This document shows, piece by piece, positions 1 through 64,000 of a stretch of 64,000 bases of DNA (the stretch's first letter is position 1; each line of letters opens with the position of its first letter). Location of the stretch: the NCBI GenBank assembly GCA_039566865.1, contig CM076944.1, positions 4,858,501 through 4,922,500 on the forward strand, in the 5' to 3' direction. The notes beneath the pieces are model-generated. The model had not been told where the DNA came from. It saw nothing but the letters and a program-made list of their open reading frames with translations, and searched no databases. The DNA is from Aurelia coerulea. Taxonomy: Eukaryota; Cnidaria; Scyphozoa; Semaeostomeae; Ulmaridae. The translations under genes and the position numbers were made by a program.

Positions 1-115
1 GTAGCCTGCGTGCAGACTCTACTGATTCCCTGAAGAGAAGTGAGGTTCCTCTTTTCTACTGGCGGAGGAGCCTCACTTTTCTTTAGGGAATCAGTAGAGT
101 CTGTACGCAGGCTAG
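1..115. repeat. Hairpin MITE cut by window edge
   Basis: Two arms of about 48 bases (2-50 and 66-114) are near-perfect reverse complements, each beginning TAGCCTGCG at the outside. The loop is about 15 bases. The element looks complete or nearly so, but its left flank is only one base, so a target duplication cannot be judged. Confidence 0.8.
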
Positions 116-322
116 TAGAATGTAGAAATCGCTGCAATTTCTGTTGATGCTGTATGATACACAGATAAACTTGTTGAATCTCATTGGCCTTCCAATACAT
201 CAAACAAAATGGAGACAAGAATACACAGCAGAGGAAGGCGGAAGGAATCCGCCCTTCCTAGGTTAGACAGGGCTAAGGGCCGACCTTCCCATAGTCAAAA
301 TCGAAGCACAAAATATCCTTAC

Positions 323-374
323 CGTGGACGGCAAATGCTCCCAAAAGCAACAGAACCAGAAGGACCATCTTCAT
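323..374 (-). CDS. Signal-peptide exon 1, secreted protein copy 1 (partial gene)
   Basis: On the minus strand an ATG at 372-374 opens a short hydrophobic signal peptide rich in Leu and ending LGAFAVHG. It stops at a good donor (G then GTAAGG, donor bases at 321-322), leaving phase 1. The peptide and the donor region closely match the exon at 13123-13174, so the two are paralogous first exons about 12.8 kb apart in the same orientation. The remaining exons of this copy would lie left of base 1. No function is recognised. A purely non-coding duplicate is possible, but conservation of start codon, hydrophobic core and donor argues for a gene. Confidence 0.6.
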
Positions 375-2385
375 CTTGGCTCTGCGGGGCTTGTTGTTTC
401 CCCAATTCTACAAAATACTATTCTAGAAGGTATAAAAAAGGGAAAGGTCAGAATCATGTCTCCGCGTTTTCTTCTGTACATTGCTTATGAAGAAAATTCT
501 TCCATCATTAGAACATGGATGTTGAACTACTGTTTGGTTTCAGACGAACTTTAGTACAAACTGACAAGGCTCGATTGTCTAAAAATTTATCTACGCTGCG
601 AATGGTTTCAGCAGGGTTTTTTCGGTAATAAAACCTATTGCTGGTAAACGCTGATCAAAATCCGATAAAACTTTTTTGAAGCTTTCACCACCGTTGAGGA
701 GTTCACCATCTTAGAAACATACATAAACGCGAGAAAAGAAAGAAACAAATAAATAAATAAATAGGTACAACATCTGCATCATATACCTTCTTTACTGAGT
801 TGCTCATATACCCAAGCCTCTTGCTGTGCACTCCAACAACGCTGAATGCCGATAACCGCTTGCTTTTATACAATGTCATCATAAAGACAAGGAAATTGCA
901 GATTCCCGGGGGTCTGCCTTGAATAAAACGACGGGGACGTAGTCTCTTTTGCAAGTCCTTTTAATTTTTCACGTCAAATTTGACCTCGCCAGCGCTCTAT
1001 ATGCATATAGACACCATGTTTGTCCGCAGAATCTCCGAGGAAGGGCTATAATAAGACACCTTTCCCAAATTTTCAGCCGATAATGACAGAGCCGCTTTTA
1101 ACGTACTTTAGTACAACGAACTACCATGTAGAGTAAAACTGTTTTTGGCCACAGAACTACTACTATTTCGAAAAATAATGCAAACTATAGATATCATTCG
1201 AAAAAGCTTAGCGAGCGTCGAGCCGAACTTAATTCTTGCAAGCATTGTGAAATGTCCTTTACATATGGGGGCATTTGTCCTTTGGGTTTTTTTTTAGGAA
1301 GTTTTTGCTTCATAAAATTTTCAAACCTCGTCACATCACTCGAAAGTGCAGGTCTTCGCAAACAGTAATATGAAGTTAGAGTTTGCATAAAGTGACTGGC
1401 TTGACCGTCGCCCGTCACCTAAAAGTTAGATCTTGCATAAAGTGACTGGTTTGACTGTTGCCTGTCACCAAATGCACTGTGGTCAGTTTTTTGCTCCTAT
1501 ACTTTCTTGATATAATCTGACAGAAATAACCTCGACTAGAGGCTATTCCGGAACTCACACTTTCACAAGGAACGACATTTACTGTATTCTGCTTGAAGAT
1601 TTCTAATCAGAAGGCAGCACAGTTTCATACGATGCCAAATTTGTTTTGCAAGAAAGATAAACAAAAACTTCAAATTACTCCCCAGGGACTGAGCATTTCT
1701 CAAGTCAACAAAATTGAATGATGCTTTAAAGATCCAAATTCTGTTCCCAAATCTGTTTTAAATGATACAGAGCATGAAAAAAAGCCATTTTACTCAGCAT
1801 AGTTCTTGGTTCTACTTTAGCTGGATGGGCAATCATAGGCCCTTCTTTAGATCTATTCCTTTTCCTTTTCCAAACAATAAAGGCTTGTTGTCCTTTTTAT
1901 CAAGGAACAATCGATTGCCCCCAGTCATGGAACCGTAAAAGAGGCCCTGAAAAATGAAACCCAATTGGCAGGCACATCCCTGGGTACTCAATATATCGAG
2001 TAGATCCTCCGGGTGTTAATTCTGCTGATTTAGCACAGAAACAAACAATGGGTGATTGTACATTGTAGAATGGTACGACATTGTACAGCATTTACGTATC
2101 TTATTCACTTAACTAAGTGGACGAAGCTTCTTGATCTAAGATGGATTAAAAAAATCTGACATAAGCGTTTTAGCCCTGGTCATTGTGCTATTCATTCTGC
2201 TTCAGATTCCCATTGATCATCTCCCTACCGGCTCCCCGCCAAAGCAAGAAGAACAGAATTATGTTTTCATGAAAGACTCTTTTGTAAGAAACTGGGAAAA
2301 TAGGTCATTGATAAATCTGTGGATTGCTTCGTTATTGGTCCAGCAAATATCATTCTCACGAAGCTCTCCCGGAAAATGACCTTTG
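375..2385. other. No gene recognised; one small tandem repeat
   Basis: No convincing exon is seen apart from the tentative one at 1900-2024. A unit of about 48 bases ending in CGTCACC/TGTCACC is duplicated in tandem at about 1374-1470. ATAA(ATAA)n runs at about 747-765. Confidence 0.5.
1900..2024 (-). CDS. Tentative terminal exon of the acidic secreted protein
   Basis: This is a candidate only. On the minus strand an acceptor (pyrimidine-rich, ending AAATCAG) is followed by an open frame that accepts the phase-1 donor of the acidic exon at 9308-9448. It runs 40 codons to TGA, with one Cys and the stretch MCLPIGFHFSGP. It is the only phase-compatible, stop-terminated segment that I noticed between 0.4 and 9.3 kb. 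There is no homology evidence, and the 7.3 kb intron is long. Transcript data would decide. Confidence 0.22.
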
Positions 2386-2388
2386 AGT

Positions 2389-2457
2389 TATAGACTCGTG
2401 CCTTTTCGTCCCTTGTTCTCCTGCGTTCTTTGATTTGCTGATATCAAGGCATAAGTC
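2389..2457. repeat. Terminal fragment of Mutator-like MITE family
   Basis: Contains TTTCGTCCCTTGTT, CTGCGTTCTTTGATTTGC and TGATATCA in the order seen at the termini of the elements at 9569-10063 and 51204-51536. Only one arm is present. Confidence 0.6.
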
Positions 2458-2559
2458 TACTTGAGCTATACAAGGTGTCCCAAAGAAACAAGCTCTTTAA
2501 GTTCAAGTTCCCGGGGGAAAAAAGTTGCATTTATTTCCCAATGAATGAAAGAAACGCAT

Positions 2560-2676
2560 TTTAAGAACCTAGTTAAGATATCAGCCTGAAATGGTTCTTA
2601 TTTATTGGGGGCAAAATATATTATTTCAGGCTGTAGGTTCTTAATAGATGAAGGTTCTTATGTGCGGGTTTTTACT
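2560..2676. repeat. Fragment of pogo/mariner-like MITE
   Basis: The right end (TTTTTACTG followed by TA) and repeated TAAGAACC/GGTTCTTA words match the termini of the elements at 39276 and 43306, whose ends read CAGTAAATCCCCGC then TAAGAACC. Only about 117 bases remain. Confidence 0.6.
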
Positions 2677-2879
2677 GTAGCCGTACTGGAGTTTCTGATC
2701 ATCAGAAATTATCTACTAGGGGCTCGATTAAAGACTGCAAATGCATCTTGGTAAAATTTCCCTGTATCCATCTCTTTATCAGTAATTTATTTTGAGTGGG
2801 CAGGAATTATTTCTTAGTTTACTTTGCTTTCAAATTTTTTCCGTACCATATAACTTGAAAGGCATTTGAGTAATGTTCC

Positions 2880-3373
2880 CCCGGGGGGGGGGGGGTACTT
2901 GACCAGGTTTTGGTCGGGGACGTGCCATCGAAGCTTCAAAAACATACCCGTTCCTTATACCAATTCTCCGAAAAAAGCATACCAAAATCGTTCCTTAAAC
3001 CAAAATTGCGAAAATTGATACCGTTCCTTATACCAAAATTGCGAAAATTGATACCGTTCCTTATACCAAAATCGTGAAAATTGATACCGTTCCTTATACC
3101 AAAATTGCGAAAATTGATACCGTTCCTTATACCAAAATGGTGAAAATTGATACCGTTCCTTATACCAAAATCGTGAAAATTGATACCGTTCCTTATACCA
3201 AAATTGCGAAAATTGATACCGTTCCTTATACCAAAATTGCGAAAATTGATACCGTTCCTTATACCAAAATGGTGAAAATTGATACCGTTCCTTATACCAA
3301 AATCGTGAAAATCGATACCCTTCCCGATGGCACGTCCCCGTAACCAAAATATGTGAAGTATCCCCCCCCCGGG
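2880..3373. mobile_element. CCCGGG cassette A (33-bp minisatellite interior)
   Basis: Begins CCCGGG plus a G tract, then GTACTTGACC, then GGGGACGTGCCATCG, and ends with the mirror image (CGATGGCACGTCCCC, then a C tract and GGG). The interior is a tandem array of a 33-bp unit. No target duplication is visible, unlike copies C, F, G and H. Orientation by the internal word is GATACC. Confidence 0.8.
2985..3325. repeat. 33-bp tandem repeat, about 10 units
   Basis: The unit reads GATACCGTTCCTTATACC followed by AAAATNGNGAAAATT. Variants ATTGCG, ATCGTG and ATGGTG alternate at one position, giving a higher-order pattern. Because 33 is divisible by three, it makes long open frames on both strands (an 11-residue repeat containing FWYKERYQF on the minus strand). 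I regard these as non-coding. Confidence 0.9.
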
Positions 3374-3668
3374 AGTTCAAGTTTGTGCGAAAGCTGAAAC
3401 AATAGGACTCTAAATAGCATTTTTGGTACAAGTCAACTCAGGGCCTTTTGTCATAATGGGACGGGCAAAAGTAACATGGGCTATCCTTTATTGCTTTCGT
3501 TTTTTGTTTATTTTAAATCAAACAAAATGGGATTTGGAGATATCATCGACAACCTAACTTTCAAGCACATGGATGCTTCGAGGAATTCTGTGTAGAAAAA
3601 TTTGAAAATAATTCAGTCTCTGGTCGACTATGTTTTCATTATGTTTTGGACACATGCACTCACAAGCG

Positions 3669-3915
3669 CGGAGGGGGGGGGGGGTTCTTCCATATTAAAT
3701 TTACCTGGGGATGTGCCGCGAGGAAAGGTATACTTTTTCCGACTTCTAGTCTAGCCAAAGGAAAAATTCGTCAAAAAATAATGAAATAACGCTTTTTGAC
3801 AACCGACTTTAGAAAAATTGCCTTCTTTTGATACCCGGCGTTAGAAGAGGCGAAAACGATACCCAGAAAGGAGTGCACATCCCGTCAGCAAAACATACCA
3901 AGTAACCCCCCCGGG
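3669..3915. mobile_element. CCCGGG cassette B
   Basis: Left G tract (about 12 G) after GCGCGGA, then GGGGATGTGCCGCG. Right end GTGCACATCCCGTC, then AACCCCCCCGGG. The interior holds GATACCC words. Termini are partly eroded on the left and no target duplication is seen. Confidence 0.7.
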
Positions 3916-4242
3916 TTTTGGCCTTGATTCTTGCAAAATTTTTGCACGATGTTGCTGTTCAGATATTCAATTAACGTTTGCTACTATCCCGTAATCATGA
4001 AATAAATGTGTTGGTTTTATTCAAAAAGTGAGAAGGATCAAGAAGCTCAAATTGAAATCATTCAGAAACTTTTCAGGGACCCCAGAAATAGATAGCAATA
4101 TTTGGGGTCCCCAAAAACTCGGGCTTAATATTTTGGGGGTCAGCAAAGAAATAGTGGCATGGACCCCCCACGTATTGAAAGTTAGGGAGTACCCCCCTGG
4201 GGGATCTTCTGGCAAACGAGGCAAAATGTTTCAGGCCACCCT

Positions 4243-4500
4243 GTGACCTGCATAAACTATGGTTTTCTCGACAGCTATATACATATAATTTATCCTTGAT
4301 TGGTTTAGGATTGACAACGATTTAATTTTTTTTCAAAATTTGCGATGGATTTTTTCAAAAATGATTAAATTGCGGCCACTTTGAAAAAATTGAAGATATA
4401 AAATATTTCCAAGGCAGATTTACAGAAAAGTGCCACAAGTTCCTGTAAAGCCATTCAATTCTACGGAGACTTGTCATAGAATTTACACTCATCTTTAACG
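4243..4500. repeat. Dispersed repeat R1, copy 1
   Basis: Shares ordered blocks (ATGGTTTTCTCGACAG, AAATTGCGGCCA, AAGTTCCTGTAAAGCCATTC) with 45790-46200, 48775-48910 and 63570-63840. There are no terminal repeats or coding potential that I can see. Confidence 0.6.
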
Positions 4501-4535
4501 CACAGAATAGCGAGATCTTTCCATTGTGTCCATTG

Positions 4536-4855
4536 CAGAGGCGTAGGAACTGCGAGGCCCATGCCCCCAAGATTTTGCATTAAACGAAAAAATGCCCTTT
4601 CTATTTACATGAAGTGCCCCTTTGAGCATAAGCGTACGAGGCAGGGGGGCAGCCCCCGACTTTAAAAAATTATCGAAAATGAGCCCCAATCAGACAAAAA
4701 ATGCCCTCAGCGGGCAAAAATTATGCTAAACAATGGACTTTACGTTGGGCAGCCCACCTAGAATTTTTCTTCCCGTACGCTTATGCTCGAGCTTAATGAA
4801 AGAGTGCCCTTGAAGTGTTGTGTCCCCTAAGTTTGAGATGCTTCCTGCGTCCCTG
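4536..4855. mobile_element. hAT-like MITE with 8-bp target duplication
   Basis: Starts CAGAGGCGTAGGAAC and ends CTTCCTGCGTCCCTG. It is flanked by GTCCATTG (4528-4535) and GTCCATCG (4856-4863), a 7/8 match, as expected for hAT insertion. The interior repeats GTGCCCTT/AAGGGCAC words. A second palindromic insert lies at about 4618-4796, bounded by GCATAAGCGTACG and its reverse complement. A related, less complete copy is at 14683-14875. Confidence 0.75.
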
Positions 4856-4863
4856 GTCCATCG

Positions 4864-5714
4864 AAAGGCAAAAACTCGTGACAAAACAAAAGTGAACCAA
4901 AAAGAAGATATTGAAACAATCGAGGGCAGCTACAACGTAATCGATCGAAAACGAAGACATTTAGAGGTGGGGAAATGACCCAAACAGATGCATGATAAAA
5001 AGATATCCTGTACTTCGTTGTATTTGATTTCATTCCATTTCATTCTACAATCTTCATGACAGTTTGAAAACAAGTGAAACAATCCTCAACGAATAGCAAT
5101 GATACTGAAACAGCAAAAATGGTTACAAAACTCAGCAGAGATAAGGGAATGATCATGAATTATTACAGGGACCGAAGAGGAAGCACGAGGGGTCTGAAAA
5201 TATTTTAGAGTAAATTTTCTCCAGTTTCGAGTTTCTTTTTTCAGAAGAATGGATGCTGGTGTCGGAAATTAAAAAACGCCAAGTATTTGATGCTTTGAAA
5301 AGTATCTTAATTCTGTACAAGTTATCCCCATATCCCTTACTTTCTTTGTCTATCAAACCCTTTCTTTTCTTCTCTAATGGAACTCCTTTTTCCCTTCTGA
5401 ACTAGCTGCAATCTGCGAGTCCAGGAACGTTCCCATCTTTTGGGGGCAAATTACGACCATACAAATTGTGATTGTGAAAAAAGGGCTCCTAGGGCGAAAA
5501 CATCACACGACAATGACTTTTTCTGTAGCCGTTTGGATATGAACTATTTTCAACAAAAATTGGTTGTTATCTGAAATGCTACATACGTAGAATGCCAGGG
5601 GATAGATTTTGTACACAAATTTCAGTAATGCTTCCCACTCCTTTCCCTATAATATATAATGACCACTCTCAAACAGTCTTCTCTATGCAGCTTCTTCTTC
5701 CGGATAGCTAATTT
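4864..5714. other. No gene or repeat recognised
   Basis: AT-rich sequence without exon signals, clear terminal repeats or tandem structure that I can identify. Confidence 0.4.
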
Positions 5715-5830
5715 ATCACCACCTGCGGCGTCTTCGGCGGCGTCTTCGGCGGCGGCTAATGCGGCGGCGTCTGCGGCGGCGTCTGCGGCGGCGTCTGCGT
5801 CTGCTAGACCAACTACGACGGCGGCGTCCC
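5715..5830. repeat. GCG-rich 9-bp microsatellite
   Basis: GCGGCGTCT/GCGGCGTCG units repeat with TCT and TTC interruptions. They create an Ala/Ser-rich frame on plus and an Arg-rich frame on minus. GC content is far above the surroundings. Confidence 0.75.
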
Positions 5831-6167
5831 CAGTCGGTTATTCTTCTGAAAGGAATCTTTCTAATCAATCTGCTCGCTATTCTCTTCCACAACGCTGGAC
5901 TGCACAATTTGCACCTGTTACACATTATTTTTATCTGTTGGTCGTATTTGGTGCGTGCACTACTCAACCTTTTCTTTGCGTGTAATTTGCTGCATAATGT
6001 ACAAGCTGTGCATGCACCAGGGCCGACCCCAATTGGCATTGCATCAGCATCTGTTTCGGCTAAAAAACAAAATAAAAAGCGCTCAGAAGCAGTTTGTAGA
6101 CGCCATGCCCAAAAAGATACGTCATTTTCTTACCAAATGTGTTTTTGGTGCCATGTGTTGTTTTGTT

Positions 6168-6346
6168 TTGACTGCCTCCTTAACCGCCTGCGCAGTGCTT
6201 CGCAGTGCATTGTTTAACCCATATAGATACAGGGTCCAGGGGAAGAGCGAAGAAGAAAGAGAAAGTCGTAGTTGCTCCGTTGTTCCCCTGTGATAATTGG
6301 TGCACTGCGAAGCACTATGCGCATGCGGTTAAGAAGACAGTCAAGA
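6168..6346. repeat. Palindromic element (MITE-like)
   Basis: Arms of about 45 bases at 6168-6212 and 6301-6346 are inverted copies containing TTAACCGC, TGCGCA and GTGCTTCGCAGTGCA. An 88-base centre separates them. No target duplication could be fixed. Confidence 0.65.
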
Positions 6347-6565
6347 CATGTGCGTTTCTCTTTGCGCATGGTTGTACACCCGAAATACTAAGAGCATACA
6401 GTTCAATCAACCGAACACCCACGTATCACGAAATACATTTTGCTACATCGAGTCAAGGGGCTAGGGGTACCCCAGTACCTTTCCAACTAATATTTCAAAA
6501 CTTCCGACTCGAAATGTCAGAAAACTGATAACTGCTGAAACTGATCTTTCGCTACCCTTAAAGGT

Positions 6566-7323
6566 GGTGTGAAGCGAAAATTTTTATTTATGCAAATGAA
6601 TAGCGCAGTTGAATGAATGACAACTTTTCAGGAAATTGTGAGCAACTTTTCGAGAAATTTCGAGCAACTTGTGGACAGGGCTAATGTCGTTTACATTTCT
6701 TTGCTATCTCATTTCGTTTTCAAGATATCCACTGATATTTAGTTGCAGCTGATGATGTCATTTTGTTTGCAAATTACTAGGATTACATATGGAAATATAA
6801 CTGTATCTGATTTTTGAAAGGTTACAGTGGTAAGAAATATTTCAGCTGAGCTGAATAGATGTTATATAAATTGCCTCATGACTTAAAGGGCATATATCGC
6901 GATAACAGTTGGTTGATACAACAAAGAAGCTTGGAGTGGAATTCCATTGTTTCGTGACTTTTAATTTCTGCTTCATGAATTTTTACTGCCGTAAAAATGT
7001 AGCCTCGGTCCCGTGCTTTGTACTAAACAAAAGAGATAATTGTATTACATTAGCCAATCAGGTTCACGATACATGCCCTTTAATATGATGTTTAGAAAGG
7101 CATGTTGATTGTACAAAGTTTTTTAAGTAGATTTCTCTTTGGAAACATGGCCAACCTTGTATACTTTCTTTACATTTTGCAAAGAAAATGACGTCATTAG
7201 CCGATCGCACGCAATAGTGGATAACTCTAAAATGAAACAAGGTATCACAAACACTTTAAAGGATATTCTTTATCATTCAACTGCGCTATTCATTTGCATC
7301 AATAAAGATTTTCGCTTCACACC
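6566..7323. mobile_element. MITE with 50-bp inverted termini and nested insert
   Basis: Outer arms start GGTGTGAAGCGAAAAT and contain GCAAATGAATAGCGCAGTTG. The right arm is the reverse complement, ending CGCTTCACACC. A TTAA-flanked element (6887-7079) sits inside. Confidence 0.75.
6887..7079. mobile_element. piggyBac-like MITE, TTAA flanks
   Basis: AGGGCATATATCGCGA on the left and CACGATACATGCCCT on the right, each bordered by TTAA (6883-6886, 7080-7083). TTAA targeting is the hallmark of piggyBac. It is nested in the 6566-7323 element. Confidence 0.7.
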
Positions 7324-8010
7324 GGAAAACTAACATGGGCAAAGGCTATATCAATTCGTGGACAAGAGCTGTGGAATCACCTTAGGCACCCTCTCTTGCA
7401 TGAAAAAAAATGCTTATTCCGTTGCTTTCCTGTAGTATTTCTTTAAATTTGTAGGCGTTTTGTCTTTATTAGATTTGTAGATGTCTTTGCCACAGCCTCC
7501 TGAAAAGCAGGTCTCGTGGACTGCTGGGGCTGCTGTAGATTCAATACAAAGTTCCAGTTATCGCAACAACATTACCATGATAACCACAGCGATAACCACG
7601 ACTGGCAATCCATGACTGCGCCAAAAAAAGCGGGAACTTTTTATAAGATGCATTGAACTTATCGCAATTCGATTACAAACGCACCTTGCTGTCCAAGCCA
7701 AGGGAATTAATAAATCGTTCGAGACTGCGAGAGTTGCATAAACATCGCTTCGTCGGCGCTTCGTCGGCCCGTTGGGGCTTCATCCACAAGCGTCGTGGCT
7801 GGGGGGAGGGGGGCACGTGCCCCCCTAGCGTCTGAAAGTCGGATATTTGTCGGAAATTTCGGATTTTTGTAGGAAGTTCGGAAATGTTACGGAAATTCTG
7901 AAATTTTTCCAAAGTTTCTCATCTGTATGAATTGAAGCCTAGCTACTATCACGGCCCTATTTACTAATGAATTTTTAACAAGAGCGGCATTTTCCGACAG
8001 TCTGAGGGAG
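7324..8010. other. No gene; GC hairpin near 7797-7830
   Basis: Only a GGGGGGAGGGGGGCACG/TGCCCCCC stem stands out, followed by repeated CGGAAATTTCGGA-like words (7843-7910). It resembles the GC stems in the nearby hAT-type MITEs. Confidence 0.4.
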
Positions 8011-8502
8011 GTCATATAAAAAAAATGTCCTGGGTGCCAGAGCCTTTGTTTGTCGAAATATGGTACTCAGGATTCCTTTAAAACAGAAGAGAAAATAGCT
8101 GGGTCTAGGTTGGGTAAGAATTTTCCGAGAAAGGTCAAATCTTCTATTTTAGCACTGGTAAATATCGAATCAAGGGATGTATTTTAAGCCAAAGTAAAGG
8201 ATATTGCTTCAAAAATGTTCCTCGTGCTCCGATTTATAGGAGAACTGTCACAGGTTTCCTTGTCGCTAATGGCAAGCATGATATTGGGAGATGCATTCCA
8301 AGCTAAAGTAAAGGATCTTTCTTCAAAAATTTTCCTCGTGTTCCTATTTATAGGAGAACTGTCACGAAGCTCTCAAGGTTTCCTTGTCGCTAATGGTAGG
8401 CATGATATTGGGAGATGCATTCTGAGCCAAAGTAAAGGGCGTGGCCCCAAAAATTTTCCATGTCCATGCTCCAACCTACAATTTACCCTGGCCACACCAC
8501 TG
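8011..8502. repeat. hAT-type MITE relic with internal tandem units
   Basis: Inverted relative to 11638-12053: it ends CTGGCCACACCACTG and includes GGGCGTGGCCCC. An internal unit of about 125 bases containing CTTGTCGCTAATGG and ATATTGGGAGATGCATTC occurs twice in tandem (about 8207-8445). The left terminus is missing. Confidence 0.65.
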
Positions 8503-9307
8503 ATTGTGGCGCGTTCTATTCCCATACAGTTATAGCGAACTAATCTGCATTATTGCTTCGATTGAATACCAGATCAGGGTCTTGCCATCTGTCTGAAAAT
8601 CAGTTTTTGTAACCAAACTGCAAATGCGCTTGATGACGTCATTGGTTTTGACGTCATCATTCATCGGAACATCAGCAAGTTGTGTCCCCCCTGTCAATTG
8701 GTACCCACGACGCCCTGGCTTCATCATCAAAATACACAAGGGTAGGGCGAGGTAACGAAATAAGGGTTAAACGAGAAGTTTGAAAGGATTTGTAATTTCC
8801 TGTCAAGTACTATCATTTTACCAGGTATTATTAGTTTTTAAGATCTTGCCCAAGTTAGACAGACCCCCTTCCCCATATTCGTTTAACCGGGGTATTTCTT
8901 ATGTTTTGGCATCGAGGCATTTTTCGTCCCCCTTTCTTTCTATGAAAATACACGAGATACATGAATGTGACTTTGCACTAATGTTCTTTAGCTAATTTGC
9001 AACAAAATTCTTAATTCATGCATTTATTTATTCGAAAATAGCGTCATAAATGCAAATGATGTTATAGATATTACATTTTGCTGATGTCAGCACACAAAAA
9101 GAAAGCTCTAATTATGTTCAATCAAAGTAATATTTCTTTTAAAACATCCTGATCGTGGGCTATCCTAGGTAAAGCACAGCTCTGGCCCACCACGGGTGCG
9201 AGATGCGAAAAGTGGACCAATTTTCAAAACTTGCCTAGCAAGGCGCGAATTGAATATCTTTTTTGTTCGTGGGGATAGAATGTTTATTAAAGTAGTGTTC
9301 AACTGAC
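8503..9307. other. No gene or repeat recognised
   Basis: Ordinary AT-rich sequence, presumed intronic in the secreted-protein gene if the tentative last exon is real. Confidence 0.4.
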
Positions 9308-9448
9308 CTGCAACTTCAAATTCATCGTCGTCGGCTTCTTCAGCGGCTTTGTCAGCGGCTTCTGCATCAACTTCATTCTCGCCATTTGCATCTTGCTCTT
9401 CGAAGTCGGCATCCAGTTCCTTCGATTCATCTTCTTCTTGAACAAGCC
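9308..9448 (-). CDS. Acidic propeptide-like exon 2 of secreted protein copy 2
   Basis: Minus-strand exon with acceptor CCATCTAG and donor GTCAGT, phase 1 on both sides. It therefore joins in frame to the signal exon at 13123-13174, completing a Gly codon. It encodes 46 full codons, nearly half Asp or Glu (for example DADFEEQDANGE and ADDDEFEVA), with no Cys. Signal peptide followed by an acidic segment suggests a secretory precursor with an acidic pro-region, or a secreted acidic matrix-type protein. The sequence does not decide between them. The continuation after the donor is unknown. Confidence 0.6.
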
Positions 9449-9568
9449 CTAGATGGAGTTCAAAGGATTAGAGTCACAGAAGTAGAATACATGTCTACAA
9501 AAAGTTTTTGGTGGGTGACACGAACACTACATACATCCACAAGTGATGGCCAGGGCAGCCCTCATTCT

Positions 9569-10063
9569 AGACTCGTGACATTTCGTCCCTAGTTTCCCTG
9601 CGTTCTTTGATTTGCAGGTATCACTTGCTCAATAGGGACTCGTATCATTACTCTTGTAAAGTGTGGCCACTTCGGCCAATATGGTGTGGATCCGTATTGA
9701 CCAATCAAATTGCTAAAAATTAGTTTTCAGCCAATAAGGAGGAGCTATCTAGACAGTTGTTGTTGTTGCATAGAAAAAACGATTGATAGGGCCTCGAGTT
9801 CTCGTAGCTGCGATGGATCTATTTTGTTTCTACAGAGGAAGATTACTGCTTTAAAGGTATGTATTTTGCGACGAGTAGGTTTGGAACACATTATTCTTTG
9901 TATTGAAAGCAGCAATTTTGTGGAGTGCAAGAGAACTCCCACTAGTTTAGGCCATTTGGGCATAGGGGGCCCACTTTACAAGAGTAATTATACGAGTCCC
10001 TATTGAGCAAGTGATATCTGAAATCAAAGAAGGCAGGGAAACAAGGGACGAAATGTCACAAAA
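9569..10063. mobile_element. Mutator-like foldback MITE, 9-bp target duplication
   Basis: Inverted arms of about 100 bases start AGACTCGTGACATTTCG and include TCCCTGCGTTCTTTGATTTG and CTCAATAGGGACTCGTA. The mirror lies at about 9970-10063. Flanks are CCTCATTCT (9560-9568) and CCTCATCCT (10064-10072), 8/9 identical. It lies just upstream (on the minus strand) of the acidic exon, inside the 3.7 kb intron. Confidence 0.75.
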
Positions 10064-10209
10064 CCTCATCCTGCAGCACAAGATCCCTTTCCCAAAGTTC
10101 CCAGAACCGGCATTCCAATATTTAACAATAATGTTCCTTTCCGGAAAGTTCGATTTCTGGATCCAGGGAATGTGGTAAAGGGATCGGTCAAACGGACTTC
10201 AGACACGAC

Positions 10210-10455
10210 CTACTGATTGCTAAGATACATGCCTTATTTACTTATCCACAGCTATCTGCAAAACCGGAAACAAAGACTTCCTACGGTACATACAGTTAAT
10301 CATGGTACTGAAGCAATCCGGTATAGAGGGCAGCGACAGCGTATGTGGCATTCTCTATCACAGGAAATTAAGGATTCAAATTCTGTGCAAAACTTTGCAG
10401 CGAGTACATTCCACAACTCGGCTTTTTATAGTTTTGCACGATTTTTAATATAAAC
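10210..10455 (+). pseudogene. LINE reverse-transcriptase C-terminal relic
   Basis: The frame from 10217 has the pattern seen at the C-terminus of non-LTR retrotransposon ORF2: TVNHGTEAIRYRG, then MWHSLSQEIKDSNS, ending before a 3' AT-rich tail. Compare SISFRGPKVWNQLSSDVK in the longer LINE fragment at 28564-29169. Only about 78 codons remain. Confidence 0.55.
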
Positions 10456-11287
10456 TATGTAATTTGATTTGAACTTTCAAATTATTTTGGCATGCTTAAC
10501 TTTTACATACTTTGCTGTAATATTTTAATTAATTGTTGGCTTGAATTAGCTTTTTTATGCTTTTAGCTATGTAAGTTGCCAACTTTAAACAAATTGTTAT
10601 TAATAATAATAAAAATAATCAGGAAGTAGACATGGAACAAGCCCCCACCACACCAACACCCCCCCCCCCCAATACCTCCAATCATGTAATGGTGTCATTA
10701 GCGTATGTGCCGGAAGATAAAAAAAATCTGAAGGGCTGTCCAATAAAAAGATTCCTCTATCTATTGTTCAAGCAGCATTTTCGTCCTCAGGGCAGAGTTT
10801 TACCTAAAATAGGCAGGTTTTTACAGATTTCCCAAACACTGTTGGCTACCCATAGCATTTGCACAATCACAGCCACCTGGCTCGTACGAATTACGTGTAG
10901 AAGATGAGCTAACATGCTAAACTTCCAAGAAACCATGAATTTCCTCCCATTATGGCTCCCTTTTGGATTTCTCCCCTTGCTTATAAACCTTGGCTTATTA
11001 GACGCATTAAATGGAAGCAGGTTACAGAGAGACTGGATACATTGCACAACATGAAGCAATTTTCTATAGCTTTGTTGAGCTCTGTAGAATTTGCAAGTGC
11101 AATCAGATGTTCTATGCCACCAACATTTTGGAGATCGGGCTGGATTGTGAGTTACAAAAGTTCTGAAGTTGTTTAGCCTAAGGCAAGCCCAAACACACGA
11201 AATGCCACAGCTGCGACTGCTGCAGGCCAGGCTATATTTCTGAATTTGTGATTTTGGCTTCCTTATAATTCTACAGCCTTTGGCAGG
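10456..11287. other. No gene recognised
   Basis: AT-rich 3' flank of the LINE relic (AATAATAATAAAAATAAT near 10600-10618), a C10 tract near 10660, otherwise unremarkable. Confidence 0.4.
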
Positions 11288-11637
11288 GCTACGATCAGTG
11301 GCGGAATGGCTCGGATTTTTGCACCGGCCATGGATGAGTTATGGGGCCCTAAGTGGGTGTGGCCTACATCATGAGGGTGTGGTCATGCACAAAATTCGTC
11401 GCAATTCCTCGATTTCTTACCAATAGCAAAGCTAAACTCACTTTCTTTGAAAATGAGGCTTATACCTTATTATGGCATGATTAATATCTTTACGTAGTCT
11501 CTACTTTATAAAAGTAACTCTGACCTTTTGAGAGTATTGTGGGCCAGATGATCTATAATGTTTTCATTTCACAAACTGTTGAGCAACCCTTTCTCGAACC
11601 TCGCCCAGCAGTGTGGCCAGGGAAAATTTACTGATGG

Positions 11638-12053
11638 CAGCGGCGTGGCCAGGGTAAATGAAGTGGGGGGAATGGAAACGAGGGGTCTGGGGGCGAAGCC
11701 CCCAGGAAAATTTTTAGGGCCACGCCCTTTACTTTGGCTTAGAATGCATTTCCCAATATCATGCTTGCCATTAGCGACAAGGAAACCTTGATCGTTTTGT
11801 AACAGTTATCCTATGAATCAGAGCACGGGGAAAATTTTTGAAGAAAGATCCTTTACTTTGGCTTAGAATGCATCTCCCAATATCATGCTTGCCAGTGCTA
11901 AAATGGAAGATTTGACATTTCTCGGAAAATTCTTACCCAACCTATACCCAGTAATTTTCTCCTCGGTTTTAGAGGAATCTCGAGGATCATCTTTTGATAA
12001 AAGTGGGGGAGCAATTGCCCCCCATACCCCCCCTTCCCGTGGCCACGCCACTG
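11638..12053. mobile_element. hAT-like MITE inserted into its own family
   Basis: CAGCGGCGTGGCCAGGG start, CCGTGGCCACGCCACTG end, exact 8-bp duplication ACTGATGG (11630-11637, 12054-12061). Sequence on either side (CAGTGTGGCCAGGG left; GAGGGGTCTGGGGGCAAAG right) is itself the same family, so this is a self-insertion. It contains the stem CTGGGGGCGAAGCCCCCAGG. Confidence 0.85.
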
Positions 12054-12413
12054 ACTGATGGAGTATCAAAATGAGGGGTCTGGGGGCAAAGTCTCCAGGA
12101 AAATCTCTAAGGACACTCCCTCTACTTTGGCCTAGAACGCTTCTTCCAATCCCATGTTTGGAGGTGCTAAAATTAAATTTTTAGCAAGTGTAACAGTAGT
12201 TTTATGAATTAGCATCCACAGGGAAATTTTTTGAATAAATATCTGTTCTTTGGCTGAAATTTTCGAAATTATATTAGCAATTTTCTATCAATCAACACTC
12301 TTATAAACATTTTCGCGCAAATGCTTTTACATCGCTGCAGCAATCCAATTTTTGCGTACCCCCGAAGTGGAGGCCTTGACAAAGTTTTTCCCGGAAAATT
12401 TTTGAAACTGATA

Positions 12414-12735
12414 CCCGGGGGGGGGTACTTAGTATATTTGTCCGACGGGGATGTGCCGTTTTTAAGGGTATCGCTTTCACCAATTTTTTCTAGCACAGGG
12501 TATCAAAATGCGGCAATTTTTCTAGAGCAGGTTGTCAAAACATGTTAAAGGGGAATATTCTGCTAGATCGGGTCGTTTTTCGGTCAAATTTCATGTTTTT
12601 GCGCATACTTTTCATCAATTTTTTCTAGAACAGGTTATCATTTTGAGCGAAAAATTCTGGAGCAGGGTAAAAAAAAACTTTTGTGGGCACACCCCCGTAC
12701 AAATTTAAGTCAAGTCAAGTACCCCCCCCCCCGGG
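12414..12735. mobile_element. CCCGGG cassette C with exact 8-bp duplication
   Basis: Starts CCCGGGGGGGGGTACTTAG with GACGGGGATGTGCCG inside, and ends AGTCAAGTACC plus C tract and CCGGG. Flanked by AACTGATA at 12406-12413 and 12736-12743. Internal units carry AGGGTATC, AGGTTGTC and AGGTTATC, each followed by a TTTTTTCTAGANCAGG-like stretch. The host sequence is a hAT-type MITE, whose other copies give the uninterrupted context. Confidence 0.9.
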
Positions 12736-13122
12736 AACTGATAGCTTTATTTTGGCTTAAAACTATTCTCCCGGTCATTTTCTAGCATTTTTCAGAGAGG
12801 CTTACCCTACACTACCAAAACTCAACTATTTTCTTTGAAAGAATCTCTAGAACCATCTTTTGACAGAAGTGGACGGGGCCTTTACCGTATCTTCACTCTC
12901 GACTGTATTCATTTCTTTGAACAAGTTCACTGACATATGGAAGGATTCAAATGAAGCGAGATGTCCATTATTCAAGAATGCAAATCTACTAAAGAACTTC
13001 TAATTTCGCAAAAGGGCCCTTTTCATGCAAAAAGGGGGCCCTTTTTGCAAGATTTTGAGGGGGGCCAGTCCGCCACTGGCTACGATCCATAAACTTAAAA
13101 TTGTAATATGAAAGTTCCTTAC

Positions 13123-13174
13123 CGTGAACGGCAAATGCTCCCAAAAATAGCACAATAAGAAGTGCTATCTTCAT
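13123..13174 (-). CDS. Signal-peptide exon 1, secreted protein copy 2
   Basis: ATG at 13172-13174 opens a typical short signal peptide: Lys after Met, hydrophobic core, then LFLGAFAVHG. The exon ends with one base of a Gly codon before GTAAGG (donor at 13121-13122). It joins in phase to the acidic exon at 9308-9448. The start was chosen because the paralogue at 323-374 starts at the same place; an upstream in-frame ATG exists but is not shared. The product should enter the secretory pathway. Family unknown. Confidence 0.65.
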
Positions 13175-14015
13175 CTTGCCTCCACCGGGGTGTGGTTTCC
13201 CCAACTAATCAATTCCAATTCTGAAAGTAAGACATAATTCCGATTAGTTGATAGCTTTCGTTGAAAAAGTTTCCCTAGTTACAACAAGTTACAAGGTTGG
13301 TACGTTTTCCAAAAGACGCGTTGTCTTTTCTTATTGAATACCTTTCCATTGGGTACAGTTCGTGCTTCTCGTTTCTGGCAGGGGCATTTTCGGGAATAGA
13401 GTTCTATTTTGTAAGCTGATAAGGGTTAATCAACGTTCGATAAAAACATGTTATATAGCTTCCATCGCTGTCAAGGAATAAACTCATTCTTGGTTTTAGG
13501 AAGCATATAACATGAAAATAAGACATGAACATACACAACATACCTCTTGTCCTCTTCTTCACCTTGATTTATCCAGTTGGTCCTCTCACCTCACGCCCTT
13601 GCTCTGCGTTTTGCTACAACGTCTCGCTTTTATATAGTTTTGCTAATCCTATTTTTCCCCAAAATAGATTCAAAGGTACCAAACAGGCACAAAAGAAACA
13701 ATCGTAGGAAAAAGTATACAATTTTTTGTTCATGGCATTTGCGGCTATCTGTAAAAAGCGGAATGGAACGGGGAATGGAAAGCTGAATGGGACAAAGAAT
13801 GGAATTTGGAATAGAATGGACACTGGGATTGAAAGGTGAAAGCGAAGGTAACTCACAATAATAGTAGAAAATAACTGTGATCGATTATGGCGCAAAATCA
13901 AAGAATTATCATTAACTAGGCTTACTACCTAGTAGTTACACTGCAGGAATTTTCCCCCTGTTTGGCTTGATCTATCACCCATCTATCATTGGTACGATGG
14001 AAAACGATAATGCTG
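13175..14015. other. Upstream region; GGAATGG-type simple repeat
   Basis: No exon seen. About 13765-13830 is a degenerate array of GAATGG words. The inverse (CCATTC/ATTCC words) is at about 14985-15060, so the two arrays bracket the palindromic element at 14016-14670. Confidence 0.5.
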
Positions 14016-14670
14016 GAAAAGGTAGAATTAATCTATTTTTGTCAAGACAGCTTCAAAACTATATCTTTCTATCTCAAAACAAGTATATATCAACGCAAAT
14101 CACACTCAAAACAGTTTCAAAGCACCTGTCAATACAATACACTCATTTTATAAGAAACCCCATATAAGAAACTGGCAGCTCAATTTTTCAAAAGTTATCT
14201 GGATTGAAAAAGCTAAGAAACTTCAATAATTTGCAACTTCAACTTTCACTGGTGGGTAGTTTCTTAAATTCTAAGACACTTTTGCTCCAAAAGTTTGTTA
14301 TGAGTTTATTTTATTTTGAATACCTTAAGTGTAGAGTAAATCTATTTTTGTCAGAAAGGCTTCCTAAAAACAATTAATAACACAATTTCACTCGCAACAA
14401 TGCCAAAACAGTTGTTATTACTGTACAATGTCAAAATATTTGTGAGTAATCTGTGAAATTTACAGCTATTGATTGCAAGAGTTTCTTAGCTTAGTCAATC
14501 ATATAAAATTGAGCTGCCAGTTTCTTCTGAAGGAGTTTCTTATAAAAGATAAGTGCATTGTATTGACAAATATCTTGAAACTGTTTTGAGTATGATTTGA
14601 AACATTTTGAGATAGAAAAACATAGTTTTGAAGCTGTCTTAACAAAAATAGATTAATTCTACCTTTAGAG
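14016..14670. mobile_element. Compound palindromic MITE
   Basis: Outer arms GGTAGAATTAATCTATTTTT then GTCAAGACAGC are mirrored at about 14630-14666. An inner pair contains ACACTCATTTTATAAGAAAC and GGCAGCTCAATTTT. The TATAAGAAAC termini relate it to the TA-inserting family at 19355, 33634 and 50350. AAGAAAC words recur throughout. Confidence 0.7.
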
Positions 14671-14682
14671 CATTCCAACGTA

Positions 14683-14875
14683 GCCGTAGGAACTGGGGGG
14701 GGGCACTATTGGGAGCACGTGCCCCCAAGATTTTGCAATAAACAAAGAAGTGCCCTTTTTGTTTTCAAGAAGTGCCCCTTTCGTTGCATAACGAAAAAGT
14801 GCCCTTGAAGTGTTGTCCCCCCCCCCCCAAGTTTGAGATGCTTCCTACATCCCTCCATCCCAATATTATCACTTT
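14683..14875. repeat. hAT-like MITE fragment (family of 4536)
   Basis: Shares GTAGGAACTG, the CCCCAAGATTTTGCA block, GTGCCCTTGAAGTGTTG and AAGTTTGAGATGCTTCC with 4536-4855, but without the nested insert. It holds G and C tracts of about 11-12. Confidence 0.65.
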
Positions 14876-15099
14876 CTATCATATCAATTCTCTGCAATGA
14901 TATACCAAGCCTAAAATGAAACTTTAATGACATAAAATGATAAAGAAAGAGCCAAACGGCAACAAATTCCTTCGAAGAGATGTTCATTCCAATCCCTGTT
15001 CCATTCCCCATTCAATTCCTCGTTCGATTTCTCATTCGATTCCTCGTTCCATTCCCCTTTTATAGATAGCCTGGCATTTGCTAAGATTCCAGAGGCATA

Positions 15100-15223
15100 A
15101 AATGGCCAATGGTACCATTGTAATTGCTAATGAAACTGTTCAAATGATCTCTTGAGTTAATCACTTAACTTTTGACAATCATAGGAAAAAGTATTGAATT
15201 TCGTGCTTGGAGATGCTTGGAGG
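15100..15223. repeat. 124-bp direct repeat, left copy
   Basis: Nearly identical to 16372-16495 in the same orientation (starts AAATGGCCAATGGTACC, ends GAGATGCTTGGAGG). The pair brackets 1.15 kb that holds a hAT-type MITE and a hAT transposase remnant. Confidence 0.85.
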
Positions 15224-15274
15224 TGCACGCTCCCTGGCATTTGCTAATTCCACGGGCTCAAAAATTAAAACAGG

Positions 15275-15480
15275 CCCGTAGGAGCGTTTTTTAGATTGGA
15301 GGGCACTAATTCACATCGAAGGGTAGGCCTAAAGCTCCCGGAGTCCGGGGGCGAAGCCCCCGGAAAAATTGTTCGGCCAATGCCCTCTTTTCTTTTGGCA
15401 ACGCCCTTCTGTGCATTGCTGAAAGGGCATTTTATGTTCAGAGGTCCTGAAGAAAAAATAGGAAAATCCAATCCAAATAT
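15275..15480. repeat. GC-stem MITE fragment
   Basis: Contains CCCGTAGGAGCG, the stem CCGGGGGCGAAGCCCCCGG and GCCCTCTTTTCTTTTGGC, resembling the hAT-type MITEs nearby. Termini not defined. Confidence 0.45.
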
Positions 15481-15607
15481 ATTTCAAACAGGCTAGCTAA
15501 AATCAAACTACGCCAGGATAAGAATACTTTGTCAACATCATTGTGTAAGATTTACTTGATATTTGATTTAAAAAAGTCATCACAAAATTTTTATGGCGTC
15601 CTACGAA

Positions 15608-15970
15608 AGCCATGGCATGGCCAGAGTAAATTAAATGGGCGGAATTGAAATCAAGGGGTCTGGGGGAAGTCCCCAGGAACATTTTTGGGGCCACGCCCTT
15701 TACTTTGGCTTAGAATGCATCTCCCAATATCATGCTTGCCACTAACGACAAGGAAATTTTGATAGTTTTTTTACAGTTATCTTATAAATTGGAGCATTGG
15801 GAAAATTTTTGAAGAAGCATCCTTCACTTTGGCTTAGAATGCACCCCTGATTCCATATTTGCCAATGCTAAAATGGAAGATTTTACATTTCTCGGAAAAT
15901 TGTTTCCCAGCTATAGCCAGCTTTTTTCTCTTCGGTTTTCGAGGATCTTGAGGACCACGCCACTGCTCGT
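15608..15970. repeat. hAT-type MITE (family of 11638)
   Basis: GGCATGGCCAGAGTAAATT at the left and ACCACGCCACTG at the right, with TTACTTTGGCTTAGAATGCA in the middle. The GC stem is degraded (CTGGGGGAAGTCCCCAGG). No duplication found at its edges. Confidence 0.65.
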
Positions 15971-15991
15971 TAGTTTAGATATGATTATTGA

Positions 15992-16225
15992 TTATTGAAG
16001 TCTGGGTACTTTTCGCCTCACTTGACGAAGTGCTTCTGATGTCAAAGGGTTGAGCTTTCCAAAGTTAAATTTTCTTGCATTGCAATCTATGAAAAATTCG
16101 TTTACGATGCCGATAACGTTGAGTTTATCAACTCTGTCTTTGTTCACATGTTTCACCATCAGGTGGTTGAGGCGGTAGTTTGCTGTTGTTGAACTTAGAT
16201 AGGCCTTGACTCGCTTCAGTTCCAA
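15992..16225 (-). pseudogene. hAT transposase C-terminal remnant
   Basis: The minus frame reads MELKRVKAYLSSTTANYRL then NHLMVKHVNKDRVDKLN, then NEFFIDCNARKFNFGKL. This is the pattern of the hAT dimerisation region (usually LKRIKTYLRSTM..ERLNHLMLLHVHKDRTD). Nothing of the catalytic core is visible, so it is a dead fragment. hAT enzymes make 8-bp target duplications, which fits the neighbouring MITEs. A TTF/ZMYM-type domesticated hAT gene is an alternative origin. Confidence 0.65.
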
Positions 16226-16371
16226 GGGCCTGTCACTGATGATCAGTTTTCTACGTTATCATGAAGAATAAAAAATTCAAGTTCTGGAAATTATTGGGGG
16301 GGGGCCGGGCCCGACCGGCCCCAATAGCTGCTACGGGCCTGATTAAAAAGAATTGATAGGAAAAAGTATTC

Positions 16372-16495
16372 AAATGGCCAATGGTACCATTGTAATTGCT
16401 AATGAAACTGTTCAAATGATCTCTTTAGTTAATCATTTAACTTTTGACAATCATAGGAAAAAGTATTGAATTTCTTGCTTGGAGATGCTTGGAGG
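16372..16495. repeat. 124-bp direct repeat, right copy
   Basis: Partner of 15100-15223. Differences are a few single bases (for example CTCTTTAGTT against CTCTTGAGTT). Confidence 0.85.
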
Positions 16496-16835
16496 GAAGG
16501 GAGGTGCACGGAAGCTGTTTCCAGATGGCATTTTTTGTCCACCAGGGGTAGATCCAATGCAGCTGGGCCCCTCTCAAACAGTAATAGTTCTCTTCAAAGC
16601 CAAAAAAGTACAGAGAGTTTCCACAATATTACCAGTTTCTCGAGGAACAGGCAGTCAAAATATTTTAATTAATACGTTAAAATTCCATTTGAGCCATGAA
16701 GCGAAATTCTTTTAAGTATATTTGAAATGAGTGTACAGCTTTCCTTCTACACTGTCAGCTTAAATTTTAATTTGACCCTGATTCGGCAAGTAGATACTGT
16801 AATTTTCAAAACTTGAACTGATGCAATAGACGATA

Positions 16836-17045
16836 CGCGTATTTCTTTTCATAAGAAACTAAGAATTTAAGCCTACTGAAAGCTTTTTAAAATCATCAGA
16901 TTTTCGGTTCTCAGAGTTTCTTGTTAGTTTCTTAGAGATTCCACAACAATCGTCATATTTACTTCCTGTCCCCACCCCGAACACTTCCCAAATACCAACC
17001 ATCTGAGAAATACAGTAGCTACAGGCAGTTTCTTTAAAAAGTATG
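16836..17045. mobile_element. Mariner-like MITE, CGCGTATTT subfamily, shortened
   Basis: Starts TA then CGCGTATTTCTTTTCATAAG and ends CAGTTTCTTTAAAAAGTATG then TA. Its interior matches 34413-34791 (ATCAGATTTT, CTCAGAGTTTCTT, TTTCTTAGAG). Confidence 0.6.
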
Positions 17046-17493
17046 TATTCGACAAAAAGAGGCTCGAAAAATATAAGATCTATTTCTTGAAATTTTGTCC
17101 CCTTGTCACCCGTACCCCTTGGCTTTACCCTTCCAGCAATCGAAGAGAGGGGCAGGGGTCTATTAGTAAAGACTTGCGATTGGGGGTCAATCACGAAGAA
17201 GACCCCCAGAAGACCGCAGTTTGTGAAGGAAGCACATAAATTTAGCGAAGTCCATACAGAAAAGGAAACTGAAGATGCAAAGCCCTATGTTCCAGTTAAG
17301 TGCTGTGCTATTTGCATGAAGTTTGATAAAAGCTTGAGCGAATAAGAGCCAGAACTGGATAGTACGCCGAGATGAAAGTGTGACGAGACGCACTTTTTAG
17401 GATTTTTATGAGTTCATTCATTTGAATATATTTTTCCTTCAAGCTTTAGTTTATTCATTGAAGTTTTAATGATTTTCCTTTCAGATTATGACT

Positions 17494-17739
17494 ACAATCT
17501 TGGCTAAAATACTTGGGACAAATCATAAAATTGCACTACTTCGGTCTTTGATTACGTGCCCCCCACTCCCCCCTTCTCAAAGTTGCTTGAATCAAACGCC
17601 TTTCGACCTTCTCAACATTGAAGTAGGGGGAAGGGGGGATTAGGAGACTCTAAACGTATGTTTTCTCCTCGATATTTTAGGAAACATCATGAAGACACTG
17701 AAATTTGCCTGCGTCCCAGCTTCTTTTGGCCAGGATTGT
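17494..17739. repeat. 246-bp direct repeat with inverted ends, copy 1
   Basis: Starts ACAATCTTGGCTAAAA, ends AGGATTGT, so its own ends are inverted repeats. Almost identical to 19023-19268. Contains GTGCCCCCCACTCCCCCC and GTAGGGGGAAGGGGGG. Confidence 0.85.
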
Positions 17740-19022
17740 CTGAAAATGATTGTTAACAAATAATACCTCATAGCTTGAGAACCCATAGAGATTTCTGTGT
17801 GAAATTTTAACACCGTCATCCCCAACACAAGAAGTGAGTTCTCAGCTATCTATGCCGAAATAGTCGTTGTTCGTTAAATTCGCTGAGCACCTTCTTAAAA
17901 ATGGGCGTGGCAAAATTGCTGCAATTTTCACTCACATAAAGATTCCCTTATAAAAAGTGACATACATTAGGATTCTGAGCTTTCTTCCGCTATCGTAAGA
18001 TTGTGTACTCCGCTGCTCTTTGAAAATGAATTATCATTGCAAGAAAGCTTTTGGGCTCATTGTTTGAGGTCCGGTTTCTTGTGAATTCTTCGGTTCTCAC
18101 AACGGCGCTCCACAGAAAAATACCCCATAATTTTGGGATAAGTCACGCTTTTTGGCAAATTCGTCTGATTCCACATTTTAACATCAAAGTCTTCCTATTC
18201 ATGCAAAAAAACCAAGTAAAAATTGCCTGGGAGGTGGAAATGTCACGGCGCTCCAAAATTAAAAAACTTAAAATAAACAGTTCCGGATAAGTTTCTTTTG
18301 AACTCTATTGAGAACCGTCAGAAATCATATTTCACGAAAATATCGATGCAAATACTGCTATAGGCTAATAAAGCTCATTTTTCTCATTAAAATGAGACAA
18401 AATTTGTTAGAATAGGGCAAACGTTGCCGACGTTATTAATGTTTAAAGTAGGGAGCGGCGTTGACAAATTTGAGCCCTTTCTCAATTTTCCAGACAGTGC
18501 AAATCCGCCTTGCTGCTATGCAACAGGTATATTCTTCTTCAACAAAAAGTTGTGGATTACAATTCATCGGGCACAATAGACCATTCCATGCCGTCCAGGG
18601 TGAATGCAAGTTTGGTGGAGCGAATTTAATCTCATTGAAAATGAATGAATAGTTAGAGAATTGGCTAACGGCACATTTGAAAATAAGACAATTGCACTGC
18701 GGAGGCGCAGAATTTGCACTGATTCAAAAGGAACTTTGTTTTCAGTTCTCTTTGATAACTGTGATGTTTTCAGGCGAAAATCATTCGCAGGTTTCGTGCA
18801 CAAGAGGAGTTTCGCTGAACGTCATGGGAAAATTTTGCATAATTTGATGACGTCATAGTTCTGATGGATGAACCAGTAACAATGAAAACATTAACATCTG
18901 AAGTACTCTGGAGTTAAGCCCACAGTTAGTGGCTATCCATTCATAGTGAAAGAAATTGTCTGATACAAGTAGATTTGGATTCATAGAAACATATATGATA
19001 GGTAGTGAAAGCAATTTTTCAG
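17740..19022. other. 1.28 kb between the 246-bp direct repeats
   Basis: No coding sequence recognised. The inner edges mirror each other (CTGAAAATGATTG against the reverse complement of GCAATTTTTCAG), so the whole 17494-19268 block may have moved as one unit. Confidence 0.4.
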
Positions 19023-19268
19023 ACAATCTTGGCTAAAATACTTGGGACAAATCATAAAATTGCACTACTTCGGTCTTTGATTACGTGCCCCCCGCTCCCC
19101 CCTTCTCAAAGTTGCTTGAATCAAACGCCTTTCGACCTTCTCAACATTGAAGTAGGGGGAAGGGGGGATTAGGAGACTCTAAACGTATGTTTTCTCCTCG
19201 ATATTTTAGGAAACATCATGAAGACACTGAAATTTGCCTGCGTCCCAGCTTCTTTTGGCCAGGATTGT
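19023..19268. repeat. 246-bp direct repeat, copy 2
   Basis: Partner of 17494-17739, same orientation, differing at about one or two positions. Such similarity implies a recent duplication. Confidence 0.85.
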
Positions 19269-19354
19269 AGGTATCGTTTCACATAGTTTCAGCATTTATT
19301 ACGTATGAACCTCGCTTTCATTCCTTTTCGGTATTTACTTTTGGTATATGACTA

Positions 19355-19739
19355 CACTCATTTTTTTATAAGAAACCGCTTATAAGAAACGGTAGGCTCA
19401 ATTTTTCGAAAGCTAAGAAACAACCCTACCTGAATTGAAAAAAGCTAAGAAACTTCTGCAATTTTCAGTTTTAATTTTCCTATCACACTCAAAAATATTT
19501 TGACATTGTGCAGTTAAAGCAACTGTTTGGACATTATTTTGAGTGCGAATCATGTTATTTACTCGTTTTGAGAGTTTACTAAGTAATTTGGGAGCCCTTT
19601 AGGCAACACGAAATCAATTCTAAACTTCCGGCAATAAAAATATAAGAAACACGTAAGAAACTTGTGGTAGCAAGATGGCCCAAAAATTTAAGAAACTGCC
19701 TACCAGCCCCGGACCTTAGTTTCTTATAAAAAATGAGTG
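19355..19739. mobile_element. Mariner-like MITE, CACTCATTTTT subfamily
   Basis: TA flanks. Starts CACTCATTTTTTTATAAG and ends TTATAAAAAATGAGTG. Many AAGAAAC/GTTTCTT words inside. The same element lies inverted at 33634-34020. Confidence 0.8.
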
Positions 19740-19912
19740 TAGTTGTTTTATTACCTAGGTTGGTCCGTTTATGCAAATCTTATGTTAGGTCATTTTCCTG
19801 TTATTCTTGTATTTGATTGGTTAGTCTTAATTCGTATTTCCGCGTAGTTTCTAATATATTTGGTAACTTTTGAGTTGATCTTTGATTATCAGTATGCGAC
19901 CAGCTACACGTT

Positions 19913-20159
19913 AATAGACCTTTTAGCTATTCTACAAAAGAGCCTGGATCGAGCGTTATTTTTATACGCGAGGCTCGATAGAGTGGTGTTAAGAGCTTCT
20001 ATCACTATTGTGCAAATTCGAAAATTCTACAAAGTGCACTTTGTAGAATTTTCGAATATGCACAATATTGATATAAGCTCTAACGCCACTCTATCGAACC
20101 TCATGTATAAAAATAACGCTCGACCCAGGCTCTTTTGTAGAATAGCTAAAAGGTCTATT
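19913..20159. repeat. Near-perfect 247-bp palindrome
   Basis: The left half from AATAGACCTTTTAGCTATTC to a centre at GTGCAC (20034-20039) is mirrored to GGTCTATT with few mismatches and no spacer. Transcribed, it would form a stem of about 120 bp. A decayed relative lies at 46250-46440. It ends 472 bases before the start codon of the PRELID3-like gene. Confidence 0.9.
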
Positions 20160-20631
20160 CCGGATCTCACTGGAGACCCGTTAGCCTTTGTATATAGTGT
20201 TTTGTATATAATCGTATAACCCAAGTTTGTATGATTTATCCGCTCGTCGTGCCTAAATTGCAAGTGAATCAAAGTTAGATCAGATTTAAAGCAGAGAAAA
20301 CATATACTTGACAACAGACGACAACAAAAACGCGTATTATTACAAAAGGAATGAAATATTTTGTTGAAAAAACATGCGTTCGAACTTCGAAGAATCAAAT
20401 TTTACCCATGATCCTTTTCTTTCTGTGAAGTGGTCTATTTGGGATTGGGAACTAATTTCGATTTGACGTAAAATGTGTACTTTGACCCTTGATGGATTTG
20501 GGACGCTTCGAACTTGTGTAATTTCTTTAGCGCCAGCAACGTTTGTCGTACAGGAGAGAAACGCGACCACGCCACAGTTTTATCCTGTAATAGAAGTCTG
20601 ACAGAGACTGAGAAAGATTATATTCTACAGA
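20160..20631. promoter_or_regulatory. Presumed promoter and 5' UTR of PRELID3-like gene
   Basis: No TATA box is convincing. The interval between the palindrome and the ATG is short, so promoter or 5' UTR must lie here or include the palindrome. Nothing else is recognised. Confidence 0.35.
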
Positions 20632-20663
20632 ATGAAACTATGGTCATCACAGCACGTGTTTGG
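20632..20663 (+). CDS. PRELID3: PRELID3-like exon 1
   Basis: ATG plus 10 codons and two bases, donor GTGAGT. The start is fixed by the family-typical opening MKLWSSQHVF. A 2.66 kb intron follows, holding a tRNA-like sequence. Confidence 0.88.
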
Positions 20664-23600
20664 GTGAGTATTGAGCTGCTGAATGTATTGAAAATAGGAT
20701 AAGTTGGGGAGGGCCTAATAATTATATTCTCAAGGAATGCAAATCACCTCTCGGTCTGTATTTATAGGCCAGTCAGTAGTAGGCGCATCCATGGCCCAGG
20801 CCCACCACCACTTTATTATCATGTCATGCAGTAGCTGGTATTGGTTTCATGATCAGTGTACGAATGAATTTCAGATCACTTCAGAGCTTACTCTGGGGTG
20901 CTGTGGTGGTGCCTTGTGGCTGTGCCCTTGTCGTGGGCTCTTGGCCTTATTAAAACGAAAATATAGCTGAAGGAAGGAAGATAGTAGTTTTCCAAACTAC
21001 ACCCAGGGTGTGCAGAGAGTATGGTAACCTGTGTGCAATATTTCTTTTGTAAAACTGAAAGAAGCTGAAAGTAGAAAGACTGCGCATCACAAAGAGATTT
21101 CTTTGCCTTTGGCTGACTCGGCAAAATGGAGGAGATCTCTAAAAGCCAGATTGGAAAATTTGCGTGAGGGATTAATCCCCGGGCACTTTTATGTTATCCA
21201 CACTGCCATACGTGCAATCTACTTGTATAGTATTTAAGTTGTGCTATGCTGATATGCTCATTGTTAACTCAAATTTGCATACTATTTGCGCCATTTTTAT
21301 CCCCGTTTGAAAATCCCCTGCGCACTTTTCAAACTTTCCAATCTGGTATAAAAGTAATCTGTTCTTTCAAACTTTTCATTTTTGAAGAATAGGAAGCAAA
21401 GATGTTATAGAAGCTGACTGTGTTGCAGTTCAGAGAATCTGTAACCTGGTTCTAATTGTTTCATATTACAATAGAATCAAGATACGAATAATCACTTACA
21501 AATGCACAGTCTTTCTTTTTACCGTTCCTTTGATTTCACACAAAAGAAAGACTGCACATTCTGTACCCAGGCTAAGTGTATAGCCCTTGCAGACCAGAGA
21601 TTTGCACACCAATAGACTATTTGAAATAGATGCCATCTATCATCATCATCATCATCATCACTTTATTTGAAGTAAGCTGACCTCCAACTTTGTACAAAGA
21701 CAGTCCTTGAGATTATTTCCCAGACTTGTTGGGGAGATGAGATCGGGTTTGTTCGCGGAAAATAAATGTCCCCCCGTGCTTACAGTAGATACGCATGCGT
21801 ATTAGTAATTTTAACATCGATACGTTGCAGCCCCCCGTCTATTATCCACAACAAACCATTACGACTGCTGAATTATATTGTCGTAATGGCAGATTGGCGA
21901 AGCGGTAACCTGGAGCTCCTCACACGCCGGCAACCCGAGTTCGAATCCTCATCGGAGTAGCTTCTTATTTTAACAATTTTTTTCTTCACGTCCCTGCTTG
22001 TTCTGCTAGTGCAATCTGGTATGAACATCATATTTTGAGCAAGCAACGGGCTTTAAACCAAAACCAACCCCACGTTTAGGCCAATTGGATAAGAGCAAAG
22101 AGGCATCGCACTAGGACCGACAGGTATTTGTCTCACGACGACACAAGCACTCTACAGCAAACTGTGTCGAGAAAGACTGGAAAGATTGTATAACGCGGGC
22201 AATATCTTGCATGCACAGAACCTTTGCACAGTTTTCAATCTGAACCGTGCAGTTGGCAATAAACAAGAAATCTATTGCTTTAACCTATTGTCCTCATCTG
22301 CGGAAACTCCACTTGCATATGCGCAAAATACAACCTTTCCGGTCTGGATTATTTCGAAACGAGAATAGTAAATGGCTAGGAACGGTCAAGTACACTATCA
22401 AGTAGCAATTCTTTGATCAAATGGCAGCCATGTGATTAAGTAAAAGATCTCCAAGCACAACAGGTCTTTGGTTCTTGAATCTAGTAACTGTTCCCCAATC
22501 TATGTACAAATTCTGTCTATTTTCACTAAAGTGGTAAATTTATATGGTCACATAGTGAATGAAACAAAGTATTTTAGCAGCAGATTTAGATAATCCATCA
22601 ATTAGACACCACAGTTATGCTTCAGGTTGTGTGCTTCTGCAGTGCAAACTTAATATCATTCCGCGGAGTGTGGAGGAGTTTTCAACTCCAATCTCTTCCG
22701 CAACAGCTCCATAATATTTGCAGTAATAGTATAGAAATAGTTCCTCTGCAAGGCCTACAGCTTTGGAAATCAAGCACAACTGTGGCATTGAACCACCCAT
22801 GGTAAATCTTTGCAGAATTTGTACTTGGATTGGGGAGCAGTTACTGGAATTAGAAATCATAGGAATCTTTTTTGGTTTGGAATCTGAAATTCTGCACATT
22901 TTTGGGAAAGAATGCAGGTTTTATATTTTCTATGGGACTGATTACATGAGAATATTCACCATGGGGCTTGGATTTCAGCCCTCCTACCCAGGGTAAAAAT
23001 ATCATTGATCACATGGGAGCTTTCAACCCAGGGCTGAAAGTTGCTGCCACTTGTCAAATTAGTTTTCCAATGGTGAAAACAGTTATTGTGATTACACCAG
23101 TGCCTCTGGAACAAGACAATAGAGATTAAGCAATAGTTAGGTGTGACAATGAGGATTAAAGTCACTCAGCAGGGAAGGGAGCTGGAATTTCACCTTGGAT
23201 AGTATAGGAGGGCCGAAATTCCAGTCCTGTGGTGAAACCTGCCATGTAATCAGGCCCTGGCCTCCTTCTTTTGCAACATCCATGTTGTTTCATATATGAA
23301 GTCAAAAATTAAATTTTCTTCCAGCCACACATGGGATAGGGTAACACAAGCCCTATGGAGGAAATATCCAAATAAATTAAATCCAAATGTGAAAGCAGTT
23401 GATGTATTAGATCGTAAAGTGGCAAAAGATGGCAAACTTCATACAGTGAGAATGCTTGGAACCAACTGGAACATGCCAGCTTTTGTAACTGCTGTCTTAG
23501 GGATGCCAGACATGTGCTATGCATTAGAATACTCCATAGTAGATCCACAAACAAAAGAAATGACATTGAAAACTGTAAACTATACTTTTAGTAGTGTTAC

Positions 23601-26098
23601 TGAAGTGATAGAGTCAATCAAGTACCGTCAAAACCCAGAGGATATTAATACGTAAGTGTTAACAATTTTTGCAACGTTTATGGAGCGGGGGTTGCTCAGT
23701 GGTAGCATGTTTGACAACGAATCTGAAGGTTGGTTGTTAGAGTCCCTGCCCAGCCAAACCTACTTGTAGAGTGAGGAGAGTTATCAGCCCTCTGTAGTTC
23801 CAGGCTAAATATAGAATCACAAGGTGTGGTTACATCTAAAGGAATGATTTGGATGCTGCTTTGATAAGCTTAGCTTCGCAGTGTCCTGAAACTGCCTTCA
23901 GATAGGTAGAAATGCAGAAAAAGTTGCACTGATTATTGCCATCTAGTGCATCAGAGGAACACGAGAGTTCAGCAAACAGGGTGTTTACATAATATTGGAC
24001 AATTCTTTTGTAATGGTCCTCTCAAATATGAAACATTCAGGAATGATTGAGCCTTAGTTTTAGGTGAGGTGGCGTTGAGCCTTAGTTTTAGGTGGCGTTG
24101 AGGTTTCCAGCACCAAGTGGTGGGATTGCAGAAGTTTAGAAGACCTAATCGAGTCTGCTGCCACTTATCACAATGCTCAAGTGATGTGGTTTATACTGGG
24201 CTTGAACCCTGCCCACCTGACTGCTCTGGCTGCTCTCACACAACTGTACCACAACACATTCTGTTGGTTAATGAAACAAGTTTAGTTTCATTATGAATTG
24301 AATGAACAAACTTTAAGCTCATATGGGTCAAAGAAAGAGATTCCTTATTCAGCAAATCTTGAAACTTTTGTTCTCTTGCAGGAAATTTGCTTTTCCGAAG
24401 TATGTATGTATATTATATATGTTTCTTTTCAGGACTCTAATGACACATGATGCCAAGATACATGTCACTGGTGTGGGATTCAAAGATTATTGTGAGGGTT
24501 TAATAGCAAGTACATTTGATGTAAATGCTTTGAAGGTATGACCAGTTTACAGTTCTCAGCATCGCTAGTGACTAACTGAAAAGGCAGACATGCGATTTAT
24601 CGGTCTCTTACTACAAGTTACAGCTGATTTTTTCTTACAGGCACATTTTATACTTGGTTCTGCGCTCACAGACACAAAATATTTTTAATGAGCCCTGGTT
24701 TATATTTGGGGCATTTCATGTGAAGTTATCCAAGAGCCAGAACCGGTGCTTGGATTCCACTGCTTTCTCACCCAAATATCATAACTTCACAAGGAAGCTA
24801 CCCAAAAAATTTCAGCTTAACATCTCAAGTCATTCAATAATTATCGCATTTTGAAATTTGCCCTTATTTTGCTGATTTTAGCAAAAAAGGGTGTGGCGCT
24901 TATCGTCACGTCTGGGATAATTTCCCTCTAAAAGAAGAATTACATGATAGAAGAGGATAAAAGTTGGTGGGAAACCTATTTGAAGGTGCTGAGTTCAAAT
25001 ATCACATTTAAAAGGACATAATCCTTACTTAGAAAGTCGATTTTACAGTTGAATATTTTGATGCTACTGTTTGCAAGCTAAATACTGGGTTTGCTAGGAA
25101 AAAGTTCTGTACTTTCTGCAGGCTGTGACAAACTCGCACACTGGGCCGTGAAAGAGTCTTCATTTTAAGTTGATGATTTAACCTTTTTACCTTTGCTTGT
25201 TCCCTTTAATGTTAATAGGCAGGAGGTATATGGATCTGTCTATATGCAGAAGAAAGAAAACCCATGCATTCTTTGTCTCCTTACAAAACCCACACTTGTG
25301 CCAGTTTCAACAGTGTCGCCCAATCCTTTGTTCACGGAACACACCATTTAACCCTGTAGATTGTGCATATTTTAACCCCGCCAAAGTTTTTTAAATGCTG
25401 TAATGTAACTTATATGTTTGAAATCAAATTAGAGATATAATCTTGGCAAATATTTATCTCTACCCCGGGGGGGGGGGGGTACATAACATCTAGGGTACAG
25501 GTATGTGCCGCCCATATGGGTGGGTTTTTGGGCCCAAAATTCTCTAAACAAGGGTCCTTTTTCGCCAGATTTTCCATAAACATGGGTGGGGTTTTGCTGA
25601 AATTCGCAAAAAATGGACAGTTTTCCGAAAGAATTGTTCAGTTTTAAAATTAGTAAAAACAAACCTTTTTTTACAGCTGAAGAACATTTGTGGTACCCCA
25701 TGAATGCTAAAGTTAGATTTTTATTTTTAAACTTGAACACAAAGTTTCGACTGGTTTAAACATGCTTGTAAGATGGTGATCTTCCTTTCTAGGGTCGACA
25801 AGCTGTAGAACAAGTCATAGCAAAGATAAGCTTAGAAAACATTGCACAGTCTATCAGTGAGCAAATGGATGAATTGTCTAAAGACTTTGATACAGCAATT
25901 GCAAAACTGGACACCGAAGTTTGTGAAATAGCAGCCAAATTGAACTTTGAATTTTCACAGCTTATTCAGAGGCTATCATATGAATTAGACCACATGAGCA
26001 TTACTATCAATACAGACAGTTTAAATTTAAGTGAACATTTGAGTGGAGCAACGAGTTTGACTGCTGCTGTGGCGAATGCTGGATTATTGGACAGTTGA
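20632..26098 (+). CDS. PRELID3: PRELI/MSF1-domain protein, PRELID3 (slowmo) type
   Basis: Joined exons 20632-20663, 23325-23651, 24433-24535 and 25793-26098 encode 255 residues, with GT-AG introns and frame kept throughout. The PRELI/MSF1 domain covers roughly residues 1-170. It has the start MKLWSSQHVF typical of PRELID3, then WRKYPNKLNPNVKAVDVLDR, YSIVDPQTKEMTLKTVN and HVTGVGFKDYCEGLIASTF. Residues after about 170 form an extra Glu/Leu-rich, probably helical tail, making it longer than human PRELID3A/B (172-194). Known family members carry phospholipids between mitochondrial membranes in the intermembrane space with a TRIAP1/Mdm35-type partner; PRELID3B carries phosphatidylserine. The function of this protein is inferred from the family. 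Subfamily PRELID3 rests mainly on the first exon; PRELID1 is the alternative. Confidence 0.9.
21638..21662. repeat. (ATC)n microsatellite
   Basis: About eight TCA/ATC triplets in intron 1 of the PRELID3-like gene. Confidence 0.85.
21886..21958 (+). repeat. tRNA-like sequence (tRNA relic or SINE head)
   Basis: A-box-like TGGCGAAGCGG and B-box-like GAGTTCGAATCCTC lie at tRNA spacing. The acceptor and T stems do not pair well, so this is more likely a pseudogene or SINE head than a working tRNA. Confidence 0.4.
23325..23651 (+). CDS. PRELID3: PRELID3-like exon 2 (PRELI core)
   Basis: Acceptor TTTTCTTCCAG, donor GTAAGT. The first base completes the Gly codon split from exon 1. Encodes the central PRELI sheet, including YPNKLNPNV and SIVDPQTKEM. 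Confidence 0.92.
23684..23900 (+). repeat. tRNA-derived SINE, family 2
   Basis: Head GGGTTGCTCAGTGGTAGCAT, B-box-like GTTAGAGTCCCTGCCC, then a body ending in CTTAGCTTCGCAGTGTCCTG. An inverted copy is at 51832-52050. It lies 30 bases after exon 2. Confidence 0.7.
24433..24535 (+). CDS. PRELID3: PRELID3-like exon 3
   Basis: Acceptor TTTCTTTTCAG, donor GTATGA. Encodes HVTGVGFKDYCEGLIASTFD, the conserved late PRELI segment before the last helix. Confidence 0.92.
25464..25740. repeat. CCCGGG cassette D, right end lost
   Basis: Starts CCCGGG with 13 G, then GTACATAAC and ATGTGCCGCCCATATGGG. Diverged units with CAAGGGTCC and AAACATGGGTGGGG follow. No mirrored right terminus is found. It lies in intron 3 of the PRELID3-like gene. 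Confidence 0.65.
25793..26098 (+). CDS. PRELID3: PRELID3-like exon 4 (C-terminal)
   Basis: Acceptor CTTCCTTTCTAG. Starts GRQAVEQVIAKI (last PRELI helix), continues with a Glu/Leu-rich tail such as MDELSKDFDTAIAKLD, and stops TGA at 26096-26098. Confidence 0.9.
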   Translation, partial: GRQAVEQVIAKISLENIAQSISEQMDELSKDFDTAIAKLDTEVCEIAAKLNFEFSQLIQRLSYELDHMSITINTDSLNLSEHLSGATSLTAAVANAGLLDS

Positions 26099-26296
26099 CG
26101 TGATTATTAGTAGTGATTAGGTAAGATTTTGAAATTAGGTAAGCATGTGCCACTTCAGGTGTTTGCTGCAAGTTTAGAGCCATGTTATTGGTTCTAAGAT
26201 TGAAAACCTAGTTATTGTAGTTATGATTCGGAACTGGTCTGAACCATCAAAACAGGGAAAATAGGATGAAACTTTGTAGGTCAATGAAGAATTCAG

Positions 26297-26587
26297 AAGA
26301 CAAGTCCAGAGCTGGTATGATTGATGATACAATGAAAGATTACAGTATACTGTTTATGAATGGTGCATCATACTTTATTCCAAATTACTTTGTCTTTACT
26401 GTGCAAAATTTGTTAGTGCCTAGTGAAATTAAACACAAGGTCAGCACTGCACAATTGTTGCAGATTGTAATACATAATTTTGCAGCCAAAAGATAAAGAA
26501 AGTTGGAATAAAGTATGATTAACCATTCCTAAACAGTTTAACCTTTCATTTTATCATCAATGATACCAACCCTGGATTGATCCTTCA
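26297..26587. mobile_element. MITE with GGTATGATTGATGATA termini
   Basis: Left GACAAGTCCAGAGCTGG then TATGATTGATGATA; right TTATCATCAATGATACCA then CCTGGATTGATCC. A second copy is at 40857-41177. It follows the PRELID3-like stop by 200 bases and may be part of the 3' UTR. Confidence 0.7.
26507..26512 (+). terminator. Possible poly(A) signal of PRELID3-like gene
   Basis: AATAAA 409 bases after the stop codon, inside the MITE. Its position is plausible, but AATAAA is common in AT-rich DNA. Confidence 0.3.
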
Positions 26588-27849
26588 AGCAAATTGTTAG
26601 AGTTTAGGTTAAGTTAGGTCGATTAGTTTGGTTTCAGAAACATGATATGATTATTGTTATATTGTCAAGCTGTGTTGTTTTGCAGTTCAATCCAGGCACA
26701 AACTTGGTGGCTAGCAAGAGGGAGGAATATTCCATTTTACGCAATAAATGCAACAGATATTCTGTAAGATGAATTGAATTAATAGATGGTCAAACATTTT
26801 CAAAATTCAGATTTGTTTTCAAGCAAACACATATATTGCCATTATGTTAGTGCTATTTATTTTGATGTTACAAATTCATAGAATGAACATTGAGATCATA
26901 AATTTAAAAATGAATTTTATCATCTACTAACCTACCAGGCAAATGAGGAATTTTTTTCACTATCTTGAGATATCTTGAGCACTACGCAGTGTCACATCCA
27001 AACTTTTCTTTCCTCAGGAAAAATAGTGTGTCTTTCTGACTGTCTGAGAATTTCAATTCAAGGCCCCCATTTCGAAGCCAACATGAATCATATCGTTTAC
27101 TATCTCATGGTTTTTTCTCCCCAAGATTGGATTTCATTTAATCATTTTTTATGTGAGTTTGCAACCAAAAAGTTAGCTGATAAATAAAATCACTGTCTTA
27201 TACGAAAGAGTCGATAGTTAAACATGAGATGAGATGTCGAAACTTTTGAACGGTATTTTCTGACATTCTATAGAATACTTCGCTTCAGGTCACCAGACAG
27301 GTCTCAGCTCGCATAGGCGTTGGAGGCATGTAGGAGGCCCCCCCCCCCCCAACGTTGGAAAACGTTACAAAAATTGGCCATATTCTGGCAAAAATTAGCC
27401 GCAAGTGTCACAATTCTCGTAAACAAAGGATTTTTCATTAGGTATTCCCCAAAATTTCATCTTCCAGTATGCTTAAGTCAGCTCGGCCAACCATCAAGTG
27501 TGCTTTTCCCTCTTAACTTCAAACAGGAAGACCATTACTTGGCTCAAAACTTGCAGGTGTCAGCTTTGAACCAAGGTTTGCCATCAATTAATTTCACTGG
27601 CATGAAATGAGTTGTATGTTTGATAATGTTTAATGTTATTTATAGAAGTGTATCTCATGCTTACCATCTTTTTAATAGAATGTTGAACAAGTAACTCACC
27701 GATAAGTTTATCTTGCCTCAGTTATCTTGTGTTACTCCTTGGCAAAGCCACTGAATTCTGTTGGTTTTCCAACAGTATAATTCACGAAACCAGGACAGCA
27801 ACGCCAACGAAAACATCATCTTGTATCTTGCAAGCCATTATCTATTGAC
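26588..27849. other. Intergenic, nothing recognised
   Basis: AT-rich; a C10 tract at about 27340. No exon or delimited repeat. Confidence 0.4.
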
Positions 27850-28018
27850 GCTGTCGTGGTGCAGTGGCGTAATCCTGTGACGATGCAGCCAGAACAGTCA
27901 GGGTTCGATCCCAGGTAGAGACCCACCACTTGAGCGTTATGACAAGGGTCGCCAACTGCGTTAGGTCTTCTGTGATTTCAGCGCTTGGCGCTAAAAACTG
28001 CAAATTCACCTTCAGTAT
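27850..28018 (+). repeat. tRNA-derived SINE, family 1
   Basis: A box GTGGTGCAGTGGCGTAATCC, B box GGGTTCGATCCCAGG, body with CACTTGAGCGTTATGACAAG and CAGCGCTTGGCGCT, tail TTCACCTTCA. Homologous to 53034-53250 and the interrupted copy at 54036-54892. Confidence 0.85.
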
Positions 28019-28066
28019 TGTCTCCAAAATGAACATTCTTGTCAATCTTCATGATCCAATAGCCAA

Positions 28067-28388
28067 GGGGGGGGGGGGCTTCTTTACCCAAATTTGTACG
28101 GGAACGTGCTCACGACAAAATTGTTTTTTTACCCGTTTCTAGAATTTTCCCTCCAAACGACACCCACCCGATTCTAGCAAAAAATTATTAAAGGTATACT
28201 CAAAAACACAAAAATTGGACTAAGTAACAACCAGATGTAACCAAATGTCCCTTTTGACATGTTTTGACCACCGGCTCCAGAAAAATTGCCCTCTTTTGAA
28301 ACCCGTCTGGAAAAAATACGTGGAAACGATACCCTGCAAAATGGCACATCCCCGTCTGACAAATAGACTAAGTACGCCGCCCCCCGGG
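28067..28388. mobile_element. CCCGGG cassette E
   Basis: Left G tract (11 G), GGGAACGTGCTCACG, units with GACACCC and GATACCC words, then ATGGCACATCCCCGTC, AAGTACG and CCCCCCGGG. TCCAATA occurs near both edges (28055-28061 and about 28394-28400), a possible but imperfect target duplication. Confidence 0.75.
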
Positions 28389-28563
28389 CCGGGTCCAATA
28401 CAACTTTAGCTAACATTGTTTATACCCATTTCAGGTCATGTGACCATACACTTGGGAAATCATCTCATTATCTGTTGAAACAGTTACCCGCATCGCACTT
28501 TTCATTGTATGGAGTTTTACCTTTAAGAAAAGAAAATTTCCCTAAGAGGATAATCAGGAGACT

Positions 28564-29169
28564 GTGGAGAGGACTAAATACCTTGGTGTCCAGTTGGACA
28601 GTCATCTTGTCTGGGATGAGCATATAAAGTGTATGAGAACTAAAGTGTCTCGAGCCTTAGGTTTTGTTAAGTATGCAAAGAAATTTCTCCCTGAGGAAAC
28701 GCTCAGTAAGATGTACAGAGGAATTGTTGAACCCCACTTCAGGTATTGTTGCTCAGTTTGGGGATGCTGTGGTAAAACCCAAATTGACACTCTCCAAAAA
28801 TTACAAAATCGAGCTGCCAGAATTGTTACAAATAGCAGCTATGATGTTTCAGCAGCTGGTCTGATCAAAAGGCTGACATGGCCAACTATCTTAGACATTA
28901 TTCAAAGTGAAACAGCGACTATAATGTACAAGTCAACAAATAGTCTTGTGCCCGAATATCTGTCTGAGTTATTTGTAAAAAATTCAGCTCTCAACACAAT
29001 GAGACTAAGAAATACCGAAGCTGACTTGCGTGTTCCTTTCTTCAAAACGTCAAATGGGCAGAAGTCCATTTCATTTCGAGGGCCTAAGGTTTGGAACCAA
29101 TTAAGTTCAGATGTCAAACATGCACCCTCCCTTTCAACTTTCAAAAAGAGGCTAAAAAAGAAATTGTAG
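28564..29169 (+). pseudogene. 5'-truncated LINE: reverse-transcriptase C-terminal region
   Basis: Uninterrupted frame of about 200 codons with the post-catalytic part of a CR1/Jockey-type non-LTR reverse transcriptase: KYLGVQLDSHLVWDEHIK, ALGFVKYAKKFLPEETL, YCCSVWGCC, LQKLQNRAARIVTNSSYD, SFRGPKVWNQLSSDVK and a basic end. The YxDD catalytic region and endonuclease are missing, as expected of 5' truncation, and an AT-rich 3' flank follows. The intact frame suggests a fairly recent insertion. Confidence 0.88.
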
Positions 29170-29640
29170 AGGGTTTTTGGTTTTTCTTTTTACTTTTCTT
29201 TTGATAAATTTAGGAACATTGTATTTATTATTTATTTATATTATATTAATTGTAAATAAGGCTTAACCGTAAATAAGATTTTAAATTTGTTTTAATAGTA
29301 TTTTGCACGGCCCCCTGTAAAGCAGTCTCTGCAGACTGACGGGGCTACCGTGGTTAAAAAAGTAAAATGAAAAATGAATCACGTGATCTGAAGTGGGCGT
29401 AAACAGCATTTGCTAAGTGTGTTTGCTGTCTGTAGGCCACCAGTCCTTCTTCAGTTAAAAGCCTGAGAACCATGTCTTTTCTTTGAAAACCAACAATAAA
29501 ATGAGTGAGTTTACTCCAGAGGCCCAGATCTGAGAGACAGAAATTGGATTTTTCAAGTTATTTGAAAAGGACAACTTCATAGTCTCTAAAGGGACGCAAA
29601 TTCACACGAAAACATGGCTTCTAAGAACCCAAAATTCTGA
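29170..29640. other. LINE 3' flank and unassigned sequence
   Basis: Contains TTTATTATTTATTTATATTA-like AT tracts and GCCCCCTGTAAAGCAGTCTC. No gene seen. Confidence 0.4.
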
Positions 29641-31763
29641 AACAAAGCAGCATTGCGTTTCAGTAACACAATAGCATCAGATATTTTATTTGACACCTCA
29701 ATTCAAAGCGATTAACGAATTATCTCAACCAGTAATTCAAAACAAACAAAGCCGCAAATGTTGCCCCGAAACCATAGGGCAAACTCTCGCCTTGTGCATG
29801 CAAAGGGTGGTTTGTGTGCTTACAACGAAAGAAGAAGGGTAAAACTCCAGATTTACCCAGCATATGAGTCAAATCTTTCAATAGGGCACAGGGAAACCCG
29901 CAAATCTTCCAATTTCACGCTTATAAGCCAATGATATCGTCGTATTCCGATCACATGACTGAAAATAAGGCTTTCGAGATAAATTTTCGAGTACCTTCAC
30001 GAAAATAAAAATGGATATTCGAGTAATAAAGATACAGAGCTGGTTTTACCACGAATCGATTCGAGAGGCCCCACTCCACATTTGTTTTTCTGCATTTGGT
30101 TAAAATCTTATCAGGGATCGGCGTTACATCGAATTTTATTCCTTCGAAAATTGGCCTATGCTCAAGAATTCTTCAGGAACGCTACAAATAAGATATAGCT
30201 TTCAAAATTTCACATGTTACGTGAATTATGTCCAGGAATAACATGAAGGTATTTGTTTGTGTGATTTTCGAAAATCCTAGAGGAATTAAAGCTATTTGCT
30301 GCGAAGAAAGCTAATGGGCCTACCTTCACCCGCCGCAGAATCCCAGTAATCGGCATTAAATCACTCTTTTTCGCAATAATAACCAGCGAATACATTAACG
30401 AATAACTTCACCACAAATTCAATTTCTTTTCACCATTTTATCATCGATAATTTCGATAAAATGTGACAAGACTTTACAGCCTCTGCAGCAAACCGTCCAA
30501 CTACCGTCGATTCATAGTTTTCTTGTTGCAAACACCAGGAAAGCTTGCATAAAACAAAAGGTTGTGCAAGGCTCAGATCTCCCATATGACACAGCAAAAT
30601 GTTACCATTGATAATAGATTGTACACCTTTGAGAATAGATTGCAGGGGAAATTTCTTTACACAAATTATGTACTTTTCCGATGTGACAAAGAAATTTGCA
30701 ATCTTTGAGAAATGTTTTAATTTCTCTTTATTTTGCAACGATAGAAAGACTTTAGGAATGTGCAATCTATTCTCAAAGGTATCATTTTGCTGTGTCATAT
30801 GGGAGACCTAAGTCTTGCAAAACCTTTTGTTTTATGCAAGTCTTGCAAGACTTCCAACGTGTTTGCAACAAGAAAACTTTGAATCGATGGTAGTTTCGAC
30901 AGTTTGCTGCAGAAGCTGTAAAGTCTTGTCACATTTTATCGAAATTATTGATTATTGAATGGCGGAAAGAAATTGGATTTGTGGTGAAGTTATTCGTTAA
31001 TGTATTCGCTGGTTATTATTGCGAAAAAGAGTGATTTAATGCCGATTACTGGGATTCTGCGGCGGGTAAAGGTAGGCCCATTAGCTTTCTTCGCAGCAAA
31101 TAGCTTTAATTCCTCTAGGATTCTCGAAAATCACACAAAAAAATACCTTCATGTTATTCCTGGACATAATTCACGTAACATGTGAAATTTTGAAAGCTAT
31201 ATCTTATTTGTAGCGTTCCTGAAGAATTCTTGAACATAGGCCAATTTTCGAAGGAATGAAACTCGATGTAACGCCGATCCCTGACGAGATTTTAACCAAA
31301 TGCAGAAAAACAAATGTGGAGTGGGGCCTCTCGAATCGATTCGTGGTAAAACCAGCTCTGTATCTTTATTACTCGAATATCCATTTTTATTTTCGTGAAG
31401 GTACTCGAAAATTTATCTCGAAAGCCTTATTTTCAGTCATGTGATCGGAATACGACGATATCATTGGCTTATAAGCGTGAAATTGGAAGATTTGCGGGTT
31501 TCCCTGTGCCCTATTGAAAGATTTGACTCATATGCTGATTTACCCTTATTCTTTCGTTTTAAGCACATAACTCCGCTTAAAAACCATCTTTCGCGTGCAC
31601 AAGGAGAGAGTTTGCCCTGCTGGTTTCGGGGCAACTTTTGCGGCCTTGTTTGTTTTGGATTACTGGTTGAGAGAATTTCCTTTGTCTGCAATCGCTAATC
31701 GCTTTGAGTTGAGGAGTCAAATAAAGTAACTGATACTATTGTGTTACAAAATATGTCCTTGTT
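29641..31763. mobile_element. 2.1 kb foldback element, copy 1
   Basis: Two arms of about 1 kb (29641 to about 30640, and about 30760 to 31763) are inverted copies. The outer ends carry AACAAGGACA/TATTTTGTAACACAATAG and CAAAGCGATTA, shared with the 54058-54716 element. The centre is about 110 bases. No open frame. Long inverted termini plus the 9-bp duplication of the sister element suggest Mutator-like. No clear duplication at this copy. Confidence 0.85.
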
Positions 31764-32742
31764 TTGCTGTGGCGATTTCATGAATTCCCTCGAGCCCTGG
31801 CCAAATGAACAAACGTTGTTCGCCAAATATTTAAGATCTTGACAAGGACAAACAATTTGTTTGGTAGGCAAACCTGCGAAACCTCAAATGTTTGGCAAAC
31901 GAGTTTCCACCAGAGTAACAGCGCAAACCCATCTTTTCAGGGAACAGAACTATTCTAAAAGTCAGTCACCGCAACATGATAACACAACAAAAGTTTCCTA
32001 GTTTACTGTACGTCCTCAAGTAAATATACTGGTAATATACAAGTTACTGAAATAAAGTTTTCTTAAATGCCTTATCCCTTCAAGCTTAATACACGTTTTC
32101 TCATAACAAGAAATTGGTATGGTTTATAAGAAACTCATACTTGGGCTGTCACCGAGAAGGCACACATTTTCAAGCATTCTAGAACTATATCTGAGAAGTA
32201 GTAACAAACTTTTAAGATTTAAATTCAAGGACGTTATTGCCTGAGAGTCTGGGCGCAGGCTCCGATGTTATGGCAAATATGCCATCGAATCCTCATGTTT
32301 CAGCAATATTAACTAGCAGTTTTATGTTTTTGAGCCCAACACAACACTGTATATTCCCATCCCATGTTTTATATGTCAAGAAACATATCTGCTGCAGACT
32401 TAGAAAACACATGAAACTTTGTGCATTCAAAAAATAAGAAATCATTAAAGAGACTTTCAGTATTAAAATGCGAAAATGTTCATATTGAATTCAGAAAATC
32501 TTAGTGATATGGCCTGATCCTGGTTTCTTTTAAAAGAAGGGTAATAGATAGGGTTTGCGAAGTTGCCGATTTAGATGGATGACCTACACATCTTTGCCGT
32601 TGAAGTTACTTAGAATTGAAAACTACTTGAATGGGGATGCATCACCCTGGGAGTACTCTGTTAGGGAGAATCCCCATATGGGGTATGTCACCAATTCAGA
32701 GCTGGTTTTGGTGCAAATCTAACCAACCTACTATTGCTCTAA
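31764..32742. other. Intergenic, nothing recognised
   Basis: About 32096-32130 has TTATAAGAAACTC, a scrap of the mariner-like MITE family. No exon. Confidence 0.4.
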
Positions 32743-32860
32743 AGTCAGTCTCAAATAAGATGTCACCTGGGATTTGCGATAACGCAAAATTCCTTTGAAA
32801 AATACTTCTATCGTTGTTATTCACGGGCATTTGTAGGTGACAGCTAATTTGAGACAGACT
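32743..32860. mobile_element. Short MITE, GTCTCAAATNAGATGTCACCT family
   Basis: Arms AGTCAGTCTCAAATAAGATG and the reverse complement of CTAATTTGAGACAGACT, with GTCACCT near each end. A second copy is at 57962-58080. It sits just past the SMARCD stop codon, probably in its 3' UTR. Confidence 0.7.
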
Positions 32861-32972
32861 ATAACGTCTTTTTTGCGATAACTTCTCGGTACGAAACATG
32901 AGTTTTTTCTTTGTTAAAGAAGTCTTTTCTTTGTTTAAGGAATGATTGCCTGGTTGCATATCTTTCGAATCA

Positions 32973-33029
32973 CTATGAGGAACTTCGAATTCCTAATGCC
33001 TGTTCCAGCTCTGCTCTCTTCTGCTGGAC
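32973..33029 (-). CDS. SMARCD: SMARCD exon 17 (last)
   Basis: Acceptor TTTTTTAAACAG. Encodes [18 protein letters not shown] then TAG. The [12 protein letters not shown] ending is the family signature at the C-terminus. Confidence 0.95.
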   Translation of the reverse strand, partial: VQQKRAELEQALGIRSSS

Positions 33030-36000
33030 CTGTTTAAAAAAGAAATAGAGTTTTAAATATAGAAAATGTAACTTCAAAAAGGCCAAAATTTATCTCATTT
33101 TGCATATGACTGAAAATTTCCTATGTTCCTTGTCCACTATTTTTATAACGGAATGAATGGAGTTAAAAGCCATGCGCAAATTTCCCAATCAAACTCAAAC
33201 ACTAAATTCTTCAAAACAGCAGGTTTCAGATTCATCCTGACGAAAACGCGGTTTCCAGTTGAAAAACACGATTACGAGTCTGGTGCTTGGCAACAAAGAG
33301 TAATGTTGTCGATCACCATAGCAACGCGAGCAAATTCGCCTCGTTTTCAGAGTTTCGTAAATGAAAATGAGAATCTCCCAAAGTCTGCCAAACCTTCTGC
33401 CTTTAGGAGCAAAAAGTTCAGCAGGCCTTCCAAAAATGCAAAACCTGCCGTTTTCGAAATTTCGGAGTCAATCAGACACAAATTCCGAGTCTACCAAGTC
33501 TACCGTTTTCAGAATTCGTACCAATCAAACACACTCAAAGACATGCAGCGAAATTTGACTAGACATAAGTTTCGAAGAGTTTTACATACGAGAATACACC
33601 TTCACACTTTCAAGCTTAAACCAAACCAGGTTACACTCATCTTTTTTTATAAGAAACTAAGGTCCGGGGCTGGTAGGCAGTTCCTTAAATTTTTGGGTCA
33701 TTTTGCAACTAAAGTTTCTTACGTGTTTCTTATACTTTAAATGCCAGAAGCGTAGATTGAATCTTGTTTTGTCTGAAGGGTTCCCAAATTACTCAAGATC
33801 TCAAAACAAGTCAATAACATAATTCGCACTCAAAATAATTTCCAAACAGTTGCTATAATAACTGTACAGAGTCAGAAATATTGGATTGCGACAGGAAAAT
33901 TAAAACTGTAAATTACAACAGTTTCTTAGCTTTATAAATCCAGGTAGGGTTGTTTCTTAACTTTCGAAAAATTGAGCCTACCGTTTCTTATAAGCGGTTT
34001 CTTATAAAAAGAAATGAGTGTATCACATTCTGACTTCTAACTGGTAAATCCAATAGATCGATTTAACTTTTTTATTGTGAATGATGATGGAGTATCAGTT
34101 AAGAATACTAACAGGCATAAAGATAAAATATGATAGCCATACCTGCTTATAAAAGAATCGATGAACTGCTTCTTGTGTCCATGGCTGGTTGAAGAACTCA
34201 GATTTCCTTTCATCCTCCGGGTTCCCTGTGACATCTGTCATGGTCTGTAAACAAAATTCGAGATTCGTACAAGAGTTTCCTTTAAGCGTCTTAAAAGATA
34301 CAACTCCTGTTGTGGTTAGTAACTCATATTTTGCAACGAATTTATTCCAATCAAAAGTTGCTTACCTTAAGATCATTTAGGAATGAATGATACTCAGTTG
34401 CAAATCCGTCTACGCGTATTTTTTTTATAAGAAACTAAGAATTTCGACCAGTACTGAAAGTTTCTTGAAATTATCAGATTTTGAGTACTCAGAGTTTCTT
34501 ACGAGTTTCTTAGAGGCTCCATGACAATCTTTATGTTCACTACCTGTGCCCTCATGAACATTTCAAAACGAGGTTTTTAAAGCCTTTCCGATGTTTAGAC
34601 ATTACACGAGTACCATACGAGTAATATGATACAGGAAACAAGTGAAAGTGAAGTAAAAATATGTCAAGGATTTCCTTTATCAAAATAGATAGTTTCTTAA
34701 CTTATATTTTCCCAGTACTGGAGTTTCTTAATTTTTTGGCGATCTGAGAGTTGAATTCCTTATGGGCAGTTTCTTATAAAATAAATACGTGTATTTCTTC
34801 CTTGGACCTATTCCTGAAACCATTTCCCGTAAACAACAGAAAATCAGCAAAAATCAAGCTAAAGTTTGAAAATTCCAAGTGAAAAACTGTCCATCTGTAC
34901 TGCCATTTTCATTGGAAAATTAATGTTTGAAAAAATCTTTCCTGTTGGGAGACAAACAAAAAATACATCTCTAGCAGAAATCCTGGCAGATTCTTAGGGT
35001 ATGTTTGATTAGTAAAATGTCAAACATACCAAATTCAGAAAAAAGGGACTTCCCAGAGACAGAAACATATTTTCCATTCAAACACAAAAATCCAAAAAAA
35101 GTATGTTTCTGATTTACCATGACGATTCGCTCAAAAAACAAGAATCTCTCCAGAGGCTCTCTCTTTTAAAGTGTCAAAGTGCCAAACTCTCTGCCTTTTG
35201 GAACTCTCAGAACTTGAGAACTTCGGTGTCAATAAAAAAAAATTCCAAGTCTATCAAGCCTATCATTTTGAGAATTGGTACGAACCAAACACACGCTTTG
35301 AAAATATTATTTTCCTGATAAATAGTGCACCATAATCGGGTAGTGCAAAGACTCATCCTCATTTGGCGCATAAAAGGGCAACAACTTGCAACTTGACGGA
35401 TCTGCTACACCCGGGGGGGGGGGGTAGCTTCAACAGGCAGATTACGGGGGTGTGCCATTTGGACTTGTGAAGTCACATCCTAAAATCTATAAATTTTCCA
35501 AAAAGCATACCCTAAAATTTACGGGCCATTCAAGATCTATACCCTAAAATGTTGACAAAAATTCTAACCAAGTATATGAAATTATATCAAAATTGATACT
35601 CTAAAGATTATTCTTCTGAAATGGCACCCCAGAAAAATTTATGTCCATTTGTGATCTTACCAAAAATGACACCCTAAAATTTATTTTCTGCCTGAAAAAG
35701 GGCACCCCAAAAATGGCACATCGTGTACCGGTATACATGGTAGTTACCCCATCCCCAGGTTGCTACAACGTAACTTTGATAGATAAGAAAATCTTATATT
35801 TTATGCAAGTAACTGGGAAAGTTTCTCACCTTTAAATCTCTACTTTGAGAATACAGCCAGTCATTTATGAACTTCTATAAAGTGTTAAGAAAATATATTG
35901 ATGAAACAGTGTCAATCTGGAAAGCGTAATTTATATTCATAGGAATAAATATATTCTAAAAGTTTGGAAGTTGTCCAAAACATTTGAAAGCTTACGAGGA

Positions 36001-39000
36001 TCGATATATGAACGTCACACAGGAAGGTTGACTTCAAAGAAACAAAGAGCAAGTTACAACCGTTGAAATTTGTGGCGCTATTTACAAAATTATTGTCGCA
36101 AAGGCAAGTTTCCAACAGCTTGATTGGACTAAATTTATGTTTTGCTTTCAAGTACAGCACTTTCTTGCAGTTTATTTCATTGGTTTAGGTCCAAGTGAAA
36201 ATTGCTATATATTATTTTCCTCCTCAATATCACCAGGGAAAATACGGACCAAGTTTATGCAACAAGTTTAAAGGCATTGAGTCCATATAAATAGCTGAGC
36301 GTTAACGCTATCCTGAATTTTTGCTGACAAACCGCTGACCGCCCTTTGTTATCGAGCAATAGTGCTAAAGTCATTAGCAGTGGAGACCAAAGATTTCTTC
36401 ATCCTTGCATTATCCTTGGGAATTTCTTTGGGTTAATTTCAACAGCGATTGATCACAACTTTTGTTTTGTGATTGAAAAGAAGTTGATAGTGGTCATGAG
36501 CGTGCTATTTATAGCCTGGTTTTCACTAGAGTCATAAGGATCATAAGAATCATAAGAAGCATAATTTTCAGATCTTATGACGCTTATGATCAAGTGAAAA
36601 CACCAAGAATCCTAATCGTAAAATGATTATCACTTGAGTTGATCTCTTAAAACGCGCGACATAAGGATCGTAAAGATCAAAAACTTTTTCATCTTTACGA
36701 TCCTTACGACCGGATGTGCCGGATTAAGCCTTTGTTTCTTCAATTAGATGAGGCAACTGCAGCAAATTCCACTCAAAAGTAGGCCTTCCAAGTGTATTCC
36801 TAAGCAGAGAACTGTAATTATTTGTACAAAGTGGAAGTATTTCCGGTGGAGAAACCATGGGAGCAACTAACAGATGCCCAAAATCTTAGATAGCTTCAGG
36901 AAAAAGTCTCATAAAGATTTTGAGTGAAAATTTGTGGAATAAATCGTGTCTCATTTCCATTTCTGTGAGACCTGTGCATTCTTACCAGAATCTACATTAT
37001 CTGGAACATAAGAGAGAACGATAGCAAAGGCCACACTGCATTTTCAAAGGAATTTCTTGCCAAGCTTGCACTATTATAGCAGGATTTTAAGGAAAATTAT
37101 GTTTCTTACGATCGTTATGATGCAGTGAAAACAACTAAGTCATGAGGATCGTAAGCATCATAAGATTTCAAAATTATGTTTCTTATGACTCTTATGATTC
37201 TTATGACTCTAGTGAAAACCAGGCTTATGTGGACTCAGTGCCTTTAATTTTTTGACGGTTTATGCAAGTTTATGCATCTTGTTTCAATCACTTGTTTATG
37301 TTCTTCGTAAATCTCCAACAGCAATTTTCTGAAAATTTACCCCCAAAACAAGATGGCGTGATATTTTTCAACGTTACTTGAAATCATATTTTGGTTTTCT
37401 CCTGGAGCAGACTCATTCGGTGCCAATCCGCTTAAGAAACCTACATATGCTAATGACTGAAATTTTTGAAACAAAATCCGATCTCGATCCACCGTTTATT
37501 AAGAATATCTGTATGCAGCGAAACATTACCTGCAAACCACATGCAGTTAATGCATCTTAGGCATGGCACTGACATACAACTCCCAAGGTACATATTACGT
37601 TCTTTGGAGTTGAAACCATAGCTCACCTTGGAAGTAAACTGTGGCAGTTTTTACAGCAATAAATTTAAAGAATCAAGTGTCCTTTCTATTTTCAAAAACA
37701 AATGAGACGCTGGAATGGGGATAAACGCAACTGTAGGCTCTACAGAACGTATGTTCGAAATGCTTGGTTTCCAACAGGATAGATGTTTAATTCCTTTATC
37801 CTGTAAGAGGCCCTTTACATGGAGACCTGACATGAAACTCATGCCGCCATGAAAATGCACCCTGTTTACATTAGAGCCGATATGAAACTCATGCCGGCAT
37901 GAACTCATGTCACCATGAGACCCGACATGAAAATTTCCAGATACGTCATACATTTGTCACGTACATTTAGTTTTCATATCGCCCCGATATGAAAAGGTTG
38001 TGTTTGCATGAGATTTTCATCCCATTTCCATGCCGGCATGAAAAAGCGACATGAAATTTTCATGTCGCCCCGAAATGAAAGTTTCATGTCGCCCCGACAT
38101 CATGTAAACACAACAGTAGCTCAGACCAGCACCCGATATGAAAACTCGTGCCGGCATGAGTTTCATTCCGGCATGAGTTTCATGTCGGGTCTCATGTAAA
38201 GGGCCTCTAAATTATATTCTCAAACATCAAATCTTAAAACATTGATGATGATTGATTATGATGATGGTGATGATGATGATGATGACGATGATGGATAGAT
38301 GAATGCTACATGAAGTAAGAAAATAAAACAAACAAAATTAGTACCTGCGGATCATTAGCAAATGACAAGAAGAAATCTCTTTGAACCTTCAATTGATTGA
38401 TTCCCTCTACCGTTTCATGAATCTGATTGAAGAAAGTCATAGGTATTTTAAAAGTTAGGATTCCTGTCAATGCATAACCAATTTAAAGAGGCCTGTGCAA
38501 CCAACATGCCTCAGAGGCCGACTATTTGTTCAGAGGCCGACTATGTGTGGGAACAGGGGAACACCGCACCGTTCTCAGGAAATTTTGCAAGAATTTTAGG
38601 CTGCAGGAAATATTTTATATAAAAGGCTGAATTTTCATGCTACCGTCAAAACACAAGAACCATTCAAAATTTTTATCCATAAAACAAGATTGAATTGCTG
38701 CAGTCAAGAAGAATATGTATGAAGAGGCTCGTGTTTAGGATCTGAAAGAGATTGTTTGTTATAAGTAATAGAGTTCATTCAGCTCAACCGGTCATCGAAC
38801 TTTTCAGATGCCTTTTGTGCATAGTGCTTTTCGTTCAAGGAAGGAAGAAAGTTGTAACCAAATTTGTATGTGCATTTTGGGTGCTCCTTTTGATGATGAA
38901 CGTTTAGTACATTTCAGTTGCTCACCCCGGGGGGAGGAAGGGAACTCCCATACTTGACCTGACGGGATGTGCCGCTCAACAGGGTGTCCTTTTGCGGTAA

Positions 39001-42000
39001 AATGTATGCAACAGGGTGTCCTTTTCTAACAAAATTTATGCGACAGGGTATTAGAATAGGTAAGAAAATTATGCGACAGGGTATCACAAGCAAAAATCGC
39101 GTTCTACACTGTATTTGAGAGGCAAGATTTTTATGCGACAGGGTGCAGGGTGTGGAGAGGTTTTCCGCACACCCCCGTCACTTCCCTAATTAAGTACACC
39201 CCCCGGGTTGCTCCCCTATAGATGCCGTGCCTACTTTTGAGCTACCTGTACCTAGTATTCATTCTTTGAATTGTACAGCAAATCCCCGCATATAAGAACC
39301 TACTTTTTTGAGAGCTAGGCTGAAATAGGTTCTCATTTTAAAGGTACTAAGCCAAATTTCAAGGTATAATGGTTCTTATTTGAAGAGTACCTTGCGTAGG
39401 CCATTTTAGAACCTTCGTCAATGATTTTCAGCCCTATTATTTGTTTTGGCAAGGTTATAATATACCTAATAACCAATGCTAAGCTTTCAAACAGCAGGGG
39501 AGGAGATTCAAACATTAAAAGCCCACTGGGACAAAAATGAACGTAACACTGACAATCCAAAATCATCTCTGCTACCCCTGCTATAAGAATATATTTTTCA
39601 TCAAACTGAAACAGGTTCTTAATTACAAGGTGCATAAGTTAGGAAAAACAGGCTGTAGGTTCTTATTTTTTTAGGTTCTTACATGCGAGGATTTACTGTT
39701 TGTATGCAATATAAGTATTGTTTCACGTCAATTGAGTTTAAACCTGAAGTTGTAGGTTTATGAATGTGTGAAATTTCACTGAGTAGGTGTGAACTATATT
39801 CTACCTACACCTACACCTTGCACGAACTACGCTGTACAATCCACTAAATTAATGTAAAATTAAATTAAAAAATTTGCAGGAAGTTTTGACGAAATCTTTG
39901 CCGTTCCCAGGAAGAAAAATATTGTGTCGGCCTCTGTTTTTGTTGTCAGTCATTTTAGTGGACCATGAAAATAGTGTTGGGAAGTCCTTCACAATCTGCG
40001 CATAGTTGAGAAGCTACCGGGTGTCCCAAAAAAAGTACTCCTGTTTAAAAATCACCAAAAATTGATTATCAAACCTTTGATGAAATTTTCTTTTTGAATT
40101 GCTCTATCAAAGACCCAAAATATTCACAGATGATAAAATGTTTGCTTTTGATACAGCAAGGTAGGAAATTTACACGTTGAAAAACCTTATTTTGAGCTAT
40201 AGTTTTAAGCAAAATACACAATCTTGCCTAAGAGTCAAAAATCTCAGATTTTCTATAATCATTGAAGTCTCCAATGATAGTGCGCATTTATTTCTGTCAT
40301 TTATGACCACACTAGAAGATTTACACACACAAAAAATTGATTTAGCAATCATCAGTGCTTTTTGCAGTATGATTCAAAACAGGTAGCCCTAAAAAGAGCT
40401 AAATTTACTCACTTTTAAACATCTTACAAGATCAGCTATGTCTTATAAAATAATTTGGTCTTTGATCTACTTAACAAAAAAAGAAAATTGAAGATCGGCC
40501 GTGTAATCAAATGTTGGTGATTTTTCAAACGGGAGTACTTTTTTTGGGACACCCGGTACCTGTACAGTGTAGTGCATTCAGAAAGTATGCCGGTTGATGG
40601 GGCCTTTACCGACTATCAATCAGTTGATTCAATAAGTTGCTAATCCAATAATAACCAGTAATCATTTTGTTACGGGAGTAAATTGATTTCAAGCTACTGG
40701 CAGAAGGAATTCAGAAAAGAATTCTTATGAATTCGGGAATGTTATTACTCTCCTACGCAGAGGTTCCTTGTAAATTCCGCTACGCAGTATCCTAATCCTT
40801 GCAATGACAGGGGCAAAATGATAGGGGAACCTCTGCATAGGAGAGCAGGATGTTAGAGGACAAGTCCAGGATTGGTATGATTGATGATAAAATGCGAGAT
40901 TATACTGTCATGGATAGTGTATCGTACTTTTTTCCACAATTTTTTGCCTTTCCTTGCGAAATTATGTTTTCAAATAAGCGACTTGTGGACAGTGACGTCG
41001 TCACCAGTAAAGATTCTCCCGGAGCTTTGCACAAATGACGTCACTACGCACAAATCGCTTGTTTGAATGGGTGACTTCGAAGAGAAACGATGAAAAATGG
41101 TGGAAAAAAGTACGAAACACCAATCATAACATAACCTTGTATTTTATCATCAATCATACCAAACCCGGAATTGTCCTTTAAGTCACGAAAGAGCTGCGTT
41201 GCCTTTGCAAAGACACACTGCGTTCTAATTACGAATTTTCAAAGATTCTATAGGGAGCTCGATCAACATCTTGGTGAAAGACCCTTGCTGCCATCTTTAG
41301 TGCAATTATGCTCTGTCGATACGAAGACCGAAAGTGAGAAAGTAGGAAAGGAACATTTGGAAACAAAAACACAATATAAAGATTATCAATGGGTAAGAAA
41401 ATTGAATTTTCTGGATACCTTGCTGTCCAGGGAAGAAATCTCTTGCTGACTGGCAGTTGACAATAGAAACGATTGCATCATCTCTCTTAGGGAATCATCC
41501 TTAAAAAAAAGCAAAGAAGTCATAAAAATTGGCCTTAAAACATTGGGTAGATAGAGAGTATTACCACCATTCTGACAATGGCGAGCTGCTCTTCTTTATG
41601 AAATTTGACAGGCATTATGATTTCACCAAAGTTTCGAAAAACCTTGTTTCTACCCGGTGAATAAAAATCTTACACTTTTGGAAAAGTCACCAAAATGTCA
41701 ATATGCTGCTGATCGTTAAATTTTCCATTTGTGTATTTGTGTCACAGACTAATGGAATCTGATAGTGATTGTTATCTTGTTTTTCTTGGGGAGAAACGGC
41801 AAAATTACGGCCAGGCGTGCATAAACATGGGAACAAAGTTCCCAGGCAGCTTTTTCCAAAGCAATATTTTGCAGGCAGTTTTTCTTAAATAGTTCTTATG
41901 AAATGTTATTGTGATTAGTTTCCAAACTAATATCTTGCAGGCAGTTTTTCAATAGTTATTTATGAAATGTAATTGCATTAAGATGATGAATAATAGCAAA

Positions 42001-45000
42001 CAAAAGGTGACACATTGCTTTTTCAATCCTCACTGCACGTGCTCCAACCAATTTTCTTCTTACCTTCCCACATGGCATGCAGTTCTTTAGTGAACCCTTC
42101 AAAGCTGAGATTCTTAAGCGGCCCTTGATTTCTGGATTATTGCGTTGCTCCGTGTGTAAAAACTTACTGTTTGATACCTGCATTCTTACTGGTTCTAGTA
42201 ATAGACTTCTCTACCCTAGCTGCACAAAATTGATATGCAGGCAGCCTTTCAGAGAAGTTCTACCGCTCCCAGGCAGGTTTGAACATTATGCACGCCTGAT
42301 TACGGCATTAAAAACCTATATTTTGAGTAAAGCCTGGTCGTGACAGTCGGCGACGCGTTGCCGAGGCAGGCTCGGGGACACATCGGGGACGGTTGAATTA
42401 AAAGGAAACATTTGGTGAATGATGTCCCCGACGTCGCCGATCAGACGGGCACAGTACGGGGACGCATCCGAAGAGTTGAGGTGAGTTGAACTTTTTCAAC
42501 CGTCGCAGACCAGTCACCGTAAAGCCTCAGACTGCTGCGATCAAGATTCTTAATATGGAAACAGGCTTTTTGGCTGCACTGCAACGTCGGGGAATTAACA
42601 TCGATCCCAGCACACAAGACAAATATGTTTCGATATGAGCATAAGGATCCCCGATCAGTCGGCGATCCATGACTACGACCAGTTGTTGACTGTTCAGATT
42701 ATATGGGAACAAGTCTTCCGATCAATCGCCAATAGAACGATGATGCATCGCAGAGATACGTCGCCGATCGATCTGCAATCTCTCACCGACTGTTGCGATG
42801 ATATGGAAACCAGACTTAACAGTATTTGACAAAAAAATGTCATTTCAAGCCAAAAAGCAATGATTTTTTTATTTCGTATGGTGCCTTTGAGTCCTACAGG
42901 ACATAAAAGCTACACCAAGGACACGAGGAACCAATTTATGTGGTAGTGCGGCATGAAAATCAATTTTGATCATCGTTCCTTGTAATTGCAGAGTATGATA
43001 AAATATAACAAAATATGGAGATAATAAAGGCTATACAAAAGTTCCTGTTGGTCTCTCCTTACGGACAAATTGCTTGAACAAAAATTACACGCAACTGCAG
43101 CAACAGATTTAGGTAGTCAAATAGATACATTTAGTATCCATTAATTGTATTCGGGGAAAATGACACGAGAAAGATGAAAAACAAAGATTTATTTGTACGC
43201 CCTGGGGCTATAAGAAACGTTCTGATTTATGAATGAATTTTAGCATTGATTGCAATTTTTTTTTATTGTGATTATGCAAACATGTTTATCACCATACAAC
43301 ATTATACAGTAAATCCCCGCATATAAGAACCTACAAAAATAAGAACCAAGAGGCTGTTTTTCCTAACTTATGCACCTTGTAATTAAGAACCTGTTTCAGT
43401 TTAATGAAAAATATGTTCTTATAGCAGGGGTAGCAAAGTTGATTTTGGATTGTCATTTTGTCCCAGTGGGCTTTTAAAGTTTGAATCTCCTCCCTTGCAG
43501 TTTGAAAGCTTAGCATTAGTTATTAGATATATTATAACCCTGCTAAAACAAATAATAGGGCTGAAAATCGTTGGCGAAGGTTCTAAAGTGGCCTACGCAA
43601 GGCACTCTTCAAATAAGAGCCGTTATAGTAATATAATATATAAATGATTTAAGTACCAAAAATAGCTTCGATGTTTAAAACATGGCGTTTCGAGCATATA
43701 CTCGTTATCAAGTGAACCGTTATACCTTGAAATTTGTCATAGTACCTTTAAAATAAGAACCTATTTCAGCCTAGCTCTCAAAAAAGTAGGTTCTTTTAGG
43801 TTTGATTTGGTGGCTCACTGCACTGGCTCACTGCACTGGCTCACTGCACTGGCTCACTGCACTGGCTCACTGCACTGGCTCACTGCATTGGCTCACTGCA
43901 CTGGCTCACTGCACTGGCTCACTGCATTGGCTCACTGCACTGGCTCACTGCACTGGCTCACTGCATTAGCTCACTGCACTGGCTCACTGCACTGGCTCAC
44001 TGCACTGGCTCACTGCACTGGCTCACTGCATTGGCTCACTGCAGGGTGGCTCACTGGAAATCGAACATTCGATACTGATATATATTTGGCGTCCTATCGC
44101 CCATGGCAAAACATATATTGTTTATCTAAAGCCGGTTTTCCACTAGGTGAATTTTTTCGCACGAAGCGAATTTTTTCGTCGCGGCTGAAAAGTAGAAACT
44201 GTTCGAACTCACTTTTTCGCAGAGAAAAGGAGCCGGCGAAAATGTGGCGCCTGTTGAAAATCAAAGTGCGCATGCTTGCACACGAAAAAGTTCGCTTCGC
44301 ACGAAAAAATTCGCCTAGTGGAAAACCGGCTTAACATGGCAAAATCTCAGCTTCGAAAAATTCAATGATGTAACTTACGATTTCGACATCAATATTGTAA
44401 CACATTGCTTTCTTTACATCTTGTCCTGTGATTCTGTAATGGAAATGAAAATAAAATTTTGGCTGATAGCCAGCACAGCCAGGATGGCCAACAATTTCTT
44501 TTCTTGTTCCACCGGGTGTGTCAACAAAAGTTAACACGTTTGGCGGGCTGTGATATAAAAAGTACGTCGCCGATATTCAAAACCAAAATGTTAATCTATC
44601 AGTCAAAAGCTAACTTGAAAATTTTGTTTGGTAAAATCATTCACCTTTTTCTTTCACCAGCGATTAGCGCCAGCGATCTTAATTGATCCCGTGTGTTGTA
44701 CGCGAAATCACACTTCGGTAATTTCATACCTTACTATCAACGCTAGTGTGCACTTTAGCAGACCAGCTTTGGCTAGAGTGCAGTTTAGCGGGTGGCATTC
44801 GAATGTTGTGTTGTTGTTTGTCATACGGTAAGGGTTAGGGTTAGTTTCAGAAAAGCGTTTTCGGCGTAATTTAGCGTTAGTTAGGGTAAGTTAGGGTTAG
44901 AACCCGGGGGGGTACTTGACTAGGGAAGTGACGGGGTGTGCGGAAAACCTCTCCACACCCTGCACCCCGTCGCATAAAAAATAGGCCAAAAGTATACCCT

Positions 45001-48000
45001 GTCGCATAAAAATTTTGCCTCTCAAATACAGGGTAGAACGCAGTTTTTGCTTGTGATACCCTGTCGCATAATTTTTTTACCTATTATAATACGCTGTCGC
45101 ATAATTTTCGTTAGAAAAGGACACCCTGTTGCATAATTTTTACCGCAAAAGGACACCCTGTTGAGCGGCACATCCCGTCAGGTCAAGTATGGGAATACCC
45201 CACCCCCCGGGGGTTAGAAAGGGTAAGTTAGGGTTAGGGTTTGGGTTAGGGTTTGGGTTTGGGTTAGGTAGGGTTAGGTTAGGGTTAGGATTGGAATATG
45301 ACATTTAGCGCCGCCCGCTAAACTGTACTCGTCCCACTATCAATAGCCATTATTTCAAACACACTAATACACGTTTAATGTTTTTTCTCAGAACTTTCAA
45401 CCCCCTTCGGTGGCCTCTTCAGTGAGAGTGGTTGAATCTTGCGAACCTTGCGTTCTTGCACTGTTCGAGGGATTTATGTTCGCAAAATTTCTCTGAACAT
45501 TCATCTTTCAGACCCAGAAATTAGAAAATTGCTGGAAAGTGGCTTGTATGGGAATGAGCATTCTAAACATAAGGCTCAAAACTTTAAAAAGGTCGGTGTA
45601 AAATTCTATTACGATTTCATTCGAATTAAATGGCTTGGAAGGAACTTAGCGTTCTTTATTGTAATTCTGCCGTGGCAATTTATTGATATCTTGATTAGTT
45701 TCAAAATGGCGGCATTTATTAAATTTGAGGCTATGACGTCATCAGATTTCTAAATCCTAAACCAGAAATGATACTGATTTCTGCTTTTCACCATATTGTA
45801 GGCCTTCATAAACTATCGTTTTCTTGGAAGTTATATGATTTTTCCTCCTTTGGTTTAAAATTTACGATGATTTAAATGTTTTCAAAATTTTCCATCAATT
45901 TTTTCAAAAATTATTAAATTGCCGCCATTTTAAGAAAAATCAAGATATCAAAAAAATTCCACGGTAGATTTAAAGCAAAGTACCATAAGTTCCTTTCAAG
46001 CCATTCAATTCAAAGAAAAATGGAATAAAATTTTACATCCACCTTTTTAAAGATTTGAAAGATTTGAGCCCTATGCTAGCATTCAACGTTCAATTCGGGG
46101 TCATGATTTACTTGCCATTAAAATATAAATTCAATACAATTGTCTGTTTCAAAACCAGAGTTTAAATTTCAATGGCAAGTAAATTATGGACTAGAATGGA
46201 ACGTGGAATTCTTTTTCAGTACAGAATTCCGTTAAATTTTACTCCCAATAGAATTAGCTATTCTACGAAAGAGTCTGGATCGAGCGCTATATTTACACAT
46301 TTTTATTCAAAACGTTCGTTTGCGTAATATTACAGCTTTTACCACCGTTGTGAACATTCAAAAATTCCACAGATTTCTACAAAATGTACAAAAATATCGT
46401 TCTATCCAGATTCTTTCTTGAAATAGCTAAAAGGTCCATTGCTACTGTACTTATTCACGGCTACCTACTTGATATTATGTTGTATGATAATAGGATCTGG
46501 AGGGTGCAACAATTTCTGTAAGCGTTGAGGAATCTCACAAAACTTCATTCTTTCGCAGTCAAATATCTAAGAAGAAGAACAACCAATTAATAAGGAGCCA
46601 TAAATTTAAACTGCAAACCCCCCCCCCCCCCCCATCTACTTTGAAAGCATAAACTCCGATCGTTTTTTGTCTCGAAAGGCGGAACGAGACAAACGGCTCA
46701 GAGTGGAGCAAAATGGGTCATTTATTTTTAAAATATTTAGCATTTTATTAAGTTTCCTTAAATCGTTATTTTCATCTATGGTAAAGAAAACTGATGAAAA
46801 GAAATAAATCTTTACAATGTATATATTTAAAAGAACTTGTGCGAGATTTGAATGGCCGCTGTGGAGAAGTTGTAATTTCAATGGTCCCAGTTTCGTGTGT
46901 GAAGAAAAAAGTGTACATTCATCAAAACTGCTGCATAGTAGAGGCGAGTGGGGGACCTCTCGTTTTGAAAAAACCTCTGACTTTCTTGCACTATAACGCT
47001 GCAGTTACTTGTCTCATTTATCCAACAAGGTCCTAAACTCCATGTTGAAACGGGCTCCCAATTTCAATGGTCCCAGTTTCGTGTGTGAAGAAAAAAGTAC
47101 ACATTCATCAAAACTGTTGCATAGTAGAAGCGTGTGGGGGGCCTCTGGCTTTGACAAAGCCTCTGATTTTCTTGTTTAACGTTGCAATTACTCGTCTGAT
47201 TTATCCAAACAATGTCCTAAACTCTATGTTGAAGCGGGCTCCCTCTTCCGTACACCACCTTAAAATTGGCTTTTGAGTGTCAAAAACACTTGAACTTAAC
47301 ATTGTACGATACATGAAACAAAAGAACTAACTTGTGGTCACTACTCTGCAACAGATTTACAAAGAAGCTTGCGAAAAGAAAGATTATGAGTAACTGTGTA
47401 CTTGCTGACTCTGACAAGGAGATTACTTGATAAACATATATGGCAGCTCTCGCGTTGCACATTTCCACCTGTAGAAACGCCAGATCTGATAAATCATTGC
47501 TTGCATACTATACTTGAATATATATTTAAATATTAGGATTCTGCAGATAATTTGAAAAATAAAAAGGTACGCTAGGAAGTTCTATTACAACGTTTTCCTG
47601 GTTCTAATGAATAAAAGACCCTCTTGATTTGAAGCAACTTTCTGAATATCTTGTAACACAACGCTGAAATAAGGCGATTGTCTGATTTACTGAAACAGAG
47701 TCTCAAACCATGCTCAAACTCTGAGTAGCAGCCTCTCCCTAAACAATAACAAAAGCAAGACCACTGAAATCACAACTTCTCCGCAGTAGCTATTTAAAGT
47801 TAGTTGACGGAGCTAAGTAGCGGCAATCTATAAATAGGACAAAGAAACGCCTACGAACGTAATTGCTTCCCTAGTGAAAAGATATGCACGCACGTGTCGA
47901 AATCATCAAATACAATAGGTTAATTTTAGACATGCACATGCAGCCCTTGAGTTAGCTATTTATCTCCGTCAACTAACTTTAAACTGCGCACAAGTTCTTT

Positions 48001-51000
48001 AGGACACCCTACACATATAAGCGATTCTGCTTCTGAAGTAACAATTGTGATGGTTTCTCCCCCAAACAGAAATCATATCAGCAACATTAGCAAACCAAAT
48101 CAACACATGGTATAGGATTCTCAGTTTCTTGGGCAGTTAAAGAGCCAATTTTAATCACAATTAGACCAGACTTACTTGTTTTAAATATTTGTCATTGTTG
48201 ATGTACTCTCTTTCGTTTGAATCTTGCAGGCTGTTGTTCTGAAAAAGATAATATCATATTGAATTCACCATCAAATCAGATCTATCCAAGGGCGCCTACC
48301 TTGTAGGAAGTGTGTTTATTCCCGGTACTGTACGCGTAGTAATTGGTGTCCTATGACCCGGTCTTGTTAATCTTTGTAGGGATTTTCAAATTCTAACGCC
48401 TGTTAGTGTTGACCAATCAAAAATCACGCTGTCTGATTCCCTGTGGCCAGATCGTATAACAGTTGATCTCGTGTTACATAAACACTGGAATTTGAAACCA
48501 CAAAGTTATTCATACGCCATCTCGACCTTGAGAGGACTGACTCTGTGTACTGCTGTGTCACGGTACGGTTCTAGGAAACTCTCTGTACTGGGTCACAGGA
48601 CACCAATTACTCTACAGTACTGGGAATAAGCACACTTCCTACAAGGTAGGCGCCCTTGATCTATCTGTTCTAAAATACAAACACAAAAATAAATGACAAA
48701 AGTAGTTTGAACTAGGATAACAGAAAGAATCATTTGTAAATGCTAAATCAATAGAGAAAACATGATACAATTCAAGAAAAAAATCAAGATATCAAAAGAC
48801 CTCCACAGCAGAATTACTGCAAAGTACCCAAAGTTCCTTTCAAGCCATTCAATTCAAGGAGAGAGCAAACAGAATTTTACACCGTCTGTTTTAAGATTGC
48901 AGCCTTATGATGAACATACTTCCCCTTGGCCCACCATAGGGCGGTAGGCCTATAGTTCATTTTCATTCTATTCAGTATTTAACATACCTTGACATATTGC
49001 CAGAGCGCAGTCACAATAACCGGTCGGGTTTGTGTATGTATTCCTAATACACGGCCAAGCCTCTCATCCAGCTTGAATTGCGGTGGCTGTGAAGAGAAGA
49101 TACAAAAACCATCAATACAAAAACCATCAATTGGGGAAATGGGTAGGCCAATTAAGACATCTTTTTCTTCTTTGAGTCAGTTGGCGCTCAATGCGCTGCT
49201 GTGGCCGTTGCAAGAGCACACTACCCTTCTCTGTCAGCAGCCTGATGAATGATGAGCTGCATCAGCCAAAATTATTTTTTGACATAAAGATTGATGAATT
49301 TGCCCCCAAAGAAACTTTTCACCTCCATATCAAAGATGCTGCAAAATGTTGTTGCCTAGACCAGCAAATGATTCACTGTGTAGAATGTATCTAGACATAC
49401 TACAGAGTCTGACGTACCACTATTCTACAACAACAGTAATAACAACAACATCGTTCAAACAAGGATTCCTGATACAACGTCTAACTTTTGGCCCAAATAG
49501 GCCTTTCGTAGCACATTTTTGTAGCATCACTAAAGAAAAAGAATCTTATTAAAGTAAAACATTTTGTCGCATGTACTAATAATAACCATTAATCTTAGCC
49601 TGTATAGTCCCATCTACAGAACATTTTCAAACAAATATACACTCTTTTGGAAGACCCGATATATTTACCTGATAGTCAAGCAAAAGGAAGATGGTACATT
49701 TCACTTCCTTGTCTCCAACAACTGGTCGTTTGACCTGCAAAATAGCTCCATATTTAAGAGAATTCCAGGGCATAGTATCTTTACATCTTACTCTTAACAC
49801 ACTGAGCAAACTTCTTCAGTATGTTAAAATCAACTTAAATTAATGTTTTGCAATCAACAACAAAATATACGGTAAGCCAGGAAATAGTTCTCACTATTGA
49901 AAATTTATAGTACACAAGAGTACTGGGTGGACTGGTATGAATCGAATTTTCCTGGATAGCCAAGAGATTATAGTATCTTTGTGATTTCTTTAAATTTTCA
50001 TAAGCACTGAAAATGAAACTCGAGTGTTTTGAAAGTTGAAATAGTAATCTTTAAAATTCAAGTTTGCCTCTATTTCGAAGCCAGAGCTTTGGCTTCTTTG
50101 CCTCAGCGAATTCCTGAAGCACATCGAAATCAAAAAGTAAACTTAAAGACAAAATAAAAAACTTTACAAGAAATGAGTTTAAAATTAGATGATGGAGCTA
50201 AGTATAGGCAATCTATAAATAGGACAAAGAAACGCCTACGCACGTAATAGCTCCCCTAGTGAAAAGATATGTACGCACGTGTCGAAATCATCAAATACAA
50301 TAGGCTAATGTAATAGACATGCATATGTAGCTCTGGAGTTAGCTATTTACACGTTTTTTTATAAGAAACTGGTTTATAAGAAACTAGTACTACGATGACC
50401 AAAAATTTAAGAAACTCTAGTACTACGCTCAAGAACAGTTAAGAAACTCTAAAACTCTATTTCTCTATTTCTGTATTCTATGTCTCTCTAACAAAGATAC
50501 ATTCATCTTTTCTTGACTTTTAACTGCAAAATTGGTAAATTTTTGCCTTGATGTGCATGGCTTCTTCTTGATGACAATGTCAATGCAAAATGGAAGCCCT
50601 TTCTCGAGAAGAAGGCTCAACTTCGAACAATACCGCAATTTTAGGCCCAAAAAATAAGAAACTAATTAAGAAACTTTTACTACTAAAACACCAAAATTTT
50701 CATGCGAAATTAAGAAACTTTTAGTACTAAGTGCTGATCCAAGTTTCTTATAAAAAAACGTGTATATCCGTAAACGAACTTTAAGCAAATGTAATACAAT
50801 ATGATCTAATTTTGCTCAAACCTTATCAAAGCTATAGATGATTTATTTTCCTTTCAGGCTAAATTTTCTTGGGCCAAAACGCCTAAGTCCTGGACTACAG
50901 CAAATTTGAACTTTAAAAATTAATATTTCAACATTCACAGCACTAATATCAACAAACAAGGTATCAATGTTCAGGTTAACTAACGATGAATATTTTGAAA

Positions 51001-54000
51001 GAATTTTGATCGCCAGGTCCTACCAGATCTGTTTACTTTTTTGGACATTCAGTAGAACCAAACTTGGGACTCAAAATTTTCCTGAGACTTTTATTGATAG
51101 ATAAATAAAAATCTTTGAGATCAGTCTACTCGATAAATTCATGTGATTTTTCAAAAAGTGCATGTCTACCGATAGGTGCAATTGCTTACGGGTTATCCAG
51201 TAGACTGCGTTCTTTGATTTACTGATATCAGTTGCTCAATAGGGACTCATGCCATTACTCTTATAAAGTGGGCCCCTGTTTCAAAATGGCCTAAAATAGC
51301 GGGAGTTCTCGTACATTCAACAAAATCGCTTCAAAGTCTGGTTTAAAGAGCTTCAACGTTGAAAAGCAAACGTTTAGTACAAAGAATAATGTTTTCCTCA
51401 CCTACTCGCGCAAAATACATACCTTTCAAGCAGTAATCTTCCTCTGTAGAGTAATGGTATGAGTCCCTATTACCAAGTGATATCAGCAAACCAAAGAACG
51501 CAGGGAAATAAGGGACGAAAAGTCATAAGTCTAGTCATCCAGTAGAGTTTTGCATTCAGAGGATTTACAAGGCACGAATCAGACTTTTAAAAGACTGCTT
51601 TGAAACTATTAATTTTCTGACTATTAAATACCTGAAATCCGTCTGTTTCTTGAGTAGATGCAGTTCTATGCCACTGTGAAAGCAAAATTGACATCCAATG
51701 AGAAATCATTACGAACACAGCGATGCTCACTCCCATTAAGAGAAACAAGCTGCATCTATTTTCGCGGGGAAAGTAGTTTTTTGCGTTTTTTTCTGCATAT
51801 CTCTACATGGCATCCGAAAGTAGTTTTACGACACTGAGAAACTAAGCTTATCGACGCAGTGTCCTGGTCCTTCCTCTCGATTTGATCACACCTCGTCATT
51901 CCTTTAGCCTGGAATTACAGAGAGTAGGCTACTTTCTTCACTCTACGTAGTAGGTTTGATAGGGCGGGGACTCTAACTACGAACCTTTAGATTGGTAGTC
52001 AAGCATGCTACCAAAGAGCCTACCACAGAGCCATCCCTGCTTGCAATCTGTTGTTGAAACCATACTATAATGGCGGCCAAACGGTCAATAAGAGCTGTGA
52101 AAACAAGACGAAGAAAAAAGGCGTAGAGACACCACGAAAGCCTGACTCTAGTTAGGTCCTTAAAGTCACTGGATTCATTGGGAAAAAAAACGATCAAAAT
52201 GACTGAGAATGGGCATATCACTCATGGAAAATATCGCATACAAGCCTTTGAAGAAGACTCTCTAAAAAATCGCAAACAATCTATTTCTATTTTCAAAATT
52301 CCCGCGAAATTTTTTGGGAAGAGTGAAACACCCTTTACAAACCTGAAAGACTGAATGAGAACGGTTATAACAAACTCTTTAGTGACACTGACCACCCCAA
52401 CTGGGATACAACCAATTTCTATCTCGATGCCCCCTCCCCCCGACAACCCACTGTTATGTTATGTCTGCCGTTCGCGTTCAGGCTACTTTTGCCGACTCCA
52501 ACGACCAACATGAACTAGGCTTCGGAAAAACGTCAGCGAATCGACGAAAGGAAACCTACCTCTACAAGATGATTATCCGGACCATATAAATCTCTATCAA
52601 GCTCAATAACAAGATTCTTGAAAAATGATGAAAATTTTCTCTTTTGCTTTGGTGTAACATCTTTTGGACCGGAGGGATCTTCTAACAACTTCCCCTCGAC
52701 TCGAATTTCCCATTGTGGAACAGATGGGTTGTTCTCCTCCACCTATAAGTACAACAGAAATTGCATATTTCAACATGCGCAATAGCATGCATGGATGATT
52801 TCTTAGAGAATAAAGGTTACAACATGATATAATCTCTACTTACTTCTGCCTTTGTAAATCGCAGCACCGACTAGTAGGCCAGATCAACATTACAGCACGT
52901 TAGTTCAGACAAATAGCGAAACTACGACGATGGATAAGCTTACAACACGTTTTGCACGGCTAGCAACAGCTCAAAAATGTGCCACCGCAGTGATCAACGG
53001 GAAAATGTGCCTGCGAGATTTGTTCGGTTTGGAAGGTGTTGTGGCGCAGTGGTGTAATCCTCTGAATTTGCAGCCAGGACAATCAGGCGGAGTGGGTTCG
53101 ATACCCGGTAGGACCCCACCACTTGAGCGTCATGACAAGGGGTCGCGGACTCGATTAGGTCTGCTCTATATCTGCGATCCCAGCGCTTGGCGCTGAAAAA
53201 CGCAACTTCACCTTCACCTTCACCTTCACCTTCACCTTCACCTTCACTCGATTTCCTGCGATTTTTAAGAAATTTGAGGATTTAAAAGATATTGGAGATC
53301 CTCAAAATCTTACAATTTTTTTTAAATTTCGCCATTCGTCAGCGGAGATTTCTGGAAATTCTGTAGATTTTCGATATTTTTGTGATTTTCGCAGTTTCGC
53401 AGGATTTTTTCGACACTTGCGAATGATTTTTGGTGTGATTTGCCCCTAGATTCAGAAGTAAAAATATTGAACTTAAAGGGCTTCGTCTCCAAATTTCATT
53501 CGAAACGATGATTTTGCAGTTCCTTCAAAGGTAATAACAGCAAACAGGCTTTCACCTTTTTTCAAAATAAAAGCGTTATTTTGAAGAAAAAAAAAATCCT
53601 TGTACTTCAAAGAGCAACAAATCAAACGTTCATATCTTTTACGATTTCACCGGTATAAGTGAATTTTACAGGGTCTCATTTTAAAAGCTTGGGTGAAGCC
53701 ACATAACAAACTGCGGAAAAAATGGATGAACAATGGACACGGGACAGGGTCACATTTTAAAGGCTTGGGTGAAGCCACATAACAAACTGCGGAAAAATGG
53801 ATGAACAATGGACACGGGCAATATTTACAGATTTGTTTACAGTATTGGCAATGGAAGCCCTTTAACGAACGGGATACTTACCTCTTCTTGTTTTGGAGAA
53901 TAGAGATTTGTCGAAATGTAAACTCTCAACTTGCGTTTTTGCTGCAACCAGAATATTCAATGTAAGTAGGATAAACAACAGAAGAGTAAAATCACATAAC

Positions 54001-57000
54001 ATAGAACAGAAAAACGAGTGTGCCAAAAATGCTTTTGAAGGTTTTGTGGCGCAGTGGAACAAGGACAGATTTGGTAAGACAATAGCACGAGTTGGTTTTG
54101 ATTGACACCGCATTTCAAAGCGATTAATGATCGCAGACAAAGGAAATTCTCTCAACCAGAAATTCAAAACAAACAAAGCCGCAAAAGTTTCTCTGAAACC
54201 CAAGTAGCTAGTGGGCTCGTTGTGCATTCCAGAAATTGTTTTTAAGAGCAAACATGAGCATAGATCGAGAGAAGAAGGATATATCTACACATCTGCCACG
54301 GGCACATTTCTTTTGTTGAGCATAGATCGAGAGAAGAAGGATATATCTACACATCTGCCACGGGCATTTCATTTCTGTTCAGAAGCTGAGTAGTAAGTGT
54401 TTCCATTACACCCAAAAAATAAGAGAATTGAATCGCCTCCCAATCGGCTTCTGAATAAAATAAATCAAATGCCCGTGGCAGATGTGTAGATATATCCTTT
54501 TTCTGTCGATCTATGCTCATGTTTGCTCTTAAAAACAATTTCTGGAATGCACAACGAACCCACTAGCTACTTGGGTTTCAGAGAAACTTTTGCGGCTTTG
54601 TTTGTTTTGAACTTCTGGTTGAGAGAATTTCCTTTGTCTGCGATCATTAATCGCTTTGAATTGCGGTGTCAATCAAAACCAACTCGTGCTATTGTCTTAC
54701 AAAATCTGTCCTTGTTGCGCAGTGGTATAATTCTCTGACATTGCAGCCAGAACAGTCAGGCGGACAGGGTTCGATCCCAGGTAGAGCCCCACCATTTGAG
54801 CGTCATGATAAGGGGTCGCGGACTCGATTTGGCTTATTCTACTTCAGTGATCCCAGCGCTTGGCGCAAAAACCGCAATTTCACGTTCACTTAAAAGCAAT
54901 CATCGCGATAAAGTACACCCTCGTCTCGTGAATCATGACTTTGCTACAGTGATTTTCGCGATTTCCTTTTTCAACAGCTCATTTTTCTGTCTCTGTTATT
55001 TTGATTTGATTGAATGCACTCAGAGGTGTGAAATCTATTCTTCTGAATCGCTTTGTCTTTTGAGAAACCTGAATCTTTTGTTTTACAAAACTTGCCTTTG
55101 CTGGACGAGAATCCTAGGCAAATTATCACCAAAAAAATCTCCAGGGAAAAGCGGAAAAATCCAATCGAACCAATACCGGAGCACGTCCACATCAGACAAC
55201 GGTTTCTCTAGCGAAAAAACCTTCTAGGGAAGTTGAATTTCTTTCAACTTTTAATTGCTTAAAGGGGCTCAGTCGTCAAACAGTAAACAAATCCGTAAAC
55301 TCGCACGTGTCGGGGATTATCCATTGTTCATCCATTGTTCTCTGCAGTTTGTTTGGTGGCTTCACCCAAGCCACAAAAAAGTGACCGCTAAAAATCCACT
55401 TATATCCGAGCAATCATAGAAGATATAAATGTTTGGTTTGTTCCTTAGTGAAGTCAAGGATCAATGTCCAAACAGCAACTTTCATTTTGAACAAAATATG
55501 AAAATCCTGTGTGATATCACCTTTCAAAAAACAGCAAAAATCATCGTTTTGTTTACATTTTGACGACGGAGCCCCTTTAAGTGAAAATGCACCTTGAAAG
55601 AAACCGACAAGGTTAAAAGCTGGCACAAGCCAAGTTAGAATATACTCCATCGTATTTGATAACTTTGACATGTGCCATTTCACTGCGTAGCTAAAGAAAC
55701 AATGGGTGCGTAGACGTTTTCTTTAGCCTATCTATAGCAGCCACTCGATTTCGCGATTAAGTTTAATGTACGGCCATGTCCAAATGTACCTTTAATGAAA
55801 ATTAAAGCACACGGCATACCTTGATTGGCCTTTTCAGAGCTTCTTGTATGTCCAGCCTTTTTCGCATTATGGTGGAGTCGAGTTTGTTTTCAAATGCTAG
55901 TAAATCCATATAAGCCTGAGACTCGGGCACTAGCTCAACAACCTGCAAAATAAAGTTTTGCTAAACTTATGCCCTTTGTCCAACTGCAGTTATCAATACC
56001 GCTACCGTAACCACTTCTCCATAACGCTGCTGTTGAAAAACAGGACTGTTAAAGTCAACTCTTTCATCAGAAATTAGGCCGTTGAGCGTTCGACTCGTGA
56101 AGTCAACCTAGCAGATTTAGAAGTAATTCCTAACCAACTTATACCAATCAACTAAAAACGATTTGAGAAAAAATACCACAATCAAAAATCTTTAAATGAT
56201 AACTACCCACACTATCCACGGGGTGGAGTTAGTGTCAATTGTGACAAAATGACAATTAAGTTATCCGCATTACTCCCATTGTTGTCCTCTCCTGAGTTGT
56301 TAACAAGGTCAAGATTGTCAACAGTTGACCATTTAGAGCCATTTAAAAACTATTTTATACTAACAAGGTGGGGTTATACAAACTGTGACAAAAAGTGACA
56401 CAGTCTGAATAGATAGGGTTGTTGACTTGGGTAGTATGCTTCTAAAAAATTCACACCAAATGATGTAGTGTTTTGCTTCAGAAAAGTCAGGAAAGATGTA
56501 CTTTTAGTTTAAGATTATTATACAATTATTTGCAACCACTAGAATTTCACGACTGAAAACATTTTTGGTCACTCTCTCCCTGCTGCTACAAATTTCACCT
56601 TCAATCGATTTTAACTGCAAAATAAAATGCTTTCTCTGACAATCATGACTTTCCTTCCATGAAATTTGATCTAAGCAGCACCCATTTATTGTATGCCGTA
56701 TTCAACAGAGTGTGGGTGCCAAAGGGAGCACTTTTGTGACAGTGCCCAAGAGAGAAGGGGTAAGGGGTTAAAAACTGTGTGACATCATTTTGAATGGACC
56801 TTTAAAATTTAAATGCATAGCTTTGTAAAAAAAATTTTCGCAGTTCAATGTCTAGGGATGAAAAACATTCATAACTGAGTGTGGGTGCCAAAGTGAGCAC
56901 TTTTGTGACAGTGTGTGACAGAGAAGGAGCCAAGATGGATCAAAAACTTGGTGACATCAATTTTGAAAAACATTCATATTTGATTGCAGGTGCCTAAGGG

Positions 57001-59805
57001 GCACTCTTTGTGACAGTGCATCACAGAGAAAGAGTTAAGAGTTACTAATGTGGCATCAGTTTTGAAAAACATTCATATCTGAGTGTAGGTACAAAGGGAG
57101 CAAGTGTGTGACATCATAAAACAGAGAAGAGGTAATGGGGATCAAACACTGGTGAAAATATCTTTGAATGGCCCCTTTAAATTCAATAAATAGTTTGTAC
57201 AAAAATCTTTCCTGGTGAATCAATGTCTAGGGATGTTTGTTCATGAAAAACTTTCATACCTGCTGTGTGATAACCTTGTCCTTTACCTTCTTCTTTTTGC
57301 TGGCACTGCTGAAATGAAATGGGATAGCCCTAAAGAAAAGGTTCACTTTGCAACGTTCTTGTGCAAAATTGACAGGAGCATAATTTTGGCTTAATAGAAG
57401 CTTCAATTGAGTATGTTGACATGATTTTGGCAAGTTTGCAAGCATGATTAGACCTTTTTTCCACGTTCCATTAAAAAAATTTACAAGACAAATTACTTAT
57501 TACGCTACCTAAATCACTCTAAGAACACCACAAGGACCATACCACAGGGAGCATATAGACTATGATGCCCTGCAGCCATAACATGGAATGAAACAAAAAC
57601 TACTGGGTGAATCAGGGAAAATGTACCATATCCACCAGAAAAGTCACACCCAAAGAGCCACCAACCGATTCGCATAATTTGGTAAGATTTTATTGATGTG
57701 TCCATGTGTCCATGAGACTTTAACAACATTAAGTCCAGACCTTAGTCAAGGAATTGAAACAAGGAGGAGATTAGAGCTTGATCAAGCTTGACATTAATCA
57801 CCATTCTCAAATCATTCTCAATTATAAGGTGCCTAAGAATTACTAAGAATGTTCATTAACTTGTGAAAATATTTAGCAACAAATTTTATTGAACTGCACA
57901 CAGCACAGCACTTTTGAAGCTCAGCTTGAGAAAAAATGTTGCTAAGTTACAAAAGAACTATAGCTGTCTTAAATTAAATGTCACCTGCAAATGCCAGCGA
58001 ATAACAACAATAGAAATGATTTGCAAAGGAATTTTGTGTTATTGCAAATCTCAGGTGACATCTAATTTGAGACGGTCTTCAGTAGGATATCATGTTACCT
58101 TTTAGATCTTGATGATGACTTGGAGTCCATGGATCTCTTTGAGCCTTCAGGGGTCCCTCCTGCCTGACCTCTTGATGAACTCCCAGGATTTGGCATTCCC
58201 ATTCTGCCTGGCCATGGACCACTCATCTGCTGCTGGGCAGGTGAGCCCTAAAATGTTTGAAAAAGTTTGTTTTTTGTTAAGCCAAAGGTTTATGCCACAC
58301 TAATTGTCTGCAGACAAGAGACCTGTTGTTTAACAATTATTTTGATTTTTACCTTTGATTTCAAAGTATTATGGAATCTAATAGGGTGGTCAGACCAGGG
58401 TGACCCTACTCTATGTAAATAAATTGATAATAATAATATAGTCTAATAAACTTTGTTCGTCTTATAACATATAATAATATTTCACATCTGTTTTCAGTAG
58501 TGAGGCTTACATATTGTGTTGTGGAGTTCTGTGGTTGTGTATATAATTAATAGGCATACGTAGGCCTCCTACCTAGTAGCCTAGTGGTAGGCCATCATTC
58601 CCGTCAAACATGATCCTATCATATCTAATCATGCCATATCAACAGAGATGGGCAAGATACTCTGAGAAACATCTTATTAATACTCTTATTGGGAAAAATA
58701 AGTATCTTATTGTAAGATACTGTTAGTCACATATAAAAGTATCTTATTACAAGATACTAGATACTTTCAAAAACATTATCTAAGATAAAATTTCAAGATA
58801 CTAGTTACAAGATACTTTGCCAAGGGCACATGACCAATGCCCCCGAATAAAATGCTTTGTAGGTGGCACATTTTTCAATTCATTTTGCTTGCTTAAGTAT
58901 TGCTTTTAATGCCTTTACAGAGTGCATTTAATCTAATGGAGTGTATTTCTTTGGCCAGCTCTACCCCTAACGCATGTGAACATTTCCTCTTGCCTCCTTG
59001 TATCCTTATTGTGCATCCTGTGGAGCGTATTTTTGAATTTATAAGAAATGTTCCACTTGCCCCTGAATTTCCTTTGGGTGAAGAAACGTAAGCCATAATC
59101 CACCACATTTTATTGTTTTTCCAAAATCATCTATGTATGCTGCATAGGAGCGCGGGGAAGACAAGGGTTGTGATCGTCGGAAACATGACCTTTTTGTTCA
59201 AGAAAGACAAGTCAATAAATGATTGCAGGAAATACGATAGAATGCAATGACTTCTTCAACAAATGAGCCAAATGTGTTTTTAAAAGTTTTCAATAAAAGT
59301 CCTTGTTTGCCTTCAAGACAATACAAGGAGTCTCTCAAAAAGCCTATCTCCAGAGAAAGGTACTATGTTTCAGGTTCATGTTTAATTTTATTCCTGTAGT
59401 TTTGCAACATCACATCATGGTTTTATCTTATTTTCATACTCCAGCTGCCCTGTCAAAAAAAATTGACACCAAGTATCTTGTAAACTTTGAAGTGTTTTTC
59501 GATAATATCTTATTAAAAGATTTATTCAGCCAAGTGATTATCTTATTACAAGATACAGTTACTAAGTACGGGAAGTATCTTATTACAAGATACTGTTACT
59601 ACTGCTCTCAGTATCTAATTACCATCTTCAAGATCAAAGAGGCCTACACCTGCATCTCTGCGTATCATCAATCATGTCATTTGTCATGCCATGATGTTGT
59701 TCCCATTTCTTAAAACCACACCACGGCAATCTTTTAGTTAGTAAGAAAAGAAAATTGCGAGAAACAACGAGAAATTCTTACCTGTAAACCTGGTCTTGGG
59801 TACAT
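32973..59805 (-). CDS. SMARCD: SMARCD/BAF60 subunit of SWI/SNF (BAF) complex
   Basis: Seventeen minus-strand exons (listed separately) join without frame error to a 457-residue protein, close to the size of vertebrate SMARCD1-3. Order: short Gly/Ser/Met-rich N-terminus (1-60), basic [12 protein letters not shown], the [13 protein letters not shown] segment, [30 protein letters not shown], the SWIB domain (about 233-310, from [20 protein letters not shown]), then the C-terminal region with [10 protein letters not shown] and ending [15 protein letters not shown]. In animals this subunit is a core member of BAF/PBAF nucleosome remodellers and binds transcription factors in the nucleus. The gene spans 27 kb, and introns are filled with MITEs. 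It is convergent with the PRELID3-like gene. A single invertebrate SMARCD is assumed, so no vertebrate number is given. Confidence 0.96.
33165..33545. repeat. Dispersed repeat R2, copy 1
   Basis: Shares CCAAACCTTCTGCCTTT-like, GAAATTTCGGAGTCAATC, CCGAGTCTACCAAG and AGAATTCGTACCAATCAAAC blocks with about 35100-35305. It underlies a long accidental open frame. Confidence 0.5.
33634..34020. mobile_element. Mariner-like MITE, CACTCAT subfamily (inverted)
   Basis: TA flanks. CACTCATCTTTTTTTATAAG start, TATAAAAAGAAATGAGTG end. Inverted twin of 19355-19739. Confidence 0.8.
34143..34244 (-). CDS. SMARCD: SMARCD exon 16
   Basis: Acceptor TTTGTTTACAG, donor GTATGG. Encodes [20 protein letters not shown] and [14 protein letters not shown], matching the conserved NPEEER..PWAQEAV..YFY block of BAF60. 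Confidence 0.96.
34413..34791. mobile_element. Mariner-like MITE, CGCGTATTT subfamily
   Basis: TA flanks (34411-34412, 34792-34793). CGCGTATTTTTTTTATAAG start, CTTATAAAATAAATACGTG end. At least six AAGAAAC/GTTTCTT words. Confidence 0.8.
35100..35305. repeat. Dispersed repeat R2, copy 2
   Basis: See 33165-33545; same order of blocks, same orientation, about 1.8 kb apart in adjacent introns. Confidence 0.5.
35410..35759. mobile_element. CCCGGG cassette F, 8-bp duplication (7/8)
   Basis: Starts CCCGGG with 12 G, then GGGGGTGTGCCATTTGG. Units carry CATACCCTAAAATTTA, CTATACCCTAAAATG and GACACCCTAAAAT. Ends with AATGGCACATCGTGTACC and CCCCAGG. Flanked by CTGCTACA (35402-35409) and TTGCTACA (35760-35767). 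Confidence 0.85.
35830..35874 (-). CDS. SMARCD: SMARCD exon 15
   Basis: Acceptor CACTTTATAG, donor GTGAGA. Encodes [15 protein letters not shown], matching the FINDWLQSQCRDLK block. At 45 bases it is one of the shortest exons. Confidence 0.95.
35875..36512. other. Intron sequence, nothing recognised
   Basis: AT-rich; no delimited repeat. Confidence 0.4.
36513..37225. mobile_element. AGCCTGG-terminus MITE with CATAAG words
   Basis: Ends AGCCTGGTTTTCACTAGAG / CTCTAGTGAAAACCAGGCT. TAT on both sides. Subterminal tandem GTCATAAGGATCATAAG-type 11- to 12-mers, mirrored at the other end. The interior has further ATCGTAAG/CTTACGAT words. Confidence 0.8.
37807..38207. mobile_element. Harbinger-like MITE, GAGGCCC termini, TAA duplication
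   Basis: TAA at 37804-37806 and 38208-38210. Ends GAGGCCCTTTACATGG / CATGTAAAGGGCCTC. The body is largely copies of CATGAAACTCATGCCGGCATG-like words in both orientations. Confidence 0.8.
38235..38295. repeat. (GAT)n microsatellite
   Basis: Imperfect GAT/ATG triplets beside the 37807-38207 element. Confidence 0.85.
38345..38422 (-). CDS. SMARCD: SMARCD exon 14
   Basis: Acceptor TTTCTTCAATCAG, donor GTACTA. Encodes [12 protein letters not shown] and [14 protein letters not shown], the IHETI..INQLK..LSFARDPQ block. Confidence 0.95.
38926..39207. mobile_element. CCCGGG cassette G, 8-bp duplication (7/8)
   Basis: CCCGGGG start, then TTGACCTGACGGGATGTGCC. Units CAACAGGGTGTCC, GACAGGGTATTAG, GACAGGGTATCAC, each with TATGCGACAGGG. 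Ends GCACACCCCCGTCACTTCCC, GTACACCCCCCGGG. Flanks TTGCTCAC (38918-38925) and TTGCTCCC (39208-39215). Sister of H in opposite orientation. Confidence 0.9.
39276..39698. mobile_element. pogo/mariner-like MITE
   Basis: CAGCAAATCCCCGCATATAAG at the left after TA, ATGCGAGGATTTACTG at the right. TAAGAACC words are near both ends. Inverted homologue at 43306-43802. Confidence 0.75.
40017..40556. mobile_element. Tc1/mariner-like MITE with GGTGTCCCAAAAA termini
   Basis: TA on both sides (40015-40016, 40557-40558). Ends CCGGGTGTCCCAAAAAAAGT and ACTTTTTTTGGGACACCCGG extend as inverted repeats for about 45 bases. Confidence 0.85.
40749..40848. repeat. Hairpin with CTCTCCTACGCAGAGG arms
   Basis: 20-base arms (CTCTCCTACGCAGAGGTTCC and its near reverse complement) 58 bases apart, just before the next MITE. 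Confidence 0.6.
40857..41177. mobile_element. MITE, GGTATGATTGATGATA family, copy 2
   Basis: AGGACAAGTCCAGGATTGG start, CCAAACCCGGAATTGTCCT end, with mirrored TATGATTGATGATAAAAT. Homologous to 26297-26587 over most of its length. Confidence 0.75.
41419..41499 (-). CDS. SMARCD: SMARCD exon 13
   Basis: Acceptor GCTTTTTTTTAAG, donor GTATCC. Encodes [11 protein letters not shown] and [16 protein letters not shown], matching the [14 protein letters not shown] block. Confidence 0.96.
41812..42298. mobile_element. hAT-like MITE, exact 8-bp duplication ATTACGGC
   Basis: Ends CAGGCGTGCATAA / ATTATGCACGCCTG. ATTACGGC at 41804-41811 and 42299-42306. GCAGGCAGTTTTTC-like words are repeated inside. Confidence 0.85.
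42331..42816. mobile_element. AGCCTGG-terminus MITE, TAA duplication
   Basis: AGCCTGGTCGTGACAGTCGG start and CCAGACT end with TAA on both sides (42328-42330, 42817-42819). The interior is unusually rich in CG and carries CGGGGAC, GTCCCCGA and GCCGATC words, unlike the AT-rich intron. Confidence 0.75.
43306..43802. mobile_element. pogo/mariner-like MITE, right end replaced
   Basis: CAGTAAATCCCCGCATATAAG after TA. It matches 39276-39698 inverted, but stops at AGGTTCTTTTAGG, where the 13-bp minisatellite begins. Confidence 0.75.
43811..44057. repeat. 13-bp minisatellite, about 18 units
   Basis: TGGCTCACTGCAC in head-to-tail array with a few T and A variants. It gives an open frame with a 13-residue period that I treat as non-coding. 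Confidence 0.95.
44130..44331. mobile_element. AGCCGG-terminus MITE, TAA duplication
   Basis: AGCCGGTTTTCCACTAGG / CCTAGTGGAAAACCGGCT with TAA on each side. Arms repeat CGAATTTTTTCG words. It ends 47 bases from SMARCD exon 12. Confidence 0.85.
44379..44433 (-). CDS. SMARCD: SMARCD exon 12
   Basis: Acceptor TTCCATTACAG, donor GTAAGT. The first base completes Lys. Encodes [18 protein letters not shown], matching KKTACYDIDVEV. Confidence 0.94.
44826..45295. repeat. Interstitial telomere-like repeats split by cassette H
   Basis: Degenerate TTAGGG arrays (GTTAGGGTTAG, GGGTTAGGGTTTGGG and similar) at 44826-44902 and 45212-45295, same strand sense on both sides, interrupted by 44903-45211. Confidence 0.85.
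44903..45211. mobile_element. CCCGGG cassette H, exact 8-bp duplication
   Basis: CCCGGGGGGG, GTACTTGACTAGGGAAGTGA, CGGGGTGTGCGG; units CCCTGTCGCATAA; then GAGCGGCACATCCCGTCAGG and CCCCCCGGG. GGTTAGAA at 44895-44902 and 45212-45219. Same subfamily as G, inverted, with one extra unit. Confidence 0.92.
45790..46200. repeat. Dispersed repeat R1, copy 2
   Basis: Shares CCATATTGTAG, TTCATAAAC, GTTTTCTTGG, AAATTGCCGCCATTTT and AAGCCATTCAATTC with other R1 copies. Confidence 0.65.
46250..46440. repeat. Decayed copy of the 19913 palindrome
   Basis: TTAGCTATTCTACGAAAGAG, TCTGGATCGAGCG at one end and GAAATAGCTAAAAGGTC at the other. Only partly self-complementary now. Confidence 0.7.
46469..46566 (-). 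CDS. SMARCD: SMARCD exon 11 (end of SWIB domain)
   Basis: Acceptor CTTCTTCTTAG, donor GTAGGT, leaving two bases of a Lys codon. Encodes [20 protein letters not shown] and [12 protein letters not shown]. Confidence 0.95.
46828..48002. mobile_element. 1.2 kb element with tandem 185-bp units and nested MITE
   Basis: Inverted ends AAAGAACTTGTGCG and GGAGAAGTTGTAATTTCA, mirrored at about 47766-47787 and 47991-48002. Two tandem units (46873-47060, 47061-47245) start ATTTCAATGGTCCCAG; a third is degraded near 47690. The mirrored right end is split by a MITE at about 47788-47990. Confidence 0.65.
47788..47990. mobile_element. MITE, TTTAAAGTTAGTTGACGGAG termini
   Basis: Inverted ends TTTAAAGTTAGTTGACGGAG and CTCCGTCAACTAACTTTAAA. 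A second copy at about 50172-50785 is interrupted, so this copy gives the empty site for the 50350 insertion. Confidence 0.8.
48176..48238 (-). CDS. SMARCD: SMARCD exon 10 (SWIB)
   Basis: Acceptor TATCTTTTTCAG, donor GTAAGT. Encodes [16 protein letters not shown] then KYLKQ, matching KLQDPHEREFVICDKYLQQ. Confidence 0.95.
48287..48657. mobile_element. MITE with 62-bp termini, 8-bp duplication GATCTATC
   Basis: CAAGGGCGCCTACCTTGTAG start, CTACAAGGTAGGCGCCCTT end. GATCTATC at 48279-48286 and 48658-48665. The left duplication lies 41 bases from exon 10's acceptor boundary. Confidence 0.85.
48775..48910. repeat. Dispersed repeat R1, partial copy
   Basis: AAAAAAATCAAGATATCAAA, GCAAAGTACCCAAAGTTCC and TTCAAGCCATTCAATTCAA match 45930-46020. 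Confidence 0.6.
48988..49086 (-). CDS. SMARCD: SMARCD exon 9 (start of SWIB domain)
   Basis: Acceptor CTTCTCTTCACAG, donor GTATGT. Encodes [20 protein letters not shown] and [13 protein letters not shown], the SWIB core. Confidence 0.96.
49669..49734 (-). CDS. SMARCD: SMARCD exon 8
   Basis: Acceptor ATTTTGCAG, donor GTAAAT. Encodes [16 protein letters not shown] then LLLDYQ, matching VKRPGD..VRCTVLLMLDYQ. Confidence 0.95.
50030..50145. repeat. Dispersed repeat R1, 3' part
   Basis: AAGCCAGAGCTTTGGCTTC and CTGAAGCACATCGAAATC match 63940-64000. Confidence 0.55.
50350..50762. mobile_element. Mariner-like MITE, CACGTTTTTT subfamily, nested
   Basis: TA flanks (50348-50349, 50763-50764). CACGTTTTTTTATAAGAAAC start and GTTTCTTATAAAAAAACGTG end. 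Ten or so AAGAAACT words. It sits inside a MITE (about 50172-50785) whose intact copy at 47788-47990 shows TATTTATC with a single TA. Confidence 0.9.
51204..51536. mobile_element. Mutator-like MITE, exact 9-bp duplication ATCCAGTAG
   Basis: Same family as 9569-10063. The left end is shortened to ACTGCGTTCTTTGATTTAC; the right end is full (CGCAGGGAAATAAGGGACG, AGTCATAAGTCTAGTC). ATCCAGTAG at 51195-51203 and 51537-51545. Confidence 0.8.
51632..51673 (-). CDS. SMARCD: SMARCD exon 7
   Basis: Acceptor CTTTCACAG, donor GTATTT. Encodes [14 protein letters not shown] (14 residues), matching [14 protein letters not shown]. The Mutator-like MITE ends about 90 bases away. Confidence 0.96.
51832..52050 (-). 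repeat. tRNA-derived SINE, family 2, inverted copy
   Basis: Reverse complement carries GGTAGCATGCTTGACTACC and GTTAGAGTCCCCGCCC; body matches 23684-23900. Confidence 0.75.
52560..52742 (-). CDS. SMARCD: SMARCD exon 6
   Basis: Acceptor TTGTACTTATAG, donor GTAGGT. Encodes 61 residues including [39 protein letters not shown] and [10 protein letters not shown], the most conserved pre-SWIB block. Confidence 0.97.
53034..53250 (+). repeat. tRNA-derived SINE, family 1, full copy with (CTTCAC)n tail
   Basis: GTTGTGGCGCAGTGGTGTAA (A box), GGGTTCGATACCCGG (B box), CACTTGAGCGTCATGACAAG, CAGCGCTTGGCGCTG, then seven or eight CTTCAC units. Confidence 0.9.
53477..53861. mobile_element. piggyBac-like MITE with internal 76-bp tandem duplication
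   Basis: TTAA (53473-53476, 53862-53865). AGGGCTTCGTCTCC start, GGAAGCCCT end. The unit containing GGCTTGGGTGAAGCCACATA occurs twice at about 53672-53819. Inverted relative of 55263-55576. It ends 20 bases from SMARCD exon 5. Confidence 0.75.
53882..53941 (-). CDS. SMARCD: SMARCD exon 5
   Basis: Acceptor TGGTTGCAG, donor GTAAGT. Encodes [20 protein letters not shown], matching QKRKLRIFISNTF. Confidence 0.94.
54036..54892 (+). repeat. SINE family 1 interrupted in its A box
   Basis: Left piece 54036-54057 (TTTTGTGGCGCAGTGG) and right piece 54717-54892 (GCGCAGTGGTATAATTC through CAGCGCTTGGCGC). The repeated GCGCAGTGG is the target duplication of the element at 54058-54716. Confidence 0.88.
54058..54716. 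mobile_element. Mutator-like foldback element, exact 9-bp duplication GCGCAGTGG
   Basis: AACAAGGACAGATTTGGTAA start, TTACAAAATCTGTCCTTGTT end. Arms of about 250 bases face each other across a short centre. The inner part of the left arm (GAGCATAGATCGAGAGAAG) is duplicated. The outer 120 bases of each arm match the ends of the 2.1 kb foldback at 29641-31763. TSD at 54049-54057 and 54717-54725. Confidence 0.9.
55263..55576. mobile_element. piggyBac-like MITE, TTAA flanks
   Basis: TTAA at 55259-55262 and 55577-55580. AGGGGCTCAGTCGTCAAA start, TTTGACGACGGAGCCCCT end. The interior matches 53477-53861 inverted (GTTTGGTGGCTTCACCCAAG). Confidence 0.8.
55820..55942 (-). CDS. SMARCD: SMARCD exon 4
   Basis: Acceptor TTTATTTTGCAG, donor GTATGC. 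Encodes [20 protein letters not shown] and [20 protein letters not shown], the first strongly conserved block. Confidence 0.97.
55943..56704. other. Intron 3 sequence, nothing recognised
   Basis: AT-rich with TGTGACA and GTGACAAAATG words preceding the tandem array. Confidence 0.4.
56705..57255. repeat. Four tandem units of 95-165 bases up to exon 3
   Basis: Each unit starts near GAGTGTGGGTGCCAAAGGGAG, contains TTTGTGACAGTG, an AGAGAAGGGGTAAG-like stretch and GAAAAACATTCATA. The last unit runs into the exon 3 donor region. Confidence 0.75.
57260..57308 (-). CDS. SMARCD: SMARCD exon 3
   Basis: Acceptor CATTTCAG, donor GTATGA. The first base completes Ser. Encodes [16 protein letters not shown], the lysine cluster before the conserved region (AKKKKMADK in vertebrates). 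Confidence 0.92.
57962..58080. mobile_element. Short MITE, copy 2 of the 32743 family
   Basis: TAGCTGTCTTAAATTAAATG, GTCACCTGCAAATGCC and mirrored TCAGGTGACATCTAATTTGA. It ends 18 bases before the SMARCD exon 2 donor side. Confidence 0.75.
58099..58247 (-). CDS. SMARCD: SMARCD exon 2
   Basis: Acceptor AACATTTTAG, donor GTAACA, leaving two bases (phase 2). Encodes a low-complexity N-terminus: [20 protein letters not shown], then [14 protein letters not shown]. Confidence 0.9.
58641..59710. repeat. AAGATACT/AGTATCTT word cluster
   Basis: Starts CAGAGATGGGCAAGATACTC, a hAT-like opening. AGTATCTTATTACAAGATAC and variants recur about ten times in two groups (58650-58830, 59500-59620). Right terminus uncertain. 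Confidence 0.5.
59782..59805 (-). CDS. SMARCD: SMARCD exon 1 (start codon)
   Basis: ATG at 59803-59805 begins MYPRPGLQ, donor GTAAGA. It is in phase with exon 2. The first exon of this family is variable, so the start rests on frame and donor rather than homology. Confidence 0.75.
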
Positions 59806-61603
59806 TTTTCTCACAAGAAAACTACCAAATACTATCAAAAGCAGAGCATGTTGATATGTTGGTCACAAAGTAGACTAGCTACACTAGTCCCTCGATTTCG
59901 CTGTTGTTGTTGTTGCTGATGGCCAGCTCAATGAGGGACTAGTTGCCAGGCAATGGCGTCCGGCGCTGTCGTCGCAGCTTGATCGACCTGAAGAGCAGAA
60001 GCAAATGAAGCTGAAGGAATTTAGCTAGCCATTTGGCATGATGAAGTGGGCACTGGGAAGAGATATTTGTTTGTGCTCTAACAGGAAATGGCAAAATGTA
60101 ATGCTTTTGTGATACTTGAGAGGCATTTTCAAGACAGCAGTGAGTGTCAGTCTGTCAGTACACTGCAGTGTAGTGTAGGCCTACTCTAAGTTCAGGTTAG
60201 TGATTTTTTCGTTTACATTTGGCTCGTGTATTTCAATTTCAGGGCCTCCGATGACTTGGGGACCGGGGGGGCCGGGGGGCCACGCCCCCCACATGTTTGC
60301 AAATCATGCCGTTTTGAAAGGCAGCTCATCATCAAGTCATCATCATGTTATTGTGTTGTGGTAATTCTTTGTATCAAGTTTGGCCTGCCCCCCCCCCCAC
60401 TTTTCTGATCTCGTCGGGGGCCTTGAATTTCTAATATTATCTAACTGCAAGCATGTTACTTGGCAATGTTGAGCTGTTGTACTTTATCACCTTAACAGTT
60501 GTTTTGGTTTGAATGCATTTGATCTGCCAAATAAAACAATCTTAGATATTTTAGAAGTTTAGAATCTTTATAAGTTCCATATGTGATCCAACCCCCCCCC
60601 CCCCCCACCCCGTGTTTGGATCACATACGAAAAGGAAAGGGTGATATAATTTTTTGCTTGTGATTTAACAAGTACTTGTTACTTTATCACATTGATGTTG
60701 ATGTTCTTAATTCATAGGGGTTTGTTTAAAGCAAGATATCTGCTTCATTATTATCAGACCTCGCATCAGCATGCATTTAGGTGGCACTTTTCTTGGAGAG
60801 AGTTTGTCTATCTGATGCAGCAAATCACTTGGAGCAAATATAAAGAACAGTTCCCTTGAAAATTCCTTGTACTTCAGTCCTTCAGATACCACTTAACTGA
60901 TTGCTAATGATAATGTATAATGATGATGAAATGTCTAAAACTTGTAAAGTCTTTGGTTCCTTCCTTTATCTTTGGTCACTCTGAACTTTGGTCACTTTAT
61001 CTTTGGTCACTTTGATAGGGGGGGGGGGGCTCTCTCTTCGATTGGTTTACCTATTGAGAGAGCTCCTTTAAATAATTCTCTCCGTGGTGAATTTATATAT
61101 AGATGAAACTGAAACTCCTCTGAAATTTCAAATTTATGTTCACTGTCCATGCTCAATTTTGTCAGAGTCATAAACTGTCTAAAATTCTTTCAAATTCACA
61201 TGAATGAAACTTGGTATCAATGTGTTGTTTTCTTGAGTCATATTTTGATGATTACTGATCACAGCAGCAACAACAACCAAAATACTAATTCCGTGGTCCG
61301 CGTTTTACGCATGTAGCGCTTATGAAAACGAGGCTATCAAGTTATTCCGATTTCAGACACTGTTTGGCAACAAGTCTCTGTATTAGCGACAAATCAGTTC
61401 TAAGGAGCATACAGAGATTGTGTAGCCAGTCTAGTCACAAAGAAAGCTGTCCTCCTTTTGAATTAGCCTCAATCCTGCCCAGCCTCGATTTAACTTTTCG
61501 CTCAACTTTGAACCTTGAGCTTTGAATTTTTTAAATGGCCATAAACAGGTGGGTGTAAAATTATGACCTATTTCTTCCAACTGAATGGCTTAGAAGAAAC
61601 TAT
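59806..61603. other. 5' flank of SMARCD; no further gene
   Basis: A small inverted repeat CTAGTCCCTC..GAGGGACTAG at 59884-59942 lies 80 bases from the start codon. Also present: a GC-rich MITE-like block at 60240-60420 and C or G tracts at 60389, 60593 and 61018. Confidence 0.4.
60577..60630. repeat. C-tract hairpin
   Basis: ATATGTGATCCAA, a run of about 15 C, CACCCCGTGT, then TTGGATCACATACG: inverted arms around a poly-C loop. Confidence 0.75.
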
Positions 61604-61612
61604 AGCTACCTA

Positions 61613-63442
61613 GCATATGAGTCAAATCTTTCAATAGGGCACAGGGAAACCCGCAAATCTTCCAATTTCACGCTTATAAGCCAATGATATCGTCGTATTC
61701 CGATCACATGACTGAAAATAAAGCTTTCGAGATACATTTTCGAGTACCTTCACGAAAATAAAAATGGATATTCGAATAATAAAGATACAGAGCTGGTTTT
61801 ACCACGAATCGATTCGAGAGGCCTCACTCCACATTTGTTTTTCTGCATTTGGCTAAAATCTCGTCAGGGATCGGCGTTACATCGAATTTCATTCCTTCGA
61901 AAATTGGCCTATGTTCAAAAATTCTTCAGGAACGCTACAAATAAGATATAGCTTTCAAAATTTCACATGTTACGTGAATTATGTCCAGGAATAACATGAA
62001 AATATTTGTTTGTGTGATTTTCGAAAATCCTAGAGGAATTAAAGCTATTTGCTGCGAAGAAAGCGAATGGGCCTACCTTCACCCGCAGCAAAATCCAAGT
62101 AATCGGCATTAAATCACTCTTTTTTGCAATAATAACCTGCGGATACATTAACGAATAACTTCACCACAAATCCAATTTCTTTCCATCATTTTATCATCGA
62201 TAATTTTGATAAAATGTGACAAGACTTTACAGACTCTGCAGCAAACCGTCCAACTACCGCCGATTCAAAGTTTTCTTGTTGCAAACACTTTGGAAGTCTT
62301 GCAAGACTCGCATAAAACAAAAGGTTTTGCAAGACTTAGGTCTCCCATATGACACAGCAAAATAACACCTTTGAGAATAGATTGCACACTCCTGGAGGCA
62401 TTCTATCGTTGCAAAATAAAGAGAAATTAAAACATTTCTCAAAGATTGCAAATTTCTTTGTCACAGCGGAAAAGTACATAATTTGTGTAAAGACATTTCC
62501 CCTGCAATCTATTCTCAAAGGTGTACAATCTATTATCAAAGGTAACAATTTGCTGTGTCATATGGGAGACCTGAGCCTTGCACAACCTTTTGTTTTAGGG
62601 ACAGGGCAAAATTTATTACATTACATGGCCGGTGGAGAACAAAAATTCTTCCAAAAAAAACTGCTCGTCCTGTATGAAATTATTGCCAAAAAACCAACTG
62701 CCCCGTCACCCTTTCCTTAAAAAATGTATCTGCCCTGTATTCATGAACAACAAATGTTGTATCGTACGACCGATGAATTAGCCAAAGACCATAACATAAT
62801 CAATTCTTGCCTTTACGAGACTTTGTAAACGAAGAAATCGACTTTGAAGATGAAGAGAAATGACTAATGAATCGTTCTTGCAAGTAACTGACAAGGACAT
62901 TTTTCGTCATTTTTATACACATCCTTCCAAGCATTTCTCAACTTGCATGATCCACAATTTTGGCCTCAAAATTAGCCATTTCATATTTCAAACTTCATCT
63001 TGAGCTTATAAAAAGGTACTGCCCCGTTCATATTTGCTTTGTAAAAAGTTTTGACCCAGTTCTGTACAAGCTAAAAAAAGTAGTTACCCCGTTACGTTTT
63101 GCACCGGCCATGTTATAAAATAAACTTTGCACTGTCCCTTATGCAAGTCTTGCAAGACTTCCAACGTGTTTGCAACAAGAAAACTTTGAATCGACGGTAG
63201 TTGAACGGTTTGCTGCAGAGGCTGTAAAGTCTTGTCACATTTTATCGAAATTGTCGATGATAAAATGGTGGAAAGAAATTAGATTTGTGGTGAGGTTATT
63301 CGTTAATGTATCCGCTGGTTATTATTGCTAAAAAGAGTGATTTAATGCCGATTACTGGGATTTTGCTGCGGGTGAAGGTAGGCCCATTAGCTTTCTTCGC
63401 AGCAAATAGCTTTAATTCGTCTAGGATTTTCGAAAATCACTT
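61613..63442. mobile_element. Foldback element copy 3, truncated both ends, with insert
   Basis: Matches the 29641-31763 palindrome in opposite orientation, starting inside the arm (GCATATGAGTCAAATC) and stopping inside the other arm (TTTTCGAAAATCACTT). AGCTACCTA occurs directly at 61604-61612 and 63443-63451. The element at 62598-63138 is inserted in it. Confidence 0.8.
62598..63138. mobile_element. Harbinger-like MITE, TTA duplication, empty site known
   Basis: GGGACAGGGCAAAATTTATT start, AAACTTTGCACTGTCCC end, with CATGGCCGGTG/CACCGGCCATG inside. TTA on both sides. The uninterrupted sequence TTGTTTTATGCAAG at about 30828-30841 proves the duplication. Confidence 0.9.
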
Positions 63443-63569
63443 AGCTACCTACCTATAATTCTACCGTTGGATTTTTAGGAAATCTTAAACATTTTTTTGA
63501 AATTACAGCATATGTTACATTTCAGCTCATTTGAGGATGTGACGTCATGCGAGTGAGTGACAGACTTTT

Positions 63570-64000
63570 GCTTGATACCATATTGTAGACATTCATAAAC
63601 AATGGTTTTCTTGGAAATTAGTTCATGTTACGTCAAACAGTTTAGAAATTACGATGGTTTTAAGTTTTTTTGAAAATGTTTCTTGAATTCTCGAAAAAGA
63701 AGAATAACACTCTTCTATTGAAGGTTTCAGAAATGTCCAACGGCAGAATCGTAGCAAAATAGCTAAAATTTCTTTGAAATCATTCAGTTTAAAGAAATAG
63801 GTCATTGAATTTTACACTAGCCTTTTAAAAGATTTGGAGCCCATGTTGATTTAGCTTGGGTCCAGCGACGAGAATTTAGCTTTGATCATTGGCTAATCAG
63901 TTTTAAAATGTTCATCGATAGAAAGTTCAAATTTACTGTCACCTCCAAGCCAGAGCTTTGACTTTTTGGCAAAATTCTTGAAGCACAGCGAATACATCAA
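63570..64000. repeat. Dispersed repeat R1, copy 4 (runs to window end)
   Basis: CCATATTGTAGACATTCATA, ATGGTTTTCTTGG, CATTGAATTTTACAC and AAGCCAGAGCTTTGAC match the other R1 copies in order. Confidence 0.65.

Follow-up and report, generated by a model that had tools for sequence, protein, structure and literature searches.

Are short tandem arrays with G-rich, CCCGGG-type borders local minisatellites that happen to resemble one another, or are they mobile elements that carry an array as their body? The question is raised by a stretch of 64,000 nucleotides of the Aurelia coerulea genome (hereafter the window). The initial annotation listed eight such cassettes in it, all of which were found at the positions given there or a few bases off (A to H), and we add a decayed ninth copy (I).

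Ends and arrays of the cassettes

We call head the element end that carries the first GGGTATC unit. Three elements lie on the forward strand: C (12414-12735; head left, inner box ACGGGGATGTGCC at 12445-12457, first GGGTATC unit at 12466), G (38926-39207) and D (25464-25700). The last was recognized by its head end and a 32-bp period; a terminal profile search of the window recognized no right end for it, and its end coordinate is nominal. On the reverse strand are A (2880-3373), whose head is at the right and whose ends enclose ten near-identical 33-bp units (array at 2989-3324), B (3669-3915), with a decayed left terminus, E (28063-28393), F (35410-35759) and H (44903-45211), which sits within a degenerate TTAGGG-like stretch. 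Eleven copies of interstitial telomere-like GTTAGG repeats adjoin H (45227-45289). An ORF of 207 amino acids adjoins E (28546-29169); its sequence presumably resembles the final part of a LINE reverse transcriptase, and Pfam returned no match for it.

The ends span about 45 bp and have two parts, an outermost CCCGGG followed by a G tract and, beyond a spacer of variable length, a box (ACGGGGRYGTGC). These terminal inverted repeats are common to the dispersed copies. The description of the cassettes as CCCGGG-bounded is literally correct at both ends of A, C, G and H only, the hexamer having decayed at the left of B (CGGAGG), the left of E (CCAAGG) and the right of F (CCCAGG); the longest G run per end ranges from 2 to 13 (17 ends). 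Likewise, the proposal that everything in a cassette is mirrored holds for the ends, whereas the array runs mostly one way from one end.

The terminal profile was built from 16 stretches of 75 bp, namely, 15 cassette ends and the stretch at 905. By construction, it recovers its 15 cassette ends (both of seven elements and the left one of D), and it adds a single non-training end, near 2015 on the other strand (E-value, 0.0019). This end closes element I (905-2013, reverse strand, 1,109 bp), which has CCCGGGGG at its left end and, at its right end, TCCGGG, then the box, and then GGGTTTCATTTTTC from position 52 off the end. Elements A to H, with 237 to 494 bp, are too short for a transposase, and a Pfam search of seven ORFs from I, aimed at a transposase relic, gave no match. 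Our searches found no transposase or autonomous partner of the cassettes, no match among known RNA families at gathering thresholds, and, by four exact-pattern scans, no relatives in viral and prokaryote contigs. A published description of the family was not apparent from the titles and abstract openings of the matches listed in open PMC; a Repbase entry may exist.

The body of most elements is periodic. The best autocorrelation lag per body, set against 300 shuffles, is 32 bp in B, C, D, F, G, and H and 33 bp in A, or about three helical turns; apart from B, where 30 of the 300 shuffles attained it (not significant), no shuffle did so in these elements. Element E has no period by this measure (190/300 shuffles reach its best lag). 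When aligned on GGGTATC, the units have AGGGTATCATTTT in common as well as an A/T-rich second half, the anchors having been set by hand and the units of D and some of F deviating from the motif. The first body unit in the head consists of GGGTATC and a T run. In 9/9 elements, it begins 52 to 60 bp from the element end, and the first GGGT follows GTGC after a gap of 8 to 10 bp (9 bp in seven of them, 8 and 10 bp in one each), with F read at GGGGT. This gap is kept although the letters between box and unit differ and the outer spacer varies. The polarity is imperfect: in B, a GGTATAC also lies 10 bp inward of the box at the far end. Outside the cassettes, the window also holds a 13-bp tandem array (TGGCTCACTGCAC, 43811-44056, 18.8 copies).

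Profiles built with one subfamily left out list the left-out units ahead of outside matches for A, B/C/E, F, and G/H, though not for D. The E-values are weak (0.8 to 3.2 for the first such matches), as is the unit similarity between subfamilies, and when B/C/E was left out, C alone of the three was recovered. Since the left-out units precede outside matches in most subfamilies, a common descent of all units from a single array is probable. We also considered whether the array repeats the end box and rejected this: a 13-bp box matrix, which misplaced 2 of its 15 sites (F head and H tail), found no body match above the 95% shuffle level in eight elements. As putative transposase-binding sites, the units would thus be of a second kind.

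Target duplications and dispersed copies

Flanks were compared flush with the element ends at lengths of 3 to 14, leaving out the one-ended D. The exact 8-bp repeats reported initially for C (AACTGATA, 12406-12413 and 12736-12743) and H (GGTTAGAA, 44895-44902 and 45212-45219) are present at the literal ends, with 8/8 matches each at length 8 only. Similarly, the 7/8 repeat of G (TTGCTCAC at 38918-38925 and TTGCTCCC at 39208-39215) was confirmed at literal ends and at length 8 only, and that of F (CTGCTACA at 35402-35409 and TTGCTACA at 35760-35767) holds with the right end placed at the CCCAGG hexamer (35759). Element E, absent from the earlier list of duplications, has 7/8 (TCCAATAG at 28055-28062 and TCCAATAC at 28394-28401) with ends at 28063 and 28393, which were picked after viewing the flanks; when each end is free to shift by 5 bases, 5.4% of random trials already reach 7/8. 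With first-guess ends, the flanks of F and E matched at 3/8 and 1/8. No 8-bp duplication was found at A (2/8 at 2880/3373) or B (2/8), and I has 5/8. Therefore, 7/8 or 8/8 is reached in five of the eight two-ended elements, two of them after their ends were reread, and in 5/9 elements overall. Random pairs with fixed ends give 7/8 in 0.08% and 8/8 in 0.006% of cases; inside the telomere-like flanks of H, the values are 2.5% and 0.7%.

Considered jointly at length 8, the eight two-ended elements have 46 matches in 64 positions between their own flanks, versus 15.0 for swapped flanks. Of 40,320 permutations, 2 reach this score, one of them being the true pairing. At every other length from 4 to 12, the own-flank match of these elements is at chance.

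The left side of A is unusual. A 10-bp direct repeat, AGTTCAAGTT, lies at 2500-2509, and its other copy (10/10) abuts the right end of A at 3374-3383; at every length tested except 10, this outer repeat shows 5 matches or fewer. The pair is possibly the outer duplication of A. The intervening stretch of 362 bp (2518-2879), in which no inverted ends were seen by eye, is itself flanked by CCCGGGGG at 2510-2517 and 2880-2887. The simplest reading would be that A originally started at 2510, flanked by a 10-bp duplication, until a later insertion into its first eight bases duplicated them.

Homologous copies occupy unrelated sites on both strands. After all elements were turned into one orientation, B aligned with C at 76% over 127 positions, belonging to the subfamily of C and E over about half of its length. 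E and C share 76.5% identity over an alignment of 328 positions, and G is 83% identical to H, which has the opposite orientation, over 314. When 300 bp of flank was included on either side, the alignment of C with E (76.5%) began at the first base of C and broke off 4 bases before its end, and that of G with H (83% over 317 positions) stopped 1 to 2 bases outside the elements; neither pair shows homology in these flanks. Homology that stops at the termini between unrelated flanks is as expected for separate insertions. Moreover, when H is deleted along with a single 8-bp copy, a 20-bp neighbor repeat reappears at 18/20 positions, while removing the element plus any other number of bases k (0 to 20) gives at most 12/20 at the same lag. 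We regard this as support and not proof, because the stretch is repetitive and high scores also arise with different lags at different k.

Relatives on other contigs provided a second data set. An ORF crossing the 33-bp array of A matched 26 database proteins, and two further searches from these matches brought the total to 95, which we read from their sequences as translations of cassette relatives lying within unrelated sequence and not as real proteins. In translation, the relatives have one end like PGG..GTGTCHREG or GRAIGKG, a far end like MARPRPKSGQVHPPG, and units of mostly 11 residues each. For 92 of the 95, which come from ENA, the longest contig measures 0.18 to 8.8 Mb. Since such stray ORFs can extend into both flanks, the target duplication becomes testable at the codon level. 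For own and swapped flanks alike, we counted how many of 8 bases could be made to agree by some choice of codons, trying nine registers; the outcome depends on codon degeneracy and on a reading of the flanks by eye. A first test on 8 loci was weakly positive (P values of 0.043 and 0.018). With 24 loci, a full 8-bp match was possible in 15, versus 1.7 expected (z, 7.4; 0/20,000 permutations), and z for lengths 5 to 10 was 0.8, 3.4, 5.2, 7.4, 5.6, and 3.1; wider registers gave 16/24, versus 10% of swapped pairs. After five loci were added, a perfect 8-bp duplication was encodable in 16 of 29, versus 1.8 expected, with z values of 7.5 at length 8, 5.4 at 7, and 6.1 at 9, the other 13 loci staying below 8/8. 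Given codon degeneracy, part of the signal would be expected at 7 and 9 for an 8-bp repeat.

Proposed mode of transposition and possible role of the array

The initial annotation had proposed mobile elements that duplicate 8 bp of target and have a tandem array as their body. The flank match at length 8 only, the dispersed copies with sharp ends, the restoration of the H site, and the codon test all uphold this proposal. The family has common ends, 8-bp duplications, sharp-bordered dispersed copies, a shared period, and a fixed box-to-unit spacing. Target duplications of this type arise from a staggered transposase cut, and short non-coding copies move in trans. We consider it very probable that the cassettes are non-autonomous, non-coding MITE-like DNA transposons, mobilized in trans by a putative transposase. 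This enzyme would make an 8-bp staggered cut, and the elements might move in cut-and-paste fashion through a transposase of the DDE type. The array would be an ancestral, built-in part of the element, lengthening or shortening after insertion through slippage or unequal exchange. The cassettes would hence be a concrete source of dispersed minisatellites, which land already tandem and then evolve locally.

Two other views of what the elements are have to be weighed against this one. Plain minisatellites whose G-rich borders and flanking repeats are alike by chance could be invoked most easily for H, which lies in repetitive sequence where 8/8 is least surprising. However, the sharp common ends, the presence of homologous copies at unrelated sites, and the specificity for 8 bp in two separate data sets make this explanation hardly credible. 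The elements could also be of the Mutator/Foldback kind, with duplications of variable length (8 to 10 bp), as in the Tetris element of Drosophila virilis. Such an origin would be in keeping with the eight-base duplications, with tandem repeats carried by a TIR element, and with the 10-bp outer repeat at A, and Tetris, for which the authors suggest Mutator, is described as a non-autonomous Foldback element with internal tandem repeats, 8- to 10-bp duplications, and an autonomous partner that was not found (PMC4079207). As described there, though, Tetris carries 220-bp units inside both of its long inverted repeats, which reach 1.7 kb (PMC4079207), whereas the cassettes have one array between short ends, an arrangement unlike that of Foldback elements. 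Furthermore, the signal of the eight elements in the window lies exactly at 8 and is absent at both 9 and 10. A Mutator/Foldback identity is thus quite improbable in our estimation.

Within the transposon reading, the role of the array is less settled. The chances are about even that it is passive, that is, a slippage minisatellite that arose in one ancestor and has since been carried along without function, the element itself still being a transposon. Its length changes freely, G being 27 bp shorter than H and A having ten nearly identical units, its units lack the end box, and the common period may be simple inheritance. Less easily accommodated are the gap of 8 to 10 bp from box to first unit, retained in 9/9 elements despite differing spacer letters, and the 32- to 33-bp phase, kept in most bodies while the units diverged. 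By analogy with other elements, we tentatively suggest that the array may be a row of secondary transposase-binding sites. A role of internal repeats in transposition has been suspected in Foldback elements and is backed by binding data on Galileo. In this member of the P superfamily from Drosophila, the tandem repeats are reported to hold extra transposase-binding sites; the footprinted site is centered about 70 bp from the end, compared with 53 to 63 bp at the 5′ end for the P element (PMC3688188), and the first unit of the cassettes begins at 52 to 60 bp. Both are TIR elements with internal tandem repeats; however, those of Galileo are described as lying inside 1.2-kb inverted repeats, and its transposase is known, whereas the cassettes place a 32-bp array between short ends (PMC3688188).

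A stronger version, in which the array is a working part made of helically phased putative binding units, at a fixed distance from the box and mainly at one end, seems unlikely to us. If true, it would, together with the G-tract ends on a CCCGGG palindrome, point to an undescribed transposase lineage that assembles along the array, and transposition would, as a side effect, plant new minisatellites across the genome. The several subfamilies, with one ground plan and differing array lengths, make the role of the array in transposition testable via natural copies.

Known transposons and other repeats of the window

Among the superfamilies with an 8-bp target duplication, hAT elements have ends that begin with CA(G); the cassettes have the duplication length of hAT and end in CCCGGG instead. 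The P superfamily also makes 8-bp duplications, a length that the cassettes have in common with it, as they do with Zisupton (KDZ), for which 8-bp duplications are reported (PMC12730594). A Merlin family of Symbiodinium combines TIRs of 51 bp with 8-bp duplications and tandem repeats in its interior (PMC8101967). The 8- to 9-bp duplication given for the Merlin superfamily fits the cassettes, but its terminal 5′-GG does not, because their outermost bases are CCC (PMC8101967).

CMITE of Acropora, a group of coral MITEs with a conserved internal region, offers another comparison. It is reported to have a TTAA target, piggyBac-like ends (mostly CCCTTT), and a length of about 100 bp, and the sections consulted describe no internal minisatellite (PMC2872659). 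A CMITE/piggyBac identity was rejected, the cassette flanks having no TTAA duplication and the ends being different (PMC2872659). A MITE that contains a minisatellite is reported in Porphyromonas gingivalis, a bacterium (PMC4596501). The "mirage" minisatellites of amphioxus were likewise rejected as a counterpart; as reported, they consist of intron-exon boundaries copied in tandem and are of a different nature (PMC3087553).

The window contains further repeats of its own. A near-palindrome of about 247 bp (19913-20159) is 92.7% self-complementary and has diverged pieces at 46254-46440, forming another MITE-like repeat. A long imperfect inverted duplication (about 80%) is found at 30300-31095 and at 62053-63401, pieces of the second copy, about 32 kb away, being up to 94% identical; from its sequence, we read it as another dispersed foldback-like element. 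A 76-bp unit is present in two tandem copies with 96% matches (53668-53818). Finally, an exon-like ORF at 23236-23652 encodes a PRELI domain (E-value, 7e-32).
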